From Paraburkholderia aromaticivorans (GTDB lineage Bacteria; Pseudomonadota; Gammaproteobacteria; Burkholderiales; Burkholderiaceae), in NCBI RefSeq assembly GCF_002278075.1, contig NZ_CP022992.1, positions 1 through 64,000 of the forward strand: DNA of 64,000 bases. Reading direction: 5' to 3'. Positions 1 through 64,000 of this stretch are shown here, one piece after another (the stretch's first letter is position 1; the number at the start of each line of letters is the position of its first letter). The notes under the pieces were generated by a model. It was given only the letters and a program-made list of their open reading frames with translations. It was not told where the DNA came from and made no database searches. The translations under genes and the position numbers were made by a program.

Positions 1-65
1 AGAAATTTCGCCGGCCAAGTAGCTCGACCGCCCGACTAAGCGCTGTCGGTGCTCCGCTTGGCGGA

Positions 66-131
66 TTCCCATCAAGAAGTTATCGTGTACAATCAACCCG
101 ATTTCCCACGGTAGCTGGTCCGTATCCAGCC
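66..131 (+). promoter_or_regulatory. operon-head promoter box and 5' hairpin
   Basis: A degenerate copy of the palindromic box (TTCCCATCAAGAA, 66-78) precedes a -10-like TACAAT at 88-93. The 5' hairpin GCTGG-tccgtat-CCAGC lies in 110-131. This serves the DNA methyltransferase gene at 244. Promoter function is inferred from repetition of the same arrangement at twelve other operon heads. Confidence 0.7.
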
Positions 132-183
132 TCGGCCCTTCTGCGGCTGCAATCCTGGCATCCCTAGCTGGTGCCGAATTTTG

Positions 184-243
184 AACCCTAGCGGGGCACA
201 CAGCCCTGCAGGGTTGTCTGCTTCGCGTTTCCCGGAGCAGACC
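184..243 (+). promoter_or_regulatory. SD-sequestering leader of the gene at 244
   Basis: P1 pairs CCCTaGCGGGG with CCCTGCAGGG. P2 pairs GTCTGCTTC with GGAGCAGAC (one G-U), which buries the ribosome binding site GGAG. The first in-frame ATG after P2 fixes the gene start. Confidence 0.75.
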
Positions 244-1497
244 ATGAATCAACCTCGTTCGCGGCCACGCCGCAAGGTCTCGCAAGACCAGATTGTGCTG
301 CCGTTACTCGATTGCATCGAAAACGACGGCGGCAAGGCGCATACCCACGACCTTTACGACGCGATCGCACTCAAGTGCGGCGTGCCGGAAGTCGAACAGC
401 AAGAAACGACGCTACTCGCCGGACGAAATGTCAATGTGTACCAGCGATCTGTCAGGTGGGCGCAGCAGCGCGCCCGTTTGATGGGACTGATCAACTCGTC
501 CGGTCGCGGCGAATGGGAGTTGACAGGCAAGGGGCGAGACGCACTGCGTCAGGCCGCACCTGGCATCGTCATCACCATCTTCACGACGAGCAAAGGCGTG
601 GCGCTGTTCGGCGAAGCGAAGGAGGCCGTCGCGCACATCGACGACGGATCTCTCAGACTGATCCTGACGTCGCCCCCGTATCCGCTTCTGCGCGAAAAGC
701 AGTACGGCAATAAGCCTGTCGAAGAGTATCTCGACTGGCTGATGCGGATTGCTGAACTGTGGCCGCAGAAGCTGGCGGGCGACGGCTCGGTGGTGCTCAA
801 CCTTGGAGACGTATTCCAGAGCGGCGCGCCGATGTTGTCGACGTATCAGGAACGGCTAATCATCCGACTCGAGGACGATCTGGGATGGAAGCTGTGTTCC
901 CGGTACGCATGGCACAACCCGTCGAAGATGCCAGCGCCGGCGGAGTGGGTCACCGTGCGCCGCGTCCGCGTCAAGCCGTCGCTCGAGCAGATCTACTGGC
1001 TCGCACCGAACGGCGAGCCGTATGCCGACAATTCGCAGGTACTCGTGCCGTACAGCGAGTCCATGCGATCGCGCATTGCCGCTGGTGGCGAGAAGGGGGC
1101 AGTACGACCCAGTGGCCACGAGCTGTCGGCCGGGGCGTTCGACGTCGACAACGGCGGGGCGATACCGCCCAATCTGATCGTCGCGGCGAATACCGAGTCG
1201 AACAGTCATTACATGAAGGCTTGCCGCGAGCAGGATCTGCCGGTCCATCCGGCGCGGTTTCCGGGCGCTGTCCCGGAACACTTCATCAAGCTGTGCACGA
1301 TGGAAGGCGACACGGTCTACGACCCGTTCTCGGGTTCGTTCAAGACTGGCGCAGAGGCTGAGCGCCTTGGCCGGAACTGGATCGGAAGCGAATTGATGCT
1401 TGACTACGTGTTGGGGGGAGCAAACCGCTTTCCGGATGCAGTACTCACACGGCAAGTCATCGGTGATTTCCGGCGAGCCGCGGATCTTTTCGCCTGA
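244..1497 (+). CDS. beta-class DNA methyltransferase with N-terminal Mrr_N-like domain
   Basis: A 417-residue protein. Motif IV TSPPY is near residues 141-146 and the SAM-binding motif DPFSGS near residues 360-365. Motif IV preceding motif I is the beta-class order, shared by N4-cytosine and N6-adenine enzymes. Residues about 13-105 resemble the winged-helix Mrr_N domain that often provides target recognition. An upstream in-frame start at 181 would translate the regulatory leader, so the ATG at 244 after the leader is preferred. No cognate endonuclease is adjacent; the next gene of the operon (3311) is unknown and is separated by an IS. It may be an orphan modification enzyme; the methylated base and site cannot be read from the sequence. 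Confidence 0.85.
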   Translation: MNQPRSRPRRKVSQDQIVLPLLDCIENDGGKAHTHDLYDAIALKCGVPEVEQQETTLLAGRNVNVYQRSVRWAQQRARLMGLINSSGRGEWELTGKGRDALRQAAPGIVITIFTTSKGVALFGEAKEAVAHIDDGSLRLILTSPPYPLLREKQYGNKPVEEYLDWLMRIAELWPQKLAGDGSVVLNLGDVFQSGAPMLSTYQERLIIRLEDDLGWKLCSRYAWHNPSKMPAPAEWVTVRRVRVKPSLEQIYWLAPNGEPYADNSQVLVPYSESMRSRIAAGGEKGAVRPSGHELSAGAFDVDNGGAIPPNLIVAANTESNSHYMKACREQDLPVHPARFPGAVPEHFIKLCTMEGDTVYDPFSGSFKTGAEAERLGRNWIGSELMLDYVLGGANRFPDAVLTRQVIGDFRRAADLFA

Positions 1498-1507
1498 GCA
1501 GGCATGT

Positions 1508-1535
1508 CGGCACCACTTCCGGTGCCTGAATTTTT
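1508..1535 (+). terminator. possible intercistronic terminator or attenuator
   Basis: The hairpin GGCACC-acttcc-GGTGCC is followed by TGAATTTTT just after the methyltransferase stop. The T-tract is also the ISL3 target site. Before the insertion it would have led directly into the leader of gene 3311. Confidence 0.4.
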
Positions 1536-1572
1536 GGCTCGTCGGCGGAATCTGTGGGTGGTTTGATGCGAT

Positions 1573-2013
1573 TCATGAGGGACAGAGGAAGCGATAGAGT
1601 TTCTTGCAGGTAGCGTCAAAGGCGTTCTGCTCGTGCTCGGAGAGGTGCCTCGAAAGCGGGCCACCGAACTCGTGGATCTCATTGAGAAGCAGTGTGCGGG
1701 CATCCATGGCGGCTAAGTCCGGATCGACGTGACGGACTTCGATGAGATGGCCACCAAGCATCCAAAGGTGATCGCGGTGGCGGTGCAACGTTTTGCGGGC
1801 ATAGCCGTGGGTCAGCAGGTGTTGCAGGAAAGGTGTGAAGACCTTCACGAGCGCCTGTCCGAATGGGATGTCCTCGTCCTCGAAGCGCCATGAGGCAGGC
1901 CAGTTCTGCAAGTCCGGGACGTAGCGCTCCAGTGCGTGCGGATCTGAGGTAACAATAGCGTCTTTACTGATTCCCGCGCGCTTGCTAACCATGTTGCTGA
2001 CCCGCCTGCTCAA
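1573..2013 (-). CDS. IS passenger protein, possible SAM-like DNA-binding fold
   Basis: A 146-residue protein divergent from the transposase; the two 5' ends overlap by about 23 bases. It is unchanged in the second IS copy, so it belongs to the element. The central segment (FLQHLLTHGYARKTLHRHRD) resembles the core-binding, SAM-like N-terminal domain of tyrosine recombinases, but no catalytic domain follows. A role as a transposition accessory factor or regulator is inference. An internal start at residue 8 is also possible. Confidence 0.6.
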   Translation of the reverse strand: MSRRVSNMVSKRAGISKDAIVTSDPHALERYVPDLQNWPASWRFEDEDIPFGQALVKVFTPFLQHLLTHGYARKTLHRHRDHLWMLGGHLIEVRHVDPDLAAMDARTLLLNEIHEFGGPLSRHLSEHEQNAFDATCKKLYRFLCPS

Positions 2014-3237
2014 TGCCTGCCATCATTTTCCCGGCTTCGTCTATGAAAGTGCCCGACTGTGCGAGCAGTCCAAAACCATCGAGATCGACGTGCGGCCACG
2101 CAAGGGTTCGAAGCCGATCTGTTCGTGTTGCAACCGGCCTGGCAGCGGCTATGACACGCTCGCATCGCGTAGTTTCGAATTTATTCCGATCTGGGGCTTC
2201 GCGGTGATTTTGCTGTACGCCATGCGCCGCGTCGACTGCCGTGAGTGCGGCGTGAAGGTCGAGACGGTGCCGTGGGCCATCGGCAAGCACACGCTGACCA
2301 AGGCCTACATGCTGTTTCTCGCGCAGTGGGCACGCAAGCTCTCCTGGAAAGAGACAGCGCAAAGCTTTCGCACCAGTTGGGAGAAGGTTGCCCAGGCGGT
2401 GGAGTGGGTGGTCGACTGGGGGCTGGCCCATCGCGAACTCGGCACCATCCGCGCTTTGGGCGTCGATGAAATCCAGTATGGCCGAGGGCACAATTATCTC
2501 ACGCTGGTCTATCAGATCGAGGCCAGCTGCGTGCGCCTGCTTTGGGTTGGCCAGGAGCGCACGAAGGAAAGCTTCGCAAAGTTCTTCGTCATGATCGGCA
2601 AACGGTTGTGCGAGCAGGTCGAGTTCGTCTGCTCGGACATGTGGCGGCCCTACATCGAGATGATCGCACTACATTGCCCAACGCGCTGAACATCCTCGAC
2701 CGCTTCCACATCGTTGCCAAAATGAACAAGGCGATCGACGAGGTTCGCGCCGAGGAAGCTCGCCGCATGACCCGCGACGGCTATGAGCCAGTCCTCAAGA
2801 AGTCCCGCTGGTGTTTGCTCAAGCGGCCAGAGAACCTTACTGACAATCAGCGACTGCGCCTGCGCGATCTGCTGCACTACAACCTGCGCAGTGTCCGCGC
2901 CTATCTTCTCAAGGAGGAGTTCCAGCAGATCTGGGATTACATCTCGCCTGTCTGGGCAGGCAAGTTCCTCGATCAGTGGTGCACCCGGGTCATGCGCTCA
3001 CGCATCGAACCAATGAAGAAGTTCGCACGCACCGTGCGCGCCCATCGAGAACTGATTCTCAACTACTTTCATGCGCGCAAGCAGTTCTCCAGCGGAATCG
3101 TCGAGGGTTTGAACAACAAGGCCAAAGTCACCATGAGAAAAGCGTACGGCTTCCGGACGTTTCGAACGACGGAAATCGCGCTATATCATGCACTTGGCAA
3201 TTTGCCCGAGCCGCCGACAACCCACACTTTTTACTGA
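1991..3237 (+). pseudogene. tnpA: ISL3-family transposase, frameshifted
   Basis: Compared with the intact 415-residue copy on the minus strand at 9038-10285, a CCCC run has lost one C near 2678. The reading frame is split into about 1991-2689 and a downstream piece ending at 3237. The N-terminal zinc-binding cysteines (CSCC, CREC), the GVDE and SDMW motifs of the DDE core, and the GIVEGLNNKAK motif carrying the catalytic Glu are still present but in two frames. Copy 1 is probably dependent on copy 2 for transposition. A sequencing error in the homopolymer is the alternative. Confidence 0.85.
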
Positions 3238-3252
3238 CGAACCGAATTTTTT

Positions 3253-3310
3253 TACCCTTGCGGGAAGCTCCCGAAAGGGGGCGCTTCTCGCACTTTTCTT
3301 GGAGTAGCGC
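3253..3310 (+). promoter_or_regulatory. SD-sequestering leader of the gene at 3311
   Basis: P1 pairs CCC..GCGGG with CCCG..GGG. P2 pairs GCGCTTCTC with GAGTAGCGC (one T-T mismatch). The ISL3 element is inserted immediately upstream, so any readthrough from the methyltransferase operon is interrupted. Confidence 0.7.
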
Positions 3311-3994
3311 ATGAACAACACTCAATCCCAAGTCATCGAAGCCTTCGAGGGTTACCTGGCCTTCGACGGTATTCGTATCGATGTCGGGTTTCAGGCGCCG
3401 GCCGGCGCGACGGCAGATCAAAAGGATGTCGCTTTCCTGGCGGAGCTTGCTCAGCAAGCGGAGATCAACTATCTGTCGGTTGGCACGACCACCGTCCCGG
3501 TGACCTCCGCAATGCCTACCGCCTCGTGCTTCTCGACGGCCGATGCTGACCGTCTCCTCGGTCTGGCCGACCAGTTCCTCGAGGACTGGAAGCAGACCGA
3601 TCGAGACGATCGCCGAGATGGCGGCGTGGATCCGGAACTGGTCGAACGCCAGGCCGAATACGCAGCCATCCGCCCTTTGTTCGTGGCGGCGCCGGAGATG
3701 TTCGCGGCGATTCAGGAGCTTTTCCCCAGCCTCGAACTGCTGCCGGACGGTGCATTTCGTCTGACCGTGGCGAGCAACGGCGAGTTTCGCCAGTGGATCT
3801 GTATCGTTCGACAGTCCAGCAGTCAATGGATCGTCGAGCACAATTTTTCCACTGAACAGTTCGAGGTGGGGTCGTTTCTCGAAGGCCTGCGACTCGCAGA
3901 CAAAATGCGGGACAGTCATATCGAGGACATGGCCCGCCGCGCAAACGTGCTTCCCCGGAAGCAGGTTACTCAAGGCGAGTCATCGCGCCCGTAA
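3311..3994 (+). CDS. hypothetical protein, leader-controlled
   Basis: A 227-residue soluble protein with no signal peptide or membrane segment and no motif I recognise; it is acidic in the middle part. The start ATG follows the leader SD (GGAGTAGCGC). It was probably the second cistron of the methyltransferase operon before the IS arrived; a strong terminator follows. Function unknown. Confidence 0.7.
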   Translation: MNNTQSQVIEAFEGYLAFDGIRIDVGFQAPAGATADQKDVAFLAELAQQAEINYLSVGTTTVPVTSAMPTASCFSTADADRLLGLADQFLEDWKQTDRDDRRDGGVDPELVERQAEYAAIRPLFVAAPEMFAAIQELFPSLELLPDGAFRLTVASNGEFRQWICIVRQSSSQWIVEHNFSTEQFEVGSFLEGLRLADKMRDSHIEDMARRANVLPRKQVTQGESSRP

Positions 3995-4011
3995 CTGAAG
4001 TGGTAGTCCCG

Positions 4012-4058
4012 CCCGCCAAACGTCCCGATTCATGGGGCGTTTGGCGGGATTTGTTTTT
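4012..4058 (+). terminator. intrinsic terminator
   Basis: CCCGCCAAACG pairs with CGTTTGGCGGG, followed by ATTTGTTTTT. It ends the first operon. Confidence 0.9.
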
Positions 4059-4193
4059 GTGGCAGTCCAAGTTCCTCCATGGAATTGGAAAGCATTTATG
4101 AGGATCGCTTGTCTCCACGCCTTCTGGCTATAAAATGTGCGGCGCGGACCAGTGATAGAGTGCACTGCCGAGTTAATAGGAAACATACCTGGT

Positions 4194-4477
4194 ATGGCTA
4201 ATCGTTACAAAGAACTCTCGCCCAACACGCGGCGCTCGAAAAGCAAATCGAAGAAGCCCGCAATAAGGAGCGTGGCGACGCGATCAACACCATCAGGCAA
4301 CTGATGCAAGACTACGAGATCACGACGGCTGATCTGATCGTCAAGAAGACGCGCAAGGCACGGAGCCCCGTCATGCCGAAATACAAGGACCCGAACTCGG
4401 ACAAGACCTGGAGCGGCATGGGCAAGCCGCCGGCATGGATCGCTGGCAAGGATCGTGAAGCCTTCCTGATCGCATGA
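4194..4477 (+). pseudogene. H-NS-type nucleoid protein, frameshifted near codon 8
   Basis: The first codons give MANRYKEL, a typical opening for Burkholderiales H-NS-type proteins. The rest is readable only in the frame ending at 4477: a coiled-coil segment (ALEKQIEEARNKE) and the C-terminal DNA-binding motif (TWSGMGKPPAWI). A one-base deletion around 4216-4218 separates the two, and the body frame has a stop at 4199 and no good start. It was a xenogeneic silencer before inactivation, unless this is a sequencing error. A possible promoter TTGTCT-16-TAAAAT lies about 65 bases upstream. Confidence 0.75.
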
Positions 4478-4659
4478 GCCCCACGGTCATGCACGCGAGG
4501 AGCATCGCTCAGGGCGTTGAGGCTCCGGCGCTGGCTGTTGCCGGCGCTTGGTGCTTCCGGGCGGGGAAATGGAAGCTGGCCTTTGTACCGCTGGTCTGCG
4601 CGGGCATGATCGGCCTGGTCACGGGCTACTGGCTATTAGGGGAAGGGAATGTCGGTTGA
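4474..4659 (+). CDS. small membrane protein
   Basis: 61 residues. The ATG overlaps the stop of the H-NS-like gene (ATGA), consistent with translational coupling. There are one or two hydrophobic segments (about residues 18-27 and 36-55). Its end overlaps the next start at 4649. No family recognised; it may be real only as part of the coupled trio. Confidence 0.45.
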   Translation: MSPTVMHARSIAQGVEAPALAVAGAWCFRAGKWKLAFVPLVCAGMIGLVTGYWLLGEGNVG

Positions 4660-4987
4660 GCTGCTTGATGACCGGGTGTACTCGAAGAGAGAGATTGAAA
4701 AGTGGCTGGCCGAGACGGCGCAGGTCAAGCCGCGATCGCGCGCATGGAACAATGCGCTGACGTCGGCCGGCAGCACAATTGTTGGCGAGGAAACGTACCT
4801 TTTCTTGCCAGTCAGCGAGACGCACTACAGGGTGTCCCGGGCGAACGCAAAAGAGGTTGCCGAGGTCTTCAAGGTCTTGGACGAGGTTACCGGGATCAAG
4901 AAGTTGAAGCGGCAGTGGTACGTCTGCGCGGCGATCTTGGCTGCCGGCGTCGTTGTCCTGATCGGCGCCGCGATTTTCCAGCACTGA
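4649..4987 (+). CDS. tail-anchored hypothetical protein
   Basis: 112 residues with a good ribosome binding site (AGGGGAAGGGA). It is soluble and charged up to about residue 88, followed by one C-terminal membrane segment (YVCAAILAAGVVVLIGAAIF), which suggests a tail-anchored inner-membrane protein facing the cytoplasm. Function unknown. Confidence 0.65.
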   Translation: MSVELLDDRVYSKREIEKWLAETAQVKPRSRAWNNALTSAGSTIVGEETYLFLPVSETHYRVSRANAKEVAEVFKVLDEVTGIKKLKRQWYVCAAILAAGVVVLIGAAIFQH

Positions 4988-5011
4988 CGGCCGCAGCGAC
5001 AGAATCACAGC

Positions 5012-5076
5012 TTCCTGCCAGGAAATTATTTGGTATGATGGGGACGCTTCTCACGGTAGCTGGACCGAAACCAGCC
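5012..5076 (+). promoter_or_regulatory. operon-head promoter box and 5' hairpin
   Basis: Perfect-arm palindrome TTCCTGCCAGGAA at 5012-5024 and -10-like TATGAT at 5034-5039. The 5' hairpin GCTGG-accgaaa-CCAGC lies in 5055-5076, followed by the small hairpin CACC-gttc-GGTG. Confidence 0.8.
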
Positions 5077-5123
5077 AAATCGGCCGATCCTGGACCGTAA
5101 CCTTCCTCGCACCGTTCGGTGCT

Positions 5124-5185
5124 CACCCTCGCGGGGCATTCATCCCGCGCGGGACGTCTGCTTCGCGTTTTTCAAGGAGTAGACG
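5124..5185 (+). promoter_or_regulatory. SD-sequestering leader of the gene at 5186
   Basis: P1 pairs CCCtcGCGGG with CCCGCgcGGG. P2 pairs CGTCTGCTTC with GGAGTAGACG; the SD GGAG is inside the stem and ends against the ATG. Confidence 0.8.
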
Positions 5186-5344
5186 ATGCCCTTCATCGAA
5201 GTGATTGACTGCGGTTGCTGCGGCTATTTTCATCCTCAGAAGTCCGATGGTGGCTGCCGGGACAACGCTGATCGCCTGACCGGCGACCAACTCGACGCCC
5301 AGTTCGGCACGGCCGGCTGGCAAATCGCGGAAGCGGCTGAGTAA
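5186..5344 (+). CDS. 52-residue Cys-rich small protein
   Basis: Begins at the ATG directly after the leader stem. The N-terminal DCGCCGYFH segment with a further Cys at about residue 24 could bind a metal, but this is too short to assign. First gene of the 5186-5431-5785 operon. Supported mainly by the leader and codon use. Confidence 0.6.
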   Translation: MPFIEVIDCGCCGYFHPQKSDGGCRDNADRLTGDQLDAQFGTAGWQIAEAAE

Positions 5345-5361
5345 GCCATTCCTTTCTTCAG

Positions 5362-5430
5362 CCCCTGGGGTCCGTGTTTCCCCGGAGGGAACGTGGACTC
5401 CGAAAAGTCACTTTCCTTTAGGAACCCATC
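5362..5430 (+). promoter_or_regulatory. divergent leader element
   Basis: P1 is clear (CCCctGGGG with CCCCGGaGGG). The expected P2 is poorly preserved; a short GACT/AGTC pairing occurs instead. The SD (TTTAGGA) seems mostly accessible. Confidence 0.45.
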
Positions 5431-5613
5431 ATGAGCAAATCGAAGAAACGTGCGATCGCATATCTCGATGAGCAGCTGGCCAGACAGCGCGCTCAGCGGG
5501 AGGCGTCCGTTCGCGCGGGCCGTGCGGCTTCGAGACCGGTCGATCCCTACGAAATCACGTTCGCGCCGGCGGAGCAGTGCGACGACGCTGCCCAAGCGCT
5601 CGATGCCGCGTGA
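5431..5613 (+). CDS. small basic hypothetical protein
   Basis: 60 residues, Lys/Arg-rich at the N-terminus (MSKSKKRA) with a helical Gln/Arg/Ala segment. No family recognised. Middle cistron of the operon headed by 5186. Confidence 0.6.
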   Translation: MSKSKKRAIAYLDEQLARQRAQREASVRAGRAASRPVDPYEITFAPAEQCDDAAQALDAA

Positions 5614-5718
5614 TTTGTCCGTTCGCAGCCATCCAGCGATGCCGGTTGGCCGCATCTAACGTGGCCGCAAGGCCGACTTCCTGGAGTCGGCCATCCCGTA
5701 AGGGTGGCGGACTCCTGT

Positions 5719-5784
5719 CCCCGGGGCGGGGCACCCATCTCGGTCCGGGGTGAGTGCTTCGCAAAGCACCAGAAGGAGAACGTC
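5719..5784 (+). promoter_or_regulatory. divergent leader element
   Basis: P1 pairs CCCCGG with CCGGGG. The GCTTCGC signature is present, but it closes a small TGCTT-cgc-AAAGCA hairpin that leaves the SD AAGGAG free. Confidence 0.5.
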
Positions 5785-6033
5785 ATGGCAGAAAGCGCAG
5801 TGAAAGCAGCGGTATCCGGCGAATCGGCAATAGACCGTCTCGACCGGATTCTGGCCGACTATGGTTTCAGTACGGACAGCAATTCGCCCCGGCAGTACTT
5901 CCTCGTTTCGACGGTGAGGGAAAACGCCGAGGAAGCCAAGGACAAGGACCTGGTCGAGGCCTGCGTTCAGAAGCTGAAGTCCATGCGCGAGTCGGTGTCG
6001 CGCCAGTTGTTCGCCACGAGCCTGGCGCACTGA
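5785..6033 (+). CDS. hypothetical protein
   Basis: 82 residues, predicted helical and charged, no signal or membrane segment. The start after AGAAGGAG is preferred to an upstream in-frame ATG at 5704, which would translate the leader. Last cistron before a strong terminator. Confidence 0.65.
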   Translation: MAESAVKAAVSGESAIDRLDRILADYGFSTDSNSPRQYFLVSTVRENAEEAKDKDLVEACVQKLKSMRESVSRQLFATSLAH

Positions 6034-6053
6034 TTTCCCTAAGCACGAAATAG

Positions 6054-6098
6054 ACGCCCGCATTCCGGTCCAGACCGGATGCGGGCGTTTGCATTTCG
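6054..6098 (+). terminator. intrinsic terminator
   Basis: ACGCCCGCATtCCGGT pairs with ACCGGATGCGGGCGT, followed by TTTGCATTT. Confidence 0.9.
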
Positions 6099-6150
6099 GG
6101 TATGCTGACGGAAACTTCGTGGCAGGAACCGATTCGGCGAGAGGGGGATC

Positions 6151-7050
6151 ATGGCAAGCGATCGTGGGTACGATATCGACGCAGCGTATGTGCTGGTGGA
6201 TCTGTTGCAGAGAGTAGAGCCGGGCGCTGTTACGGGTGCCCTGCTGGCGGAAGCTCGGGCAATATCCAGCGGTAGCTCGGAGCTCGCCATGCTGGAGCAG
6301 TCCGATTGTCTAACACGCATCGCTCGAGGCCTGATGGACGGGAAGGTGCAGGAGCGAATCAAGGATCTTCGCGAGCAAAGTGGTCGGGTACATGATCACG
6401 AGCAGGCCGTAGAGAGCACCTGTGGCAAGATTGAGAGCGCCGCAGGAGTTGTATGGGCAATCCTGTTCAGACTCTCCGAGGTGACGCAGTTCGGGGAAAG
6501 GGACGCGATTCCACGCGCGATGCCCCGAAATTTCGAAACGTCCAGATTCGACATCGATCGTCTCCTCGCGGTATCCAAGCCTTACGCCGAGTGGAGTCCG
6601 GAGACGCAGGACTACCTCCTCAAGGGCATGGCCGCTGACTTGGCCGCTTATCGAGAACTGTTCGATGCCTTTACGGGCGGCGAGGAGTACGTGGAGAAGT
6701 TCGAACTCATTGTCCGACCAGGGCAGCTGTACCGGCTCATTGAGTTGAGCGATAGCCGGGAAGAACTGCATGCCAAGGCTGAGCAACTGATCAAGAATCT
6801 CGATGCGCTGAAGAAGGAGATGGCTGGTATCCGCGATCTCGGCCCGCACGTCGATCACTGGTGGCGAGACTTCCTCATCGGCTTGAGGGGAGAGCTGGTC
6901 GCCGGCGAGCTCAGCCAAGGGCTCGCACCATTCGTCCGGCCGATGAAAAAGCTCGAAGTCGGCACTATGATCCAGGTCTCGAACAGGTTGCTGAGAGACG
7001 ATCAGCAGGTCATTCCAAGGCACGAGGCGACCGCGGTGCCGGCGGGCTGA
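6151..7050 (+). CDS. hypothetical protein
   Basis: 299 residues, largely alpha-helical and acidic, no recognisable domain. The ribosome binding site is AGAGGGGG. It lacks the repeated leader and so lies outside the leader-controlled set, between two terminators as a single-gene unit. Function unknown. Confidence 0.65.
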   Translation: MASDRGYDIDAAYVLVDLLQRVEPGAVTGALLAEARAISSGSSELAMLEQSDCLTRIARGLMDGKVQERIKDLREQSGRVHDHEQAVESTCGKIESAAGVVWAILFRLSEVTQFGERDAIPRAMPRNFETSRFDIDRLLAVSKPYAEWSPETQDYLLKGMAADLAAYRELFDAFTGGEEYVEKFELIVRPGQLYRLIELSDSREELHAKAEQLIKNLDALKKEMAGIRDLGPHVDHWWRDFLIGLRGELVAGELSQGLAPFVRPMKKLEVGTMIQVSNRLLRDDQQVIPRHEATAVPAG

Positions 7051-7086
7051 CACCGAGCCGCGCACGCTGATCGTCGCAATACCCTG

Positions 7087-7120
7087 TCGCCCGTGCCCCT
7101 GAGCGCGGGCGATTGCATTT
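7087..7120 (+). terminator. intrinsic terminator
   Basis: TCGCCCG pairs with CGGGCGA, followed by TTGCATTT. Confidence 0.7.
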
Positions 7121-7236
7121 GGAGACCACAAAATGGGCTAGAAACCGGTGAGATTTTCGGTATCGTCGGGGCGTCTCGTGGATATAACAAGGGTGTGGCA
7201 GACTCCTGGAAGCAGCGAGCGCCAATATTTGATCCA

Positions 7237-7821
7237 ATGAACAAACGACCCAAAAACAGGCCGGGTACGGTTGATCGCGTACTCGCCTTCTTCAACGACA
7301 TTGGCATCCCGGCGCGGTATGAGCCAGGTGCGACCGCCTTCACCGAGGGCGTGCGCATCGAGTGCGGTGAGCTGCTGGTGGATCCGGCGTGCCGGATTTC
7401 CGTTCTGTTGCACGAGGGCGCGCATCTAGCGATCACCCCCAAGCGCTTTCGACATCTGATGTGCGGCAACCTGTACGCCGGTCGCCGTGAAATGTTCCGC
7501 CAAGTGGGGGAGCTGGGCCTGCCCCCGGACACGCCGCTCTACCGGGCGGTCATTCAGAGTTCCGATCCGGAAGCGACCGCGTGGGCCTTCGCGGCGGGAC
7601 TGCACCTCGGTTTCTCCAGAGAGGAGATCATCGAGGACGACCAGTACGACGGGGATGGCGAAACGATCCGACTGGCCTTGTTCTTACGCTCCTACTCTGG
7701 CATCAACGGACTCGCGCACGCCGGCTTCTGCGCACTGCGGCCCGGTCACCAGCTTCCGGTATGGCCAGAGCTCGCGTTTTGGACCCAGGAGGTCGACGCG
7801 GAAGGGTATCGAGACCGTTAA
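7237..7821 (+). CDS. putative zinc metallopeptidase-like protein (HExxH)
   Basis: 194 residues. SVLLHEGAHLA around residues 54-64 fits the zincin motif HExxH on a hydrophobic helix, as in ImmA/IrrE-type and other small peptidases. The third ligand is not obvious. Residues 20-50 resemble the short beta segment that often precedes such a helix. The ATG at 7237 is preferred because an upstream in-frame start at 7093 lies inside the preceding terminator. Substrate unknown; the peptidase call is inferred from the motif alone. Confidence 0.5.
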   Translation: MNKRPKNRPGTVDRVLAFFNDIGIPARYEPGATAFTEGVRIECGELLVDPACRISVLLHEGAHLAITPKRFRHLMCGNLYAGRREMFRQVGELGLPPDTPLYRAVIQSSDPEATAWAFAAGLHLGFSREEIIEDDQYDGDGETIRLALFLRSYSGINGLAHAGFCALRPGHQLPVWPELAFWTQEVDAEGYRDR

Positions 7822-7950
7822 TATGCTGCTCGCTGCATGATGCGTCTGCTTCCGGCGAAGAAGGGCACTTGAATCCGGGCTCGCCACCGATAAGATGACT
7901 TTACATCCGACGCACCCGCGTCGATACAAACCGCTTACGAGGACAAAAAC

Positions 7951-8310
7951 ATGATTCGCAAACTGCTTGTCGCTTCGATTGCCGCCGCCGCTCTGCTGAA
8001 CGTCGCCGCCTGCTCTTTCACGCAAGGCGTCAAGCCGGACGCCAGCGTCAACACCAGCTTCGTCAAAGGCGTGAGCACGCTGAGCGACGTCGAAGCCAAG
8101 CTCGGCCAGCCGATGAAGACGGTCACGAACGCGGACGGAACCACCACGGCCACGTTCCACTATGGCGAAGCGCACTTGGGAGCCCTGGCGCTGGTCGGCG
8201 TCGGCGCCGCCACGGGGCAGGACATCATCACCGTCGTGAATTTCGACAAGCGCGGCAAATTCCTGACCCTCACGCAGGAAACCGACAACCGAAAGACGTC
8301 GGGCTTCTAA
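7951..8310 (+). CDS. small lipoprotein, SmpA/BamE-like
   Basis: 119 residues. The signal peptide ends in the lipobox LNVAAC with Cys at residue 21. The mature part (TLSDVEAKLGQPMKTVTNADGTTTATFHY) resembles the SmpA/OmlA fold of small outer-membrane lipoproteins. A plausible promoter TTGAAT-16-TAAGAT lies upstream and a terminator downstream, so it is monocistronic. Role unknown. Confidence 0.7.
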   Translation: MIRKLLVASIAAAALLNVAACSFTQGVKPDASVNTSFVKGVSTLSDVEAKLGQPMKTVTNADGTTTATFHYGEAHLGALALVGVGAATGQDIITVVNFDKRGKFLTLTQETDNRKTSGF

Positions 8311-8342
8311 GCCGGCCCGATCGCGTCACGCTGTTCCAGACA

Positions 8343-8390
8343 GGCCCGGAAATCCCGTTGCGGCAGGTTTCCGGGCCGTTCTACATTCTT
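8343..8390 (+). terminator. intrinsic terminator
   Basis: GGCCCGGAAA pairs with TTTCCGGGCC, then a T-containing tail. Confidence 0.6.
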
Positions 8391-8459
8391 CCCATGCTGA
8401 AGACCTGCCTCCGGGCGAATGCCTTCCGACTGACTGCGGCGGTCGGGAATTGTCTTGGC

Positions 8460-8524
8460 TTCCTGTCGAGAAATTCCGGGTATAATTTCGCTTGATTTAC
8501 CCGGTAGCTGGACCGAAACCAGCC
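8460..8524 (+). promoter_or_regulatory. operon-head promoter box and 5' hairpin
   Basis: TTCCTGTCGAGAA (8460-8472) and a perfect -10 TATAAT (8481-8486). Hairpin GCTGG-accgaaa-CCAGC at 8503-8524, then CGGCC-CGGCCG and CACC-gacaa-GGTG hairpins before the leader. Confidence 0.8.
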
Positions 8525-8582
8525 ATTCCCGGCCGTGTTCTCGGCCGCGATCTCTCTGCACCGACAAGGTGTGGCCCATCTT

Positions 8583-8642
8583 TACCCCTGCGGGATGTTG
8601 CTCCCGCGTGGGGCGCTTCTCGCTCGTTCCAAGGAGTAGCGT
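8583..8642 (+). promoter_or_regulatory. SD-sequestering leader of the gene at 8643
   Basis: P1 pairs CCCCtGCGGG with CCCGCgtGGGG. P2 pairs GCGCTTCTC with GAGTAGCGT (one G-U, one T-T). Confidence 0.75.
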
Positions 8643-9017
8643 ATGAATATCCAATCTGCTATCCATCAGGAAGCCGCGCCGTTGGGCGTCGCATCACGGC
8701 CCGCGCGTGTCGTGGTTCTTCCGGACGGTTACAACGGACACACGATGGCCTTTTGTGCCGAGCCCGTCGCAGTGGAAGGCAATGTTGTCAAGCTCCACTG
8801 CGCGGAGCCCGGCAAGGAGTACCTGATCGCTTGGCGTTGCAAAGCCGCCTTCGAGGCGGCGCTCATGACGCGGGAAGGCAGCGAGGAGGTCACGCTGGCT
8901 GAACGCGGGATTGCCGGGTGGCGCGGCACGAACAACGACGAGTACCAGATCTACGTCGAGTCAGCCAAGGCACTCGGGTGGAAAATCAAGACACGCGACG
9001 AATGGCTCAATAGCTAA
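8643..9017 (+). CDS. hypothetical protein, leader-controlled
   Basis: 124 residues, soluble; no motif recognised. It was first gene of a former operon continuing to 10815, 11236 and 11699, now separated from them by an ISL3-type insertion just after its stop. Function unknown. Confidence 0.7.
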   Translation: MNIQSAIHQEAAPLGVASRPARVVVLPDGYNGHTMAFCAEPVAVEGNVVKLHCAEPGKEYLIAWRCKAAFEAALMTREGSEEVTLAERGIAGWRGTNNDEYQIYVESAKALGWKIKTRDEWLNS

Positions 9018-9037
9018 CCGTCGATTTTTTTGGTTCG

Positions 9038-10285
9038 TCAGTAAAAAGTGTGGGTTGTCGGCGGCTCGGGCAAATTGCCAAGTGCATGATATAGCGCGAT
9101 TTCCGTCGTTCGAAACGTCCGGAAGCCGTACGCTTTTCTCATGGTGACTTTGGCCTTGTTGTTCAAACCCTCGACGATTCCGCTGGAGAACTGCTTGCGC
9201 GCATGAAAGTAGTTGAGAATCAGTTCTCGATGGGCGCGCACGGTGCGTGCGAACTTCTTCATTGGTTCGATGCGTGAGCGCATGACCCGGGTGCACCACT
9301 GATCGAGGAACTTGCCTGCCCAGACAGGCGAGATGTAATCCCAGATCTGCTGGAACTCCTCCTTGAGAAGATAGGCGCGGACACTGCGCAGGTTGTAGTG
9401 CAGCAGATCGCGCAGGCGCAGTCGCTGATTGTCAGTAAGGTTCTCTGGCCGCTTGAGCAAACACCAGCGGGACTTCTTGAGGACTGGCTCATAGCCGTCG
9501 CGGGTCATGCGGCGAGCTTCCTCGGCGCGAACCTCGTCGATCGCCTTGTTCATTTTGGCAACGATGTGGAAGCGGTCGAGGATGTTCAGCGCGTTGGGGC
9601 AATGTAGTGCGATCATCTCGATGTAGGGCCGCCACATGTCCGAGCAGACGAACTCGACCTGCTCGCACAACCGTTTGCCGATCATGACGAAGAACTTTGC
9701 GAAGCTTTCCTTCGTGCGCTCCTGGCCAACCCAAAGCAGGCGCACGCAGCTGGCCTCGATCTGATAGACCAGCGTGAGATAATTGTGCCCTCGGCCATAC
9801 TGGATTTCATCGACGCCCAAAGCGCGGATGGTGCCGAGTTCGCGATGGGCCAGCCCCCAGTCGACCACCCACTCCACCGCCTGGGCAACCTTCTCCCAAC
9901 TGGTGCGAAAGCTTTGCGCTGTCTCTTTCCAGGAGAGCTTGCGTGCCCACTGCGCGAGAAACAGCATGTAGGCCTTGGTCAGCGTGTGCTTGCCGATGGC
10001 CCACGGCACCGTCTCGACCTTCACGCCGCACTCACGGCAGTCGACGCGGCGCATGGCGTACAGCAAAATCACCGCGAAGCCCCAGATCGGAATAAATTCG
10101 AAACTACGCGATGCGAGCGTGTCATAGCCGCTGCCAGGCCGGTTGCAACACGAACAGATCGGCTTCGAACCCTTGCGTGGCCGCACGTCGATCTCGATGG
10201 TTTTGGACTGCTCGCACAGTCGGGCACTTTCATAGACGAAGCCGGGAAAATGATGGCAGGCATTGAGCAGGCGGGTCAGCAACAT
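9038..10285 (-). CDS. tnpA: ISL3-family transposase
   Basis: 415 residues, family-typical length. The N-terminal zinc ribbon uses CSCC and CREC pairs. The DDE-type core has GVDE (about residue 157), SDMW and GIVEGLNNKAK. The ATG is chosen three codons inside a TTG alternative. This copy probably supplies transposase for both elements. Confidence 0.92.
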   Translation of the reverse strand: MLLTRLLNACHHFPGFVYESARLCEQSKTIEIDVRPRKGSKPICSCCNRPGSGYDTLASRSFEFIPIWGFAVILLYAMRRVDCRECGVKVETVPWAIGKHTLTKAYMLFLAQWARKLSWKETAQSFRTSWEKVAQAVEWVVDWGLAHRELGTIRALGVDEIQYGRGHNYLTLVYQIEASCVRLLWVGQERTKESFAKFFVMIGKRLCEQVEFVCSDMWRPYIEMIALHCPNALNILDRFHIVAKMNKAIDEVRAEEARRMTRDGYEPVLKKSRWCLLKRPENLTDNQRLRLRDLLHYNLRSVRAYLLKEEFQQIWDYISPVWAGKFLDQWCTRVMRSRIEPMKKFARTVRAHRELILNYFHARKQFSSGIVEGLNNKAKVTMRKAYGFRTFRTTEIALYHALGNLPEPPTTHTFY

Positions 10286-10703
10286 GGTTAGCAAGCGCGC
10301 GGGAATCAGTAAAGACGCTATTGTTACCTCAGATCCGCACGCACTGGAGCGCTACGTCCCGGACTTGCAGAACTGGCCTGCCTCATGGCGCTTCGAGGAC
10401 GAGGACATCCCATTCGGACAGGCGCTCGTGAAGGTCTTCACACCTTTCCTGCAACACCTGCTGACCCACGGCTATGCCCGCAAAACGTTGCACCGCCACC
10501 GCGATCACCTTTGGATGCTTGGTGGCCATCTCATCGAAGTCCGTCACGTCGATCCGGACTTAGCCGCCATGGATGCCCGCACACTGCTTCTCAATGAGAT
10601 CCACGAGTTCGGTGGCCCGCTTTCGAGGCACCTCTCCGAGCACGAGCAGAACGCCTTTGACGCTACCTGCAAGAAACTCTATCGCTTCCTCTGTCCCTCA
10701 TGA
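10263..10703 (+). CDS. IS passenger protein, copy 2
   Basis: Identical 146-residue product to 1573-2013 on the other strand. Its conservation in a copy whose transposase is intact supports it as a real component of the element. Function unknown; the SAM-like core-binding resemblance is weak. Confidence 0.6.
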   Translation: MSRRVSNMVSKRAGISKDAIVTSDPHALERYVPDLQNWPASWRFEDEDIPFGQALVKVFTPFLQHLLTHGYARKTLHRHRDHLWMLGGHLIEVRHVDPDLAAMDARTLLLNEIHEFGGPLSRHLSEHEQNAFDATCKKLYRFLCPS

Positions 10704-10748
10704 ATCGCATCAAACCACCCACAGATTCCGCCGACGAGCCATTTTTTT

Positions 10749-10814
10749 AACCCTGAGGGGACGCACATCCCCGCTGGGTGTGTGCTCCTCACGATTTCCA
10801 TTGAGGAGTACAAG
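10749..10814 (+). promoter_or_regulatory. SD-sequestering leader of the gene at 10815
   Basis: P1 pairs CCC..GGGG with CCCC..GGG. P2 pairs TGTGCTCCTC with GAGGAGTACA, ten consecutive pairs including one G-U, burying the SD GAGGAG. Confidence 0.8.
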
Positions 10815-11105
10815 ATGGCCGCTATTTTCTGCTCCAATGCTGCAACCGGTCTTCAGACCGCTGTCACCAGCGTGGACGTAAGACAGGCGTTCCGAGCGGC
10901 TGGAATGAGAGCTCGTGTTGCCGATCTGGGCATGAAGTTCCGGATTTGTGATCTCGACAGGTCGCAATACGGAATCGAAGTCGAGCGTGTCGCGAGGGCT
11001 CTGAAGTTCACCGATTCCCTCGGGCTTCCGGGCGGACAGTGGAACACATCGACCGAGTTTATTGCTTACAAGCCGGGAAAGATCGTCCGTTTGTCGGCGC
11101 AGTGA
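10815..11105 (+). CDS. hypothetical protein, leader-controlled
   Basis: 96 residues, soluble. No family recognised. The start is fixed by the leader. Former second cistron of the 8643 operon, now directly downstream of the ISL3 copy. Confidence 0.65.
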   Translation: MAAIFCSNAATGLQTAVTSVDVRQAFRAAGMRARVADLGMKFRICDLDRSQYGIEVERVARALKFTDSLGLPGGQWNTSTEFIAYKPGKIVRLSAQ

Positions 11106-11173
11106 TGAAACTCAGTTTCGATTTAGAAGTCAGCGCCGCTCGTTCGCAAGACGACGGGCGCTGAATCACAACT

Positions 11174-11235
11174 CAACCCTGGTGGGGAAGCATTCCCGCC
11201 GGGGACGCTTCCTTGCCGAAGTTATAGGAAGCGTC
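11174..11235 (+). promoter_or_regulatory. SD-sequestering leader of the gene at 11236
   Basis: P1 pairs CCCtGGtGGG with CCCgCCgGGG, with GG/CC replacing the usual GC/GC. P2 is a perfect 10-bp stem, GACGCTTCCT with AGGAAGCGTC. Confidence 0.85.
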
Positions 11236-11586
11236 ATGAAACACATTATCGAAGCCACGGGAAATCTCACGTTCCTGATCGAAAACGATCGTGACCGCGA
11301 GATACTCGAGGACATCAAGGACCGCGTGGGTGGTAATGACGTCCGGTTCCTGGACGACATGCTCGATCAGTTGGGCTTTCTGGGTAACGCGAAGCTCTTC
11401 GGGATCGCCCCTGTCGACGTCGGTGCCCTGACGGACGCGCCGATGCTCTCCGATGCTATCGATTTGCAGGACGATGGCAGCATCGTTGTTCTTGGGAACG
11501 TCTGGTGGTATCCGAACTACGAGGTCGAGGACTTCGCAGAACGGCTGATCGAGCGCGGCAGCGTTACGTTTCAAGCTGCAGCCTGA
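11236..11586 (+). CDS. hypothetical protein, leader-controlled
   Basis: 116 residues, acidic, with an N-terminal alpha/beta pattern. No family recognised. Its SD lies wholly inside a perfect 10-bp hairpin, so translation should depend on unfolding. Confidence 0.7.
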   Translation: MKHIIEATGNLTFLIENDRDREILEDIKDRVGGNDVRFLDDMLDQLGFLGNAKLFGIAPVDVGALTDAPMLSDAIDLQDDGSIVVLGNVWWYPNYEVEDFAERLIERGSVTFQAAA

Positions 11587-11602
11587 TTCGCATTTTTAGT
11601 AC

Positions 11603-11629
11603 GGCCGCGCGAGCGCGGCCATTCCTTTC
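11603..11629 (+). terminator. weak terminator-like hairpin
   Basis: GGCCGCGC-ga-GCGCGGCC followed by ATTCCTTTC. It sits between two cistrons of the same operon, so it may attenuate rather than terminate. Confidence 0.5.
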
Positions 11630-11698
11630 AATCCCGGTTGGGCACGTTCCCATCCGGGGATGTGCCTTGCCATCGTTATGTTATTAACGAGGTGAGTC
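11629..11698 (+). promoter_or_regulatory. leader element of the gene at 11699, P2 weak
   Basis: P1 pairs CCCGGtTGGG with CCCAtCCGGG, a covaried version. P2 is degenerate (CCTT with GAGG only). Confidence 0.55.
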
Positions 11699-12778
11699 AT
11701 GGGTTCAACAGTTATCACGAACAAGAAGGCTGGTGCTTTCCGGGCTGACGGCAGGGTCGTCTACGTCCTTTTCGAGCAACTGTACGAAAAGAACTGCTAT
11801 CCACACACGCCCGAGTGGCAGGTGTCGGCTTTCGGCGAGCGAGAGGATGTGCTCAAGCGAATCTTTCGGGCCGCTGAGTCGTGCGAGAGCGGTATGCTCC
11901 AGTCGCGTGCGGGTTCGATCAAGCCTGAGGCTTACATCGAGCATTTCAAGCAACATCTCTCGAAGCCATTCGAGATACCGGAGTCGACGATCAGGCTGTC
12001 GGTCGGCGAAAGCTACAGTTCTCCGATACCTCGGTCGGGCGTCGATGCAATTCGCCCGCTGATGGAAGCGCAAGGCTTTGCCGCGCAATTCGACCAGATC
12101 GAGGCCGGCTCGCTGTCGGTGTCGCTGCATAAGCATGTTGACCTGTTGCTCGCGCTGTATGGCGAGAAAGGGCGTGTGCTGGCGCCATGGCGAGTGTTCA
12201 GCCATCTGCGCTGTTCGGACACGGTTCTTGCGGTGAGCCCTGTGCGCAACGTGAAGGCAGATGACTTACCGAACGTTCGCGCATTCAAGCTCGACGCGGA
12301 GAACGTCGCAGTGTCATTCGACGGTTCGCCGATACATCCGGAGGGCTGGACATATCGGGCGGTGGGCGATTTTATGAATGTCGCGTACGAGCGGGAGTTG
12401 CAGTCGCCGGGGTGGGGCAAGCACGCTATTCCGTGGTACCGCGATTTGCTGCACAACGCGCCGCAGATGCCAGACAATGCCGTTGTGACTGTCAGGCGCG
12501 ATGGTGCGGACTCGGAAGAGAACGAGAGCCGGCGAAAGGCAATGGATCGCGTCGCACTCGCGGCGGGCGTCGCTGATGCCGATGGTAAGGCCCCCGCAGT
12601 GTTCTCCTTCCCATTTGGCAAGCTGTGCGACGATCGTCAGCGCATGTGGGATTTCACGCATCTCCCGAAAGAACAGGTGGTGTTCGAACTCAAGCAACAA
12701 GCCACCACTAATCCGGGGCAGGAAGAGGCGGATGCCGATGACTGTCCTAATCTCCAACTCGCGTTCGAGCTGATCTGA
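11699..12778 (+). CDS. hypothetical protein
   Basis: 359 residues, soluble, acidic C-terminus. No recognisable domain; the central part (SLHKHVDLLLALYGEKGRVL) is amphipathic. Last cistron before a strong terminator. Possibly plasmid-specific; function unknown. Confidence 0.7.
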   Translation: MGSTVITNKKAGAFRADGRVVYVLFEQLYEKNCYPHTPEWQVSAFGEREDVLKRIFRAAESCESGMLQSRAGSIKPEAYIEHFKQHLSKPFEIPESTIRLSVGESYSSPIPRSGVDAIRPLMEAQGFAAQFDQIEAGSLSVSLHKHVDLLLALYGEKGRVLAPWRVFSHLRCSDTVLAVSPVRNVKADDLPNVRAFKLDAENVAVSFDGSPIHPEGWTYRAVGDFMNVAYERELQSPGWGKHAIPWYRDLLHNAPQMPDNAVVTVRRDGADSEENESRRKAMDRVALAAGVADADGKAPAVFSFPFGKLCDDRQRMWDFTHLPKEQVVFELKQQATTNPGQEEADADDCPNLQLAFELI

Positions 12779-12793
12779 CGGCGCGCATCTCTC

Positions 12794-12840
12794 AAATCCG
12801 CTGAGTGTCCACGAAATGGACACCAGCGGATTTTTCTTTT
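12794..12840 (+). terminator. intrinsic terminator
   Basis: AAATCCGCTG pairs with CAGCGGATTT, with an inner TGTCC/GGACA stem, followed by TTCTTTT. Confidence 0.9.
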
Positions 12841-12868
12841 CCCCCGACCGACAAGAATTGTCCACCGC

Positions 12869-12933
12869 TTCCCATCAGGAACTTTCAAGATATAATGCAG
12901 ACGCTTTCCACGGTAGCTGGACCAAGACCAGCC
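12869..12933 (+). promoter_or_regulatory. operon-head promoter box and 5' hairpin
   Basis: TTCCCATCAGGAA (12869-12881) and -10 TATAAT (12891-12896). Hairpin GCTGG-accaaga-CCAGC at 12912-12933, then ACGGC/GCCGT and CACC-atcc-GGTG hairpins. Confidence 0.8.
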
Positions 12934-12980
12934 AGTACGGCTGTTGCATAGCCGTCATCTTTCTACACCATCCGGTGTTT

Positions 12981-13043
12981 TACCCTTGCGGGGCTTTCGT
13001 CCCGCACGGGGCGTCTGCTTCGCAGCCTTACAGGAGCAGAAAC
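12981..13043 (+). promoter_or_regulatory. SD-sequestering leader of the gene at 13044
   Basis: P1 pairs CCCttGCGGG with CCCGCacGGG. P2 pairs TCTGCTTC with GGAGCAGA. Confidence 0.8.
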
Positions 13044-13613
13044 ATGAATCAGCAATCCAGTCCGGAAACGGATTTCAAGAAGGCGACCGTCTCGCGCGAA
13101 GTCGCTGGCGCAATCCTAACGGCCGAGGTCTCCCCGTGTTCCTGGATGTATCCGATGTACGGGTTCCAGATCTCGGTGACCATGTCGGACGGCGGCGGAA
13201 AAGTGATCGTCCACGAGAAAGAACTCGCTTTCGCAGATGCAACGGTCGGTGATATGAGCCGGCTGCTCGAGACGATCGGCGTGATCACGTGTGTGAAGTG
13301 CGGCAAGCCCGCCTTCGATCCCGATACCGTGCGAACGAACCGGGAGAAGAAGTGCGAACGATGCTTCATGGGCGAGCTCAATGCTGAGTTCGAGAAAGAG
13401 CGGGAGAAGGCAGCCCGTCGAATGGCCAAGAACGACACGAGGTACAAGAAGCAAGGCTACACACATCGCGTCGACGCATGGATTCACCGTGACGATGGCG
13501 ACGACGTCCCTGTCTCGTACTACATGAAGGACCCGACGGACGCTCAGATCCAGGCGGAACTTCGCAAGGCACGCAGCGCAGTGCTCGATGACTACAAGCT
13601 GATCCAGCTCTGA
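13044..13613 (+). CDS. zinc-ribbon hypothetical protein
   Basis: 189 residues. A CVKC ... CERC pair around residues 82-108 predicts a four-Cys zinc site, followed by a long charged helix (EFEKEREKAARRMAKN). Residues 20-90 resemble the protein encoded at 57301-57813, including the ADAT segment just before the Cys pair, so the two look like paralogues. Single-gene operon. May bind nucleic acid; inference only. Confidence 0.65.
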   Translation: MNQQSSPETDFKKATVSREVAGAILTAEVSPCSWMYPMYGFQISVTMSDGGGKVIVHEKELAFADATVGDMSRLLETIGVITCVKCGKPAFDPDTVRTNREKKCERCFMGELNAEFEKEREKAARRMAKNDTRYKKQGYTHRVDAWIHRDDGDDVPVSYYMKDPTDAQIQAELRKARSAVLDDYKLIQL

Positions 13614-13615
13614 AT

Positions 13616-13668
13616 GAACCCGCCGCACGTTCCGATCTTCGGGGCGTTCGGCGGGTTTTTCGTTTTCG
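13616..13668 (+). terminator. intrinsic terminator
   Basis: AACCCGCCG..ACG pairs with CGT..CGGCGGGTT, followed by TTTCGTTTTC. Confidence 0.85.
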
Positions 13669-13678
13669 CGGGGGAAAA

Positions 13679-13855
13679 TTGCTGCGCCTGGTGGGGGGGG
13701 CCGAAGGCGGTAGGGTGGTTGTCACCGATCCGAAGGTGGACGCCGAGGTCGGGAAGGTTTTGACCGGCACATCCGGATCGATGACTGAGACGCGCCGGAA
13801 CAGACCCGTGCCGCAACCGAAATCCGACACCCCCAGTAACCCCAAGTCGGACTAG
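13679..13855 (+). CDS. doubtful small ORF
   Basis: 58 codons from a TTG preceded by GGGGGA, directly after the terminator. It encodes a polar Pro/Ser-rich tail. No family or leader. Could equally be non-coding DNA or a gene remnant. Confidence 0.2.
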   Translation: MLRLVGGAEGGRVVVTDPKVDAEVGKVLTGTSGSMTETRRNRPVPQPKSDTPSNPKSD

Positions 13856-13865
13856 GCCCGGAATG

Positions 13866-13920
13866 TCGCTGATCTGGTAAGATTCTCGGCAGTTTCGACG
13901 GTAGCTGGGCCTTTCCAGCC
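13866..13920 (+). promoter_or_regulatory. operon-head module, degenerate box
   Basis: The palindromic box is barely recognisable. A -10-like TAAGAT lies at 13878-13883 and the hairpin GCTGG-gccttt-CCAGC at 13900-13920, followed by a GCGGC-ttt-GCCGC hairpin. Confidence 0.6.
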
Positions 13921-13944
13921 AGAAGCGGCTTTGCCGCCATTTTT

Positions 13945-14007
13945 CATCCCATGCGGGGCACGTTCCCGCTGGGAATCCTGCTTCGCGCTTTTTGTCAGGA
14001 GCAGGAT
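13945..14007 (+). promoter_or_regulatory. SD-sequestering leader of the gene at 14008
   Basis: P1 pairs CCCatGCGGG with CCCGCtGGG. P2 pairs TCCTGCTTC with GGAGCAGGA, where C-G replaces the T-A of other copies. Confidence 0.8.
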
Positions 14008-14658
14008 ATGCAGACCAACACGGCAGACACGCTTTCTGTCGATATCAAAGTCCCGGCAGAGATGCCGGAGTTCTCCGAGGATCTGACCTACAGCCCGCGC
14101 ATGCGGGTTGTGCGCGTCGGGCAATCCCTCAAGACGTGGCGTGTTGCAGACCAGACATTCGAATCCGATCGGGCGACGCCGGAAGGTATCGAGCAGACGG
14201 TTATCGGCATGCTGTCGGACCTTCGCTTTCTGTGTGACGAACATGGGCTCGATTTCGCTCGAATCGACCGAATGGCCTATGGCGACTACACGGTGGCGAA
14301 GAATGAAGCTCGCCGCGAGGCTGCGAAGCAAGCTGAATCCACAGCGGCAGACAATGTGCCGTCGGCATCACTGAAGTTGCAGGTGCTGGGGATGTATAGC
14401 TATGCCGCGGTCTCTTCGTTGGATGGGTATCAGTATCTCGCAGGCTTCGTAAGGGCTACCGCCGTCTCCAAGGGGACCGGTATCTTCGTCGTCAACGGCG
14501 TACTGAATCGCGCCACCTACAAGAAGCTGCTCGAGGAAGCGCGTGCTGCGCAGTTGCAGGTCGATCGCGTCGTCGTGTACGGCGAAATCGCAACCTACAC
14601 CGGCGCAGGCATCAGTTTCACTAAATTCGACGAGCTTCCCGGCCTGGATCGGGGATGA
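14008..14658 (+). CDS. hypothetical protein, leader-controlled
   Basis: 216 residues, mixed alpha/beta, soluble. An N-terminal beta-rich part is followed by a charged linker (about 100-115) and a second domain. No family recognised. The stop is 32 bases before the preferred start of the next gene, forming an operon. Confidence 0.65.
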   Translation: MQTNTADTLSVDIKVPAEMPEFSEDLTYSPRMRVVRVGQSLKTWRVADQTFESDRATPEGIEQTVIGMLSDLRFLCDEHGLDFARIDRMAYGDYTVAKNEARREAAKQAESTAADNVPSASLKLQVLGMYSYAAVSSLDGYQYLAGFVRATAVSKGTGIFVVNGVLNRATYKKLLEEARAAQLQVDRVVVYGEIATYTGAGISFTKFDELPGLDRG

Positions 14659-14690
14659 GCTTCGTCGTGTTCAATCCCGAAAGGAGGGGT

Positions 14691-15050
14691 ATGCAGACAC
14701 AAGCAAAGCCGAAACCGTTTCGGGAACTGACCGGACTTGCCTTCGCGTCAGGATTGATCTTGTTGTCGCCGTTGTTTCCGGGTGCGTTCCGCATCCTGTT
14801 CCTCTGCATCAACGTGATCGCCTTCGTAATGTTCGTCGAAGACAAACGCCGGGCAGTGGAGCGGGAGAAGCGCATCAAGGAAGCATGGCTGCATCTGATC
14901 ACCCTTGGAGGTGGTTTCGTGGGCGCCCAACTGGGCAGGGCTACGGCCAGGCACAAGACACTGAAGCCGGCGTTCGACGGCGTCTTCTGTGTCGCGTGGC
15001 TGCTGTGGCTCGTGGCGTGCGTTCTCTACTGGCTCTACGTCAGGAGATAA
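14691..15050 (+). CDS. DUF1294 family membrane protein
   Basis: 119 residues. Three or four hydrophobic segments; the sequence between them (DKRRAVEREKRIKEAWLHLI, then GGGFVGAQLGRATARHKT) matches the conserved DUF1294 pattern of DK..A, RI.E and RHKT. The start at 14691 has a strong SD (AAAGGAGGGG) and replaces the repeated leader. An alternative ATG at 14655 overlaps the previous stop. Inner-membrane protein of unknown function, common on plasmids. Confidence 0.8.
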   Translation: MQTQAKPKPFRELTGLAFASGLILLSPLFPGAFRILFLCINVIAFVMFVEDKRRAVEREKRIKEAWLHLITLGGGFVGAQLGRATARHKTLKPAFDGVFCVAWLLWLVACVLYWLYVRR

Positions 15051-15140
15051 AAAGATACCGGTACCGGGTCGATAGCAGACTTCCGCTGTCGCCCGGGATC
15101 GGGATTTGATCCTTAGGCTGGGTTGACCGGCCACTATTTC

Positions 15141-15206
15141 AAACCCATGCGGGGCATCTCAGTCCCGGTGGGCTGTGTGCTTCGCGATTCAATCAACGGA
15201 GCACAT
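15141..15206 (+). promoter_or_regulatory. SD-sequestering leader of the gene at 15207
   Basis: P1 pairs CCC..GCGGG with CCCGGtGGG. P2 pairs TGTGCTTC with GGAGCACA, a covaried version of the TCTGC/GCAGA stem. Confidence 0.8.
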
Positions 15207-16847
15207 ATGAACGAGCAAAGTGGCAAGTCGGTTGTTGCCCAGTTTCACGAAGCGGCAGTACGTGTAGCAATCGCTTTCTGCCGTCAATTGGCGTTGTCGT
15301 TGGCGGAAGAGGAACTCACACTCGTCCGTGAACGGAACCGCGTCGAAGAAATCGCAGGGGTATGCCATACCCATGACTTCTGTGACGCGAACATGCTGAT
15401 GCTCGATGCCTTTGTAGAATGCGGCCTTGCCGAGAATCAGGAAACCTGTATCGGCGACGAACTGCATCCTCTCTGGAATTCTGCTTGGAAACTGGCTGCT
15501 GAGGCTGACTTTCGCGTTGATGCATTTCGCGGGACCCGTGGGAAACTGCGGGAAGTCTCGGCTGAAGCGGATTCCGCCGTGGTGAAAGCACCTTTGAACC
15601 CCGTTGCTACGAGCATCCTGGCGGCGGTCCAGCGCGTGCAGGCGTCGAACGTCGTGATCGAGGTCGATGAGGCCGCGCCGTCGGTTAAGATCGACGCCCA
15701 CGCGGTCCCGCACGTTAGGCAAGACGGAATTTTCACGGTTGTGGGCGAGCGTGCAGATGGCCTGATTTCGGAGGCCAGCGCCTATGTCAGCCTTGCCGAG
15801 ACGGTGACGTTTGACGAAGCGATAGCGTTCATCGTGGACGGCTACCTTGATGAGTTCATCGAATTGCCAGACACCGTGCGAGACGCGATCAATTCGGTCA
15901 CTGCTCAGAAAAGTCTTGTTGTCGATGGAACGGATCAGCACGGCAATTTCGCTGGTGACGGCGAAAATGCCCCGTTCGCTGTCTTTGATGTCGACCGGCA
16001 AGAAAACATCGCTGGCCCGTTCGGCACGCGACAGGACGGTGAAAAGGCTCGATCGGCGATTCTCGCCGGTGCCCCTCCGATGCTGGATTCCGAGGCGTTG
16101 CTGGCGTATCAGTCACATGATCGGAAACGGCCGGAAGTGACCGTCCGCGCCGCAGCACAGGCACTGCTCAAAGCTTTTGGCGGGGATACTCCGTCCTGGC
16201 TGCGAGAGGAGGCTGTTTCTCTCGAAAATGCCTTGGCTCGCGAGGCCGGAGCAAACCAGGAGGAACTGCCAGCTTCGCGGGAAGGGCGCAAGCCTGAAAC
16301 CGCGTCTACCGAGGCGAACTGGAAGGAAGTGGCCGGATCGCTTTACGGTGCAGTCGATTCACTGGAGACTCAGGTCAACCAGATGAAAGGGCTGTTTCCG
16401 GACGAGGACGGCATGATACAGGAGGCACTGGAGGAAGCCGGCGAGGCGATCCGAAGCTATCTGGCGGCGTCTCGCGCGAGTCACAACAGCGCAATCGGCG
16501 ACCGGAAGCTGCTGGAAAAACCGGTCACATCGCGAATGCTCGCTGAGCAATATCCGGTGAAAGGCTCGATGCCTCATGCGGTCGTGCATCAGCTGTATCA
16601 GCTGCGCGAGGCCGAGATCTCCACCCTGAGTCAACGAGCGGTGATCTTGGAGTCTGACCTCCGCGAACTTGATCGAGGCGGAAGGGCTGTCGTCGCAAGC
16701 ATGCTGTATGCGAAATGTGATGACGTCGCCCGAAACGCGCTCTTGCATGACGAGCACCCGCACGTGCGTAGCTGCGCAGTGATTTCGAGCTCGGAACTTG
16801 AGCCGGAGCCTGGGCACAAGCCGTCGACCCCATCGATCGACGTGTAA
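15207..16847 (+). CDS. large hypothetical protein, leader-controlled
   Basis: 546 residues, acidic, soluble, predicted mostly helical. The C-terminal region (from about residue 445) begins VTSRMLAEQYP and contains a coiled-coil-like heptad stretch. No enzymatic motif seen. An in-frame start at 15123 is rejected because it would translate the leader. Probable last cistron of the 14008 operon; a terminator follows. Confidence 0.7.
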   Translation: MNEQSGKSVVAQFHEAAVRVAIAFCRQLALSLAEEELTLVRERNRVEEIAGVCHTHDFCDANMLMLDAFVECGLAENQETCIGDELHPLWNSAWKLAAEADFRVDAFRGTRGKLREVSAEADSAVVKAPLNPVATSILAAVQRVQASNVVIEVDEAAPSVKIDAHAVPHVRQDGIFTVVGERADGLISEASAYVSLAETVTFDEAIAFIVDGYLDEFIELPDTVRDAINSVTAQKSLVVDGTDQHGNFAGDGENAPFAVFDVDRQENIAGPFGTRQDGEKARSAILAGAPPMLDSEALLAYQSHDRKRPEVTVRAAAQALLKAFGGDTPSWLREEAVSLENALAREAGANQEELPASREGRKPETASTEANWKEVAGSLYGAVDSLETQVNQMKGLFPDEDGMIQEALEEAGEAIRSYLAASRASHNSAIGDRKLLEKPVTSRMLAEQYPVKGSMPHAVVHQLYQLREAEISTLSQRAVILESDLRELDRGGRAVVASMLYAKCDDVARNALLHDEHPHVRSCAVISSSELEPEPGHKPSTPSIDV

Positions 16848-16860
16848 TCGATCAGCCTGA

Positions 16861-16909
16861 AACCCGCCCGCCGTGTGCTCCCTTTGGGAGTGCCGGCGGG
16901 TTTTTTTTT
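16861..16909 (+). terminator. intrinsic terminator
   Basis: AACCCGCC-GCC arm pairs with GGC-GGGTT, followed by nine T. Member of the CCCGCCCGCC terminator group. Confidence 0.92.
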
Positions 16910-16929
16910 GTGTGCCGAGCCGGGGAATT

Positions 16930-16996
16930 TTCCCATCAGGAAGTTTGTGGCAGAATAGGTCCGTTTTCCCAACGGCAGCTAGTCCGAAATCTAGCC
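16930..16996 (+). promoter_or_regulatory. operon-head promoter box and 5' hairpin, covaried
   Basis: TTCCCATCAGGAA (16930-16942) and -10-like CAGAAT (16951-16956). The 5' hairpin here reads GCTAG-tccgaaat-CTAGC, a paired G-to-A and C-to-T change relative to GCTGG/CCAGC. Confidence 0.8.
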
Positions 16997-17046
16997 TTAT
17001 TGCGGTGCGGTCTGACCGCAGTCGATTCTCACCATCCGGTGATTCT

Positions 17047-17107
17047 AAACCCATGCGGGGCATCTCGGCCCTGGTGGGCGTGTGCTTCGCGGTTCATTGG
17101 AGCACAC
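17047..17107 (+). promoter_or_regulatory. SD-sequestering leader of the gene at 17108
   Basis: P1 pairs CCC..GCGGG with CCTGGtGGG. P2 pairs GTGTGCTTC with GGAGCACAC. Confidence 0.8.
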
Positions 17108-17824
17108 ATGAAACAGCAAAACATCAAGTCGTTCATCGCCCCGATTCTCGTGGGGAAGGTCTTTCCGTACGCAGTCTTGGTCAAGGCAACCGATGCCGAT
17201 GGCCCGGGTGAGTACGAGGCCAATGGCCTGATGTACGAAAACGGCCACGTGCTGATTGAATACCCGTTCCGTCGTCCGGGTCAGAGTATCGAGCAGGCCA
17301 CGGTCGAAGGCAGCGATCCGGCGAATCAGAACCAGATCGATATCACCACGGCCGTGTTGCCCGACGGGACCGAACTGACCCGCGGCGAAGCCTGGGAAGA
17401 GATCTCGTATCCGTCGAGCTGGGCCGATCGCGTCAAGGCGGCGATCGCGGCTCACGGCGAAGCGTCGTTCCTGCGCGGCGACCATCGTCTCTCTGACGAT
17501 GGGCACGCGGAAGGTGCACGGCTGTCTGCCGAGCCCAATCAGGCCGAAGACAATCTGTACCGTCTGCTCGGTCTGAAGGCGAACGTCGACGAGGAGCGCA
17601 CCAGCATCAAGGTGGCGGTCCTTTGCGAAAACTCGCAAGGCATTCCCGAGATCCGCACGTTCGAATTGCCCGTTTCCGACGTCGATATGGAAGATGGCGA
17701 GCACTACGACGTCGCGATCGAGCGTGCCGTCGCTGAAGGCTACGGCGGCAAGATGGTCGCGTTCGACGAACACGACCACGCCGCGCGGCACCTCTTCGAG
17801 ACGGCGGCTTGGTTCACGAAGTAA
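17108..17824 (+). CDS. hypothetical protein, leader-controlled
   Basis: 238 residues, very acidic, soluble. The N-terminal 90 residues look beta-rich. No motif recognised. First gene of an operon with 17900 and 18266. Confidence 0.7.
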   Translation: MKQQNIKSFIAPILVGKVFPYAVLVKATDADGPGEYEANGLMYENGHVLIEYPFRRPGQSIEQATVEGSDPANQNQIDITTAVLPDGTELTRGEAWEEISYPSSWADRVKAAIAAHGEASFLRGDHRLSDDGHAEGARLSAEPNQAEDNLYRLLGLKANVDEERTSIKVAVLCENSQGIPEIRTFELPVSDVDMEDGEHYDVAIERAVAEGYGGKMVAFDEHDHAARHLFETAAWFTK

Positions 17825-17839
17825 TCCACTTTGTCTTTC

Positions 17840-17899
17840 AACCCTTGCGGGAGCCGTTCCCGCAGGGAGCGCTTCTCGCACGTTCCCCTGGAGAAGCAT
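17840..17899 (+). promoter_or_regulatory. SD-sequestering leader of the gene at 17900
   Basis: P1 pairs CCCttGCGGG with CCCGCaGGG. P2 pairs GCTTCTC with GAGAAGC. Confidence 0.75.
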
Positions 17900-18148
17900 A
17901 TGAAATCCCTTCAAGGCATGGAGATCCGCAAGCTCGGCAGCAACAAAGGCACGCCGCGCATGTGGATCGAAGGCTCTCAGGCGAGCCGTGCCGGCTTCCT
18001 GCCGGGCATGAAGCTCAAAGCCAAGGCTGTCAGCGTTCCGCCTTTCGTCTCGGTGTTCAAGGCCCTCGGCCATGCGCTTTTGGCGTTCAAACAAGCGACG
18101 TCGATTTCGTTTGCGTCGTTCGTGCGAGCCGAGGCTGTCGCGGCATAA
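17900..18148 (+). CDS. small SymE/AbrB-like protein
   Basis: 82 residues. The segment GTPRMWIEGSQASRAGFLPGMKL matches the pattern PRIWLEG..L..AGF.PG seen in SymE-type toxins and in the N-terminal extension of some plasmid DNA-modification enzymes (swapped-hairpin AbrB-like fold). The second half (about residues 45-80) is hydrophobic/Ser-rich and atypical. It lies between an unknown gene and an SGGKDS protein in one operon. The functional link to nucleic acid is inference. Confidence 0.55.
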   Translation: MKSLQGMEIRKLGSNKGTPRMWIEGSQASRAGFLPGMKLKAKAVSVPPFVSVFKALGHALLAFKQATSISFASFVRAEAVAA

Positions 18149-18207
18149 GTTGCATCCATTCTTGGCGGGACATTGCTTCCGCAAGGAGGGATGCTCGCTT
18201 CACTTTT

Positions 18208-18265
18208 ACCCGTGCGGGGACGCGCTCCCCACGGGAGCGTTTCTCTCCATCATTTGAGAAACGAA
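18208..18265 (+). promoter_or_regulatory. SD-sequestering leader of the gene at 18266
   Basis: P1 pairs CCCGTG with CACGGG plus GGGG/CCCC. P2 is a perfect 8-bp stem, CGTTTCTC with GAGAAACG. Confidence 0.8.
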
Positions 18266-19462
18266 ATGGAAATTATCGAAGAACCGGTTCACTTCATCAC
18301 ACCCCGGTTTCTGGAGGGTGCCCCACAAGGAAAGCCCAATCAGGTCTGTTTGTCCCCGGAAGTCGAAGCGTTGCTCGACCGCGATCCGGTAGTAGCGGTC
18401 GGGGTATCGGGCGGCAAGGACTCGGATGCCTGTGCCATCGCGGTGGCAAAGCACCTGGATGCGATCGGCCACAAGGGACCGCGTCTACTGGTGCATTCCG
18501 ACCTCGGCCGTATCGAATGGAAAGACAGCCTGCCGAGTTGCGAGCGTCTGGCCCATCGATTGGGTTGGGAGTTGCTTGTGGTTCGACGTCAGGCTGGCGA
18601 TATGCTCGACCGCTGGGAAGTGCGATGGGAGAACTGCGTCTCGCGGTACGAAGACCTGTCCTGCGTGAAACTGATTCTTCCGTGGAGCACGCCGTCCATG
18701 CGCTTTTGCACGTCTGAGCTGAAGACAAAAATCCTCTCCAGTGCGTTGAAAAAGCGGTTCCCGGTAGGGGACATTCTCAACGTGACGGGTATTCGTCGTC
18801 AGGAGAGCAAGAACCGCAGCAAGATGCCGCTCTGGGCTCCGAATTCTGACCTTACCCGCAAGAGTGGGGTTGGGATGACCTGGAATGCGATCATCGACTG
18901 GCCTGTTCAGGACGTGGTGTATGCGATCCAGGACGCCGGACTTGAGCTGCATGAGGCCTACACCAGGTACGATGTCTCTCGTGTAAGTTGCTGCTTTTGC
19001 ATCATGTCGTCGGAGGCCGATCTCATAGCCTCGGCGACGTGTAAAGACAACCACGAACCGTACATCCGCATGGTCGAACTTGAGGCGAAGTCGTCCTTCG
19101 CCTTTCAGGGAAACCGCTGGTTGGCAGACGTGGCGCCGCACATCCTGTCGTCATCGCTGCGTAGTGAGGTCCAAAGAGCGAAAGCCATCGCTGCGCAGCG
19201 CCAGGCCATCGAAGCCGAGATCCCGAAGCATCTGCTTTACGAGTCTGGGTGGCCGACCTGTTTGCCCACACGCGATGAAGCCGAGCTTCTGGCTCGTGTT
19301 CGCCGGCAGGTGTCAACGCTGCTCGGTTTTAACGCGCAATGCATTGACGCAGTTAGCGTGCAAGACCGATATGCGAGTTTGCTTGCTTTGAAAGAGGCCA
19401 AGGGCAAGGGGGGAGTGGTGGAACAAGTTGCTTCCCGACAAGCGGAACTTTGTTTTGGGTGA
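18266..19462 (+). CDS. PAPS reductase-like ATP-PPase (SGGKDS) protein
   Basis: 398 residues. The PP-loop VSGGKDS is at about residues 46-52. A Cys cluster (SCCFCIMSS) is at about residues 246-254, with further Cys in TSEL and ATCKD segments. This fits the adenine-nucleotide alpha-hydrolase/PAPS-reductase superfamily, which includes sulfur-transfer enzymes such as DndC. The Cys cluster could hold an Fe-S centre or sulfur carrier. There are no sulfate-assimilation neighbours, so a role in nucleic-acid thiolation or defence is more likely than cysteine synthesis; that is inference. Confidence 0.7.
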   Translation: MEIIEEPVHFITPRFLEGAPQGKPNQVCLSPEVEALLDRDPVVAVGVSGGKDSDACAIAVAKHLDAIGHKGPRLLVHSDLGRIEWKDSLPSCERLAHRLGWELLVVRRQAGDMLDRWEVRWENCVSRYEDLSCVKLILPWSTPSMRFCTSELKTKILSSALKKRFPVGDILNVTGIRRQESKNRSKMPLWAPNSDLTRKSGVGMTWNAIIDWPVQDVVYAIQDAGLELHEAYTRYDVSRVSCCFCIMSSEADLIASATCKDNHEPYIRMVELEAKSSFAFQGNRWLADVAPHILSSSLRSEVQRAKAIAAQRQAIEAEIPKHLLYESGWPTCLPTRDEAELLARVRRQVSTLLGFNAQCIDAVSVQDRYASLLALKEAKGKGGVVEQVASRQAELCFG

Positions 19463-19516
19463 CGTAAGTCCCCCTTTGGGGGGATTCACCAACCCGGATG
19501 TATGAACCTGTAACCC

Positions 19517-19562
19517 ACGCCCGCAGCCTCCCCACAGGGGAAGCTGCGGGCGTTTCCGTTTA
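19517..19562 (+). terminator. intrinsic terminator
   Basis: ACGCCCGCAGC pairs with GCTGCGGGCGT, followed by TTCCGTTT. Confidence 0.9.
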
Positions 19563-19577
19563 GGAAATCCCCCGTTA

Positions 19578-19609
19578 TTTGTGAACGTTTATCGGTTGTT
19601 CACGTGAAC
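19578..19609. promoter_or_regulatory. candidate operator palindrome
   Basis: GTTCACGTGAAC (19598-19609) is a perfect 12-bp palindrome, with an extra GTGAAC half-site at 19581-19586. It lies immediately upstream of the small gene at 19634. Confidence 0.4.
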
Positions 19610-19633
19610 TGTGTGACGGAAGGATTTCGCAGT

Positions 19634-19813
19634 ATGCAAGGCGTCGATCTCCGATCAGTTCCCCTGCGCGATGCCCTCGATTGGGTGCGGGAGAGCGCTC
19701 ATCTGGTGTGGCGAAAAATCATCATGCATGTGGCGGTTTGCCGAGACGTCTTCCTCGGCGTCCCGGCGCGACAGATGCCTAAAACGATTCCGGTCGAGAG
19801 CCTTCCGGCTTAA
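19634..19813 (+). CDS. small hypothetical protein
   Basis: 59 residues from the ATG after ACGGAAGGA; a GTG at 19604 is in frame but lies in the palindrome. Amphipathic helices, no family. No repeated leader; possibly autoregulated through the adjacent palindrome. Confidence 0.4.
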   Translation: MQGVDLRSVPLRDALDWVRESAHLVWRKIIMHVAVCRDVFLGVPARQMPKTIPVESLPA

Positions 19814-19833
19814 CGACTGGCCACGGAGTGGAC

Positions 19834-20025
19834 ATGGTAGGGCAGTACTGGATCGATGCGGTTCAACACGAAAAAGCGGTCGGCCTTCTGCGCGAGGCGC
19901 TGAAACACATCAGTGACAAGCCATGGGAGGAGTCGACGCTGCTCCATGCGCGGATTTCTGAATATCTAGGCGAGCCCATCCAACACGCGGATGCGGTTGT
20001 GCATGCGCGGGCAGGCCGGCTTTGA
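19834..20025 (+). CDS. small hypothetical protein
   Basis: 63 residues, helical, His-rich. SD-like GGAGTGG. Twenty bases after the previous stop, so probably cotranscribed with it. No family recognised. Confidence 0.45.
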   Translation: MVGQYWIDAVQHEKAVGLLREALKHISDKPWEESTLLHARISEYLGEPIQHADAVVHARAGRL

Positions 20026-20227
20026 CCGAAGGAATCGAGCACAATGTAACGCACGGAAAACACGCCAGGATCCTCCCCCTTGAATCGGGATTTCCGTCTG
20101 ATACGGTGGTACCACCTGGATGACAGCCCCGGCGAAGTAAATGCTGAGCCGCTGGATGCGCTTGGATCGCTCAGTGGCGGCGCGCAGTCCGCTCGATTGA
20201 GCGGGATCTCCAATTTCTGAGGCCACT
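20026..20227. other. intergenic region
   Basis: No gene, leader element or clear terminator recognised; only short imperfect inverted repeats such as CGCTCGATTGAGCG. Confidence 0.4.
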
Positions 20228-20920
20228 ATGCCGTTTCTCGCTTTCACCGCCTTCCTGATGTACGCGAATATCTTTGCCGCCATCCGGCAACTCGGAAAGC
20301 CGGGGAAGGGACCTCTGATCGGCGGCGCGCACATGCTGACGTGCCTGGTGGCATCGATCGCCTTCCTCGGTGGAACGGAGCTGATTCAGTTCAACCTGTT
20401 TGGCGGCATCGGCGGATCTGCGTACAACTGGACGCCGCTGGCGTATTTCGTCGTCGGCTTGCTGAGCCTGATCCTATTCGGGATCAAGTTCGTTTCGGCC
20501 ACGCGGGCCGGCCAGTCTGGCGGGAATCTGAGGTTCGGCCTGTCGCTTTGGGCGGTCTTCGCAGCTCTCTATGTCTGCGGGACGGCCATCGACCACTGGA
20601 TTTTCTTTCGTGACGTCAACAGATCCGGCTCGATGGACGTCGGCTTCACGGGTGAGCAGATGACCTGCAGTGGCGACCAGATCCTTGTGCGCCTGAAGGC
20701 CAATACCGCTGTCTATCGGTGCCCGAAATCGATCAGACTGGGCCGCGACTATGCCCAACCGTTCGTGCCGTGGCCGAGCTACGTGCAAGGCGAGAGCGCC
20801 AAGCTCAAGGCGAACGTCGACGCGGTGCAAAAGGCGGCTGCTGAGTCGAAAGACGGCGTCGTTCATCTGCCGGATAGCGTGACCAGGTATCTGTCGCAGC
20901 CAACGCAAGACTCGAACTGA
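20228..20920 (+). CDS. multi-pass membrane protein
   Basis: 230 residues with four predicted membrane segments (about residues 3-20, 33-53, 66-88 and 102-122), then a C-terminal soluble domain of about 100 residues with Cys at the MTCSGD and YRCPKS positions. The SD is weak (GAGG). No family recognised. Single gene without the repeated leader. Confidence 0.6.
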   Translation: MPFLAFTAFLMYANIFAAIRQLGKPGKGPLIGGAHMLTCLVASIAFLGGTELIQFNLFGGIGGSAYNWTPLAYFVVGLLSLILFGIKFVSATRAGQSGGNLRFGLSLWAVFAALYVCGTAIDHWIFFRDVNRSGSMDVGFTGEQMTCSGDQILVRLKANTAVYRCPKSIRLGRDYAQPFVPWPSYVQGESAKLKANVDAVQKAAAESKDGVVHLPDSVTRYLSQPTQDSN

Positions 20921-20940
20921 CCTGTGCAGCATCGAGGAAC

Positions 20941-21006
20941 TTCTCGTCAGGAATTCCGCGATATACTGATGCCTGATTTTCGACGGTAGCTGGACCGAAA
21001 CCAGCC
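20941..21006 (+). promoter_or_regulatory. operon-head promoter box and 5' hairpin
   Basis: TTCTCGTCAGGAA (20941-20953) and -10 TATACT (20962-20967). Hairpin GCTGG-accgaaa-CCAGC (20985-21006), then CACT-attc-GGTG. Confidence 0.8.
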
Positions 21007-21028
21007 GACAACGCACTATTCGGTGCAC

Positions 21029-21086
21029 AACCCTAGCGGGGCAGTTTCCCGCCGGGGGCCTGCTTCGCACTTTTCAGGAGCAGGAT
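21029..21086 (+). promoter_or_regulatory. SD-sequestering leader of the gene at 21087
   Basis: P1 pairs CCCtaGCGGG with CCCGCcGGG. P2 pairs CCTGCTTC with GGAGCAGG. Confidence 0.8.
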
Positions 21087-22352
21087 ATGTCTCAATCCAC
21101 CGTGGTTTCCCGACGGGGCGTGGTCCCGTTCAATGTCACGTTCGAGGCGACGGGCTTTACCGACGCTGATCTGTGCAATCGCGTGTTCGCTGACGAAGAA
21201 GCGCGAGGTTTCAGCGAAGTTGCGACGACCGAGGGACAGTTCCCGACCGGAATCCTTTCGGTCGTGCGGGGATGGATTTCGGAAGACGATGCGCAGAAGC
21301 CGACCGATCGCAAGGTGTTCGTCTGCGTCACGTTGCGGGTTTGCGCCGCGAGCGTCGACAACGCGTCTCGCACGGCTCCGCCGGCGGTACTGCTGACGCG
21401 AATCGTGGACGCGATGGCGTCCTCCGAAACCGGTGAATGCCTGGTGAGCCTCGAAGGCAACTGGACGGTCACCGAAGTCGTCCCGTTCGGTGAGCTGGCA
21501 GATGGTCAAGCTGGGGAGGATCCGGCCGAGACCGTCCGTCAAGGTCGTCCGGATGGGGAATTGCCGGAAAAGCGGATTCTCGCGGTCTTTCTTCCGCAAG
21601 CCTGGGTGAACGACTACGCGACGTACATCGACGGCCAGCAAGCCGTGGATGTGACGCAAGTCGTGCTGGAGATGGATCTGCAGAAGATCCACGCTCTGCG
21701 CGACTACTCTGATTCAACAGATGCTCTGATGGACACTGTTGCACTCGGTCATAACGGTCCGTTCACGGTTCGTGCCAAGGACAGCATTTGCGATTTTTTC
21801 GAGGTGAAGGACCTGTCCGACATCACCGAATCTATGCTGCTAGCTGCACGCAAGGCAACGCTGAAACTGCCAGGGTTCCAGACTGAAACCGTCTCGGTCA
21901 AGGTTCAGGAACTGTCCGGAAGCCGGCTCGATTGGGCCGTGGCTAAAGCTCTCGGCTGTGGCCTTGTCAGCGCTCACGATCACTTCCGCCGCATTGCTGC
22001 GGGAGCGTGGAGCGAAGAGAAGATCGTCGAGCATTTGGGTACGATGTCCAACGAGCAGATGATCATTGACCCGATGACCCACAACGCTGTACCGATTCCG
22101 GCGTTTTCGACATGCTGGCAATCTGCTGGTCCGATCATCGACCGGGAGAATATGTGGCTGTCAAGTGCTCGCTACATGGCTCCTTCAGTAACGCCGGATG
22201 CAGACCGGGCATGGCTGGCGAAATCGCTCGCTCTTGCACCGATTGCGCCAATGTATGGTCCCACGCCACTCGTTGCCGCAATGCGCTGTTACGTCGCCAG
22301 CAAGTGTGATGAGGTTGTCGAGATCCCTGCCTGCTTGTCGGGCCGAAAGTGA
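21087..22352 (+). CDS. hypothetical protein with C-terminal NinX-like (DUF2591) domain
   Basis: 421 residues. The C-terminal 140 or so residues match the phage NinX/DUF2591 pattern: LDWAVAKALG, then a GPIIDRENMWL segment and a final AAMRCYVASK..DEVEIP. The N-terminal 270 residues are unrelated to known NinX proteins, which are usually about 130 residues, so this appears to be a fusion. NinX domains occur in phages and plasmids; their role is unknown. First gene of an operon with 22422. Confidence 0.7.
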   Translation: MSQSTVVSRRGVVPFNVTFEATGFTDADLCNRVFADEEARGFSEVATTEGQFPTGILSVVRGWISEDDAQKPTDRKVFVCVTLRVCAASVDNASRTAPPAVLLTRIVDAMASSETGECLVSLEGNWTVTEVVPFGELADGQAGEDPAETVRQGRPDGELPEKRILAVFLPQAWVNDYATYIDGQQAVDVTQVVLEMDLQKIHALRDYSDSTDALMDTVALGHNGPFTVRAKDSICDFFEVKDLSDITESMLLAARKATLKLPGFQTETVSVKVQELSGSRLDWAVAKALGCGLVSAHDHFRRIAAGAWSEEKIVEHLGTMSNEQMIIDPMTHNAVPIPAFSTCWQSAGPIIDRENMWLSSARYMAPSVTPDADRAWLAKSLALAPIAPMYGPTPLVAAMRCYVASKCDEVVEIPACLSGRK

Positions 22353-22358
22353 CTTTTT

Positions 22359-22421
22359 AAACCCTCGCGGGGAGCATTCCCGCTTGGGGATGCTTCTCGC
22401 ATATCGATTTGGGAGAAGCAT
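22359..22421 (+). promoter_or_regulatory. SD-sequestering leader of the gene at 22422
   Basis: P1 pairs CCCtcGCGGG with CCCGCttGGG. P2 is a perfect 9-bp stem, ATGCTTCTC with GAGAAGCAT. Confidence 0.85.
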
Positions 22422-23210
22422 ATGAATAAAGTTTCACTACTGGAAACGCCGGCCGGTACCGAGCCTGCGCCGAGACAAAGACGAAAGCCGTCGATTTCGA
22501 CGTTGCAGGTCTTGTTGATCGTCAAGCGCGGAAGTGACCTCGACTCGTTGATCGACCGTTTGCAGAAGCAGACGGGCGAAGCCTACGCGCGGTATGGCGT
22601 CGGCTCGGAGCAGTATGAACAGCTGTTCGACGATTTGCACTGTTGCAGAATGGTTCGCATGGCGTTCGATTTCCGAGACGCACGTGGTTTGCCGCCCGGT
22701 CGGCCCACGCCGTACGATGACACCGATTTGGCAGTGTGGCTCGAGGAAATACGGAAGGCGCCGGAGCAGCCGTCATGGTCTTGCTTGTGCGAGCACTTTG
22801 GCCTTGACGAGAGCTTTCAGTATTCGGAAGCGCAGCGGGAGGAGTACTTCCGGCTGCTGAGTCACGAGCACGCAACCCCGGAGACTGCAGGGGAGCTGTT
22901 GAAACCTGCGGGTAGCATGACTGGTCAAGAAATCGATGACGGTGCTGAACGTACGGTGGACGGCTTCGTGCTCGCGACGGTCCGGTGGAGCGGTTCGCAA
23001 CTCCGCAGCTTTCATCTGACTCGCGACGAGGCCGTAAGTGCGATGAATAGCTCCACGGACATCGACGACCTGAACGTGCTGCCTGCCAACGTGCGCTTTG
23101 CCAAGAATGGAAACATTCGGTATTGGCGGTCGACCGGAGAACCCGTGGCGCATCGGAAAATGCGTGGAACTGAAGCGTCGTTGTCGGGGGACCAGGAGAA
23201 GATCAAGTAG
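22422..23210 (+). CDS. hypothetical protein, leader-controlled
   Basis: 262 residues, acidic and soluble with a basic N-terminus (RQRRKPS). No motif recognised. Last cistron before a terminator. Confidence 0.65.
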   Translation: MNKVSLLETPAGTEPAPRQRRKPSISTLQVLLIVKRGSDLDSLIDRLQKQTGEAYARYGVGSEQYEQLFDDLHCCRMVRMAFDFRDARGLPPGRPTPYDDTDLAVWLEEIRKAPEQPSWSCLCEHFGLDESFQYSEAQREEYFRLLSHEHATPETAGELLKPAGSMTGQEIDDGAERTVDGFVLATVRWSGSQLRSFHLTRDEAVSAMNSSTDIDDLNVLPANVRFAKNGNIRYWRSTGEPVAHRKMRGTEASLSGDQEKIK

Positions 23211-23254
23211 GCCCCATCGAAGTTTTTCGGCATTCGACCATTCACCCGCATCAC

Positions 23255-23300
23255 CCGCCCGCCGTGCATCCCTTTTGGGGTGCCGCGGGCATTTTTTTTG
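23255..23300 (+). terminator. intrinsic terminator
   Basis: GCCCGC pairs with GCGGGC across a loop containing CCCtttGGG, followed by eight T. Member of the CCCGCCCGCC group. Confidence 0.9.
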
Positions 23301-23382
23301 TTGTCCAATGCTTCCGTCGAACCTTCCAGGCTTAGCCGTGTCGCCACGTCTAATTTCCAACAGCTCCCGACCTCGGCTTCAC

Positions 23383-23446
23383 TTCTTGACTGGAAATTCC
23401 GATATACTTGACCCGCTTTCACTGGTAGCTGGACCATCACCCAGCC
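23383..23446 (+). promoter_or_regulatory. operon-head promoter box and 5' hairpin
   Basis: TTCTTGACTGGAA (23383-23395) and -10 TATACT (23403-23408). Hairpin GCTGG-accatcac-CCAGC (23424-23446), followed by GGCG/CGCC and CTGCCCTCGGGCAG hairpins. Confidence 0.75.
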
Positions 23447-23493
23447 GGGCGGCATCGCCGCAATCTCATCAATCTGCCCTCGGGCAGTATCTC

Positions 23494-23555
23494 AACCCTA
23501 GCGGGGCAGTTGCCCGCACGGGTGCCTGCTTCGCGCCACATTCAGGAGCAGGAAA
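23494..23555 (+). promoter_or_regulatory. SD-sequestering leader of the gene at 23556
   Basis: P1 pairs CCCtaGCGGG with CCCGCacGGG. P2 pairs CCTGCTTC with GGAGCAGG. Confidence 0.8.
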
Positions 23556-24398
23556 ATGCCGGAACCAACGGTCAAGCCAGAAAGGGACGGTGTGTATAAC
23601 ACCGAGAACTTTCCGACGTTCATCTGTAACCACGGCAATTGGGACATTTATACAAACTCCCGAGGCAAGTGTGCCGCAATTCCAACCAGAGACGCCGCAG
23701 AGATTGGATGTAAGGCATCTCAGTTCGGAGACAGAGCGTACGTGAAGGCAACTCTGCCGGCGAAATTTGCCGCATGGGAAGCGCTTCAGCGGGAACTGCC
23801 TAATCTCGATGTCAATGTGCATGCGCACGGCGACCATGGACAAGCCAGCAACCTCGAGCAGTTCATCAAGATCGCGGCCGACTCGATCGACCAGTTGCGC
23901 AAGGTGGACGTGTTTCGCGTACTCAGTTCGGTACGTAAAGACAACATCGACGGCGTAACGAGGCGTGATCTGGCGACCTTCATCGCCGTAAAACGCGTCG
24001 ATCTCATCGACGAAGTTGCGGAGGTGATGAGCGAGGAATTCCCTCAAGATGGCTGGGAGCGGACTGCGGTGTGCCAAAACCTCGAACAGGCGAAAGCCCT
24101 CGGCTTCGACAGTGTCGCCGCGATGCGAGAGCATCACGCATGGCTGGAGAAGAATGGCACGGCAGAGTACAAGTCGTGGTCTGCATCGGTCGCGCAAGCG
24201 CAGAAGCAATCGCGGCGCTATATCGAAGCAAAGCCGGCTGATCTCCAATGTGGGGACGTGCTGCCGTATAACCTGAACGAAGAGGTCAAAAGGGTGGAGC
24301 GGATCGACAGCCGAACCATCTGTGTCTACTTCGTCGGCGGCCGCGAGCGGAAATTCGACTCGAGCGTCATCCTCACGGCCGTACGCGTCGTAGCCTGA
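23556..24398 (+). CDS. hypothetical protein, leader-controlled
   Basis: 280 residues. A HAHGDHGQ stretch near residue 90 is His-rich, but no metal-binding family is recognised. The C-terminal 60 residues are beta-rich, resembling a small barrel. First of three cistrons (23556, 24463, 25125). Confidence 0.65.
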   Translation: MPEPTVKPERDGVYNTENFPTFICNHGNWDIYTNSRGKCAAIPTRDAAEIGCKASQFGDRAYVKATLPAKFAAWEALQRELPNLDVNVHAHGDHGQASNLEQFIKIAADSIDQLRKVDVFRVLSSVRKDNIDGVTRRDLATFIAVKRVDLIDEVAEVMSEEFPQDGWERTAVCQNLEQAKALGFDSVAAMREHHAWLEKNGTAEYKSWSASVAQAQKQSRRYIEAKPADLQCGDVLPYNLNEEVKRVERIDSRTICVYFVGGRERKFDSSVILTAVRVVA

Positions 24399-24406
24399 AA
24401 GTCACT

Positions 24407-24462
24407 TGGCGGGGCAGTTACCCGACAGGGTTCCTGCTTCGCGTCACTCAAGGAGAAGGAGA
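24407..24462 (+). promoter_or_regulatory. leader element of the gene at 24463
   Basis: A shortened P1 pairs CGGG with CCCG. The GCTTCGC signature is present; P2 can form CTTC/GAAG with the repeated SD GGAGAAGGAG. Confidence 0.55.
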
Positions 24463-25038
24463 ATGCACGAAACAAAGATCCCGCAGTCTGTTCAGTTCTA
24501 CGTCAAGCATGCTTTGAGCGTTTTGCGCGAGCAGGAGGCGGCTCTTCACGGGGTGCAACTGGCGCGAGGGAATGGCCATATTTTGGCGTTGGAACTGCAA
24601 GATCGCGAAGGGAAGATCAAGCGGGCAATGGAAAGGCTTGATGAGTTTCGAGGCCACGCGGCAAAAAATGGCGTGGACGCTGACGCCTTTCTTAAGGAAT
24701 GTGGCGGCGTTCCGGAATTCGAAAGGTTCGGATATCCCAAGCCGGTACAGATGCGTGGAATCGCGCAGGGCGCATACGATGTGACAGCATGCGGCATAAA
24801 GCTGGTAGGGCGCCCGATCAACGTCGGCGAGCCGGACCTGCTAATCGGTCGTGAAAACGAGGTCCTTTCCGTTCGGGGGCCATCCGGCAATGTCGTTTAC
24901 AGCGTATCGCCATCCGTTCCATGGACGCGCGACACTATCGTCCGGTCGCTCAATCATGAGGACGTTGTGCATGCCGTAGACGGCGACGTAGCGGAGGCCT
25001 ATCTCGGTGATTGTTGGATTGGTGGCACCGAGATTTAA
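24463..25038 (+). CDS. hypothetical protein, leader-controlled
   Basis: 191 residues. The N-terminal 80 residues are helical and coiled-coil-like (LREQEAALHG ... DREGKIKRAMERLDEF); the remainder is beta-rich. No family recognised. Confidence 0.65.
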   Translation: MHETKIPQSVQFYVKHALSVLREQEAALHGVQLARGNGHILALELQDREGKIKRAMERLDEFRGHAAKNGVDADAFLKECGGVPEFERFGYPKPVQMRGIAQGAYDVTACGIKLVGRPINVGEPDLLIGRENEVLSVRGPSGNVVYSVSPSVPWTRDTIVRSLNHEDVVHAVDGDVAEAYLGDCWIGGTEI

Positions 25039-25065
25039 CCGGCCACACCTGGAAAGTCACTTTTT

Positions 25066-25124
25066 ACCCAAGCGGGGCAGTCACCCGCCACGGGGCCTGC
25101 TTCGCGTTACTCAGGAGCAGGAAC
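25066..25124 (+). promoter_or_regulatory. SD-sequestering leader of the gene at 25125
   Basis: P1 pairs CCC..GCGGG with CCCGC..GGG. P2 pairs CTGCTTC with GGAGCAG. It is preceded by AAGTCACTTTTT, also seen before the leader elements at 22359 (as AAGTGACTTTTT) and 24407 (as AAGTCACTT). Confidence 0.75.
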
Positions 25125-25901
25125 ATGACTCAAGCAGTTCAAGGTTCATCGTCCGGCCTCAAAGCCGGCACGCATTTCTTCGTTTCGACGCCGGTCGGGA
25201 TCGACGGTTTCGAATGGCGATGCGTTGTTCGGCAAGGCGAGTTGGGCCGGCCGGAAAAGCATCACGAGTTCCGTCCTGTCGGCAGTCAGGCATGGCATGC
25301 CGATAGTGACTGGATAGGCGGCGACAGCCAGATCGGGGACATCCCGGAATCGATCGCGCAGAAGGTCGATTCCGAGGTCCACAAGCAGATCACGAAGGCC
25401 ATGTCGGGCGAGTTTGTCCCGAATGCCAACATGATCCGGGCGGCAGAGAACCTGCTGCTCTCGATGTCTTATGAGGATGTAGTCCGCCCGGTCGTCGTCG
25501 CGTATGAAACGGAGATCCTGACTCGTCATCAGTTTCGCATCGCGCGGAAGTATGTCGAGCACGGGTGTGAGGACGTGGTCATTCTCGACCGGAAGCGATC
25601 GTACATGCTGGAAGAGTCGGACTTCGCGATCTACCTCAAGCAGTGCTTCGAAGCACGCGATGCGGCAGGGCTCAAGGTCAGAGCGTCGGACAACTGTCCG
25701 CTGCTCGAAGCCGAGAACACCCGCATCCAGGCCGAAAATCTGCTGCTGAAGGCGATGGCGGAGCTCCCGAATCTGGCGGCGATCGGCAAGCCGTGGCTGA
25801 CGCTCGAAGCCCGGAAACGGGCTATCGACCTGACGCTCGACATGCTGGCGCCGTTCTGTGGCGATGCCGACGGCATCATCAATCGACTCATGGCCGCATA
25901 A
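25125..25901 (+). CDS. hypothetical protein, leader-controlled
   Basis: 258 residues, soluble. The C-terminal 60 residues (ENTRIQAENLLLKAMAELPNL onward) are strongly helical. No family recognised. Last cistron before a terminator. Confidence 0.65.
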   Translation: MTQAVQGSSSGLKAGTHFFVSTPVGIDGFEWRCVVRQGELGRPEKHHEFRPVGSQAWHADSDWIGGDSQIGDIPESIAQKVDSEVHKQITKAMSGEFVPNANMIRAAENLLLSMSYEDVVRPVVVAYETEILTRHQFRIARKYVEHGCEDVVILDRKRSYMLEESDFAIYLKQCFEARDAAGLKVRASDNCPLLEAENTRIQAENLLLKAMAELPNLAAIGKPWLTLEARKRAIDLTLDMLAPFCGDADGIINRLMAA

Positions 25902-25919
25902 CCTAGGTCTGAATCGTAC

Positions 25920-25966
25920 CCAAACAGCCCATTCACCCTTTCGGGGTGGATGGGCTGTTTGCCTTT
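25920..25966 (+). terminator. intrinsic terminator
   Basis: CAAACAGCCCAT pairs with ATGGGCTGTTTG, with an inner CACC/GGTG stem. Confidence 0.92.
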
Positions 25967-26032
25967 GTGGAACAGCTTGTTCTGCCGGTGCTCGCTGCTA
26001 TCATGGGCCGTCTATTGCCATGGAAACTTGTC

Positions 26033-26679
26033 ATGCCGCAGCAGCCCGAATCGCACGCCTGCCGAATTTGCGGCCAGCAGCTCGACCTGCCCGGGAAACC
26101 GGACACCGGGTACTGTGGCGGTGATTGCGTTTGGTGTATGGCGGACTACCGGGATCCGGACGCGCTGGAAACCATACGCAAGGTCGAGCCTGACAATCCG
26201 AAATGGAAGCCGGCCAAGGGTCACTGGCCGGGCCCTCAAATCGCCGTTGACTGTGACCCGGACCTACAAGAGGTGGCGCGGCTCACCACACTGATGCGGG
26301 ATGTGTTCGATCGCGTGCTCTCTGCCAGCAACATCGCGAGGACGAGGGGGACGTGCGCTTACGGCGCGAACCTGCTGCGAAACTCGCTCGAGCAGTTCGG
26401 CAAATGCGCGGCGGCCGTGCGCGGGGGCGATGGAGATCTCCGTGAAGGCGCCATCGACCAGGCTGGCATGTGGAATGGCCATTACTGGGTAGAAGGAAAA
26501 CACCGGGCGGCGTGGGCTTCGTCGCGGACATCTCCGCGGACCAGTTCGGCTGGCCGAATGCTGTCGTGCTTCCGACGGACCGGGCCGGCGATGATGAATT
26601 CGTCGCGGAAGCCGTGGCCGATCTCGAGGCGCAGATCACCTCCGAAGCGCGAATGGCGATCCGGTGCCTCGATGACTGA
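26033..26679 (+). pseudogene. Cys-rich (zinc-binding) hypothetical protein, frameshifted
   Basis: The N-terminal part carries CRIC ... CGGDCVWC, a likely zinc site within about 35 residues. Reading is coherent in one frame to about 26498 (GHYWVEG) and continues sensibly in another frame (TPGGVGFVADISADQFGW...) to the stop at 26679. The switch sits at a run of four A where five would keep the frame. Either a one-base deletion or a sequencing error. A TTGTTC-16-TATCAT promoter lies about 35 bases upstream. Confidence 0.5.
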
Positions 26680-26854
26680 GGGCGTGTTCGAAATGCTGCG
26701 CGCAGCGGTGAACATCGCGCGGTTCCAGCAGATCCGCAAGGTAACGACGCTGAGGGCTGAGCTTGTCCGCAGGTTTCCGGACCGGAACGAGGATATCGAC
26801 GGCGCGATCCTGGCCTGGGCGAACTACGAGCAGTCGAAGGGGAGGCCGGATTGA
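26672..26854 (+). CDS. small helical hypothetical protein
   Basis: 60 residues; its ATG overlaps the previous stop by eight bases. Arg-rich helical segment. No family recognised. Coupled with the genes either side. Confidence 0.5.
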   Translation: MTEGVFEMLRAAVNIARFQQIRKVTTLRAELVRRFPDRNEDIDGAILAWANYEQSKGRPD

Positions 26855-27099
26855 GCCTGGCCCGTGAAGAAGCGCTTGAGTCTGAAGGACGCGCCTGCAA
26901 GGTGCCGGAGCCAACGGGTGGCTTCGTCTACGGCTACATCGTCGAGGTTCACTCGAACGGTGACTTCGTCAAGTTCCAGAAGGGCGTGTCTAGCCGTGTC
27001 AGCCCGCAATGGGTTCGGCGCGAGGACGTCATCCTGCAGCCGCTAGATGCCGAGGCCGGCGAACAACTCCAGTTCCGGTTCGAACCTCCCTCCAGCTGA
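26851..27099 (+). CDS. small hypothetical protein
   Basis: 82 residues from a TTG overlapping the previous stop by four bases. Residues 25-65 form a beta-rich, SH3-like stretch (GYIVEVHSNGDFVKFQKG). No family assigned. Confidence 0.45.
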   Translation: MSLAREEALESEGRACKVPEPTGGFVYGYIVEVHSNGDFVKFQKGVSSRVSPQWVRREDVILQPLDAEAGEQLQFRFEPPSS

Positions 27100-27255
27100 T
27101 CCCCCTTGAATCTGCTTCGACCGCCGGTAATCTGAAGGCGAAAGTACGCTCGAATGCGCTTCGTTTTCGAGCGGCCCAATCCTGCCGGATCCTCCAGAAT
27201 TGAAAGGAAGCGGCCAGTGGGCGCACGGTTAAGACGGGAGAGAGTGAGGGAATCC

Positions 27256-27447
27256 ATGTTGAGAGCTGCAACCGTATATATCGAGCGCTACGAAGTGCGC
27301 GATGATTCTGCCGGAACGGTGGAAGATCATGGACACGACTTCGACGGCGCGGATCAAGACTTCAACAAGAGGGTGGATGAGGTGAAGGCCCGCGGCGGAG
27401 ACCCGGCCGATGTGACACTGATCGCCGTGCTGGCCATCGGGGCTTGA
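27256..27447 (+). CDS. small acidic hypothetical protein
   Basis: 63 residues with SD GAGGGA. Acidic centre (DDSAGTVEDHGHDFDGADQD). Four bases before the next start. Function unknown. Confidence 0.45.
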   Translation: MLRAATVYIERYEVRDDSAGTVEDHGHDFDGADQDFNKRVDEVKARGGDPADVTLIAVLAIGA

Positions 27448-27451
27448 CGAC

Positions 27452-27793
27452 GTGCTGACCCTGATCCGCCGGATGCCATGGCAAGCCAAGGAAGCCGTTT
27501 TCATCAGTGCGCTGATGACGCTTCTGGGTGTCTGCTTTCCCGACGATGCTGATGCGTTTGCTGTGCTGTCGGTCATCGTGTTGTTCGCGATCGAGGATCT
27601 TTGCAAGACCGCGCTTCGGATCGCGATCAAGGAGCGGACGGTCGGTCAGGCAACGGAAGACGAACACCTCTACGTGATCCTGCCGCGATGCCGCTACAAG
27701 CTGCTGGTTCTGCGCCAGGTGTTGGTGTTGGGAGAGGCAAAGCTGGCGCAAGCACGCCAGGGTGCCCGAAAAAGCAGAAAGGACGATTCATGA
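27452..27793 (+). CDS. small membrane protein
   Basis: 113 residues from a GTG. Two hydrophobic segments (about 15-28 and 36-52), then a basic cytoplasmic tail ending KSRKDD. The stop overlaps a following ATG (ATGA). No family recognised. Confidence 0.5.
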   Translation: MLTLIRRMPWQAKEAVFISALMTLLGVCFPDDADAFAVLSVIVLFAIEDLCKTALRIAIKERTVGQATEDEHLYVILPRCRYKLLVLRQVLVLGEAKLAQARQGARKSRKDDS

Positions 27794-27971
27794 CTAGTGC
27801 GTTGCTTACTCTCCTCGGGCTGGCGCCGGCAAGCGCGAGGTCGAACCCTTGCGACATGCCTGGCTGGACGATGGCGAGAGTGTGGCGTTCGTCTGCGACA
27901 TGGCCGATCACAAGAGAGAAGCGCAAAAGCGCCTGCCTCTCGAATACCAAAGGGCGTGCAGCGAGGTGTAG
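27790..27971 (+). pseudogene. frameshifted small gene remnant
   Basis: Starts MTSALLTLLGL in one frame. Protein-like sequence continues in another frame (GKREVEPLRHAWLDDGESVAF onward) to a stop at 27971. The frame change is around 27825-27832. Coupled to the previous gene by ATGA. Confidence 0.3.
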
Positions 27972-28894
27972 TTCCGCGCGGCGCCGGTGGGCGGTAAATC
28001 GTGACTCGACCTGATCGTGCCGGGACCGAATCGTGCCGGTGCAAGATGCGCCCCGCGAGGCTGCGCTGCTCGGACCGTGGGATGGATGGGTCGAGCAGGG
28101 CAAAGTGCATGCGCGAATGACGCGTGGATCATGCCGATCGCCGCGCTGGCTCGTCCTCGAAGCCGGCCGGCACGCTGGTCTATCTCGTGAATGCGCGTAC
28201 CGGTATCGAAGATGTCCTCCGTGGCGGGCGAGCCGCATCAACCCGTTCAGGATGCGTTTGCTCGGGCCGAATTGACGGCTGTGGAACCCGCGAGCACTCC
28301 CTGCACCCGACGTTGCACCGGTACCTCTCTTCGGTGAGAGCTCTGGTTTCGGATCGACGAGCACACGCGGTTGGTGCATAGCACGCAGCGGCAGGTTGCG
28401 ATGGCGGCGAACGCATCCCGAACGGGTCCATCAGGCGCCTGTTGATGCCTTGCCGCCTAGCGGCGGGAAACCAGCCTCTTTGCGACGTCTGCGCGATAAG
28501 GCGATCGTTAATTAAACAACTGGCGCAAAAGCCGCAAAGTAAGGTGGAGCGGTTAAAATACACCCCGCAAATCGGGCGTTCTCGATCGTCTTGGAAGCCG
28601 TTTCGCGCTCCTGGGTCGCGCTTGCAGTCCGTGCCCGTCGTGCGAACACGAGCGGGAAGGCCCCGTGCGGAGCGGATTTGCTGCGAAGAGAGGTACTACG
28701 GCCAAACCACTGGAACGGCGCGGGACGGTCGCGAGTCAGCCGTGAATTGCGATTGACGCAGTGGCTACCGCCCGCGTACGTTGGGCCGGAAAAAATAGGG
28801 AACGAGCGGCAGTTTCACCCGTGGTCCAGGGAGGAGCAGCTGCTCATTATCCGGGTGAGGTACTCGCCCAACATTTAGCGATAGGTGAACGAAG
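27972..28894. other. gene-poor junction before the defence operon
   Basis: No convincing gene. Short coding-like fragments switch frame around 28030-28320 (for example GTLVYLVNARTGIEDVLRGG near 28170-28230), consistent with decayed genes. An AT-richer patch at 28500-28560 (TTAATTAAACAA, GGTTAAAATACACC) could contain a promoter. No repeat, tRNA or attachment site identified. Confidence 0.4.
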
Positions 28895-30914
28895 TTGAAC
28901 GCCGTTGAAATTGAACAGGCCATCACCGACCTTGCGGAGCGATCGTTCGACGGCCAGAACTTCCCGTATGCCTTCCTTGAAGCCTTCGGCAACAAGGCCA
29001 CGACGATCCAGCGCTTGCGTAGCGGCGCGACGAACAAATCCGACCTCGGCGGCGTTCTCCAGACCAACAACATCCATATCGCAATTAGCGACAGCGGCCA
29101 GGTAAGGAACACCCTCAAGGCTCTGAAAGACAGCCCGGCGACCGTCCGGGCAAAGGCGAAGTTCATCCTTGCCACGGACGGCACGGACTTTGAGGCCGAG
29201 GATTTGACGAGCGGCGAAACCGTCGCCTGCGTCTTCAAGGACTTTCCCGACCATTTTGGTTTCTTCCTGCCGCTGGCGGGCATCACCACCGTCCGGCAGA
29301 TCAGCGAAAACGCCTTCGACATCCGGGCGACCAGTCGCCTCAATCGCCTCTATGTCGAACTGTTGAAGGATAACCCCGAATGGGGCAAGGCCGAGCGCCG
29401 CCACGACATGAATCACTTCATGGCACGGCTCATCTTCTGCTTTTTCGCCGAAGACACGGACATCTTCATCGGCAAGGGCAAGTTCACCGAAACCGTTGCG
29501 CAGATGAGCGCGAAGGACTCGTCCAACACGCATGACGTGATCGGCACGCTGTTCCTCGCCATGAATACCCAGCGGGATGAACGGGTAGCCGCCAAGATTC
29601 CCCGCTGGGCGCATGATTTTCCCTACGTCAACGGCGGACTGTTCTCCGGCAGCATGGACGTGCCGAAGTTCAGCAAGATCGCCCGCTCCTACCTGCTACA
29701 TGTTGGCGGTCTCGACTGGACCAAGATCAACCCGGACATCTTCGGGTCGATGATCCAGGCGGTCGCCGACGATGAGGAGCGCGGCGCGCTTGGGATGCAT
29801 TACACCAGCGTCCCAAACATTTTGAAGGTGCTAAATCCACTTTTCCTCGACGACCTGCGAGCACGGCTTGAGGAAGCAGGTGACAACTCGCGCACTTTGC
29901 TCAACCTGCGCAAGCGTATGTCGAAGATTAGGGTCTTTGACCCCGCCTGCGGCTCCGGCAACTTCCTTGTGATCGCTTACAAGGAGATGCGCGCGATAGA
30001 GGCTGAGATCAACCGGCGGCGCAGCGAGCCGGATCGCACATCCGAACTCCTGCTCACGAACTTTCGGGGGATCGAACTTCGCGACTTCCCGGCGGAGATC
30101 GCGCGCCTCGCGCTGGTCATCGCCGAGTACCAATGCGACGTGCTCTATCGCGGACAGAAGCTAGCATTGGCCGAGTTCCTGCCGCTCCGCAACGAGAACT
30201 GGATTACCTGCGGCAACGCGCTTCGGCTCGACTGGCTGAGCATCTGCCCGCCGACAGGCACTGGCGTGAAGGTACAAGCTGATGATCTTTTCGGCACTCC
30301 GCTGAATCAGGCCGCGATCGACTTCGAGAATGAAGGTGGGGAGACCTTCATTTGCGGCAATCCACCATATGTCGGAGACAAGTTTCAAACCGACGAGCAG
30401 AAAGCCGACCTGAAAAGCGTCATCGGCGGACGAAGCGCCCACAAGGCCATGGACTACATCGCCGGCTGGTTCTGGAAGGCGTCCGAGTACATCGCCAAAG
30501 AAGGGGCGTTTGCGTTCGTGTCTACGAACTCAATTTGTCAAGGTGTGCAGGTTCCGATCATCTGGCCTCCCATATTCGCTAGAGGCCAAGAAATCTTTTT
30601 TGCGCACAAGGACTTTTACTGGTCCAACAATGCAAGCCGCAACGCAAATGTGATTTGCGTTGTGGTGGGCGTCTCAAAGCAAAGCGGTAGGCCAAAGCAC
30701 ATCTACGTGGACAGCCAAAGACAAACTCTCGCCGCAATCAATGCCTACTTGATTGCCGGTAAGAACATCATCGTCGATAAGCATCCAAATCCAATCTCTG
30801 AATTGCCGCCTATGGTCGCGGGCAACATTCCCCGCGATAAGGGGAACTTCATGCTGTCCTCGGAGGAAAGAGACAGACTCCTTGAAGCGCATCCAGAGGC
30901 TTCCGCATTCATTA

Positions 30915-31828
30915 GAGACGGTTTCATAAAGGCCCTGAGGGGCTGTTAACTTTCGCGGCGAGCTGTTAACCTCAGGCATCGGAACAACCGAGGCCGAGGA
31001 GATGGGCAAGCCGATCATTGACGACGAATTGTGGACACTGATCAAGCCGTTACTACCGCCACCCAAGCCTCGACGCAAGAAGAACCCGGGCCGTCTGCCG
31101 GTATCGGATCGCGCCGCGCTGACCGGAATCTTGTTCGTGCTCAAGACCGGACTGCGCTGGCGCGACTTGCCCGCCGAGATGGGTTGCGGCTCGGGCGTGA
31201 CATGTTGGCGACGGCTTCGCGACTGGCAAGCTGCTGGCGTGTGGGACCGGTTGCACGTGTTGCTGCTCGCGAAGCTGCGTGCGGCAGACCAGATCGATTT
31301 CTCGCGAGCCGCTGTCGACTCTTCATCGATTCGTGCTGTTGGGGCGGGCCAAAAACTGGGCCAAACCCCACTGATCGCGCACGACCCGGTTCCAAGCACC
31401 ATATCGTCACCGACGCCAACGGCACGCCGCTCGCCGCGATCCTGACTGGCGCCAACGTCCACGACGTCACGCAATTGCTGCCGCTGATCGACGCGATTCC
31501 GCCGATTCGCGGATTGCGTGGCCACCCACTGCAGAGACCGCGCGTTGTCTACGCCGATCGCGGTTACGACTCCGAGCGACATCGAAGAGCATTGCGCAAT
31601 CGCGGTATCGAGCCAGTGATTGCCAGGCGCCGTACCGAACACGGCAGCGGCCTTGGCAAACATCGCTGGGTCGTTGAACGCACGCATGCCTGGTTGCATC
31701 ACTTCCGTCGACTCCGTATTCGCTTCGAGCGTCGTGCCGACATTCACGGCGCGTTCCTCAAACTCGGTTGCTGCCTGATTTGCTGGAACACTCTTCAGCG
31801 CACCGAACAGCCTTTATGAAACAGTCTC
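30915..31828 (+). mobile_element. IS5-family (IS427-group) insertion sequence
   Basis: 914 bp with terminal inverted repeats GAGAC(G/T)GTTTCATAAAGGC and target duplication TTA (30912-30914, 31829-31831). Precise loss of the element restores the methyltransferase reading frame. Confidence 0.9.
31002..31819 (+). CDS. IS5-family transposase, two overlapping frames
   Basis: The first frame (31002-31445, start after GAGGAG) covers the helix-turn-helix part and the VDSSSIRA motif carrying the first Asp. The second frame, -1 relative to the first, carries TDANGTPLAA, the YADRGYDS motif with the second Asp, and RRRTEHGSGLGKHRWVVERT with the catalytic Glu. The frames overlap at CCAAAAACTGG near 31350, a plausible -1 slippage site, as known for the IS427 group. 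Confidence 0.85.
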
Positions 31829-32567
31829 TTAGGAAAATCTTGGGCTCTCTGGAGTTCATTAATGGCATCGAGCGGTATTGTCTTTGGATCGAAGACCACC
31901 AGGCCGAACTCGCCCAGTCAATTCCAGCAGTCAAGAGACGCCTTGATGCAATCGTCGAATACCGGAGCAGCGGGAGCGAGCGCGGAAAGCTGGGTCTTGC
32001 TACGCCCCACCGGTTCGAGCGGACCATTGTTGGGAACGCAACACAAATCATCGTTCCTCGCGTCTCATCCGAGAGGCGCCCTTTCATACCCGTTGGACTT
32101 TTGAATAGCGACATCATCATTTCCGATGCTGCACAGGCGGTCTATGACGCTCCGCTCTATGTGTTGTCAATCATCTGTTCGCAGCTTCATTTGGCGTGGG
32201 TGTCAATTACTGCAGGACGAATGAAATCCGACCTCAGATATTCATCAGGTGTTTGCTACAACAGTTTTCCTGTTCCTTTGCTGACAGAGAAGAACAAGAG
32301 TGATCTCAAGCGGTGTGCCGAGAACATCCTGTTGGCACGCGAGCATCACTTTCCTGCGACTATCGCTGATCTCTACGATCCTCAGAACATGCCTGACGAT
32401 CTAAGGGCGGCACATGAGCGCAATGACGAAGTGTTGGAGCGCATCTATATCGGTCGTCGATTCAAGAACGATACCGAACGGCTGGAAAAGCTGTTCGATC
32501 TCTATACCAAGATGACCGCTGCGGCTGTACCAGCCATGGCTAAGAAGCGAAAAGCGGGAGCCAACGC

Positions 32568-34625
32568 ATGAACGACAAGGTCAAATCCGTCCCTTCGGTT
32601 TCCGTTACCTACGCCCGCAACGGCGCATCCACCAAGGCCAATGCCCTCGGGATGCGTCCGATGCAGGAGCGCGCCTACGAAAAGCGCGGAGAGCAGTATT
32701 TGCTCATTAAATCACCGCCTGCGTCGGGCAAGAGCCGCGCGCTGATGTTCGTCGCGCTCGACAAGCTACAGAACCAGGGATTGACGCAGGTCATCATCGT
32801 CGTGCCGGAGAAGTCCATCGGTGCCAGCTTCAACGATGAGCCGTTATCGAAGTTCGGCTTCTGGTCCGACTGGCATGTCGAACCGAAATGGAACCTCTGC
32901 AACGCGCCCGGCAATGACAACGGGGGCAAGGTGAAGTCGGTCGGCGCGTTCCTCGAAAGCACCGACACGGTGCTGGTCTGCACCCATGCGACGTTCCGCT
33001 TCGCGGTTGATGCATATGGCGTGGAGAAGTTCGACGACCGACTGATTGCCGTTGATGAATTCCATCACGTTTCCGCCAATCCCGACAACAAGCTCGGCCT
33101 GCACCTTGGGCAGTTCATCGCCCGGGGCCGCGTTCACATCGTCGCCATGACCGGCTCTTACTTCCGGGGCGACGCCGAAGCCGTTCTTGCCCCGCAGGAC
33201 GAATCCAAGTTCGACGCCGTCACCTACACCTACTACGAGCAGCTCAACGGCTACGAGTACCTCAAGCAGCTCGACATCGGCTACTTCTTCTATAGCGGGC
33301 CGTACGTCGATGACATCCTCAACGTCCTCGACCCCGCCGAGAAGACCATCATCCACATCCCCAACGTCAATTCGCGCGAAAGCACGAAGGACAAGATGCG
33401 GGAGGTGGAGCACATCATCGAGGCGCTAGGCGAGTGGCAAGGTATCGACCCCGCGACGGGCTTCCAGCTCGTAAAGCGGCCAGATGGCCGCCCGCTGCGA
33501 ATTGCCGATCTTGTCGATGACGATGCCACGAAGCGCGACCGCGTATCTGCGGCGCTCAAAGACCCGGCGCAGAAGAACAATCGGGACCATGTGGACATCA
33601 TCATTGCCCTTGGTATGGCAAAGGAAGGTTTCGACTGGATTTGGTGCGAACACGCGCTCACCGTCGGCTACCGAGCCAGTCTGACCGAGATTGTGCAGAT
33701 CATCGGGCGCGCGACCCGCGACGCGCCCGGCAAGACCCGCGCGCGCTTTACAAACCTGATCGCCGAGCCAGACGCTTCCGAGGAAGCTGTCACCGAGGCG
33801 GTCAACGACACTCTCAAGGCTATCGCGGCGAGCCTGCTCATGGAACAGGTTCTCGCACCGCGATTCGAGTTCAAGCCGAAGAATCCCGAAAATGGTCCCG
33901 CTCCTGGCTTTGACTACGGCGATGGCGGCTACGACCCGGACAAGTGCAATGTCGGTTTCAACGAGCAGACGGGGCAGTGCCAGATCGAAATCAAGGGCCT
34001 TGCTGAACCCAAGAGCGAGGAAGCCACACGTATCTGTCAGGAAGACTTGAACGAAGTGATCGCAAGTTTCATTCAGGACAAGACCGCCATCGAGCGTGGT
34101 TTGTTTGACGAGGAGCTGGTGCCGGAAGAGCTCACACAGGTCCGCTTGGGCAAAATCATTAAGGACAAGTACCCCGAGCTTGATGCGGAGGATCAGGAGT
34201 CTATCCGCCAGCACGCCATCGCCGCCCTCAACCTGACGCAGCAAGCCAAACAGATTGCCGCGGGGGGTGACAGCGCCGAGCCATCGGCAAATACTGCTCT
34301 TATCGACGGCGTGCGCCGATTTGCGATGGACGTGCGTGAGCTGGACATCGACCTAATCGACCGCATCAACCCTTTCGGCGAAGCCTACGCCATCCTCGCC
34401 AAGACCATGAGCGAGGAGAGCTTGAAACAGGTCGCAGCGGCTATCTCTGCCAAGCGCACGAGCCTGACGCCGGAGGATGCGCTTGACCTTGCCAAGCGCG
34501 CGGCGCAATTCAAGAAAGAGCGCGGACGTGTGCCTGCGCTCGATTCACAGGATGCATGGGAGCGACGCATGGCCGAAGGCGCGTCGGCCTTCATGCGCTT
34601 CAAGGCGGAGGGGCGCTATGAGTAA
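32568..34625 (+). CDS. DExH-box SF2 helicase of the defence operon
   Basis: 685 residues. Walker A SPPASGKS at about residues 49-56, Walker B/DExH DEFHH at about 163, motif III MTGSY near 200 and motif VI QIIGRATRD near 377. These are the core motifs of SF2 restriction-type helicases. No nuclease motif is evident inside it. It overlaps the methyltransferase end by four bases and the GIY-YIG gene start by eight. By analogy with restriction systems it could provide ATP-driven translocation; this is inference. Confidence 0.85.
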   Translation: MNDKVKSVPSVSVTYARNGASTKANALGMRPMQERAYEKRGEQYLLIKSPPASGKSRALMFVALDKLQNQGLTQVIIVVPEKSIGASFNDEPLSKFGFWSDWHVEPKWNLCNAPGNDNGGKVKSVGAFLESTDTVLVCTHATFRFAVDAYGVEKFDDRLIAVDEFHHVSANPDNKLGLHLGQFIARGRVHIVAMTGSYFRGDAEAVLAPQDESKFDAVTYTYYEQLNGYEYLKQLDIGYFFYSGPYVDDILNVLDPAEKTIIHIPNVNSRESTKDKMREVEHIIEALGEWQGIDPATGFQLVKRPDGRPLRIADLVDDDATKRDRVSAALKDPAQKNNRDHVDIIIALGMAKEGFDWIWCEHALTVGYRASLTEIVQIIGRATRDAPGKTRARFTNLIAEPDASEEAVTEAVNDTLKAIAASLLMEQVLAPRFEFKPKNPENGPAPGFDYGDGGYDPDKCNVGFNEQTGQCQIEIKGLAEPKSEEATRICQEDLNEVIASFIQDKTAIERGLFDEELVPEELTQVRLGKIIKDKYPELDAEDQESIRQHAIAALNLTQQAKQIAAGGDSAEPSANTALIDGVRRFAMDVRELDIDLIDRINPFGEAYAILAKTMSEESLKQVAAAISAKRTSLTPEDALDLAKRAAQFKKERGRVPALDSQDAWERRMAEGASAFMRFKAEGRYE

Positions 34626-35811
34626 TTCCGACCTCGACGATCTGGCTGCAGAGCTTTCCGACTTTGCCGCTCCCGAGAAGAAGGGCGGACGCCCGCCGCG
34701 CGAGGAGCGCATCATCGCGGGATTTGAGGAAATTCAGCGGTTCTTCGAGACGCACAACCGCGCCCCACAACACGGCGAAGACCGTGACATCTTCGAGCGG
34801 CTGTACGCGGTGCGCCTCGACCGCCTGCGTTCGCTTCCTGATTGCCGCGCGCTGCTTGCGCCACTGGACCATCAAGGGTTGCTTGCGGGCGCCCCGAGCG
34901 TTGCTGCAACCGAGGAGGATATCGACGTGGACGAGCTTGCCGCCGAACTGGCGGGGACGGCCAACGCTGACGACATCACAGTTCTGCGCCATGTTCGTAC
35001 GAGCGCCGAGAAGCGCGCCGCTGAGGAGATCGCACAGCGCACGCCGTGCGAGGACTTTGAGACGTTCAAGCCGCTCTTCGAGCGCGTTCAGCGCGAATTG
35101 AAAGAAGGCATTCGCGAAACGCGCGCATTCCACAAGCTGGATGAAATCAAGCTGGCTGAAATTCAGCAAGGCGAGTTCTATATCGTCGGAGGACAACTAG
35201 CTTACGTTGCCGAAGTGGGCGAGGAAATCAGGACCCCGTACGAGCGCCGTGACAGTCGCCTTCGTGTCGTCTTTGACAACGGCACCGAGAGCGATGTTCT
35301 GCAACGATCGTTCCAGCGCGCTCTCTACCGCGACGAGGCGGCGCGACTGGTCACTAACCCGTCCGCCGGTCCTCTATTCTCTGACGAGGCATCGGACGAC
35401 GACCAGGAAAGTGGCACCATCTACGTGGTCCGCAGCAAGTCCGAACTGCCCATCGTCGCGGCAAACCGCGACGTGCTACACAAGATCGGCGTAACGGGCC
35501 GCAACAATGTCGCCGCGCGGTTCGTAAATGCAAGGAATGATCCGACCTTCCTGCTGGCTGAAGTGGAGATCATCGCTACCTATGACCTCTACAACATTAA
35601 TCGGGTCAAGCTTGAAAACCTGATTCATCGCGTGTTCGAGCCGGCGCGCCTTGACATCGGGATCAAAGACCGCTTCGGCAAGCCCGTTGTCCCGCGCGAA
35701 TGGTTCCTTGTGCCCGTGTTCGTAATCGACGAAGCGGTCGAGCGCATCAAGGACGGGACGATTACGCAGTACGTTTATGACCCGAAATCGGCGCGGCTGA
35801 CGAGAAATTAA
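34618..35811 (+). CDS. GIY-YIG/T5orf172-type nuclease-like protein
   Basis: 397 residues. The C-terminal domain (about residues 265-395) contains GTIYVVRSKSE, then DVLHKIGVTGRNNVAARF and an NRVKLENLIHRVFEP segment with the conserved Glu-His. This is the T5orf172 pattern of the GIY-YIG nuclease superfamily. The N-terminal half is acidic and helical, of unknown role. The start ATG overlaps the helicase stop. Probable cleavage component of the three-gene system. Confidence 0.75.
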   Translation: MSNSDLDDLAAELSDFAAPEKKGGRPPREERIIAGFEEIQRFFETHNRAPQHGEDRDIFERLYAVRLDRLRSLPDCRALLAPLDHQGLLAGAPSVAATEEDIDVDELAAELAGTANADDITVLRHVRTSAEKRAAEEIAQRTPCEDFETFKPLFERVQRELKEGIRETRAFHKLDEIKLAEIQQGEFYIVGGQLAYVAEVGEEIRTPYERRDSRLRVVFDNGTESDVLQRSFQRALYRDEAARLVTNPSAGPLFSDEASDDDQESGTIYVVRSKSELPIVAANRDVLHKIGVTGRNNVAARFVNARNDPTFLLAEVEIIATYDLYNINRVKLENLIHRVFEPARLDIGIKDRFGKPVVPREWFLVPVFVIDEAVERIKDGTITQYVYDPKSARLTRN

Positions 35812-35910
35812 CTGGCCACTTCGCGCCCCCGTCACCGCGACACCGAGAAGGCCTTGACGCTAGGATTACATGCGGGATGCGCAACGAGGTATGTGGAATC
35901 ATGGTCAACT

Positions 35911-35940
35911 GCCGGCGCCATGTCGACGCCGGCCCCTTCG
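35911..35940. terminator. possible bidirectional terminator
   Basis: GCCGGCG pairs with CGCCGGC between the convergent genes ending at 35811 and 35947; there is no clear T-tract. Confidence 0.3.
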
Positions 35941-35946
35941 GTGATG

Positions 35947-37464
35947 TTACGCCGTCGCGGCGGTCTTTTTGCGCTTTGCTCGCTCGTCGAGGAACGCCGC
36001 AATCCCGTGGTTGCGATGGAACGCTTTCCTCACTGCGGCGGCGGTGACCGTCCCGGAGTCGAGTAGGTGCGACAGCGCATCGCGCCAGCTCACCGCCAGG
36101 TTTTCAGACAGGAACCGCTCGATGTCCTCGAACTTTTTCACGTCATCAAGCGACGCGCCGTTCGCCACGTACAGATCGCTAATCACGGTTTCTCCACCCT
36201 TGGTCGGTACGGGCACGGTGGCCGCGATGGCGACGACGCGACCCAGCAGCTCTTCCTCCTTCTGAATCCCCCCGGCGCGAAGCGTTCCCATGAATACGTC
36301 CATGACCTCATTGCCGTAGGTGCCGCTGATGAGCAGCGCGTCGTTGCTGTACGCCAAGAGTTGCTCGCACTTTGTATAGCTCGGGTGGTAGATCAGACGG
36401 CGGTAGCCTTGCGCGTAAGCGCTCTCGATCGACGGCAGAAACGGCAGTTGCCGAATCGCCTCCGGCACGTCCCAATCCTTCGCTGGTGTGGAGCGGTGCC
36501 GCGGCATGATACGGGCCGCCGGCCCGCAATGCTCAGTCAGTGCCAACGAGGCCGCCACCAGTTGCATCGCCGAATGCTCAGCGATGACAGCCGAACCGAA
36601 CAGCAGGAGCCCGCTCGTGCGTTCGCTCAGGACGGTCCGCAATGGATCGACGATGTCCGCCGGAAACGCATCGGCCGTCGCCACATCGGGGAGGTGCTGG
36701 ACAGGGGGCCACGGGCGTGCAAACGGGGTGCGCGCTTCCAGTCCCCCAGCGTCGGTCACTACACCGATCAACGCCGTTTCATGGTCCGAGTGGTCGGGGC
36801 GTGACGCCACCATCAACCGGACGTCCTCGTGAAGGGTCTCCGGCGTCGGGGTGTCAAGAAGAACGGCGATGCGATGACGGGAGTTCAGCGCGTGATTGCA
36901 GGCCATTTCGAGCCGCTCAGCAGCGTCGTTCCACGACTGCTGGTCCAGCTCCAGCGGGCCGACAATCAACAGCGTGCCGCTCGGGACCCGATCGAGCCCG
37001 GACGACCAAAGGCCGTACTCCCCAAGATCGATGCTGCTATCCCACCGGTTACCTGCGCGCTCGGCGTAGACCACCGCGCCGTCGGTGGCATCCTCGTAGA
37101 TTTCCAGCAAGGCGTCGATCGCGTCTTGGGAAGTCGTGAGATAGACGCCGGGCACCGGGCCCGCCGGCCAGAGGTCGGGCGGGCTGAGAGTGACACCAGC
37201 GCCAGAGAACGCTTCAAGGAGTTCCTGCGGCGACACGTCGACCGCATAGCGCTTCCTCAACCGGAACGCTAGCCGGCCCGTCGAGGTAGTGTCGAGTTCG
37301 GCCGCGGCGACCCGATCCGGAAATGCCATGACCTCGGGCCAGTTACGAAGCCCGGGGAGCGCCGCGATGAGATCTAGCGACTGGCCGTGGCTGAGGGAAG
37401 GGTGCGAGGGCTGCAAAAGGCCGCGGACGAGCCCGGCCAGCAGCTTCAACTGCTGAGTGTCCAT
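35947..37464 (-). CDS. hypothetical protein
   Basis: 505 residues from an ATG preceded by GGAGAAG; longer starts up to 37569 exist but lack an SD. The N-terminal segment (HGQSLDLIAALPGLRNWPEVMAF) matches a motif I associate with large plasmid-borne hypothetical proteins annotated as glyoxalase-superfamily-like, but the assignment is weak. The middle and C-terminal parts show no Walker or catalytic motif. Only sizeable minus-strand gene outside the mobile elements besides HU. Confidence 0.6.
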   Translation of the reverse strand: MDTQQLKLLAGLVRGLLQPSHPSLSHGQSLDLIAALPGLRNWPEVMAFPDRVAAAELDTTSTGRLAFRLRKRYAVDVSPQELLEAFSGAGVTLSPPDLWPAGPVPGVYLTTSQDAIDALLEIYEDATDGAVVYAERAGNRWDSSIDLGEYGLWSSGLDRVPSGTLLIVGPLELDQQSWNDAAERLEMACNHALNSRHRIAVLLDTPTPETLHEDVRLMVASRPDHSDHETALIGVVTDAGGLEARTPFARPWPPVQHLPDVATADAFPADIVDPLRTVLSERTSGLLLFGSAVIAEHSAMQLVAASLALTEHCGPAARIMPRHRSTPAKDWDVPEAIRQLPFLPSIESAYAQGYRRLIYHPSYTKCEQLLAYSNDALLISGTYGNEVMDVFMGTLRAGGIQKEEELLGRVVAIAATVPVPTKGGETVISDLYVANGASLDDVKKFEDIERFLSENLAVSWRDALSHLLDSGTVTAAAVRKAFHRNHGIAAFLDERAKRKKTAATA

Positions 37465-37939
37465 TGTCTTCTCCAGGGCGGCAAATCCGGTGCACGCTTT
37501 GCGGGGCCGCCCATTGAAAAAACAACGACCATGAATGGGGTAGGTGCCTTGAAACATCGTCTTCGTCATGCCCGGAAGGGCGCGTGCGGCAGGCGACGAC
37601 AGCCAGCCGCAACTATATCAGGAATACAGGGTTGTTCGGCACAGCAAGCGCTCCCGCTGCGACGCCCTGTTGAGCAGGGAACCGAGTGTGCCCTCCGCGA
37701 GCGGAGCGGCCCCGCGCCGTTCCAGTTCAGAGTTGAGTGAACGAAGTTCAGAGTTACGTGAATCTCGACAGTGGCGCCTGCTTCCTATCAGGAAAATTCA
37801 CGCGTGTTTCCCGATGAAGCGGGCAAAAAGCCCGTCCGATCGCGCAAATCCCCCCTAAATTGCAGCCTGTTTCCGAATTGTCAGATTCCTCCGGACCCCG
37901 ATAATGGGTGGCTGATTCCATATCAGCCTGGGCTTGTCC
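37465..37939. other. divergent intergenic region with repeats and a promoter
   Basis: Contains two copies of AGTTCAGAGTT spaced 21 bp apart (37724-37734 and 37745-37755), each followed by GTGAA. It also holds a stand-alone palindromic box TTCCTATCAGGAA (37792-37804) without an obvious -10, and a conventional promoter TTGTCA-16-GATAAT (37878-37905) serving the gene at 37940. Confidence 0.5.
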
Positions 37940-38209
37940 ATGAAATTCGTGATCGCGACACTGGCCGCTACCTTCCTGATCGCTGGTCCGGCTGTTGCAC
38001 AGGAGCAGCAGACGGATCTGCCGCATCCCTGCAAGTCGGGCTCCGGCCAATGGACACTCTGCATCGGCGACAGTCCGATCGACACCACGGGAAGTCGCGT
38101 CGACATGGCCAATGAGGTTCAGGAAGTGAACTCCGCGTTGGCGCCCGTGCGAAAGAAGATCACCGAATTCGTCCAGACCGAGCACCAAGCCGTTACGGCT
38201 GGTCGGTGA
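37940..38209 (+). CDS. small exported protein
   Basis: 89 residues with a classical signal peptide (cleavage predicted after AGPAVA). The mature part has one Cys pair (HPCKSG, LCIGD) and a helical tail. Periplasmic. No family. Heads a cluster of exported proteins. Confidence 0.6.
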   Translation: MKFVIATLAATFLIAGPAVAQEQQTDLPHPCKSGSGQWTLCIGDSPIDTTGSRVDMANEVQEVNSALAPVRKKITEFVQTEHQAVTAGR

Positions 38210-38242
38210 GCGGTCACGCATCAATCACAAAGAGGATCACCT

Positions 38243-38560
38243 ATGGATACCGCTGTCGCCCAGCCGGAAGAGCGTCATGTCGAGGACGTAGCCTTGCCCG
38301 ACCTGGCAGAAGGTCAGCAGTGGACCTGCGAGAACGGTTGCGGGAATTGTCGCCCGGTGCAAGCCGACTTTGAATATTCCCGAGAAGAAACGCAGGACGG
38401 TGTGCTGCTGAAAAGCAAGACCTGCAAGGTCTGGGTTAGCCATTGCTGCAAGGCAAATCTCGTGTTGTGGGATGAACGGAACGAAGTGGAAGTCGCGTGG
38501 GTGGGTGGGGATTTGAATCTGGATGGCCTTGTGTCGAATCGCGGCGTTTTGCTGGATTGA
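38243..38560 (+). CDS. Cys-rich small protein
   Basis: 105 residues with SD AAGAGGAT. The CENGCGNCRP segment plus a later HCCKANLVLWDE suggest a metal site. No signal peptide. Function unknown. Confidence 0.55.
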   Translation: MDTAVAQPEERHVEDVALPDLAEGQQWTCENGCGNCRPVQADFEYSREETQDGVLLKSKTCKVWVSHCCKANLVLWDERNEVEVAWVGGDLNLDGLVSNRGVLLD

Positions 38561-38610
38561 GCGGCGCAGATTTGCTCGGCCTGCTTTGAACAATTTTGAG
38601 GAGTGAAGTG

Positions 38611-39360
38611 ATGAAGTGGAACGCCACGCGTCGACTCGGGGTTATCGGTGCCGTGCTCGCTCTCGGCATGTGCGCGGCTGCGAATGCGCAAAGTGTGACG
38701 AGCTACAAACCTGCTATTTCTGATGTGAAGCTCGACAGCTTCTGTACGACCAACGGGACCATCACGATGGATGCCAGCGGCGCCATCGTCGAGTGCCGGG
38801 ACAAGAAGTGGGAGGCGCCGGTCGCTCGGGCCGTGTCGCCGGCAAGTTCCAAGGTCGTGATGCTCACGGTGACGGTCCAATCGAAGAACGAGAGGCTGGC
38901 GAGCGTCCCGCTGGTTCTGCGTGACGGGAAGTCGGCGCACTACCGGTCGGTTACCGAGGGAACCTACGTCAGCGATGTGGGGCCGTGCAAAAGGGAAGAT
39001 GCGTCGACGGCCGTCGGGGGACTTTCAGGCGGTACGACCCCGATCGGTAACGATATGTGCGTGACCACCTCGCCGCTGGTGACTGGACTGGAAATCGCCG
39101 CCGAGCCGCACGTGCTGGAGAACGGCTACGTCGTGCTCGATCTGAAAGCCTCCAACAGCCAACTGATCTCGCTGGAGAACGTCACCAACGAGGTGGGCAT
39201 TGTGCAGATTCCGAATACGTACACGTGCGGCTTCGAATCGACTGTGAGGCTGAAGCCCGACGTTGATACGGTCATCGAGTCATGTTCGCACGATTCGAAG
39301 GCGCAAACCATTTCTGTGCTGGCCAAGGTGGTCGACAGAGGCGCGACCACTTCTCAGTGA
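38611..39360 (+). CDS. exported protein with secretin-C-terminus-like domain
   Basis: 249 residues; signal peptide ending AAANAQ. Residues 35-70 (CTTNGTITMDASGAIVECRDKKW) resemble the C-terminal receptor-binding segment of PilV-type pilins. From about residue 83 the sequence is homologous to the next gene (39485) and recalls the C-terminal secretin segment: TGLEIAAEPHVLENGYVVLDL, then GIVQIPNTYTCGFESTV. Complete secretins are far larger, so this is a fragment-like derivative; role possibly in conjugative or pilus biogenesis, by inference. Confidence 0.5.
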   Translation: MKWNATRRLGVIGAVLALGMCAAANAQSVTSYKPAISDVKLDSFCTTNGTITMDASGAIVECRDKKWEAPVARAVSPASSKVVMLTVTVQSKNERLASVPLVLRDGKSAHYRSVTEGTYVSDVGPCKREDASTAVGGLSGGTTPIGNDMCVTTSPLVTGLEIAAEPHVLENGYVVLDLKASNSQLISLENVTNEVGIVQIPNTYTCGFESTVRLKPDVDTVIESCSHDSKAQTISVLAKVVDRGATTSQ

Positions 39361-39484
39361 TCCGGAACCGGCCGGCGGATGCGGCGCCGTTAGTACCGTG
39401 ATCTGCCAGTCGCAAACCCGCTCTGCTTTGAACTGAAACGTGCGCGCTCGCATGTTGCCGGCGTGACTTAACCTGGAGTGAAAC

Positions 39485-40054
39485 ATGAATCTCAAAACCA
39501 CCCGTGGCCTTTTCGCACTGTGCTCCGCCCTGATGTTCGGTTACTGCGCTACGGCGTCGGCGGACGTTCCGTCGGTGTCGGCGAACGCCAAGGTCGTGCA
39601 GATCACGCTGAGCATCAAGAGCGACAAGAGTGACAAGGTAGCTTCGGTGGTTCTGACCGCGGCCGATGGCGTGAGCACCAACGTCGACGAGCGCAGCAGC
39701 GTGTCCTACGTCAGCTCGATCGCTCCGTGCAAGGACAATCCGGCCAAGATCTGCGCCGAGTACTCGGATCTCAAGACGGGCTTCGCGTTCGGCGTGCTGC
39801 CGCGAGTGCTGCCGAACGGCGACGTGCTCCTCGATCTCGTGTACGACAGCGCCCGCCTGAACTCAATGCGCGACTTCAAATCGGACATCGGCACGATCCA
39901 GCTTCCCGACGTGTCGAAGAACGGCTTCAAGTCCGCGGTCAAGGTCAAGGCCGGCGTCGAAACCGTCGTCAACTCCGCGACCGACGCGAGCGGCAAGCAA
40001 GACGTCGCTGTGACGGTCAAGCTCGTCGATCCAAAGACCGGCGCGGCAATCTAA
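39485..40054 (+). CDS. exported secretin-fragment-like protein
   Basis: 189 residues; signal peptide ending CATASA. The mature part aligns along its length with residues 83-249 of the protein at 38611, including TGFAFGVLPRVLPNGDVLL and GTIQLPDVSKNGFKSAV. This resembles the beta-rich lip of PilN-type secretins without the ring-forming N-domains. SD CTGGAG. Could be a decoy, chaperone or pilus component; unresolved. Confidence 0.5.
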   Translation: MNLKTTRGLFALCSALMFGYCATASADVPSVSANAKVVQITLSIKSDKSDKVASVVLTAADGVSTNVDERSSVSYVSSIAPCKDNPAKICAEYSDLKTGFAFGVLPRVLPNGDVLLDLVYDSARLNSMRDFKSDIGTIQLPDVSKNGFKSAVKVKAGVETVVNSATDASGKQDVAVTVKLVDPKTGAAI

Positions 40055-40176
40055 TGCGCCGTCGGCTGGCAGGGGGCAATGCGACCTCCTGACGGGATCG
40101 GGAACCGAAGATCTACCAGTAAGGGCGCTTGGAGCGTGGCGCCGACGCAAACACAAATTCAAATATGGAGGCGTCC

Positions 40177-40377
40177 ATGTTCAAGTTCCTTTCCAGATTC
40201 CGCAAAGCCGCCGCAGGCGAAACGAATCCCCTCGACGAAAGCCCGTGCATGGGTGACGATCCTTATCTCGCGCAAATAGCGACGGCGCTGGTTCAGGGCG
40301 AGTCAACTGCGGAGAGCGGCGCTCATTCGACGATCCAGGACAAGGCGCAGCGGACTCGGAACGCAGATACATCCTAA
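40177..40377 (+). CDS. small hypothetical protein
   Basis: 66 residues from the ATG after GGAGG. Basic amphipathic N-terminus (MFKFLSRFRKAA), acidic remainder. No family recognised. Confidence 0.45.
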   Translation: MFKFLSRFRKAAAGETNPLDESPCMGDDPYLAQIATALVQGESTAESGAHSTIQDKAQRTRNADTS

Positions 40378-40499
40378 TCGGAAACCGAGTTTTGTCGAGA
40401 ATCGTCGACTTCAGTTCGCATTCCCCCCTGATTGCCCGTCCTTTTGCCATTGCGGGCAGTTTGGGTATCGCGTATTTTCGGTTCAAGCCGTCCGAAACG

Positions 40500-40528
40500 T
40501 TCCTATCAGGAATTGATTCGGACATAAT
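40500..40528 (+). promoter_or_regulatory. stand-alone palindromic promoter box
   Basis: TTCCTATCAGGAA (40500-40512) and -10-like CATAAT (40523-40528) without the 5' hairpin module. Upstream of the gene at 40566. Confidence 0.55.
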
Positions 40529-40565
40529 TCTGGCCGCGCCCGCTACGCGCGATAGGAGAGAGGGA

Positions 40566-40832
40566 ATGAAATTCTGGAGCAACGTCGTCGCCCGACTTCG
40601 GTGGGACGCCAAGGGAGGCTTGGCGTCTCCCCTGCTGGAGGACAGAACCATGCACCGCTACCAAGTGTTCGTGCGGCGTGGCACGCGGGCGCCGAAATAC
40701 GCGGTGCCTTGGCACTGGCTTGCTTCCCTGATCGTCTCATTCCTTTGTCCGAACGGCAGCTACTGCCGCGTTGTCGATTCCAAGACGGACTCGACATTGC
40801 TTGAATGGGAGCGAGTGGGGAGCGCACGCTGA
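40566..40832 (+). CDS. small hypothetical protein, start uncertain
   Basis: 88 residues from ATG 40566 (SD AGGAGAGAGGG). A strong hairpin GACGCCAA-gggaggc-TTGGCGTC and a second SD precede an internal ATG at 40650, which resembles the P1-plus-SD layout; a 60-residue product from there is possible. One hydrophobic stretch (WLASLIVSFLCP). Function unknown. Confidence 0.5.
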   Translation: MKFWSNVVARLRWDAKGGLASPLLEDRTMHRYQVFVRRGTRAPKYAVPWHWLASLIVSFLCPNGSYCRVVDSKTDSTLLEWERVGSAR

Positions 40833-41052
40833 TTGAGCAACGAAGTATCTTCAGTGCCCGCGTGCTTGTAAGCGACCCGAAACCCCCCGGCTTTAGCGCG
40901 CGTTCCGCGATTGTTCCCGTCATCTTCGAAAGCTAACCTGCCGCTGTGGCCGGGTAGAGGCGTTCCCGAAATTCCCGGGTCTGCTTTCCGGTCGGCCTGA
41001 TCGAGCGGGGAAGTTAGTCGCAGGCAGGCCATTCAGCATAGGACCGGCCAGG

Positions 41053-41409
41053 ATGGACACGCTTCCTCATATTCGAGGCATCGACCAGAACGCACTTCAG
41101 GCCATGTCACTCGACGATGCTGCTGTGACGCTTCCCGCACCTCTCGTCAGGCAGCTTATCGATGCACTGCATTTTTACGGGCACGGCCTCAACAAGGAGC
41201 GCGTGGTGCTCCGCCGAGTTGATTCCGATACCCGCGTTGCGGGACTTGAGGCGGATCCGAGTTGGATCTCCGATCGCCCCGTGTCCAGTGACTCCCGCAT
41301 GTACCGGGAGGATGGAACACGGGCAAGGGCGGCGACGTCGGCCCTGGCCGAGCATCTTGGAGAGCGATACCAGGCAATAGTCGATTTGGTGTCATCCAAG
41401 GCGGCATAG
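41053..41409 (+). CDS. hypothetical protein
   Basis: 118 residues, soluble, helical. SD-like CCAGG. No family recognised and no repeated leader. Confidence 0.5.
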   Translation: MDTLPHIRGIDQNALQAMSLDDAAVTLPAPLVRQLIDALHFYGHGLNKERVVLRRVDSDTRVAGLEADPSWISDRPVSSDSRMYREDGTRARAATSALAEHLGERYQAIVDLVSSKAA

Positions 41410-41486
41410 ATTCCGAGGGGCGCTGTTAAGTTGGCGTCCATTATTCGAAGAAGCGCGGGCAAGATTTGTCCGCTACGGGGAACTAG

Positions 41487-41906
41487 ATGAAGAAAATTCT
41501 CGTTGCACTACTCGCAAGCGCGGCATGTTGCGCTGCTCACGCAGCAAAGTGGCATGTGGTCGTCACGGCCGGCTATCTGACCAACCAGCAAAAGTTCGTC
41601 GACAGTGTTCCGGTGATCGACACCGTCGTGGAAAGCGATGGCTGCTATTACGGACCTGTGCGCAACGTGCAGACGGCACAGAAGGTCGTGCCGACGCGCG
41701 AGCAGTTCTGCATCAAGGGGCCAGAAATGAGGCGCGTGATTACGGCAACGGTATTCGTCAAAAATCAGGTCAGCGACGCTCTCGACGCTTCCATCGCGGT
41801 CGACCTGAACGCTGGCCTGGACATCTTTGGCTCGTTCGACGGGAAGCACATCAGTTTCCTTTCGGGTCCGTACCTTGTGACGGTTACGAAGGAGACCGTG
41901 CAGTAA
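41487..41906 (+). CDS. exported hypothetical protein
   Basis: 139 residues; signal peptide cleaved after CCAAHA. The mature part is beta-rich with three Cys (DGCYYG, EQFCIKG). It shares general character with the exported proteins at 38611 and 39485, but homology is not evident. Last gene before leader-controlled DNA resumes. Confidence 0.55.
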   Translation: MKKILVALLASAACCAAHAAKWHVVVTAGYLTNQQKFVDSVPVIDTVVESDGCYYGPVRNVQTAQKVVPTREQFCIKGPEMRRVITATVFVKNQVSDALDASIAVDLNAGLDIFGSFDGKHISFLSGPYLVTVTKETVQ

Positions 41907-41942
41907 CGATAAAGTAGGCCGGCGTGACCGGCGGGAATTTGC

Positions 41943-42007
41943 TTCCTGTCAGGAAATGCCGTTATACTTTAAGCGATCCTTGATCCGGTAGCTGGACGTT
42001 ACCAGCC
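41943..42007 (+). promoter_or_regulatory. operon-head promoter box and 5' hairpin
   Basis: Perfect palindrome TTCCTGTCAGGAA (41943-41955) and -10 TATACT (41963-41968). Hairpin GCTGG-acgtta-CCAGC (41987-42007), then a GGCTTCCCGGC hairpin. Confidence 0.85.
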
Positions 42008-42067
42008 TCTGGCGCGTCATTTTGGCGTCTATCGGTACAGCCGGCTTCCCGGCAGTCAAATTCTTCC

Positions 42068-42130
42068 ACCCCCGCGGGGCATGTCCCGCGTGCGGGGCCT
42101 GCTTCGCGAACACATGTTCAGGAGCAGGAT
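42068..42130 (+). promoter_or_regulatory. SD-sequestering leader of the gene at 42131
   Basis: P1 pairs CCCcCGCGGG with CCCGCG..GGGG. P2 pairs CCTGCTTC with GGAGCAGG. Confidence 0.8.
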
Positions 42131-42625
42131 ATGTCGATTCCATCCATCCTTGCAGTTGGTCTCGGTAATGCGGGCGTTGCGGACGATCTTTCGGCTCTGT
42201 CCGATGCTGAGTTCGCGGATCTGTGCCTGCCGATCAAACGTGACGACATCACGTCGAAGCGGCTGATCGGCATCATCGACCACCTGGAAGCGCACGACGC
42301 GCCGGGATCCTGTACGGTCTGGTCGGCGATGGTGAAGGCAGGTGTGCAGGCGCATAGCCTCGTCTATCGTGACGTTGACGATGACTTCGCCATGTTCAAC
42401 GCGGCGCTGGAGTTCCGCATCCGTTCGGAAAAAATCGATGGCTTCATGCGCATCGAGGACGATCCGGCGGAGCGTTGCTACACGATCACGGTGCAGCATA
42501 ACGGCCAGATCGGGCGGGACGTCATCCGCTCGTACATTCGCGATCGCAACCTCGCGAAGGTGCTGCTCAGCGTGATCGAGCTCGGCACCCTGCGTGCGGA
42601 CCGTCCGGTTCACACGCGTCACTGA
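42131..42625 (+). CDS. hypothetical protein, leader-controlled
   Basis: 164 residues, acidic, soluble. No recognisable domain. Single-gene unit. Confidence 0.65.
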   Translation: MSIPSILAVGLGNAGVADDLSALSDAEFADLCLPIKRDDITSKRLIGIIDHLEAHDAPGSCTVWSAMVKAGVQAHSLVYRDVDDDFAMFNAALEFRIRSEKIDGFMRIEDDPAERCYTITVQHNGQIGRDVIRSYIRDRNLAKVLLSVIELGTLRADRPVHTRH

Positions 42626-42947
42626 GAAAGCATGGACGGTCGAGCGCAATCAACCAGGTGGGTTTCCTATATGGGCGGATCGGGTTTTTCCCCTCGGGAA
42701 CCCGACCGTGAATGCGATTCGTCCCGAAACTGCAGTCGCAGAACTGTTGGGCTCAACGTCCGTCAGGCGTTGAGAACCCCTGAACCCGCGTTGTCGAAAG
42801 GCACGCGGGTTTTTGATTGCGGCGAGATCCCACCGCGGGGCTAGAAACTGAAGGATCGCTGGATAGACTGACCGGATAAAAGTAAGCAAGAAGTGCAGAA
42901 CAAGCAATGAAATCGGATTTTGAAACAACCGTTGGACGGGTGCGGTA
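42626..42947. other. intergenic region with hairpins
   Basis: Contains CGGGTT..AACCCG (about 42684-42709), CTCAACG..CGTTGAG (about 42749-42774) and the terminator at 42783-42816. A short ORF from 42632 crosses these hairpins and is not supported. Nothing else recognised. Confidence 0.4.
42783..42816 (+). terminator. intrinsic terminator
   Basis: AACCCGCG pairs with CGCGGGTT, followed by TTTGATT. Confidence 0.85.
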
Positions 42948-43361
42948 ATGGCAAATCGCAGTGATCTGTCATCACCAGACTCGTCCTCTGCCGCTCGCAT
43001 CAAGGGTAGGGAACAAGCAGGGCTGCTCACCGTGATCTCGTGCGTACACGGCAAGCCAACGGAGTTCTCCAATACGCATCCCTGTATGGCGTTCGCCGAG
43101 AGCGCCGGGTTTGCGTCGTGGGAGGCAGCGGTTGAAGCGATGAAAGGCGGCCGCGTGTTGACTGGTCACGGCCCGCGCCTGGGTCGCGCGTCGATGACGG
43201 AATTCATGCTGTTTCAGCGGCAGGTCGAGAGGGACGGGCTTCGCTCGCTGCCGGCCGATACGTGGTCCGGGCAATTCTCGGTCGGATACAGGGAGTTTTT
43301 CGCGATCGATGCCTTCGTTCGCGGCACAAGCGGAGACGATGCTTTTCTGGTGCAAACGTAG
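42948..43361 (+). CDS. hypothetical protein
   Basis: 137 residues, soluble; no family recognised. Twenty-one bases before 43383, forming an operon with the ASCH gene. Confidence 0.5.
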   Translation: MANRSDLSSPDSSSAARIKGREQAGLLTVISCVHGKPTEFSNTHPCMAFAESAGFASWEAAVEAMKGGRVLTGHGPRLGRASMTEFMLFQRQVERDGLRSLPADTWSGQFSVGYREFFAIDAFVRGTSGDDAFLVQT

Positions 43362-43382
43362 TTTCGTGAAAGGAGAGTGATC

Positions 43383-43559
43383 ATGGCAAAAGGTACGGCA
43401 GTCGGTGTCGGCGCAATCGTGATCAGCGCTGACCGGAACAAACGTGTCAAGCGCAAGGCGACCCTCGAAAAGAAGCACCTGGAGAAGGTCATGATGATCC
43501 AGGTCGAGACGAAGCCCCGAGCCATGCGCACGGCGTCGACGCGCACCGACACGATCTGA
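43383..43559 (+). CDS. small basic hypothetical protein
   Basis: 58 residues with a strong SD (AAAGGAGAG). Gly/Val-rich start then Lys/Arg-rich helix (NKRVKRKATLEKKHLEKV), a composition fitting nucleic-acid binding. No family recognised. Confidence 0.5.
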   Translation: MAKGTAVGVGAIVISADRNKRVKRKATLEKKHLEKVMMIQVETKPRAMRTASTRTDTI

Positions 43560-43568
43560 TCCTCCGCC

Positions 43569-44033
43569 ATGAAAGCCATCTCCATCTGGCAGCCGCATGC
43601 CTCACTCCTTCTCGTTGGCCCGAAGCGCTACGAAACGCGGGGCTGGCGGCTTCCACGCTCGATCGTTGGAACGCGAGTGGCCATTCATGCTGCGAAGGCG
43701 ACTGGGGACCTGATGGAACTCGCCCAGTACGTAAGCGATCGCAACGACGGTGCACCGGTGGAAGAAGCCTTCGACCGGTATCTTCGCGCGATCCTGGCGG
43801 CGGGCTTTCGTACCCTCCGGGAGATGCCCCTCGGCTGCATCATCGGCAGCGTGGTGTTCAAGGAAAGTGTGCCGTCAGAGCTGGCCGAAGGGCACGGGAA
43901 TTTCGGGGATTTTTCGCCCGGTCGGTTTGCCTGGATGGCGGCCGATGCACGTCTGCTTCCCGAGCCGGTGCCGTTTCGCGGCATGCAAGGCTTCTTTGAC
44001 GTACCAGACGAGTTGATCGCGGAGGCGGCCTAG
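43569..44033 (+). CDS. ASCH-domain protein
   Basis: 154 residues. MKAISIWQPHASLLLVGPKRYETRGW at the N-terminus and a VAIHAAK segment match the ASCH pattern (WQPWA, K.YETR.W, AIHA). A GRFAWM ... PFRGMQGFF region closes the fold. ASCH domains bind RNA or modified nucleosides; some are amidohydrolases or RNases. Nine bases after the previous stop. Confidence 0.8.
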   Translation: MKAISIWQPHASLLLVGPKRYETRGWRLPRSIVGTRVAIHAAKATGDLMELAQYVSDRNDGAPVEEAFDRYLRAILAAGFRTLREMPLGCIIGSVVFKESVPSELAEGHGNFGDFSPGRFAWMAADARLLPEPVPFRGMQGFFDVPDELIAEAA

Positions 44034-44102
44034 GCGCGCCAGGGGTTGAATCCACGACGCGATCGCGCAAACTCGCCGCATAGCACATCGAACAGTCATC
44101 TC

Positions 44103-44486
44103 ATGTCCCAATCAGCGTCAGCCCCGACTCATACCCCAGAGCAGATCGTGCGTCTGCTGCACGGGCATCGGTTCGACCTCTCGACGGAGAAGCACCTGCA
44201 GGAGGGTGTCGAAAGCGCCTTCAAGGCAGCGGGGGTGACGTTCGAGCGGGAGAAGCGCATTTCGCCCAAGGACATTCTCGATTTCCTGATTGCCGGTGGC
44301 ATCGCCGTGGAATGCAAGATGCGCAACAAGGCGCGGAAGATCGACATCTTCAAGCAGATCTCGCGGTACGCTGAAAGCCCGGACGTGACCGCGATTGTCC
44401 TCGCATCGAATATCGCAATGGGGTTGCCCGCCGAGATCAACGGCAAGCCCGTCTATGCGGCTTCCTTGAGCCGGGGGTGGATCTGA
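44103..44486 (+). CDS. PD-(D/E)XK nuclease-like protein (VRR-NUC-type)
   Basis: 127 residues. Residues 58-85 (PKDILDFLIAGGIAVECKMRNK) give the D...E-x-K arrangement of a PD-(D/E)XK active site, followed by a helix and the AIVLAS strand, consistent with a minimal VRR-NUC-like nuclease. It overlaps the SNF2 helicase start by one base (TGATG). Together they probably act on branched or damaged DNA. Confidence 0.7.
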   Translation: MSQSASAPTHTPEQIVRLLHGHRFDLSTEKHLQEGVESAFKAAGVTFEREKRISPKDILDFLIAGGIAVECKMRNKARKIDIFKQISRYAESPDVTAIVLASNIAMGLPAEINGKPVYAASLSRGWI

Positions 44487-46231
44487 TGCGGCGGACGTTC
44501 GGGGAACTTCGGCTCATCAAGGACGGCAAGGCGTGGGAAGTTTCACGTCTCGAGCCGCATGTGGCCATCCGCTTCAAGCAGCTGTTTCCCCGAGTGCCTA
44601 AGCAGTCGGCCGGCCCGTTCGAACTGCCACGTGATCTGATGGTCGCGGCGGATCTGGAGTGGTTCCTGGCCAGATACCCGTTGCATATGACAGTCGAAGA
44701 TCAGGCCGCGCTGCTGGCCGGCAAGGCGCTATTCGACGTCCAGCAAGCCGAGCTCGAGCGGATTCTCCTGCCGGATTATGTCCCGCCGGCTATTCCTGGA
44801 CTGCGCGAAGGCGAGGTCATTCGCCACTACCAGCAGCAGGCTATCCAATTGCTGCGTCGACGGCGCGGGCTGTTGCTCGGAGATGAGGGGGGTCTCGGGA
44901 AAACCTATACCGCTGCCGGCTTCCTGTGCGCGGAACCTGGCGCGCTGCCCGCAGCCGTCGTTTGTGACCCACATATGCAGAAACAGTGGAGGGACAAGAT
45001 CCAGGCCTTCACGAACCTGAAGGTTCACATCATCAGGCAGGCCAAGCCCTACGACCTTCCGCCGGCGGACGTCTACATCTTCCGGATCAGCCAGATCCTC
45101 GGCTGGACCGATATTTTCGCGACGGACTTCTTCCGCGCGATGGTCATCGACGAACCGCAGAGCCTGCGCACGGGTACGGGCACGGCGAAGGGCGGCGCGG
45201 CAAAGGTTCTATACGAGCACACGCTCTACCATCTCGGCCTGACGGCTACGCCAATCTACAACTACGGCGTCGAGATGTGGAACGTCATGCAGTTCATCGA
45301 CGACACGGTGCTCGGGTCGTACGCGGATTTCTGCCGGGAGTGGGTCGACAACAACGGTCACATTGCCGATCCGAAGGCGCTTGGCACGTATCTGCGTGAA
45401 CAGCATGTCATGCTGCGTCGCCTCAAGTCGGACGTCGGTCTCGAACTGCCCAAGGTATCCAGGATCGTCGAGTACGTCGACTACGACGCGAAAGCGGTGG
45501 AGTCGATCGAGGAAATGGCACGGCGCCTCGCGATCCGGGCAACGACAGGCGCATTCGTCGAGCGCGGTCAGGCTGCGCGCGAACTGGACATGATGGTCAG
45601 GCAGGCTACTGGCGTTTCCAAGGCGAAATCCGTCGCGCAGTTTGTGCGCCTCATGGTAGCGGCCGGGGAGCCGGTGCTGTTGATGGGCTGGCATCGAGCC
45701 GTCTACGAAATCTGGCTGAAGGAGCTGAAGGATCTCCGCCCAGCGATGTACACCGGCAGCGAGACAGCCGGGAAGAAGAATGCCGAGAAGGATCGATTCA
45801 TGTCGGGCGACACCGACGTGATGATCATGTCCCTGCGCTCCGGCGCCGGCGTCGACGATCTGCAGCATCGCTGCTCTGTCGTGGTCTTCGGCGAGCTCGA
45901 CTGGTCACCGGGTATCCACCAGCAGGTGATCTGGCGGCTTGATCGGGAAGGACAGGAGGATCCGGTTACCGCTTTCTTTCTGGTATCCGAGGAAGGCAGC
46001 GATCCTCCGATCATGGACGTGCTCGGGATCAAGGCGAGCGAGGCTCGCCAGATTGTCGATCCGCATCTTGGCGTCGAACGCGTCGACGACGACATGAGCA
46101 ACGTGATGCGCCTGGTCGAGCGCTACCTCGCGAAGGTGGGGGGCAGGGCGAAGATTGCCGCTACGGTCGCCACCGAGGACAATCAGCCGCCGTCGTCGAT
46201 GCCGACAGAGCAGGAAGAACTCTTCAACTGA
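44486..46231 (+). CDS. SNF2-family DNA translocase/helicase
   Basis: 581 residues. Walker A GDEGGLGKT at about residues 132-140, Walker B VIDEPQSLR at about 220 and motif III GLTATPIYN. The C-terminal RecA lobe has SLRSGAGVDDLQ and motif VI WRLDREGQEDPV. This is the phage/plasmid SNF2 type normally found next to a VRR-NUC nuclease. A GTG at 44477 is an alternative start; the ATG overlapping the nuclease stop is preferred. Confidence 0.82.
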   Translation: MRRTFGELRLIKDGKAWEVSRLEPHVAIRFKQLFPRVPKQSAGPFELPRDLMVAADLEWFLARYPLHMTVEDQAALLAGKALFDVQQAELERILLPDYVPPAIPGLREGEVIRHYQQQAIQLLRRRRGLLLGDEGGLGKTYTAAGFLCAEPGALPAAVVCDPHMQKQWRDKIQAFTNLKVHIIRQAKPYDLPPADVYIFRISQILGWTDIFATDFFRAMVIDEPQSLRTGTGTAKGGAAKVLYEHTLYHLGLTATPIYNYGVEMWNVMQFIDDTVLGSYADFCREWVDNNGHIADPKALGTYLREQHVMLRRLKSDVGLELPKVSRIVEYVDYDAKAVESIEEMARRLAIRATTGAFVERGQAARELDMMVRQATGVSKAKSVAQFVRLMVAAGEPVLLMGWHRAVYEIWLKELKDLRPAMYTGSETAGKKNAEKDRFMSGDTDVMIMSLRSGAGVDDLQHRCSVVVFGELDWSPGIHQQVIWRLDREGQEDPVTAFFLVSEEGSDPPIMDVLGIKASEARQIVDPHLGVERVDDDMSNVMRLVERYLAKVGGRAKIAATVATEDNQPPSSMPTEQEELFN

Positions 46232-46341
46232 CCGGCGGTTTTCGAAAAGGAATTTGCTGGGTCGCGCAGGCTGTCTGCCCAATTCCGGCCGACGCTGGCA
46301 GACCGGATAACCCCGGACTTGAGTGGCCTCATCGAGTTTGC

Positions 46342-46423
46342 TTCCCAGCAGGAATTGCTTGGTCAAATTTCCGTTATAATTCTCACCAGCTTTCCAGCCG
46401 GTAGCTTGGTCCGTTATCCAGCC
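46342..46423 (+). promoter_or_regulatory. operon-head promoter box and 5' hairpin, longer spacing
   Basis: TTCCCAGCAGGAA (46342-46354) with the -10 TATAAT at 46375-46380, 20 bases from the box rather than the usual 7-9. Hairpin GCTTGG-tccgttat-CCAGC (46400-46423) with one bulge. Confidence 0.65.
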
Positions 46424-46550
46424 AGGCACGTCAGTGCCATCTCCACGCCTGCACAGGGCTCCTCTCCGGTTACGCCGGCGGGGCTATTCAGCACGTTTTT
46501 GCGAGTTCAGCGCCAGTCGGTGCATGGATTCGTCATGCCTTTTTCATTCA

Positions 46551-46604
46551 CCCCATAGGGACGTATATCCCTATGGGATGTGCTCCCTTCATCAGGAGCA
46601 CCAC
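46551..46604 (+). promoter_or_regulatory. SD-sequestering leader of the gene at 46605
   Basis: P1 is a perfect covaried stem CCCATAGGG with CCCTATGGG. P2 is GTGCTCC with GGAGCAC. Confidence 0.88.
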
Positions 46605-47606
46605 ATGAAAAGTGACTTCGATCTAGTCCGGTTGCTCGGTCCCACGGGCGTTGTTCCGGACAACCAGATCAATGCCTGGCCGCCGGAGGATCTGCAGATG
46701 CGAGTAGGGATTCCGCACTGCGGAGGCAAACTCGCCATCCACGCATTCAACAGCGGTTATCCGGTCATGGTTTCCGCCAATGCGTTCTTCAACCATGAGA
46801 CTGGGCAGTTCGACATCCCGCAGTACTCGCCGTTGCAGGATCTGGATGTCGCGTTAGATAGTGCCGGCTACGTCGCAATGATGAATTTCAAAGCGAAGGG
46901 GCGGCAGAACGGCGTCGGGGGTATCTATCCCTGGTCGTACTCGCAGTACTTGACACTGGCCTATCTGTTGCGTCCGAGGTGGTTCAGCAGTATGGACCTT
47001 TGTTGCGAACCCGAGGCGACGAACGGTGGCATCGATACCGATTGGCGCATCCGGGCCACGGCTACCATGCTCGAGGCGTTGCTGCAGATCATCGAGGCAT
47101 GGCAGCAGGAATACGCGAGGGACTGTTCGGCGAGTACCGTCGAGAACGACCTTCGCGCTCCCGTCCCGGTCATTCAAGGCTGGACCTGCGAGGAGTACGC
47201 AGAAAGCCTCGATCTGACGATGGAAGTGTGGGAGCGGCATGGCTGGCTCGCACCGCCGGCGCTCCTCGGGCTGGGTTCAGTTTGTCGGCGTGACCTTCAT
47301 CATCCGAAGCATGGTCTTTTCGCAATCTTGGACGGACTGGAATCTCGTCTGCCAAAGGGAACGAAAATTCACTGTTTCGGCGTGAAGGGGGCGGCGCTCG
47401 ATCGCGTGAAGATGTATCCCTTCGTGGCGTCCTGCGACAGCATGGCGTACGACTACGGTGCCCGTCGTCGTGCTTTTGCGAGTGGTATCTCTAACTCGAT
47501 GGAGCATCGGTCGTCCGAAATGACCAACTGGATGCAGGCGGCCGAAGCTCGCATGCGTCCTCAGGCGGGTGATCAGTTCCGCCTGTCGTTTTTCGAAGCC
47601 GCGTAA
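46605..47606 (+). CDS. DpdA/TGT-like deazapurine DNA-modification protein
   Basis: 333 residues. LDSAGYVAM at about residue 84 corresponds to the DSGG(F) active-site loop of tRNA-guanine transglycosylases. Further on are VPVIQGWTCEEY, LLGLGSVCRR, IHCFGVKG and SCDSMAYDYGARRR, the pattern I recognise from phage DpdA-type proteins that insert 7-deazaguanine into DNA. TGT proper binds tRNA; the DNA role is known only for DpdA relatives. No preQ0 synthesis genes are in the window. Operon with 47675 and 48398. Confidence 0.72.
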   Translation: MKSDFDLVRLLGPTGVVPDNQINAWPPEDLQMRVGIPHCGGKLAIHAFNSGYPVMVSANAFFNHETGQFDIPQYSPLQDLDVALDSAGYVAMMNFKAKGRQNGVGGIYPWSYSQYLTLAYLLRPRWFSSMDLCCEPEATNGGIDTDWRIRATATMLEALLQIIEAWQQEYARDCSASTVENDLRAPVPVIQGWTCEEYAESLDLTMEVWERHGWLAPPALLGLGSVCRRDLHHPKHGLFAILDGLESRLPKGTKIHCFGVKGAALDRVKMYPFVASCDSMAYDYGARRRAFASGISNSMEHRSSEMTNWMQAAEARMRPQAGDQFRLSFFEAA

Positions 47607-47618
47607 GCAGCTTCTTTC

Positions 47619-47674
47619 CCTCACGGGGCACGTTCCCGTGAGGGACGTGCTCCAACTCTTAAGGAGCATTTGTC
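47619..47674 (+). promoter_or_regulatory. SD-sequestering leader of the gene at 47675
   Basis: P1 is a perfect 10-bp stem CCCTCACGGG with CCCGTGAGGG. P2 pairs TGCTCC with GGAGCA plus GAC/GTC. Confidence 0.88.
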
Positions 47675-48328
47675 ATGTCGATCGTCAATTCGCCGTTTGC
47701 GCATCAAGTTAACGGCAAGTGGTTTCTCAGCAGCCATGCGGTACCGCAGTCGCAAACCATGCGGGAGTATCAGGTTCAGGTTCGTGGTGCGTACGGCAAT
47801 TTGCGCGGCGTGAAATTTGCCGAGCAGGGTGTCGACTACGACCACTTCGAGCTTTCGCTGGGAGAACTTTTCCCGCGAAGAAGCGAGAAAACCGTCACCG
47901 ACATGGATCTCGATCTGTGGGCGGCAGCGGAATACGCAATTGGCCGGCCTTTCCATTTCGTGCCGGGTCAGGGTGTTATCTGCAACGGCCACCGTGGCGC
48001 AGTCAAGGACATGCAGGGCAATGGCCTTGTCGAGGTTCGCCTTGCATCCGGGCAGGTGTGCGTGAGTGCCGCGTACCCCGACGTGTTTCCCGATCCGCTT
48101 GATTTTGTATGGCGTCCCGTCCCTGAGCAGGATAAATTGATCCTCTTCAATCGCACTGGACGCGAGTTCATTGCTCTTCGTCGCAGCAAAGGTAAATGGT
48201 TTGCCGAGACTGGCGAAACCTTCCGCAAGCGAGACGAAGCCATGCGAGCAATGGAAGCGTGGGCCCGCAATCGCATTCGAACCGAGTGTGACGAACGTGC
48301 ATCGCGTGCCATGGCTCGCGCAAACTGA
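47675..48328 (+). CDS. hypothetical protein in DpdA-like operon
   Basis: 217 residues, soluble, beta-rich first half and an Arg-rich helical C-terminus (MEAWARNRIRTECDERASRA). No family recognised. Its place directly after the DpdA-like gene suggests a shared pathway, by inference. Confidence 0.65.
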   Translation: MSIVNSPFAHQVNGKWFLSSHAVPQSQTMREYQVQVRGAYGNLRGVKFAEQGVDYDHFELSLGELFPRRSEKTVTDMDLDLWAAAEYAIGRPFHFVPGQGVICNGHRGAVKDMQGNGLVEVRLASGQVCVSAAYPDVFPDPLDFVWRPVPEQDKLILFNRTGREFIALRRSKGKWFAETGETFRKRDEAMRAMEAWARNRIRTECDERASRAMARAN

Positions 48329-48335
48329 TCTTCTT

Positions 48336-48397
48336 AACCCTGACGGGGCACGCTCCCGTCGGGGGCGTGCTTCGACAAATCTATGGAGCACAAGAAT
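48336..48397 (+). promoter_or_regulatory. SD-sequestering leader of the gene at 48398
   Basis: P1 pairs CCCtGACGGG with CCCGTCgGGG (covaried). P2 pairs CGTGCTTC with GGAGCAC. Confidence 0.82.
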
Positions 48398-49138
48398 ATG
48401 TCCAAGCAAGTTACTCCGCAGCAACTCGCGGAAATTGTCACGAAACTGTTGACCGGAGATTCGGGCGAGGTGGATAGCCACGAGTCGTTCAGCGGCTTCA
48501 TGACCGATATAGCCAAGGTGGTCTGCGACTACTGTGGTGGCGAGGTGGTGACGGAAGCTGCGCCGCTGGACGATGTATGGTACGTCCCGATCCGCGGCAA
48601 TGAGTGTCTGCCGGATGCATTCGGCGGTATCTGGCGCGACTGCGATCCGGAAGGTCAGTTGTTCGAACAGCCGGAAGAATCTGTTCAGGCCTTGGAAGCC
48701 AAGCCCGCGCCGATTCGGACCGTGCCTGTCGGCGTCAGCCAGCGCAGCACGTTCGCGACCGATGGCTATCGCGATGCGAAGGCAGGACTGCTGGCCAGCG
48801 CGCCGGCCGGTGACCCGGTCTGCGTCGTCGAGTACCTCGCGGGTTATCGTGAGGCAAAGCGCGAGCTCGCCCAAGTCGAATTCGAGAAGTACGATTTCGG
48901 CGATGGTGTCTCTGTGCATGGGCACGATCTATGGGAAACCGGCGACGACGCCGATTTCACCAAGATCGCGTATCTTGAGTATCCGGAGGATGGCCAAGAC
49001 ACCGACCTGCACAAGGTGACGTTCCATGTTCGCTTCAACGCAAACGGAACTTTCACCGAGGCGTATGCCCTGGAGGTCGCGTCTGGCAACCTGATCGGTG
49101 TCCGTGCGGTCCGCGAAGAATCGATCGCATCGGTCTAA
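48398..49138 (+). CDS. hypothetical protein in DpdA-like operon
   Basis: 246 residues, strongly acidic. A lone CDYCGG pair around residues 49-54 and further Cys later do not define a clear zinc site. No family recognised. Last cistron before a terminator. Confidence 0.62.
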   Translation: MSKQVTPQQLAEIVTKLLTGDSGEVDSHESFSGFMTDIAKVVCDYCGGEVVTEAAPLDDVWYVPIRGNECLPDAFGGIWRDCDPEGQLFEQPEESVQALEAKPAPIRTVPVGVSQRSTFATDGYRDAKAGLLASAPAGDPVCVVEYLAGYREAKRELAQVEFEKYDFGDGVSVHGHDLWETGDDADFTKIAYLEYPEDGQDTDLHKVTFHVRFNANGTFTEAYALEVASGNLIGVRAVREESIASV

Positions 49139-49168
49139 CGAGGTAGCTGACAACTACGCTTGTGTGTA

Positions 49169-49213
49169 CCCCGCCCGCCGCGGCTCCCATTTGGGAGTCG
49201 GGCGGGCGTTTTC
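49169..49213 (+). terminator. intrinsic terminator
   Basis: CCCGCCCG pairs with CGGGCGGG across a loop with CTCCC/GGGAG, then CGTTTTC. Confidence 0.9.
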
Positions 49214-49358
49214 ATTGGTGCGCACGGATCCGTACTGGGCGAAAGCACTATCGCTTGGCGCCTGTTTCGGGAAGGATCCGGGGAGTTGATCCCTCTACAC
49301 TCGGAGGCTTCGGCCGCAGTTGTCGATGGCGGCGCGGTACCTGACAGGGAGAGAACTG

Positions 49359-49634
49359 ATGGCCGTGTACGTCGACGATGCGGCAATCGTGTGGAAGGGG
49401 AAGCCGCGCTTTCATCTGTCTGCGGATTCGGTCGATGAACTGCATGGGTTCGCGCAGGCTGTCGGGATAAATCGGTGCTGGTATCACGCTGGCGCAAGAC
49501 ATCCGCACTACGACATCACCGAGCCGCAGCGCGCCACAGCCATTGCAAACGGCGCGATCGCCGTGTCGCAGCGGGAATTGATGCAGGTGGCACGGCGAAT
49601 CAATCGAAATTCTGTTTCGGGTAACGCCCGGTAA
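49359..49634 (+). CDS. DUF4031 family protein
   Basis: 91 residues. MAVYVDDAAIVWKGKPRFHLSADS, then an HPHYDI segment and a final GAIAVSQRELM match the DUF4031 pattern (VYVDD, HL.AD, H.HYDI.). Common in phages and plasmids; function unknown. SD AGGGAGAG. Eight bases before the next gene. Confidence 0.85.
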   Translation: MAVYVDDAAIVWKGKPRFHLSADSVDELHGFAQAVGINRCWYHAGARHPHYDITEPQRATAIANGAIAVSQRELMQVARRINRNSVSGNAR

Positions 49635-49642
49635 GGACAATT

Positions 49643-50344
49643 ATGGATGTCACCACGATCGCGCTTCGTCTGTTCCAGAGCCAGGCGCAGATTCTCAAGG
49701 CTATCAATGGGAGCGCGATATATGGGCATGAGCGGCTGATGGCCATGCTCAGTACGGGTGTCAAGCTGGCTGACTGGATGGAGCACGATGCCGGGGGCAT
49801 GCTTGCGTTAGACCAATCAGCAGAGGTGCGACGCAGCCTTCGCCAGTCCATCGAGATGACAAGCGAGAATCTCGAATGGATTCGGGAGACTCTACGAGCC
49901 AATGGCCGGTGGGCATTGCCGGACGGTGATTTCATGCGAAAGCTGATGGCGGATATCGATTCGGTTTGGACCTTTCCGTCGCCAGCAGTCAATCCGGACA
50001 TGGAGGTGCTGTTCAGGCTGGTCTGGGCGCAGGCGCTGACAGTCGAAAAGCTTGACCACCTCGCTCGCGCTCTTCAATCCGATCAACAAGGGGAGCGTAA
50101 GCATCTCGTGCTCACGGCATTCCAGATGGCCGAGTGCATCGAAGGGAACTGCAGGCGGGAGCTCGAGGGCGCTTCGCTAGGCGATCAGAAGCGGATCTGG
50201 GCAGTCAGCATTGACGCATTGCGCGATGTCTATGCGCGGAAGGTTCCCACATTGCGCGAAGGACCGGGGGGGACGCCGAGCGACGCAGATCTGATCCTGA
50301 TGCTTGCAGATTGCGTACGAGAGACGACGGGGGCCTCGGCCTGA
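49643..50344 (+). CDS. hypothetical protein
   Basis: 233 residues, mainly helical. SD TAAGGA. No domain recognised. Cotranscribed with DUF4031; neither carries the repeated leader. Confidence 0.6.
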   Translation: MDVTTIALRLFQSQAQILKAINGSAIYGHERLMAMLSTGVKLADWMEHDAGGMLALDQSAEVRRSLRQSIEMTSENLEWIRETLRANGRWALPDGDFMRKLMADIDSVWTFPSPAVNPDMEVLFRLVWAQALTVEKLDHLARALQSDQQGERKHLVLTAFQMAECIEGNCRRELEGASLGDQKRIWAVSIDALRDVYARKVPTLREGPGGTPSDADLILMLADCVRETTGASA

Positions 50345-50347
50345 TAG

Positions 50348-50413
50348 TTCCTGTCAGGAAATTCGGCTATACTCAAAGCCGATCCTTGATCCGGTAGCTG
50401 GCCGCACTCAGCC
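50348..50413 (+). promoter_or_regulatory. operon-head promoter box and 5' hairpin
   Basis: Perfect palindrome TTCCTGTCAGGAA (50348-50360), only three bases after the previous stop, and -10 TATACT (50368-50373). Shortened hairpin GCTG-gccgcact-CAGC (50393-50413), then GGCC and CGCCGATCCGGCG hairpins. Confidence 0.85.
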
Positions 50414-50454
50414 TAACAGGCCAGAAATGGCTTTCTTCACGCCGATCCGGCGTT

Positions 50455-50514
50455 ATCCCTCGCGGGGCATTCTGCCCTGCGGGCCGTCTGCTCCGCCTTA
50501 CCCAGGAGCAGAAC
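50455..50514 (+). promoter_or_regulatory. SD-sequestering leader of the gene at 50515
   Basis: P1 pairs CCC..GCGGGGc with CCCtGCGGG. P2 pairs TCTGCTCC with GGAGCAGA, a full Watson-Crick stem. Confidence 0.8.
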
Positions 50515-50976
50515 ATGTCCAACCCCGTTTTGATTTCCCGCGAACTGCTGCGGTCACTGATCACCATGTCGAAGGATCAGGTGCAGGGTCACGTCGGCGC
50601 TTCCGGCGATCTCGATCTTCCGGCAAGGAAGAGCGCAATCGCCGCAGCGGAAATCCTGTACAGCCAGTCGGAGATTGCATTCTCGGATCTCAACGTCTGC
50701 CCGAGAATCGCGACGAACCACATCATGCGCGAAACTAACGATCTCCTGCAGTCCCAGGGTGACAACAATCCCTGGTGCTACTGCGGGGACTACGAGTTCG
50801 GTTTCTTCCTGTCCGTCCCATCCGACGGGGCTGTCGAGGATTACGCGAGCCAGGGCTACCCGGTTCCGGCGGATCTTCAGGCCTTGTGGGCATGGGCGCG
50901 GGAACGCAGTTTCAGCTGGATTCAGCTCGACGCCGACGGCTCCGATGTGGATGGACTGACGGCGTACGACTGGTAA
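50515..50976 (+). CDS. hypothetical protein, possibly DUF5983-like
   Basis: 153 residues. The C-terminal half (CGDYEFGFFLSVP, then FSWIQLDADG) resembles a plasmid family I tentatively associate with DUF5983. Function unknown. First cistron of an operon with 51072 and 51436. Confidence 0.6.
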   Translation: MSNPVLISRELLRSLITMSKDQVQGHVGASGDLDLPARKSAIAAAEILYSQSEIAFSDLNVCPRIATNHIMRETNDLLQSQGDNNPWCYCGDYEFGFFLSVPSDGAVEDYASQGYPVPADLQALWAWARERSFSWIQLDADGSDVDGLTAYDW

Positions 50977-51071
50977 CCACGAAACGCAGGGGCTTGCGGG
51001 AGCGCTCGACATGCGTAGAGTCGAACGCGCTCGCAAGCCGTGTGCGCAACTTTTTCTTTGAGAGGAAAGTG

Positions 51072-51314
51072 ATGAAGCAAGCAAAGTTCGGGAAGGCTCT
51101 GGCAATCGCGCTCGCTCTGAGCGTGCCCATGACGGTCGTACATGCCGAAGGCTGCATGAAGGGCGCGGTCGCTGGCGCGGTGGTTGGCCACGTCGCCGGT
51201 CATCACGCGATTCTCGGTGCGATGGCAGGATGCGCAGTCGGTCGCCACATGGCAAAGAAGGAGCGTGAGCAGCGTGCGATCCGTGAAGCGCACTACAACG
51301 CCAACCGTCAGTAG
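51072..51314 (+). CDS. small exported glycine-zipper protein
   Basis: 80 residues. Signal peptide cleaved after VVHA, then a Gly/Ala-rich stretch (GAVAGAVVGHVAGHHAILGA) typical of glycine-zipper membrane-associated proteins, and a charged tail. SD AGAGGAAAG without the repeated leader. Confidence 0.65.
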   Translation: MKQAKFGKALAIALALSVPMTVVHAEGCMKGAVAGAVVGHVAGHHAILGAMAGCAVGRHMAKKEREQRAIREAHYNANRQ

Positions 51315-51372
51315 GGCACCTGATTCCGCGATCCGTAGTGTGACGCCGTCGGCACGAGGCGTCAGTTTTCTT

Positions 51373-51435
51373 ACCCGGAGGGGCGTATTCCCTTCGGGAG
51401 TGCGCTTCTCCTCTTTTCGACGAGGAGTAGCAAAA
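51373..51435 (+). promoter_or_regulatory. SD-sequestering leader of the gene at 51436
   Basis: P1 pairs CCCGgAGGG with CCCTTCGGG (covaried). P2 pairs GCTTCTCCTC with GAGGAGTAGC, one mismatch. Confidence 0.82.
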
Positions 51436-51783
51436 ATGCATGTTCAGTTGCAAGATGCGGCGGTTCAGGCTGCGATCATCGGGGGCCTTTTCACCCTGAC
51501 ATCGGCGGTGATCGCTGCGGTGGCCGCGGCGGTGATCGGCAAGCGGTTCGACAATCAGCGCAAGCTGAAGTTTCTGCTGGACCGCGCCGTTCGCGATCTC
51601 GCTTTCGCCCTTGCGGTCGAAGACGAGCATTGTGCGATGCATGTCCAGGAACGCGGTGAGTCGTTCAAGAAACGCATCCGGGACAAAGTCCGGGAATCCG
51701 GCCTGGAGTGGTCGGGTGATTTCACGCCGGGCCGGGCCCGACACATGATCGCGCGATACGCGCAACGAAGTAACGCAGAGTAG
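51436..51783 (+). CDS. single-pass membrane protein, leader-controlled
   Basis: 115 residues. One N-terminal membrane segment (about residues 11-35, Ile/Ala/Val-rich), then a basic cytoplasmic domain. No family recognised. Confidence 0.6.
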   Translation: MHVQLQDAAVQAAIIGGLFTLTSAVIAAVAAAVIGKRFDNQRKLKFLLDRAVRDLAFALAVEDEHCAMHVQERGESFKKRIRDKVRESGLEWSGDFTPGRARHMIARYAQRSNAE

Positions 51784-51809
51784 TTTCGACCGGCTTTTGT
51801 CGGTCAGAT

Positions 51810-51846
51810 GCCTGGGCGCCGCTGTATAGCGCCTAGGCACCATTCC
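51810..51846 (+). terminator. terminator-like hairpin
   Basis: TGCCTgGGCGC pairs with GCGCCtAGGCA, followed by ACCATTCCT; T-tract weak. Confidence 0.5.
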
Positions 51847-51868
51847 TAAATCCAATCCATCACACATC

Positions 51869-52060
51869 ATGAATACTGCCGAGAAAATCCAGCAGCTCCT
51901 CGACTCACCCAGCACGTCGTACTGGCTGAAGAGCGCGCTCCGGACGCTGCTCGAGCGCGATGCGCTGGATGCTTCCAGTGATGCTGAGATGCTTGCCGAG
52001 GTGATGGGGGCACGGCTGAACGAAATCCTGTCACAAGCCCAATCGGGACGAGCGGCGTGA
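51869..52060 (+). CDS. small helical hypothetical protein
   Basis: 63 residues, helical, soluble. No clear SD upstream (ATCACACATC). No family recognised. Confidence 0.45.
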   Translation: MNTAEKIQQLLDSPSTSYWLKSALRTLLERDALDASSDAEMLAEVMGARLNEILSQAQSGRAA

Positions 52061-52078
52061 GCTTGACAATACCGTTGC

Positions 52079-52147
52079 TTCCTACCTGGAAATCTGCGGT
52101 ACACTATGACCTGATCCATGATCCGGTAGCTAGACCGTCACCTAGCC
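52079..52147 (+). promoter_or_regulatory. operon-head promoter box and 5' hairpin, covaried
   Basis: TTCCTACCTGGAA (52079-52091) and -10-like TACACT (52100-52105). Hairpin GCTAG-accgtcac-CTAGC (52125-52147), a second independent GCTAG/CTAGC version. Confidence 0.75.
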
Positions 52148-52299
52148 AATGGCCGATCCACCCGGATCTTGGCCGTCACCGTTGGTCGTTCTGACCGGTT
52201 GCCGCTGGCAGCCAGATTTTCCCCACTTGGTTACCTCGACGTGCATCCCATGCGGGAGAAGGGCGCATCTGCGTTCGGCATCGACAAGTAACCGTTTTT

Positions 52300-52360
52300 A
52301 CCCACGCGGGTTGCAGTCTCCGCGAGGGGATTGCTCCTCGCATCTCTCAGGAGCATTGGC
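52300..52360 (+). promoter_or_regulatory. SD-sequestering leader of the gene at 52361
   Basis: P1 pairs CCC..GCGGG with CTCCGC..GGG. P2 pairs TGCTCC with GGAGCA. Confidence 0.7.
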
Positions 52361-52579
52361 ATGACTGTTTCTCAAACGACGTTCCCGCTGTACATCCGTT
52401 GCGCTCTCGAGGTGTTTTCGCTGTCGGGCGCACGCACGAAGGCACGTTTGCGCGAGTTGCTGGACTTCTATTTCCGGTCCGCCGGCGAACCGCTCGGTCG
52501 CGAGCGTTCCGCTGTGGAGGATACGGTGATGTCGTTCGCAAGTAGCTACTGGAATCTGGGGGCGGCGGAAGGTTTCTGA
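52361..52579 (+). CDS. small hypothetical protein, leader-controlled
   Basis: 72 residues, soluble and helical. No family recognised. First cistron before the DndC-like gene. Confidence 0.55.
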   Translation: MTVSQTTFPLYIRCALEVFSLSGARTKARLRELLDFYFRSAGEPLGRERSAVEDTVMSFASSYWNLGAAEGF

Positions 52580-52633
52580 TCGCTGCAACCTGACATCGAA
52601 GGTCACCAGTATCACGGCCTCGATCAATCATCT

Positions 52634-52694
52634 ATCCCTGCGGGAAACACTTCCCGCAGGGGGGGTGTTCTCTCGCATCAACCTGGAGAACACC
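52634..52694 (+). promoter_or_regulatory. SD-sequestering leader of the gene at 52695
   Basis: Both stems perfect: P1 CCCTGCGGG with CCCGCAGGG, P2 GGTGTTCTC with GAGAACACC running up to the ATG. Confidence 0.9.
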
Positions 52695-54542
52695 ATGTTT
52701 GACGAAATACTCGCGAAGATGGAAATCGTCATCGCGATCCTGATGCAGAAAATCGCAGCAGGACACGTTTTGCAGTGCGGCTATAGCGGGGGCAAGGATT
52801 CGACATGCGTTGCGCTTCTGATGCTCGAGGCAGTGCGCCGTTCGAAAGCAGCTGGTGTCCCGCAAGCCCGGCATTACATCGCGACGTCGGATACGCAGAT
52901 CGAGAACCCTTCGCTGTCCAACCACCTTCACATCGCACTCGAAGAAATGAGTGCGTTCTGCGAGGACCACGATCTGGACGTAGAGGTTCATGTCGCAAAA
53001 CCTTCGCTCAGCGCGCAGTTCGTCGTTTCTCACATCGGTCGGGGAACGTTGATCCGCACACCGGAGAACGGCGTAAAGAAGGATAAGGCGAGCGGAGAAA
53101 GCAAGACTGCTCGCGCGTGCGCCTCCGATTGGAAATTGGTCCCACTCGGTCGTCTTCGTGCATTGCTTGAGCGCGAAGCTGCGGGTTCAGGATACCGCGA
53201 AACCATTGTGCTGTTGGGTACGCGTTTTTCCGAAAGCCCTGTTCGAGCAGCGCTGATGTCTGAGCGTCAGGAAAGTCATCTGGAACCAACGCGACATAAG
53301 GATGGTTACCTGACTCTCTCATGCATCGCAGACTGGGATCTTTCAGACGTGTGGGACATGGTGTCGATGTTTTCGGATTCGCGTTTCATTCCGTTTGCCT
53401 CGCCACTGTCGATTCGCACGATCCAGCGGATGATCGATCTCTACCGGGCCGGTAACGAGGGTACCTGTGGCGTGACGATCGGCGACGGGGGAAACAAGTC
53501 AGCGTGCGGCAGTCGATTTGGCTGCGCGTTTTGTTGCGTGACCGGCGAGCGCGACAAGTCGATGGAGTCAATGATCCAGGAACCCGAGCATGCGCACCTG
53601 GCTGGGCTCAATCGCTTCCGGAACTACCTACTTGCAACGCAGTGGGACATGTCGAAGCGTGAGCTGGTCGGTCGCAAGATCAGCGCGGCCGGCTATACGA
53701 GGGTGCAACCTGACGTGTATTCGTACCAGCATCGGATCAGCTTGCTAAAGTATCTCGTGACTCTAGACGTGCTGGAGCAGGAACGAGCTGAGCAGCACCA
53801 GGCCGATCTTGCCGAAGGTGTTATCGAGGATACGGAAAGCAATCGTGAGCTGTGCGAGGTGCAGTTCCAGTTCGTGACGCCACAGCAGCTCGTGGCGGTC
53901 GACTTCTTCCTGTCGATGCATCACTACGCACCACATGCTTTTCCGGCCCTCTCTGTCTGGCACGACGTGTACACGCTGGGACGTCGCTATTATGTCCCGG
54001 TCGTTGAAACGAAGCCCAAGGTACCGATCCCGCTTCACGGATGGTATCGGGTGGGGAAGTACGATGCCGAGGCGCCGGTGGATGGTCTTCGGGACTACCT
54101 GGCAGAGCAGTGGAATCGCTTTCTCCATCCGGACCGTGTTTCCGCGTACGCCGTAACCACCAATGGTGAGCGCGTCGCGTATTTCGAGGAATGCGATCAG
54201 ATGGAGGTCGACGCGGAAGAGGCTTGCGCGTTTGTGACCTGTACGTTCGATACCCGTTTCATGCTGGAGAGCCAGGTGTACCCTGCAATGTATTCAGCCC
54301 GCTTCTGGCTGAATGAAGGGATTCTCAAGCTGCCGGCCGGAATGGCCCAACGCTATCAGGAGATGGCTAAGCGCGGGCAGTACTTCGCCCGCTTGGCAGA
54401 GCGTCTGAACCTGACGCCTCGCGAACTGGATGATCACCTCATCCGCAACGCGATCAGCGACAAGGAGCACGATGCGCTGCTGAACGACGAGAAGAACGAT
54501 ATCTGGGATCTCCAGATGAACCTGTTCGGCGAAGCTGCCTGA
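52695..54542 (+). CDS. DndC-like ATP-dependent sulfurtransferase (SGGKDS)
   Basis: 615 residues. PP-loop YSGGKDS at about residues 31-37. A Cys cluster CGSRFGCAFCCVTGERDKSM at about 271-290 matches the DndC signature (RFGCWTCTVV.KDKS), where the cysteines serve a Fe-S or sulfur-relay role in DNA phosphorothioation. The middle part carries DVWD and FSESPVR motifs of the same superfamily. The C-terminal 250 residues are unassigned. No dndA, dndB, dndD, dndE or SspB-like genes are near, so phosphorothioation is not demonstrated. Confidence 0.75.
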   Translation: MFDEILAKMEIVIAILMQKIAAGHVLQCGYSGGKDSTCVALLMLEAVRRSKAAGVPQARHYIATSDTQIENPSLSNHLHIALEEMSAFCEDHDLDVEVHVAKPSLSAQFVVSHIGRGTLIRTPENGVKKDKASGESKTARACASDWKLVPLGRLRALLEREAAGSGYRETIVLLGTRFSESPVRAALMSERQESHLEPTRHKDGYLTLSCIADWDLSDVWDMVSMFSDSRFIPFASPLSIRTIQRMIDLYRAGNEGTCGVTIGDGGNKSACGSRFGCAFCCVTGERDKSMESMIQEPEHAHLAGLNRFRNYLLATQWDMSKRELVGRKISAAGYTRVQPDVYSYQHRISLLKYLVTLDVLEQERAEQHQADLAEGVIEDTESNRELCEVQFQFVTPQQLVAVDFFLSMHHYAPHAFPALSVWHDVYTLGRRYYVPVVETKPKVPIPLHGWYRVGKYDAEAPVDGLRDYLAEQWNRFLHPDRVSAYAVTTNGERVAYFEECDQMEVDAEEACAFVTCTFDTRFMLESQVYPAMYSARFWLNEGILKLPAGMAQRYQEMAKRGQYFARLAERLNLTPRELDDHLIRNAISDKEHDALLNDEKNDIWDLQMNLFGEAA

Positions 54543-54551
54543 TCGAACGAA

Positions 54552-54590
54552 GCCCCGCCCATCCATTGCGATGCGGCGGGCCTTTTTTTG
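54552..54590 (+). terminator. intrinsic terminator
   Basis: GCCCCGCC pairs with GGCGGGC across CATCCATTGCGAT, followed by CTTTTTTT. It also lies close to the convergent HU gene. Confidence 0.85.
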
Positions 54591-54610
54591 CCATTGCGGC
54601 GGGGAAGCGG

Positions 54611-55000
54611 TCAGGCGGCCGCGTCCTTCAGCTTCTTGAGCGCGCGAGCCTTGATCCGCACGGTCGCTGGCTTGGCCGGGAACCAGCGTTCTTCACCCGT
54701 GAATGGATCCTTGCCGAAACGCTTCTGTTTGGCCGGAACCTGCTGGACCGTAATTTTCAGCAGCCCGGACAGCGTGAATTCGCCGGCGCCCTTTTTGTGC
54801 ATGGCGCCGAGAATGGTTTCCTCAAGTGCTGCGAGCGTCGCTTTCGCAACCTTCGGCTCGACGCCGGCCTGTTGTGCGACGTACGCTGCGAGGGATGTCT
54901 TCGTGAACGTTTCCTTCACCGGGCCGGCCGGTTTCGCGGCGGGCTTCGCCCCCTTGGTTGCCACGGATGCCTTCTTCGCGACTTTCTTTACGGTTGCCAT
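54611..55000 (-). CDS. HU-family DNA-binding protein with basic N-terminal extension
   Basis: 129 residues. A Lys/Ala/Pro-rich N-terminus (about 1-28, VKKVAKKASVATKGAKPAAK) precedes the HU/IHF fold (TKTSLAAYVAQQAGV, LKITVQQVPAKQKRFGKDPFTGEE), as in Burkholderiales HU-type proteins. SD AGGAGA. Nucleoid-associated; convergent to the DndC-like operon. Confidence 0.88.
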   Translation of the reverse strand: MATVKKVAKKASVATKGAKPAAKPAGPVKETFTKTSLAAYVAQQAGVEPKVAKATLAALEETILGAMHKKGAGEFTLSGLLKITVQQVPAKQKRFGKDPFTGEERWFPAKPATVRIKARALKKLKDAAA

Positions 55001-55294
55001 TCTGGAGGGTTCTCCTGTCGTTGAGATGCGGTCGGGCGAAATGCCCGCGCGAATTGATTCTAGCGCCGGAGAAATCGCAATCCACCTCTTCAGTCACTTA
55101 TTTCGAATGGGACGTTGTGCACAAACATCGAATTTTTCCGGGAGGATTGATGTAGCAGCCAACGGGTAGTGACTGCCGTGCGAAAATAGCTTCCTGATAG
55201 GAAGCAAATGGAAGGCGCGACACGCCCACTAGAAACAGATTGGCCGGGCAGTACGATTCACGCATCTACCGGGGGGAAACCCAAAGGACCATCC

Positions 55295-56035
55295 ATGAAA
55301 AAAGTGCTCGTCTGTCTCGCCGTGGCCACCGCGCCGATGTTTGCCCACGCTGGCTTGCTCGATTCGGCGCTCGAGGACATTGGCGTCTGGCACCACTCCG
55401 ATACGTCTTCGCAGACGGCAAGCAAGTTCGGCCCGAACGATGGCCACGAATACGGGAGGCCGTATTCGCGTGAGCACGGCGGCGTCCACAAGGCCGGGTA
55501 CGGCCGTAGTGGCGACGATAACGGGAACGAGGACCAGGCGGCGCGCAATGCGCCTCATCATCGCGCCGTGATGTACCAGGCGGCCGGTACGGTAGAGCTC
55601 GGTTTCTCGCCGAACCGCGGTGCAATGGACGTCGTGATCGACGTGATCAACAGTTCCACCAGCACTCTGGATGTCGCGGCCTACGAGTTCACGAACAAAC
55701 GCTACGAGAACGCGGTGCTTGCGGCGATTCGGCGTGGTGTGAACGTGCGCATCGTGGTCGACGCGAAGGAAAACCTCAACAATCCGAGGTCGATCGCCGG
55801 TCCGTTGGCGCAGGCCGGCGCGAAAGTGCGCTATGTCGACGACGCGCCGCTCATGCACGACAAGTACACGATCGCCGACCGCGACACTGCGGAAACGGGC
55901 TCGCTGAACTACACGGTCCGCGCCGAGAAGTACAGCCACGAGAACGCACGCGCAGACTGGCACAACCGACAGGTCGCTGCGTATTACGAATCCGACTTCG
56001 AATATATGTGGGAAAACGCGCACCCGTGGCGCTGA
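55295..56035 (+). CDS. exported phospholipase D-family nuclease (Nuc-like)
   Basis: 246 residues. Signal peptide ending FAHA, a polar Gly/Asp linker (about 30-100), then a single PLD domain with MHDKYTIAD (HxKxxxxD, about residues 187-195) and GSLNYT. This fits the PLD nuclease family of pKM101 Nuc and related conjugative-plasmid endonucleases. A palindromic TTCCTGATAGGAA (55191-55203) lies about 90 bases upstream without a clear -10. Periplasmic DNase is the likely activity. Confidence 0.8.
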   Translation: MKKVLVCLAVATAPMFAHAGLLDSALEDIGVWHHSDTSSQTASKFGPNDGHEYGRPYSREHGGVHKAGYGRSGDDNGNEDQAARNAPHHRAVMYQAAGTVELGFSPNRGAMDVVIDVINSSTSTLDVAAYEFTNKRYENAVLAAIRRGVNVRIVVDAKENLNNPRSIAGPLAQAGAKVRYVDDAPLMHDKYTIADRDTAETGSLNYTVRAEKYSHENARADWHNRQVAAYYESDFEYMWENAHPWR

Positions 56036-56173
56036 TCGGCACGAGGCTTTCCAAGTGCGGCTCCAGCGGACGGGCCGAGCCGGATGGCTGGCCGCATGAG
56101 AAAGGCGCTGAAGGCTCGCCAATCCGAGCCTTCAGAGTCGCCCCAAGGATCAAAAGCGCGTCAGTCAGCACAC

Positions 56174-56241
56174 TTCCTGTCAGGAATGAAACTCGTGCTA
56201 TAGTGGCTGCTGATCCAACGGTAGCTGGACCGAATCCAGCC
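56174..56241 (+). promoter_or_regulatory. operon-head promoter box and 5' hairpin
   Basis: Perfect palindrome TTCCTGTCAGGAA (56174-56186) and -10 TATAGT (56199-56204). Hairpin GCTGG-accgaat-CCAGC (56220-56241). Confidence 0.82.
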
Positions 56242-56299
56242 TATGTGTCCTCTGCGGAGGGCACTTTCTACTTTACCGCTTGCCGGTAACTTTCAATTC

Positions 56300-56362
56300 A
56301 ACCCATGTGGGGCTCGCAGCCCGGCATGGGCTCTTGCTCCACGACACCTTAGGAGCAAGAAA
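56300..56362 (+). promoter_or_regulatory. SD-sequestering leader of the gene at 56363
   Basis: P1 pairs CCCATG with CATGGG plus GGG/CCC. P2 is a perfect 8-bp stem CTTGCTCC with GGAGCAAG. Confidence 0.85.
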
Positions 56363-57133
56363 ATGATCCACGTGAAGACCGGCTTCGGAACGGACGTTAC
56401 TGCCGCATTCCGCGCGGTTGCAGAACAGGCGGCTGGTGCGTTTTGGAAGCAAGTCACAATCGGCTTTCCCGAAGTCACCACTGGCGATTCGCTTTTGTCG
56501 GGGGAGGACGAGGGCGCCATGTATCTCTGGCTGACCGGCAAGGTCGGTGACTATCCTCAAGACGAGTGCATCGACAAGGCCCCCTCTTGTGTCGATGCCG
56601 CTCGCGTCGATTTGGTTGTCGAAACGAGTCTGCAGGCCGCCGCTTCGGTGCTCAAGCAATGCAACCCCGAGTTGACAGAGGCTCCCGATTCGGTGCGATC
56701 GCTACTGGCGAGTTGTGTTCGCCATCAGCTTCGCTGGAACTATCCGAGCGGTGGTGAGATTGCTGGGCACAAGCAAGATCTGCTGGCCCGGGGTCTCAAG
56801 GTTGAAGGCTCGGGCGAATCCAATACGGAATCCGATCGTCCTGCGAATGAGTTTACCGACACCGGCAGACTGAATTCGAGTGGTGATCAGCCACGCTCTG
56901 GCGGAGCATCCACCGAGCTGCTGGTTCGTGATCGTGTCGATATGCCGACCTGGAAGGATCTGGATCCCGAAGTCGCTGATCTCCCTGTCAGTACGCACGT
57001 AGGTGGCGTCGTGTCAGAATTGCTCACGCAGTTGCAGGGCATCATCCTGACACAAACGGAAATGGAGTCCGAGTACATCCAGCAGTTGAAGGAAATCGGC
57101 CGGCGCCAGTCCGAAATCTGGTTGTTCGGCTGA
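56363..57133 (+). CDS. hypothetical protein, leader-controlled
   Basis: 256 residues, acidic, soluble. A Ser/Asn/Asp-rich linker (about 150-185) joins two helical parts. No family recognised. Single-gene operon. Confidence 0.65.
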   Translation: MIHVKTGFGTDVTAAFRAVAEQAAGAFWKQVTIGFPEVTTGDSLLSGEDEGAMYLWLTGKVGDYPQDECIDKAPSCVDAARVDLVVETSLQAAASVLKQCNPELTEAPDSVRSLLASCVRHQLRWNYPSGGEIAGHKQDLLARGLKVEGSGESNTESDRPANEFTDTGRLNSSGDQPRSGGASTELLVRDRVDMPTWKDLDPEVADLPVSTHVGGVVSELLTQLQGIILTQTEMESEYIQQLKEIGRRQSEIWLFG

Positions 57134-57195
57134 CCGCCGACGAAGAACCACGCTTTCGCGTGGTGCCTCACGAGTTCTCAAAATCTGTTTGCGAG

Positions 57196-57234
57196 ACCCG
57201 CCCGCCTTCCGAAAGGACGGCGGGTTTTTTTTGA
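57196..57234 (+). terminator. intrinsic terminator
   Basis: ACCCGCCcgCC pairs with GGacGGCGGGT, followed by eight T. Confidence 0.92.
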
Positions 57235-57300
57235 GGGTAGCGGCATCCAAAACTGTCTGGGAGCCCTTGTTTTCACGCACGGGCGCTTCAGAATCGATGC

Positions 57301-57813
57301 ATGGACATTCAGTTTGCCCCCGAACGCCAGCACCCTGTCAGGCCAGCCCCGGATAGCAGCCGAGAGCAGGGTGCTGTGCGGCGTCAGCCGATCTACTCGG
57401 CGCATAAAAAGGTCTTCAAGATTGAGGGTCGAACATTGACGGCTTGCGTGCATACGCCGACATGGGCAGCCCTGGGTTGGCCGCTCCACGTTGCGATCAC
57501 ACTCGATCTTGGCGAGATGAAGGTGTTTCGCTCTTCCGTGAAGCTGGGCGATGCCACAGCCGACGATTTTGATGCTATTTGCTCGAGAGTGCGGCTGGTG
57601 CCGTGCTGCAGGTGTGCGACGGTCACGTTTGGTGCTGCAGCTTACGAGGAGGCTGGAGACGAAGTGTGCATGCTATGCATCTGCAAGGATGCGATCGACC
57701 CGGGTTCTTTGATGGGATTGCGGCCCATCGACCAAAAGGAATACGGCAAGCGGCTGCTGGCCAGGATCACCTCCAACAACCGCAAAGAAGCGGGAGAATC
57801 TATTGAGGGATAG
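57301..57813 (+). CDS. Cys-rich hypothetical protein, paralogue of 13044
   Basis: 170 residues. A CCRC ... CMLCIC arrangement (about residues 101-126) predicts a zinc site. Residues 42-106 parallel the protein at 13044 (VKLGDATADDFDAI versus LAFADATVGDMSRL, then the Cys pair). No leader element, unlike its paralogue. Overlaps the next gene. Confidence 0.6.
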   Translation: MDIQFAPERQHPVRPAPDSSREQGAVRRQPIYSAHKKVFKIEGRTLTACVHTPTWAALGWPLHVAITLDLGEMKVFRSSVKLGDATADDFDAICSRVRLVPCCRCATVTFGAAAYEEAGDEVCMLCICKDAIDPGSLMGLRPIDQKEYGKRLLARITSNNRKEAGESIEG

Positions 57814-58582
57814 GAATCATCTGAAAGGGCGGCGCCGTCCCGAGAGAGAACCGGGCAAAGGAGACGATGCATTCCGGAAAGGGGTGCGCGTCGAGTTCAA
57901 GGCATATTTCAGTGGCGTCGAAGCCGGCGCGCGTGGAGTGATTCGGCGGGTCGATGAATACCGGATCTCGGTCGAAGTCGGTGATCGCCGCGTGAACGTA
58001 CCGCCCAAGCTGAAGCACGACGTGCTGCGTGCCGTCGACGAGAGCGAGAGCTCGCAGACCACGGTCGTCATGTCGCTGCGATGCCCAGCGTGCATGGCGT
58101 GGCACGTCGATTCGCCGGGTTGTGAGCCGGGCCCGCACAAGACGCACCGCTGCCGCGTGTGCGATCACGAGTGGTCACCGCGCGAGTTTGCGACGCATGG
58201 AACCGACGCGGCTTCGTACAGTGACGTTTTCCTGGCGCGTGTGATTCGCAAGACGCTCGACAAGGTTGCGCCAGACGAAGGTCTCGAAGTGCAGGACCAG
58301 GACGTCGAGATGTTCCGTACCTTCCTCGACCTGCTCGAGGAGGAGGCTCATCTTCGAATGCGAGCGCGAATCGACGGATTGTGCGACGCATCGCGTATCA
58401 TCGACGCCGTCGTACAGCACAATGAAAGCCAGTCAGCCGTGATGCTGGCCGAGGCGGCGTTGCTGTTCAAAAGCGCGATCGCAAGAAACCGTCATGGCAA
58501 GCCTGCGATTCTCCGGCCGGGTGAGGTCGATGACGTGCAGCACACGGATGCAGGCGGCCAGGAGACCTTCGGAGGATGGTGA
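57803..58582 (+). CDS. zinc-ribbon protein with KOW/SH3-like segment
   Basis: 259 residues from a TTG overlapping the previous stop. Residues 28-75 (VRVEFKAYFSGVEAGARGVIRRV onward) resemble a KOW/SH3-like barrel. CPAC and CRVC (about 94-117) predict a zinc ribbon. Function unknown; overlaps the following gene. Confidence 0.55.
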   Translation: MRDRNHLKGRRRPEREPGKGDDAFRKGVRVEFKAYFSGVEAGARGVIRRVDEYRISVEVGDRRVNVPPKLKHDVLRAVDESESSQTTVVMSLRCPACMAWHVDSPGCEPGPHKTHRCRVCDHEWSPREFATHGTDAASYSDVFLARVIRKTLDKVAPDEGLEVQDQDVEMFRTFLDLLEEEAHLRMRARIDGLCDASRIIDAVVQHNESQSAVMLAEAALLFKSAIARNRHGKPAILRPGEVDDVQHTDAGGQETFGGW

Positions 58583-59268
58583 CGGTGCTGTTTGAACTGA
58601 GCGACAAGGACGCCGCGGCGGGCAGCGACTCGTGCGGGCCGGCCCTTACCGATCGCGAAAAGCCCCTGGCCCGCGTGTCCCGCGCGGAGGCAGCCGCACA
58701 GCCCTCGCACGTCAGCCCTTATGATGCGCTGACTGCGGCGTTGCTCAATCTCTACGAAGAAGTCAGCTTGAGCAACCGGAAGCGGATGCGGCGCGGCGGC
58801 GCCCCAGAGCATGCTGTCTCGGTCGCGGCCATCGAGCGAGTGCTGGTTCCCGATTTGTTGTCTGAGGCCATTACGCTCGATGCCGGGTGCCGCGTGCGCG
58901 TCAGGATGGATGTGACTTTCAAGCCGCGATCAGCGTTGAACGCTTCGCGCGGTCGGCTCGGTACCGTGCTCACCGTTGCCGAAGACGGAGAGGTAACCGT
59001 TAAGCTCGATCCGACGGGCGACCGAGCTGCGGACGTGCTCAAGTACCAGCGACTTGCGCTGCTTCCTGTCGTGGACGTCAACGGTGATGTGCTGCGCGCG
59101 GTGGACGCGATTCGCCCGAGCGAGGCACAGATGGTGGCCATGATGCAGGCGTTGATTGCCGAACTGGGTGCGGGACGCGTAAATCCTGACATGGCGCGGC
59201 GCATCCTCATTGCGGCGAACGTCGCACTCAATCGGAACCCTGCCGCCGGCGTCGTCACGCGAAACTGA
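58576..59268 (+). CDS. hypothetical protein with KOW/SH3-like segment
   Basis: 230 residues. Its ATG overlaps the previous stop. Residues 100-155 (VRVRMDVTFKPR ... GRLGTVLTVAEDGEVTV) share the KOW-like pattern of the previous protein. The C-terminus is helical. No family recognised. Confidence 0.55.
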   Translation: MVTVLFELSDKDAAAGSDSCGPALTDREKPLARVSRAEAAAQPSHVSPYDALTAALLNLYEEVSLSNRKRMRRGGAPEHAVSVAAIERVLVPDLLSEAITLDAGCRVRVRMDVTFKPRSALNASRGRLGTVLTVAEDGEVTVKLDPTGDRAADVLKYQRLALLPVVDVNGDVLRAVDAIRPSEAQMVAMMQALIAELGAGRVNPDMARRILIAANVALNRNPAAGVVTRN

Positions 59269-59530
59269 CGCGGGGTAGACACGCTCATTGCTTCGCGTCT
59301 GGAGACGATCGAACCCCAATTTCCATTTCGCTGGATCTTCTCTTTACGAAGGAAAGAACCGGCGAATACGCACTATTTCGAAGTGGTTCCAGATAGGAAT
59401 TTCTGGCCCAATCGGCGTATCGCGGGGTAACGCGCCCCGTTATCGGAAGACCTAGAAATACGCCACGACCCGGGCATGCTGAGGTTGTCGACGCCAACAC
59501 GTGCGTCTTTCCCTCGAGTGATTTCAAGCG
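59269..59530. other. intergenic region with leader remnant
   Basis: 59269-59310 retains the tail of a leader (GCGGGG, then TTGCTTCGC and GTCTGGAGACG) followed by ATC instead of ATG. After it an open stretch of about 40 codons has no start. No other element recognised. Confidence 0.4.
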
Positions 59531-59698
59531 ATGCAACTGGACCTCTTCTCTCACGCCGCGAGTGCTTACGCCGACGCCCCCAACGGACGGCTGACGAACG
59601 CCGAGTTCTACCAGGCGGTGGCCGAGCGCGCAAACATCGACCCTAGCGAGCTCCAGAAGAAGGGATCTGACCAAGATCCGGTCAAATTGCTATCATAA
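59531..59698 (+). pseudogene. gene truncated by the Tn3-family transposon
   Basis: Opens MQLDLFSHAASAYADAPNGR and reads coherently to about residue 45 (DPSELQKK). The last codons and stop come from the transposon terminus at about 59671. The lost C-terminal part cannot be seen; family not identified. Confidence 0.5.
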
Positions 59699-59873
59699 GC
59701 CTGAAAGTTATGAAGCGACGGATCTCTATGCTTTGATGGAATAAGGAACTCGGGCCGTGAATGCGTCCCTGAGCTATCGCGTCCGCTTGCGCGTCGGCAT
59801 GCAGACAGGTCAACGTGGTCAGTCAGCGCGGGACGGTCGCGTCCTTAGCTGACTGGTCTGAATGTGCGGTCTC

Positions 59874-60404
59874 TTACGCGGACATCGTTCGCAGCAAACC
59901 CCGCATGACATCCTCCAGGGTATCGTGCCGGGGACCGTCAGACGCCGCCGCTACGACCCGGAGTACGTCACCTTCGAGCCTCGCCTCCCACGAGACGATA
60001 CGGCGGCGGTCATGGGGAAAACGGGCCACTTTTTCCTCAATCAGGCGCTCGATGCGCTGTGTGACCTCACGCCGTATTTCGGGTGGAACACTTTTGTCGA
60101 ATCCGATCTGATCACGTAGCGCTTCAGCACGCTCGCTCTCGGGCAGGAGGCTGGTATTCCACGCCGCAACTATCGCCGTCAGTGCGCTCTGATATTCCTC
60201 CAGTGTTGGATGATCGGATACCTCATCCTGAAGCAGTTGGGCGAGGGGCCAGGAGATTTTCTGCTCCGGCGGCAGGTCATTACGATCGAGAACGATAGCG
60301 TCGGGGATCCCTGACTGAACCGCTCCCCGTCGCAATGCCTCCAGGTCGCGCGTGCCCAGCTTGCGGGCGCGCGACGATTTTTTCTGCTGGCTGGCTTTGC
60401 CCAT
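59874..60404 (-). CDS. Tn3-associated hypothetical protein
   Basis: 176 residues, divergent from the transposase. Lys/Arg-rich N-terminus (GKASQQKKSSRARKLG) and a helical body. Its place inside the transposon suggests a regulator or accessory factor; no family recognised. Confidence 0.6.
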   Translation of the reverse strand: MGKASQQKKSSRARKLGTRDLEALRRGAVQSGIPDAIVLDRNDLPPEQKISWPLAQLLQDEVSDHPTLEEYQSALTAIVAAWNTSLLPESERAEALRDQIGFDKSVPPEIRREVTQRIERLIEEKVARFPHDRRRIVSWEARLEGDVLRVVAAASDGPRHDTLEDVMRGLLRTMSA

Positions 60405-60540
60405 GTTTCTGTCCCCTTCGCTGCGTTCTGAATCCGAAAATTATAGCGGCCAGCTGGTTGCACAGACTGGCACAAGTGTGACGGCTTTGCCGGATTTTTT
60501 GCGCTACACTGGCCAGCCCATTCGAGATCCGGAATCCGGC

Positions 60541-63500
60541 ATGGCGACCATCGAACGTACCGCGTATCCGAGGTTTCCCAAGGGTTTTTCACCGGAGGAA
60601 CTGCAGGCGTTCTATACGCCGGACGTCGAAGAGCTTGAGTGGGTGCGCCGCAACGCGCGTGGCCAGTCCTCGAGACTGGGCCTGCTGGTTCTGCTGAAGG
60701 TCTTTCAGCAGATGCACTACTTTCCCTTCGTTGACGCCATTCCCCCCGTTGTCATCGAGCACATCCGGGCGAGCGCGAACATAGGCGCCGAGGCCGCATT
60801 CGGCTACAACAGGGCAAGGTCGCCCGCCTTGTTTCGTCACTATGCGGCAATCCGAGAATTTCTCGGCATCCAGTCCTACTACGGCTCCGATGCCAACGAA
60901 ATCGCGGTACGCGCGACACATGAGGCCGCCGAGACGATGGATCAGCCGGTGGACATCATCAATGCAACCATCGACAGCCTGATCCAGCAGCAGGTCGAAC
61001 TGCCCGCGTTCTCGACGCTCGATGCCATTGTGGAGCAGATCCACACGCGAGTTCAAACAGCGCTGTTCCGACGTGTCTCGCGTCGCCTCTCTGATGAGGA
61101 CAAGGCCCAACTGGACCGGCTGATCAAGCGCGAATTCAACCAGCGCCAGAGCGCGTACAACACCATCAAGCGATACGCCTTACGCCCATCGCGAAAGCAT
61201 ATCTCCCTGCTCGTCGACCATCTTGCCTGGCTCGATGGTTTTGGCGACTTCAACCATGCGCTGGAAGGTGTTCCCGCGACAAAGCTGCGCTCCCTCTCGA
61301 CGCAGGCGATGAGTCTGGACGCGGCGAATCTGAAGGAAACCCTGCCGGAGCGGCGATATACGCTCATTGTCGCGTTGCTGCATCAAATGCGCGTGCGAGC
61401 CCGCGACGACCTGGCCGAGATGTTCATCCGTCGTATGGGCGCAATCCACAAGCGGGCCAGGGAAGAGCTAGACCAGATCCAGGCACGTCAGCGCGAACAG
61501 ATGGAAAGCCTGGTCGATACGCTTGACGGCGTCGTCAATATTCTCGACGACTATACCGACGACACCGAACTTGGTGCGCGTGTTCGCCAATATCTGGCGC
61601 CGTCGGGCGACCTCGAACCATTGCGCGAAAGCTGTGCCGAGGTCCGGGCCTACAGCGGCAGAAATTATCTGCCGCTGCTGTGGAGGCATTTCAAGGCACA
61701 TCGATCAGTACTACTACGTCTGGCGCATGCACTGGCATGGAGCTCGACCACCCAGTCCGAGTCCTTGCTGCAGGCAATGGAGGTCGTTTTCAGGAACGAA
61801 TCGCTTCATCGCGAATGGATCAACGTCGAGGTCGATCTCAGCTTTGCTTCCGAGCGCTGGCGCAAGCTGGTTTTCCGCCCGCCCGAGAAGGGTGCGACGA
61901 CAAACCGGCGTTATCTGGAACTGTGCGTACTGTCCGCCATGACGAGGGAACTGCGCAGCGGAGACCTGTGCGTAGCCGGCTCGGATGCCTTTGCAGACTA
62001 TCGCGATTACCTGTTGCCCTGGCATGAATGTGAGAAGCGCCTGCCGGGATACAGCGAGAGGCTTGGCATTGCCGACAGCAGTGCCGGCTTTGTGGCGCAG
62101 CTGCGCGAATGGCTCTCCGATGCCGCACGCCAGTTGGATGAGCGTTTTCCCGAGAAGTCCGACCATGTGACGGTCAACAAGGCAGGTGAGTTTGTTGTCC
62201 GTCGCACCACGGCGACGGTCATCCCGGAAAGCGCGGTGGCCCTGCAAAAGGCGATCGTCAAGCGCATGCCTGTGCGCAATCTGCTGGACGTACTCGCCAA
62301 TATCGAGCACTGGACACATTTCACACGACACTTTGGTCCGTTAAGCGGCAATGATCCCAAAATCCGCGACGCCGAACAGCGGTACCTGCTTACCATCTTC
62401 GCAATGGGGTGCAATCTTGGTCCCACCCAGGCCGCGCGCCACATGGGTGACAGGATCACGCCGCACATGATGTCGTTCGTCAACCGCCGGCACTTGAGTC
62501 TCGAACGCCTTGAGAGTGCACAACGCGAGCTGATCGAACTCTATCTCCGGCTTGACCTGCCGAAGCACTGGGGAGACGGCAAGACGGTGGCAGCCGACGG
62601 CACCCAGTACGACTTCTACGACAACAACCTGCTGGCAGGCTATCACTTCCGCTACCGGAAAATGGGCGCGGTCGCCTACCGCCACGTCGCCGACAACTAT
62701 ATCGCGGTATTCCGGCATTTCATCCCGCCGGGCATATGGGAAGCCATCTACGTGATCGAAGGGCTGCTTAAGGCTGGATTGAGCGTTGAGGCCGATACGG
62801 TGCACGCCGACACCCAGGGGCAGTCGGCTGCGGTGTTCGCCTTCACCTACCTGCTGGGCATCAAGCTGATGCCGCGGATTCGCAACTGGCAGGACCTCAA
62901 GCTGTATCGCGTGGATGCTGCGACCCGATACAAACATATCGATGATCTTTTCGCGGAAACGGTTGACTGGGAACTCATCGGGCGCCACTGGAAGGACCTG
63001 ATGCAGCTCGCGCTGTCGATCCAGTCTGGAGCGATTTCATCGCCCCTTCTACTGCGCCGTTTCGGTGCGGCCAGTCCGAAAAATCGCCTGTCCCTGGCGG
63101 CCGAGGAGCTTGGCAAGGTGGTTCGCACGGTATTCCTGCTTGAGTGGCTCGGCAGCAACGAACTGCGACAGGAGATCACCGCCACAACCAACAAGGTCGA
63201 GTCCTATAATGGCTTTGCCAAGTGGTTTTCGTTCGGCGGAGATGTGTTGCCAGTCAATGACCCGGACGAGCAGCAGAAACGCCTGCGTTACAACGACCTG
63301 ATGGCTTCGGCCGCGATCCTGCAGAACACGGTGGACATGATGCAGGCGTTGCGATCGATGGTGAATGAGGGCATTGAGGTCAATCCCGACGACATTGGAT
63401 TCCTCAGTCCCTACCTCACCAGCAACCTGAAACGTTTTGGCAGGTACGAACTGGATTTTGGACACGTCGAGGGGTGGATACACGATCACCTGTTCGCCGG

Positions 63501-63546
63501 CCCGGTCCGTTCCCTGCGGAGATCCCGATCCCATGCCCGACCTTGA
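60541..63546 (+). CDS. tnpA: Tn3-family transposase
   Basis: 1001 residues, full family length. Catalytic motifs: ADGTQYD for the first Asp, VHADTQGQ for the second and NKVESYNGFAKW carrying the Glu. The N-terminal region resembles the DUF4158 DNA-binding domain. The upstream in-frame extension to 60352 overlaps the divergent promoter region, so the ATG at 60541 is preferred. Confidence 0.95.
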   Translation: MATIERTAYPRFPKGFSPEELQAFYTPDVEELEWVRRNARGQSSRLGLLVLLKVFQQMHYFPFVDAIPPVVIEHIRASANIGAEAAFGYNRARSPALFRHYAAIREFLGIQSYYGSDANEIAVRATHEAAETMDQPVDIINATIDSLIQQQVELPAFSTLDAIVEQIHTRVQTALFRRVSRRLSDEDKAQLDRLIKREFNQRQSAYNTIKRYALRPSRKHISLLVDHLAWLDGFGDFNHALEGVPATKLRSLSTQAMSLDAANLKETLPERRYTLIVALLHQMRVRARDDLAEMFIRRMGAIHKRAREELDQIQARQREQMESLVDTLDGVVNILDDYTDDTELGARVRQYLAPSGDLEPLRESCAEVRAYSGRNYLPLLWRHFKAHRSVLLRLAHALAWSSTTQSESLLQAMEVVFRNESLHREWINVEVDLSFASERWRKLVFRPPEKGATTNRRYLELCVLSAMTRELRSGDLCVAGSDAFADYRDYLLPWHECEKRLPGYSERLGIADSSAGFVAQLREWLSDAARQLDERFPEKSDHVTVNKAGEFVVRRTTATVIPESAVALQKAIVKRMPVRNLLDVLANIEHWTHFTRHFGPLSGNDPKIRDAEQRYLLTIFAMGCNLGPTQAARHMGDRITPHMMSFVNRRHLSLERLESAQRELIELYLRLDLPKHWGDGKTVAADGTQYDFYDNNLLAGYHFRYRKMGAVAYRHVADNYIAVFRHFIPPGIWEAIYVIEGLLKAGLSVEADTVHADTQGQSAAVFAFTYLLGIKLMPRIRNWQDLKLYRVDAATRYKHIDDLFAETVDWELIGRHWKDLMQLALSIQSGAISSPLLLRRFGAASPKNRLSLAAEELGKVVRTVFLLEWLGSNELRQEITATTNKVESYNGFAKWFSFGGDVLPVNDPDEQQKRLRYNDLMASAAILQNTVDMMQALRSMVNEGIEVNPDDIGFLSPYLTSNLKRFGRYELDFGHVEGWIHDHLFAGPVRSLRRSRSHARP

Positions 63547-63880
63547 GACTCCCTATGGCATCGTCGATGCCGACGCGCTGGAATCATTGCAGCAGCGATA
63601 CGACACGACCGTCATCCAGCAGGCCGTGGATCTTTTCGACACCATCCGCGCCCGCTGCGAGCCCGATGGTTTGCGTGACGATCTTCTGCGCCTGCACGCC
63701 ATGGCGCATACCGTTATCAATGGCGCGAGCCTGTCGTGCTCGACGGATGACCTTACGCTGGTCGAACAGGCTGATTGCACCATCGAGGAACTCGAGGACT
63801 GGATCATGGTGCTCGAAAAAATGATTCTCGCCTTGCGCCCCCTGCAGGATCTGCGATCCGAAACGGACGAACCACTGTGA
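63533..63880 (+). CDS. tnpC: TnpC-like post-transcriptional regulator of transposition
   Basis: 115 residues, acidic and helical (LLRLHAMAHTVINGASL, TIEELEDWI). Overlaps the transposase stop by 14 bases, as for TnpC of Tn4652-type elements, which represses transposase synthesis. Assignment rests on position, size and recalled sequence similarity. Confidence 0.65.
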   Translation: MPDLETPYGIVDADALESLQQRYDTTVIQQAVDLFDTIRARCEPDGLRDDLLRLHAMAHTVINGASLSCSTDDLTLVEQADCTIEELEDWIMVLEKMILALRPLQDLRSETDEPL

Positions 63881-64000
63881 AGCCTGCCTCGTACAAGTGG
63901 CAGTTCGCCCAGCGTTTCCGGCGCCACGCTTTCGGCTGGCGCTCGGACGTACCGATCCAGCGTATCAAGGAAGCGCTCGCGGAGATCCGGCAGGTGGCGC
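63877..64000 (+). CDS. partial Tn3-associated protein
   Basis: Starts GTG overlapping the TnpC stop (GTGA) and runs off the window after 41 codons (KWQFAQRFRRHAFGWRSD ...). Basic N-terminus. Possibly a further transposon accessory protein; family uncertain. Confidence 0.5.
   Translation, partial: MKPASYKWQFAQRFRRHAFGWRSDVPIQRIKEALAEIRQVA

Follow-up and report, generated by a model that had tools for sequence, protein, structure and literature searches.

We report that the window, by which we mean the whole 64,000-nucleotide stretch of DNA analysed here, carries 27 RNA leaders of 57-71 nt (typically ~63 nt). They lie between positions 184 and 56365, share the + strand orientation and each run up to the start codon of an open frame. 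Each consists of a hairpin, P1, followed by a second hairpin, P2, whose 3' arm holds the Shine-Dalgarno (SD) sequence. What is new here is a third helix, P3, formed between the P2 5' arm (the anti-SD) and a stretch that comprises the 3' half of the P1 5' arm plus the P1 loop; P3 is mutually exclusive with both P1 and P2, and a predicted OFF and a predicted ON fold therefore follow for each leader. We consider it probable that the leader is a two-state translational switch, its mutually exclusive folds hiding or exposing the SD of its own gene. From the sequences we infer the formation of both folds in cells, an effect on translation and the existence of a trigger. Leaders of this kind also precede genes of conjugative plasmids and of many other genomes in the phylum, in which they are likely to switch protein synthesis gene by gene.

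The initial annotation described about 26 leaders with a sequestered SD; the family is confirmed, with a count of 27 plus two further leaders (5360-5433 and 5713-5787) that have a P1-like hairpin and a deviant P2. Its statement that nearly every gene is so preceded was too strong, as, for example, the frames starting at 6151, 7951, 41487 and 44477 gave no match in the window search with a covariance model, R1. Internal cistrons of the operons do each have their own leader copy, as proposed, and the arm pairs that had been quoted are present in leaders 46551 (CCCATAGGG/CCCTATGGG), 47616 (CCCTCACGGG/CCCGTGAGGG), 52634 (GGTGTTCTC/GAGAACACC) and 11176 (GACGCTTCCT/AGGAAGCGTC). The model R1, which follows a suggestion made there, was trained on 11 window copies with similar spacing; plain MAFFT on all 27 misaligned the P1 3' arm. 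In the window R1 returned 28 matches on the + strand (E ≤ 0.031), of which 17 lay outside the training set, and the best - strand match had an E value of 0.28. The leaders are listed below; each has the P1+P2 fold and an R1 match except where stated.

184..246, + strand, P1+P2(+P3) leader of gene 244-1497 (DNA methylase)
3253..3313, + strand, leader of gene 3311-3994
5124..5188, + strand, leader of gene 5186-5344
5360..5433, + strand, deviant leader of gene 5431-5613; no R1 match
5713..5787, + strand, deviant leader of gene 5785-6033; predicted P2 mostly omits the SD
8584..8645, + strand, leader of gene 8643-9017
10749..10817, + strand, leader of gene 10815-11105
11176..11238, + strand, leader of gene 11236-11586
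11631..11701, + strand, leader of gene 11699-12778; R1 match weak (E 0.031)
12981..13046, + strand, leader of gene 13044-13613
13946..14010, + strand, leader of gene 14008-14658
15142..15209, + strand, leader of gene 15207-16847
17048..17110, + strand, leader of gene 17108-17824
17840..17902, + strand, leader of gene 17900-18148
18206..18268, + strand, leader of gene 18266-19462 (PAPS reductase domain)
21029..21089, + strand, leader of gene 21087-22352 (NinX domain)
22360..22424, + strand, leader of gene 22422-23210
23494..23558, + strand, leader of gene 23556-24398
24403..24465, + strand, leader of gene 24463-25038; R1 match, with the P3 state as its lowest predicted fold
25065..25127, + strand, leader of gene 25125-25901
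42067..42133, + strand, leader of gene 42131-42625
46551..46607, + strand, leader of gene 46605-47606 (DpdA-like)
47616..47677, + strand, leader of gene starting at 47670 or 47675 and ending at 48328
48336..48400, + strand, leader of gene 48398-49138
50455..50517, + strand, leader of gene 50515-50976 (DUF5983)
51372..51438, + strand, leader of gene 51436-51783
52299..52363, + strand, leader of gene 52361-52579
52634..52697, + strand, leader of gene 52695-54542 (PAPS reductase domain, below the Pfam cut-off)
56301..56365, + strand, leader of gene 56363-57133

An extra element on the 5' side, the operon head, accompanies just 13 of the 27 leaders; like P3, it had been overlooked in the initial annotation. 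The heads may serve the control of the entire operon, and the TTCCTGTCAGGAA-type palindromes upstream of them are likely to be operators.

109..183, + strand, operon head of the GGTAGCTGG...CCAGCC type, 5' of leader 184
5054..5123, + strand, operon head
8502..8583, + strand, operon head
12911..12980, + strand, operon head
13899..13945, + strand, operon head; an upstream palindrome was looked for and none was found
16973..17047, + strand, operon head, GGCAGCTAG variant
20984..21028, + strand, operon head
23423..23493, + strand, operon head; weak DUF3085 RNA match 23423-23505 that includes the first P1 bases
41986..42066, + strand, operon head
46399..46550, + strand, operon head
50392..50454, + strand, operon head
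52124..52298, + strand, operon head
56219..56300, + strand, operon head
66..78, no strand, palindrome 5' of head, 3 mismatches
5012..5024, no strand, palindrome, 1 mismatch
8460..8472, no strand, palindrome, 2 mismatches
12869..12881, no strand, palindrome, 2 mismatches
16930..16942, no strand, palindrome, 2 mismatches
20941..20953, no strand, palindrome, 2 mismatches
23383..23395, no strand, palindrome, 3 mismatches
41943..41955, no strand, palindrome, 0 mismatches
46342..46354, no strand, palindrome, 3 mismatches
50348..50360, no strand, palindrome, 0 mismatches
52079..52091, no strand, palindrome, 3 mismatches
56174..56186, no strand, palindrome, 0 mismatches

All three helices covary. Comparison of own with swapped pairs gave z values of -14.4 (P1), -16.2 (P2) and -14.8 (P3) for 72 leaders, and of -18.6, -20.7 and -20.3, respectively, for 84 further leaders (two of the 84, at L053, also being among the 72); the own-pair scores were reached by 0/5000 permutations for P1, P2 and P3 in both sets. 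P3 is absent from both search models, R1 and R2, the latter having 66 aligned matches of which two that are antisense to real leaders (L012 1497-1530 minus and L029 1529-1583 plus) were retained. A control pairing of the P1 3' arm (S2) with the SD arm (S4) gave a weak positive signal among the leaders of the second set (z -3.7 with all 111 included, -2.8 with the 84). In an alignment, A7, that holds 114 matches (110 distinct rows) from other genomes, the P1+P2 cells are paired in 90.3% of cases, 16 of the 19 pairs show changes on both sides, and the P1+P2 covariation score was 0.435, a value favoured by the fitting of A7 to the P1+P2 structure, versus 0.134 for shuffled alignments (reached by 0/500) and 0.05-0.09 for slid partners. 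The fixed-column P3 score was 0.299 versus 0.181 when shuffled, with slid versions lower, and the number of both-sided P3 pair changes in these columns was not unusual (85/500 shuffles). P3 counts of G-U versus A-C were not counted as evidence, being confounded by base composition. The covariation claimed earlier for P1 and P2 is thus confirmed, as is the covering of the SD by P2: the SD lies in a covariation-backed helix, as in SD-sequestering translational leaders, and P3 supplies a covarying helix that excludes this SD helix, as in bistable anti-anti-SD leaders.

The palindromic appearance and the many copies might suggest inverted repeats that act as DNA, either protein-binding or mobile, before genes. 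We reject this reading, to which we give almost no weight, as the matches lie on the + strand and stop at the start codon, pairing is maintained despite sequence change, and in DNA a third helix would serve no purpose. An RNA thermometer, in which heat melts P2, shares the SD-in-hairpin layout and is very improbable: P2 spans 6-7 to 12 pairs among genes of one replicon, releasing the SD is predicted to cost up to 14 kcal/mol, and a thermometer requires neither P1 nor P3. A further rival is a static element, with P1+P2 setting a low, even level of translation or guarding the mRNA, and P3 a by-product of a P1 5' arm that resembles the SD arm. The hairpins are very stable, and the OFF fold is much the stabler in most copies (predicted median differences of 8.75 and 9.7 kcal/mol in the two leader sets, computed like all stabilities at 37°C). 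However, the P1 loop alone, which neither P1 nor P2 needs, covaries with the anti-SD (S3; z -8.2 for the 72 leaders and -9.6 in the second set), and we regard the static element as improbable.

In the switch that we favour, the leader would be read as four segments: S1 (P1 5' arm and loop), S2 (P1 3' arm), S3 (anti-SD) and S4 (SD arm). In the OFF state S1-S2 (P1) and S3-S4 (P2) would pair and cover the SD; in the ON state the 3' half of S1 and the loop would pair with S3 (P3) and leave S4 free, and S2 may form a small CCC..GGG hairpin within the P3 loop, a self-closure that is possible in 127 of 136 leaders. P1 would act as a latch that holds the anti-anti-SD strand off the anti-SD, and opening P1 or capturing S2 would therefore switch the gene on. 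When the SD zone was kept single-stranded, the predicted fold was P3 in 22/27 window leaders, 56/72 and 73/111; as the unconstrained minimum, the P3 fold appeared in just 1/27, 7/72 and 4/111.

How the ON state might be reached was addressed by predicted energies and kinetics. Before the SD arm exists, P3 is predicted to be more stable than P1 alone in 61/72 leaders (24/27 in the window) and 65/84, and the direct-path barrier back from the P3 fold has a median of ~15 kcal/mol. Both results would suit a delayed-folding timer, whereby P3 forms on nascent RNA and a few ribosomes load before the leader turns OFF, so that only fresh transcripts are translated. This we judge unlikely, since P1 forms first: P1-to-P3 barriers in a nested-path two-state model are 13-27 kcal/mol, and after the start codon has emerged P3 remains under one half in all 27 window leaders (above one half in 0/27) with three rate constants; nested folds leave out pseudoknotted toehold routes, which could speed the exchange. 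Spontaneous switching is thus not supported by the model, and a trigger must be assumed for the two-state switch.

In 133 leaders a U-rich, G-poor tract plus AA lies directly 5' of P1 (T 0.49 and G 0.09 at -10..-4, versus T 0.22 and G 0.29 at -60..-41), and the most likely trigger would be a factor or the 30S subunit on this strand. No candidate trigger was found. A single antisense small RNA as a general explanation was rejected, since no common anti-SD arm is shared by the copies. Coupling to an upstream ribosome was likewise rejected as a general trigger, with 13 copies behind a head and the other 14 at 4 to 91 nt from the preceding frame (frame ends set by hand). Element-borne ProQ was dismissed, the genome's single ProQ-domain match being on contig 1 and not on the leader-bearing contig, and a search for CsrA as an element-borne RNA regulator gave no match.

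Relatives of the leaders were found in 39 of 399 genomes of the same order and 33 of 369 of the same class, and also on Burkholderia-group plasmids and pKLC102; DNA searches with L107 in plasmids and with L089 among E. coli genomes gave no match. The genes that they precede include those for RadC, the STY4534 ICE replication protein, ParB, antirestriction proteins and DpdA/DndC-like DNA modification. The plasmid and Rfam searches proposed in the initial annotation located leaders on plasmids, and the P1/P2/P3 module itself had no match in Rfam 15 (window and loci searched). Literature searches of titles and abstract openings returned no description of such a leader and no functional report on radC RNA or DUF3085 RNA.

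Within these searches no described riboregulator with the layout of the module emerged, but some parts have precedent: radC RNA precedes some operon-first leaders in relatives, and one head is weakly DUF3085-like, below threshold. The radC RNA (RF01754; gathering cut-off 40 bits) had no match in the window and was found in 7 of 75 genome and plasmid loci searched with Rfam and in pKLC102; in 10 of its 11 matches a leader begins 8-29 nt downstream. Like the leaders it stands before the same kind of genes, and it lies upstream of P1/P2/P3, which it does not itself contain. Weinberg et al. 2010 (PMC2864571) enter it as 'Y' for RNA, 'y' for cis-regulatory and '?' for switch. The consensus of the DUF3085 RNA (RF02959) starts with CGGuAGCUGGA and ends with CAACCC..CGGG, resembling a head plus the first P1 bases; its model ends within P1 and matches 1 of the 13 heads at 25.6 bits, below the gathering cut-off of 40.6. 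The motif reportedly comes from a 2017 motif paper, and one leader elsewhere stands 5' of a DUF3085 gene.

In translational riboswitches and trp-type attenuators, strand exchange between exclusive helices sets access to the SD. The logic of anti-SD/anti-anti-SD leaders would be the same here, whereas no aptamer or leader peptide was seen in the module, nor any conserved loop or junction besides the pairing logic, and dozens of copies, one per cistron, lie on a single replicon. In the MS2 maturation gene and, inverted, in hok mRNA, a competing fold temporarily holds the ribosome-binding site open or closed; these are single genes, unlike the many leaders here, for which a folding-order trigger lacks support in the nested-path model. 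The regulon-wide SD-hiding switch proposed initially was right as to P1/P2 covariation, the covered SD and the per-cistron copies but incomplete, the decisive feature being the alternative helix P3.

Finally, we tentatively suggest a wider reading, in which one plug-in RNA switch, consisting nearly entirely of pairing logic (latch, anti-SD and anti-anti-SD) with little fixed sequence, stands cistron by cistron before dozens of genes of conjugative plasmids and integrative elements, with radC RNA and DUF3085 RNA as the operon heads feeding into this switch; the element's genes for replication, partition, anti-restriction and DNA modification might then be switched jointly at translation, e.g. 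when a new host is entered. The long operons of mobile elements contain genes without known function, and their silencing or release calls for an explanation. If true, a per-gene RNA switch held in common would provide a testable layer of control for many such operons and a context for the Rfam radC RNA and DUF3085 RNA, and the more than 100 leaders form a natural set with divergent sequence and a common pairing logic.

We report that 27 genes in the window (bases 1-64000 of contig 4, which is 489 kb, in a genome of 8.9 Mb and 8 contigs), all on the + strand, are preceded by a leader of 57-71 nt. It ends at the start codon and comprises, from 5' to 3', a U-rich tract, AA, the hairpin P1 (about 9-12 pairs, with CCC/GGG ends), a short linker and the hairpin P2. 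The Shine-Dalgarno (SD) sequence lies within the 3' arm of P2, and the 5' arm, an anti-SD with a CTTC/CTCC core, is predicted to mask it. Two leaders deviate:

5360-5433, + strand, deviant leader
5713-5787, + strand, deviant leader

A covariance-type model built from 11 window copies (R1) gave 28 matches on the + strand of the window with E ≤ 0.031, and the top - strand match had E 0.28 (model E-values are rough). Using a second model (R2, 66 aligned matches) and scoring 150 of 4291 first-look candidates, at least 41 matches with E ≤ 1 were detected in the whole genome; among the candidates scored, at least 36 had E ≤ 0.001, 35 on contig 4 in one orientation throughout and one on contig 6, and contig 1 had two weak matches (E 0.04 and 0.43). 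That these 35 contig-4 leaders share one orientation may be linked to which strand is transferred during conjugation. Two inverted insertion-sequence copies, 1535-3246 (+) and 9029-10741 (-), 99.9% identical over 1713 aligned nt, adjoin the leaders at 3253 and 10749 directly upstream. A cluster at 28895-35811, by eye of restriction or defence type, has no leaders inside; it holds a helicase-like frame and a large methylase-like frame whose parts flank a transposase-like frame (31002-31819).

Some copies, e.g. 24403, favour an alternative predicted fold, in which the anti-SD strand is paired to the P1 loop and to the stretch that follows the first CCCnn of P1 (helix P3), enclosing a P1 3' arm that has closed into a hairpin of its own. 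Examples of P3 arms are:

GCGGGGCA/TGCTTCGC, several copies
GCGGGAAGC/GCTTCTCGC, leader 3253
GCGGGGAGCAT/ATGCTTCTCGC, leader 22360
GGTGGGGAAGC/GCTTCCTTGCC, leader 11176
GGGGCACGT/ACGTGCTCC, leader 47616
GGGCAAATCGC/GCGGTTTGCTC, locus L014, outside the window
GGGGCCAAC/GTTGGCCCC, locus L039, outside the window

Since P3 uses strands of both P1 and P2, it would exclude both and free the SD. With the SD zone forced single-stranded, P3 was predicted in 22 of the 27 window copies (P1 in the remaining five), 56/72 leaders of set 1 and 73/111 of set 2, and it was the unconstrained minimum in 1/27, 7/72 and 4/111, respectively.

The three helices were evaluated by a swap test, in which duplex energies of a leader's own segments were compared with those of segments exchanged between leaders. 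Set 1 (72 leaders) consisted of the 27 window leaders, 38 of 54 further matches (the rest, 10 overlapping duplicates and 6 antisense hits, were dropped) and 7 of 11 plasmid matches; z was -14.4 for P1, -16.2 for P2 and -14.8 for P3. Without sequences ≥75% alike (n=52) the values were -12.6, -14.2 and -12.8, and for the window leaders alone (n=27) -7.9, -9.2 and -7.1; three control pairings gave -1.0 to 1.2 in every subset. Set 2 was drawn from A7, an alignment of 114 matches from other genomes, of which 111 were used (all but the three rows of L086, which nearly duplicate L085). After a 70% cut (n=84, including two from L053 common to set 1 and the R2 training) z was -18.6 for P1, -20.7 for P2, -20.3 for P3 and -9.6 for loop-only P3, relatedness in these permutations being handled solely by the identity cuts; two controls gave 0.7 and 0.1, and the P1 3' arm against the SD arm was weakly positive (-2.8, n=84; -3.7, n=111). 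The P1 and P2 tests are partly circular for model-found sequences; that of P3 is not, because R1 and R2 hold P1 and P2 without P3. In fixed columns of A7 the P1/P2 score was 0.435 vs 0.134 shuffled and that of P3 0.299 vs 0.181, slid versions being lower in both cases. Seven P3 pairs had double changes, which is not unusual (85/500 shuffles); the register of P3 varies among copies.

Energies were computed at 37°C for nested folds. For leaders truncated just before the SD arm, P3 is predicted to be stabler than P1 alone in 61/72 leaders of set 1 (24/27 in the window) and 65/84 of set 2; with the SD arm included, P3 is predicted to lie above the lowest fold by a median of 8.75 (set 1) and 9.7 kcal/mol (set 2), and the median direct-path barrier for return from P3 is about 15 kcal/mol. 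In a two-state run P1, transcribed first, was separated from P3 by barriers of 13-27 kcal/mol, and P3 exceeded one half once the start codon was out in none of the 27 window leaders at k0 = 1e5, 1e6 or 1e7. Given these barriers and occupancies, we read the fold with P1 and P2 as the probable default and assume an opener of P1. The kinetic outcome could change if the P1 loop and the anti-SD formed a pseudoknotted toehold, a route outside the nested-fold model.

R1 matches were present in 11 of 59 relatives. At E ≤ 0.001 per genome R2 matched 39/399 genomes of the order (32/158 genera), 33/369 of the class (32/272 genera) and 16/398 of the phylum, three of the latter outside the class; these sets overlap and each tally counts the own genome. 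The plasmid records closest to the window are 70-82% alike and chiefly from Burkholderia and allies. The Burkholderia cenocepacia plasmids NZ_CP015038.1 and NZ_CP091015.1 and the Caballeronia plasmid NZ_CP084269.1 carry three leaders apiece (E ≤ 1.3e-5); across the three records there is also a single weaker match (0.0037) and a single antisense one (0.012). Pseudomonas aeruginosa pKLC102 has seven + strand leaders (E ≤ 0.0021) in 40.8-46.6 kb, with three weaker + strand (0.23-0.83) and two - strand matches (0.12, 0.73).

An Rfam scan of the window gave no match at threshold; one head in the window matches DUF3085 RNA (RF02959) below it (25.6 bits). Heads, i.e. a GGTAGCTGG-type start motif (variants GGCAGCTAG, GGTAGCTTGG and GGTAGCTAG) with its pairing partner, precede 13 of the 27 leaders, the other 14 being without. 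At 12 of the 13 a TTCCTGTCAGGAA-type palindrome (0-3 mismatches) is located 28-45 nt further upstream, adjoining, as read by eye, a -10-like box. Such palindromes are also found at 37782, 40500, 55191 and 59387 without a nearby downstream leader, and the genes under the putative TTCCTGTCAGGAA-type operator may outnumber those with a leader. Elsewhere radC RNA (RF01754) reached threshold 11 times: seven of the 75 loci run against Rfam contained it, and pKLC102 added three matches. A leader follows 8-29 nt downstream in ten cases, and the nearest is 130 nt off in the eleventh (locus L113); since eight of these matches lie in loci picked for a leader, only the three on pKLC102 are unselected. Near leaders of relatives, STAXI RNA (L106, 2132-2287, -) and HEARO RNA (L044, 2126-2362, +) were also matched.

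A downstream frame of ≥60 aa follows 120 of the 138 leaders examined; 13 encode RadC, 11 DUF3577/STY4534 ICE replication proteins and four DUF3275, with ParB, an antirestriction protein, an ArdC N-domain and DUF3085 among the singletons. Judged from these genes, the copies in other genomes appear to be located on mobile elements. Despite sequence change the leader is kept at orthologous genes, for instance the PAPS-reductase-domain gene in the window, at loci L031, L032 and L041 and on the two other plasmids. Behind window leaders, a DpdA-like gene (46605-47606) and two PAPS-reductase-domain genes (18266-19462 and 52695-54542, the last below the Pfam cut-off) suggest a DNA-modification cargo.

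In the scheme that we consider likely, P1 would act as a latch, P2 as the SD mask and P3 as an anti-anti-SD. The conserved features would be explained because two folds demand them: CCC..GGG in both P1 arms would serve P1 and the self-hairpin of its 3' arm (possible in 127/136 leaders), and the need for two folds would likewise account for the SD-like decoy in P1 and for the match of the P1 loop to the anti-SD. Neither the AA nor the U-rich, G-poor tract that precedes P1 is accounted for by pairing, and our best guess is that they are the landing site of the P1 opener.
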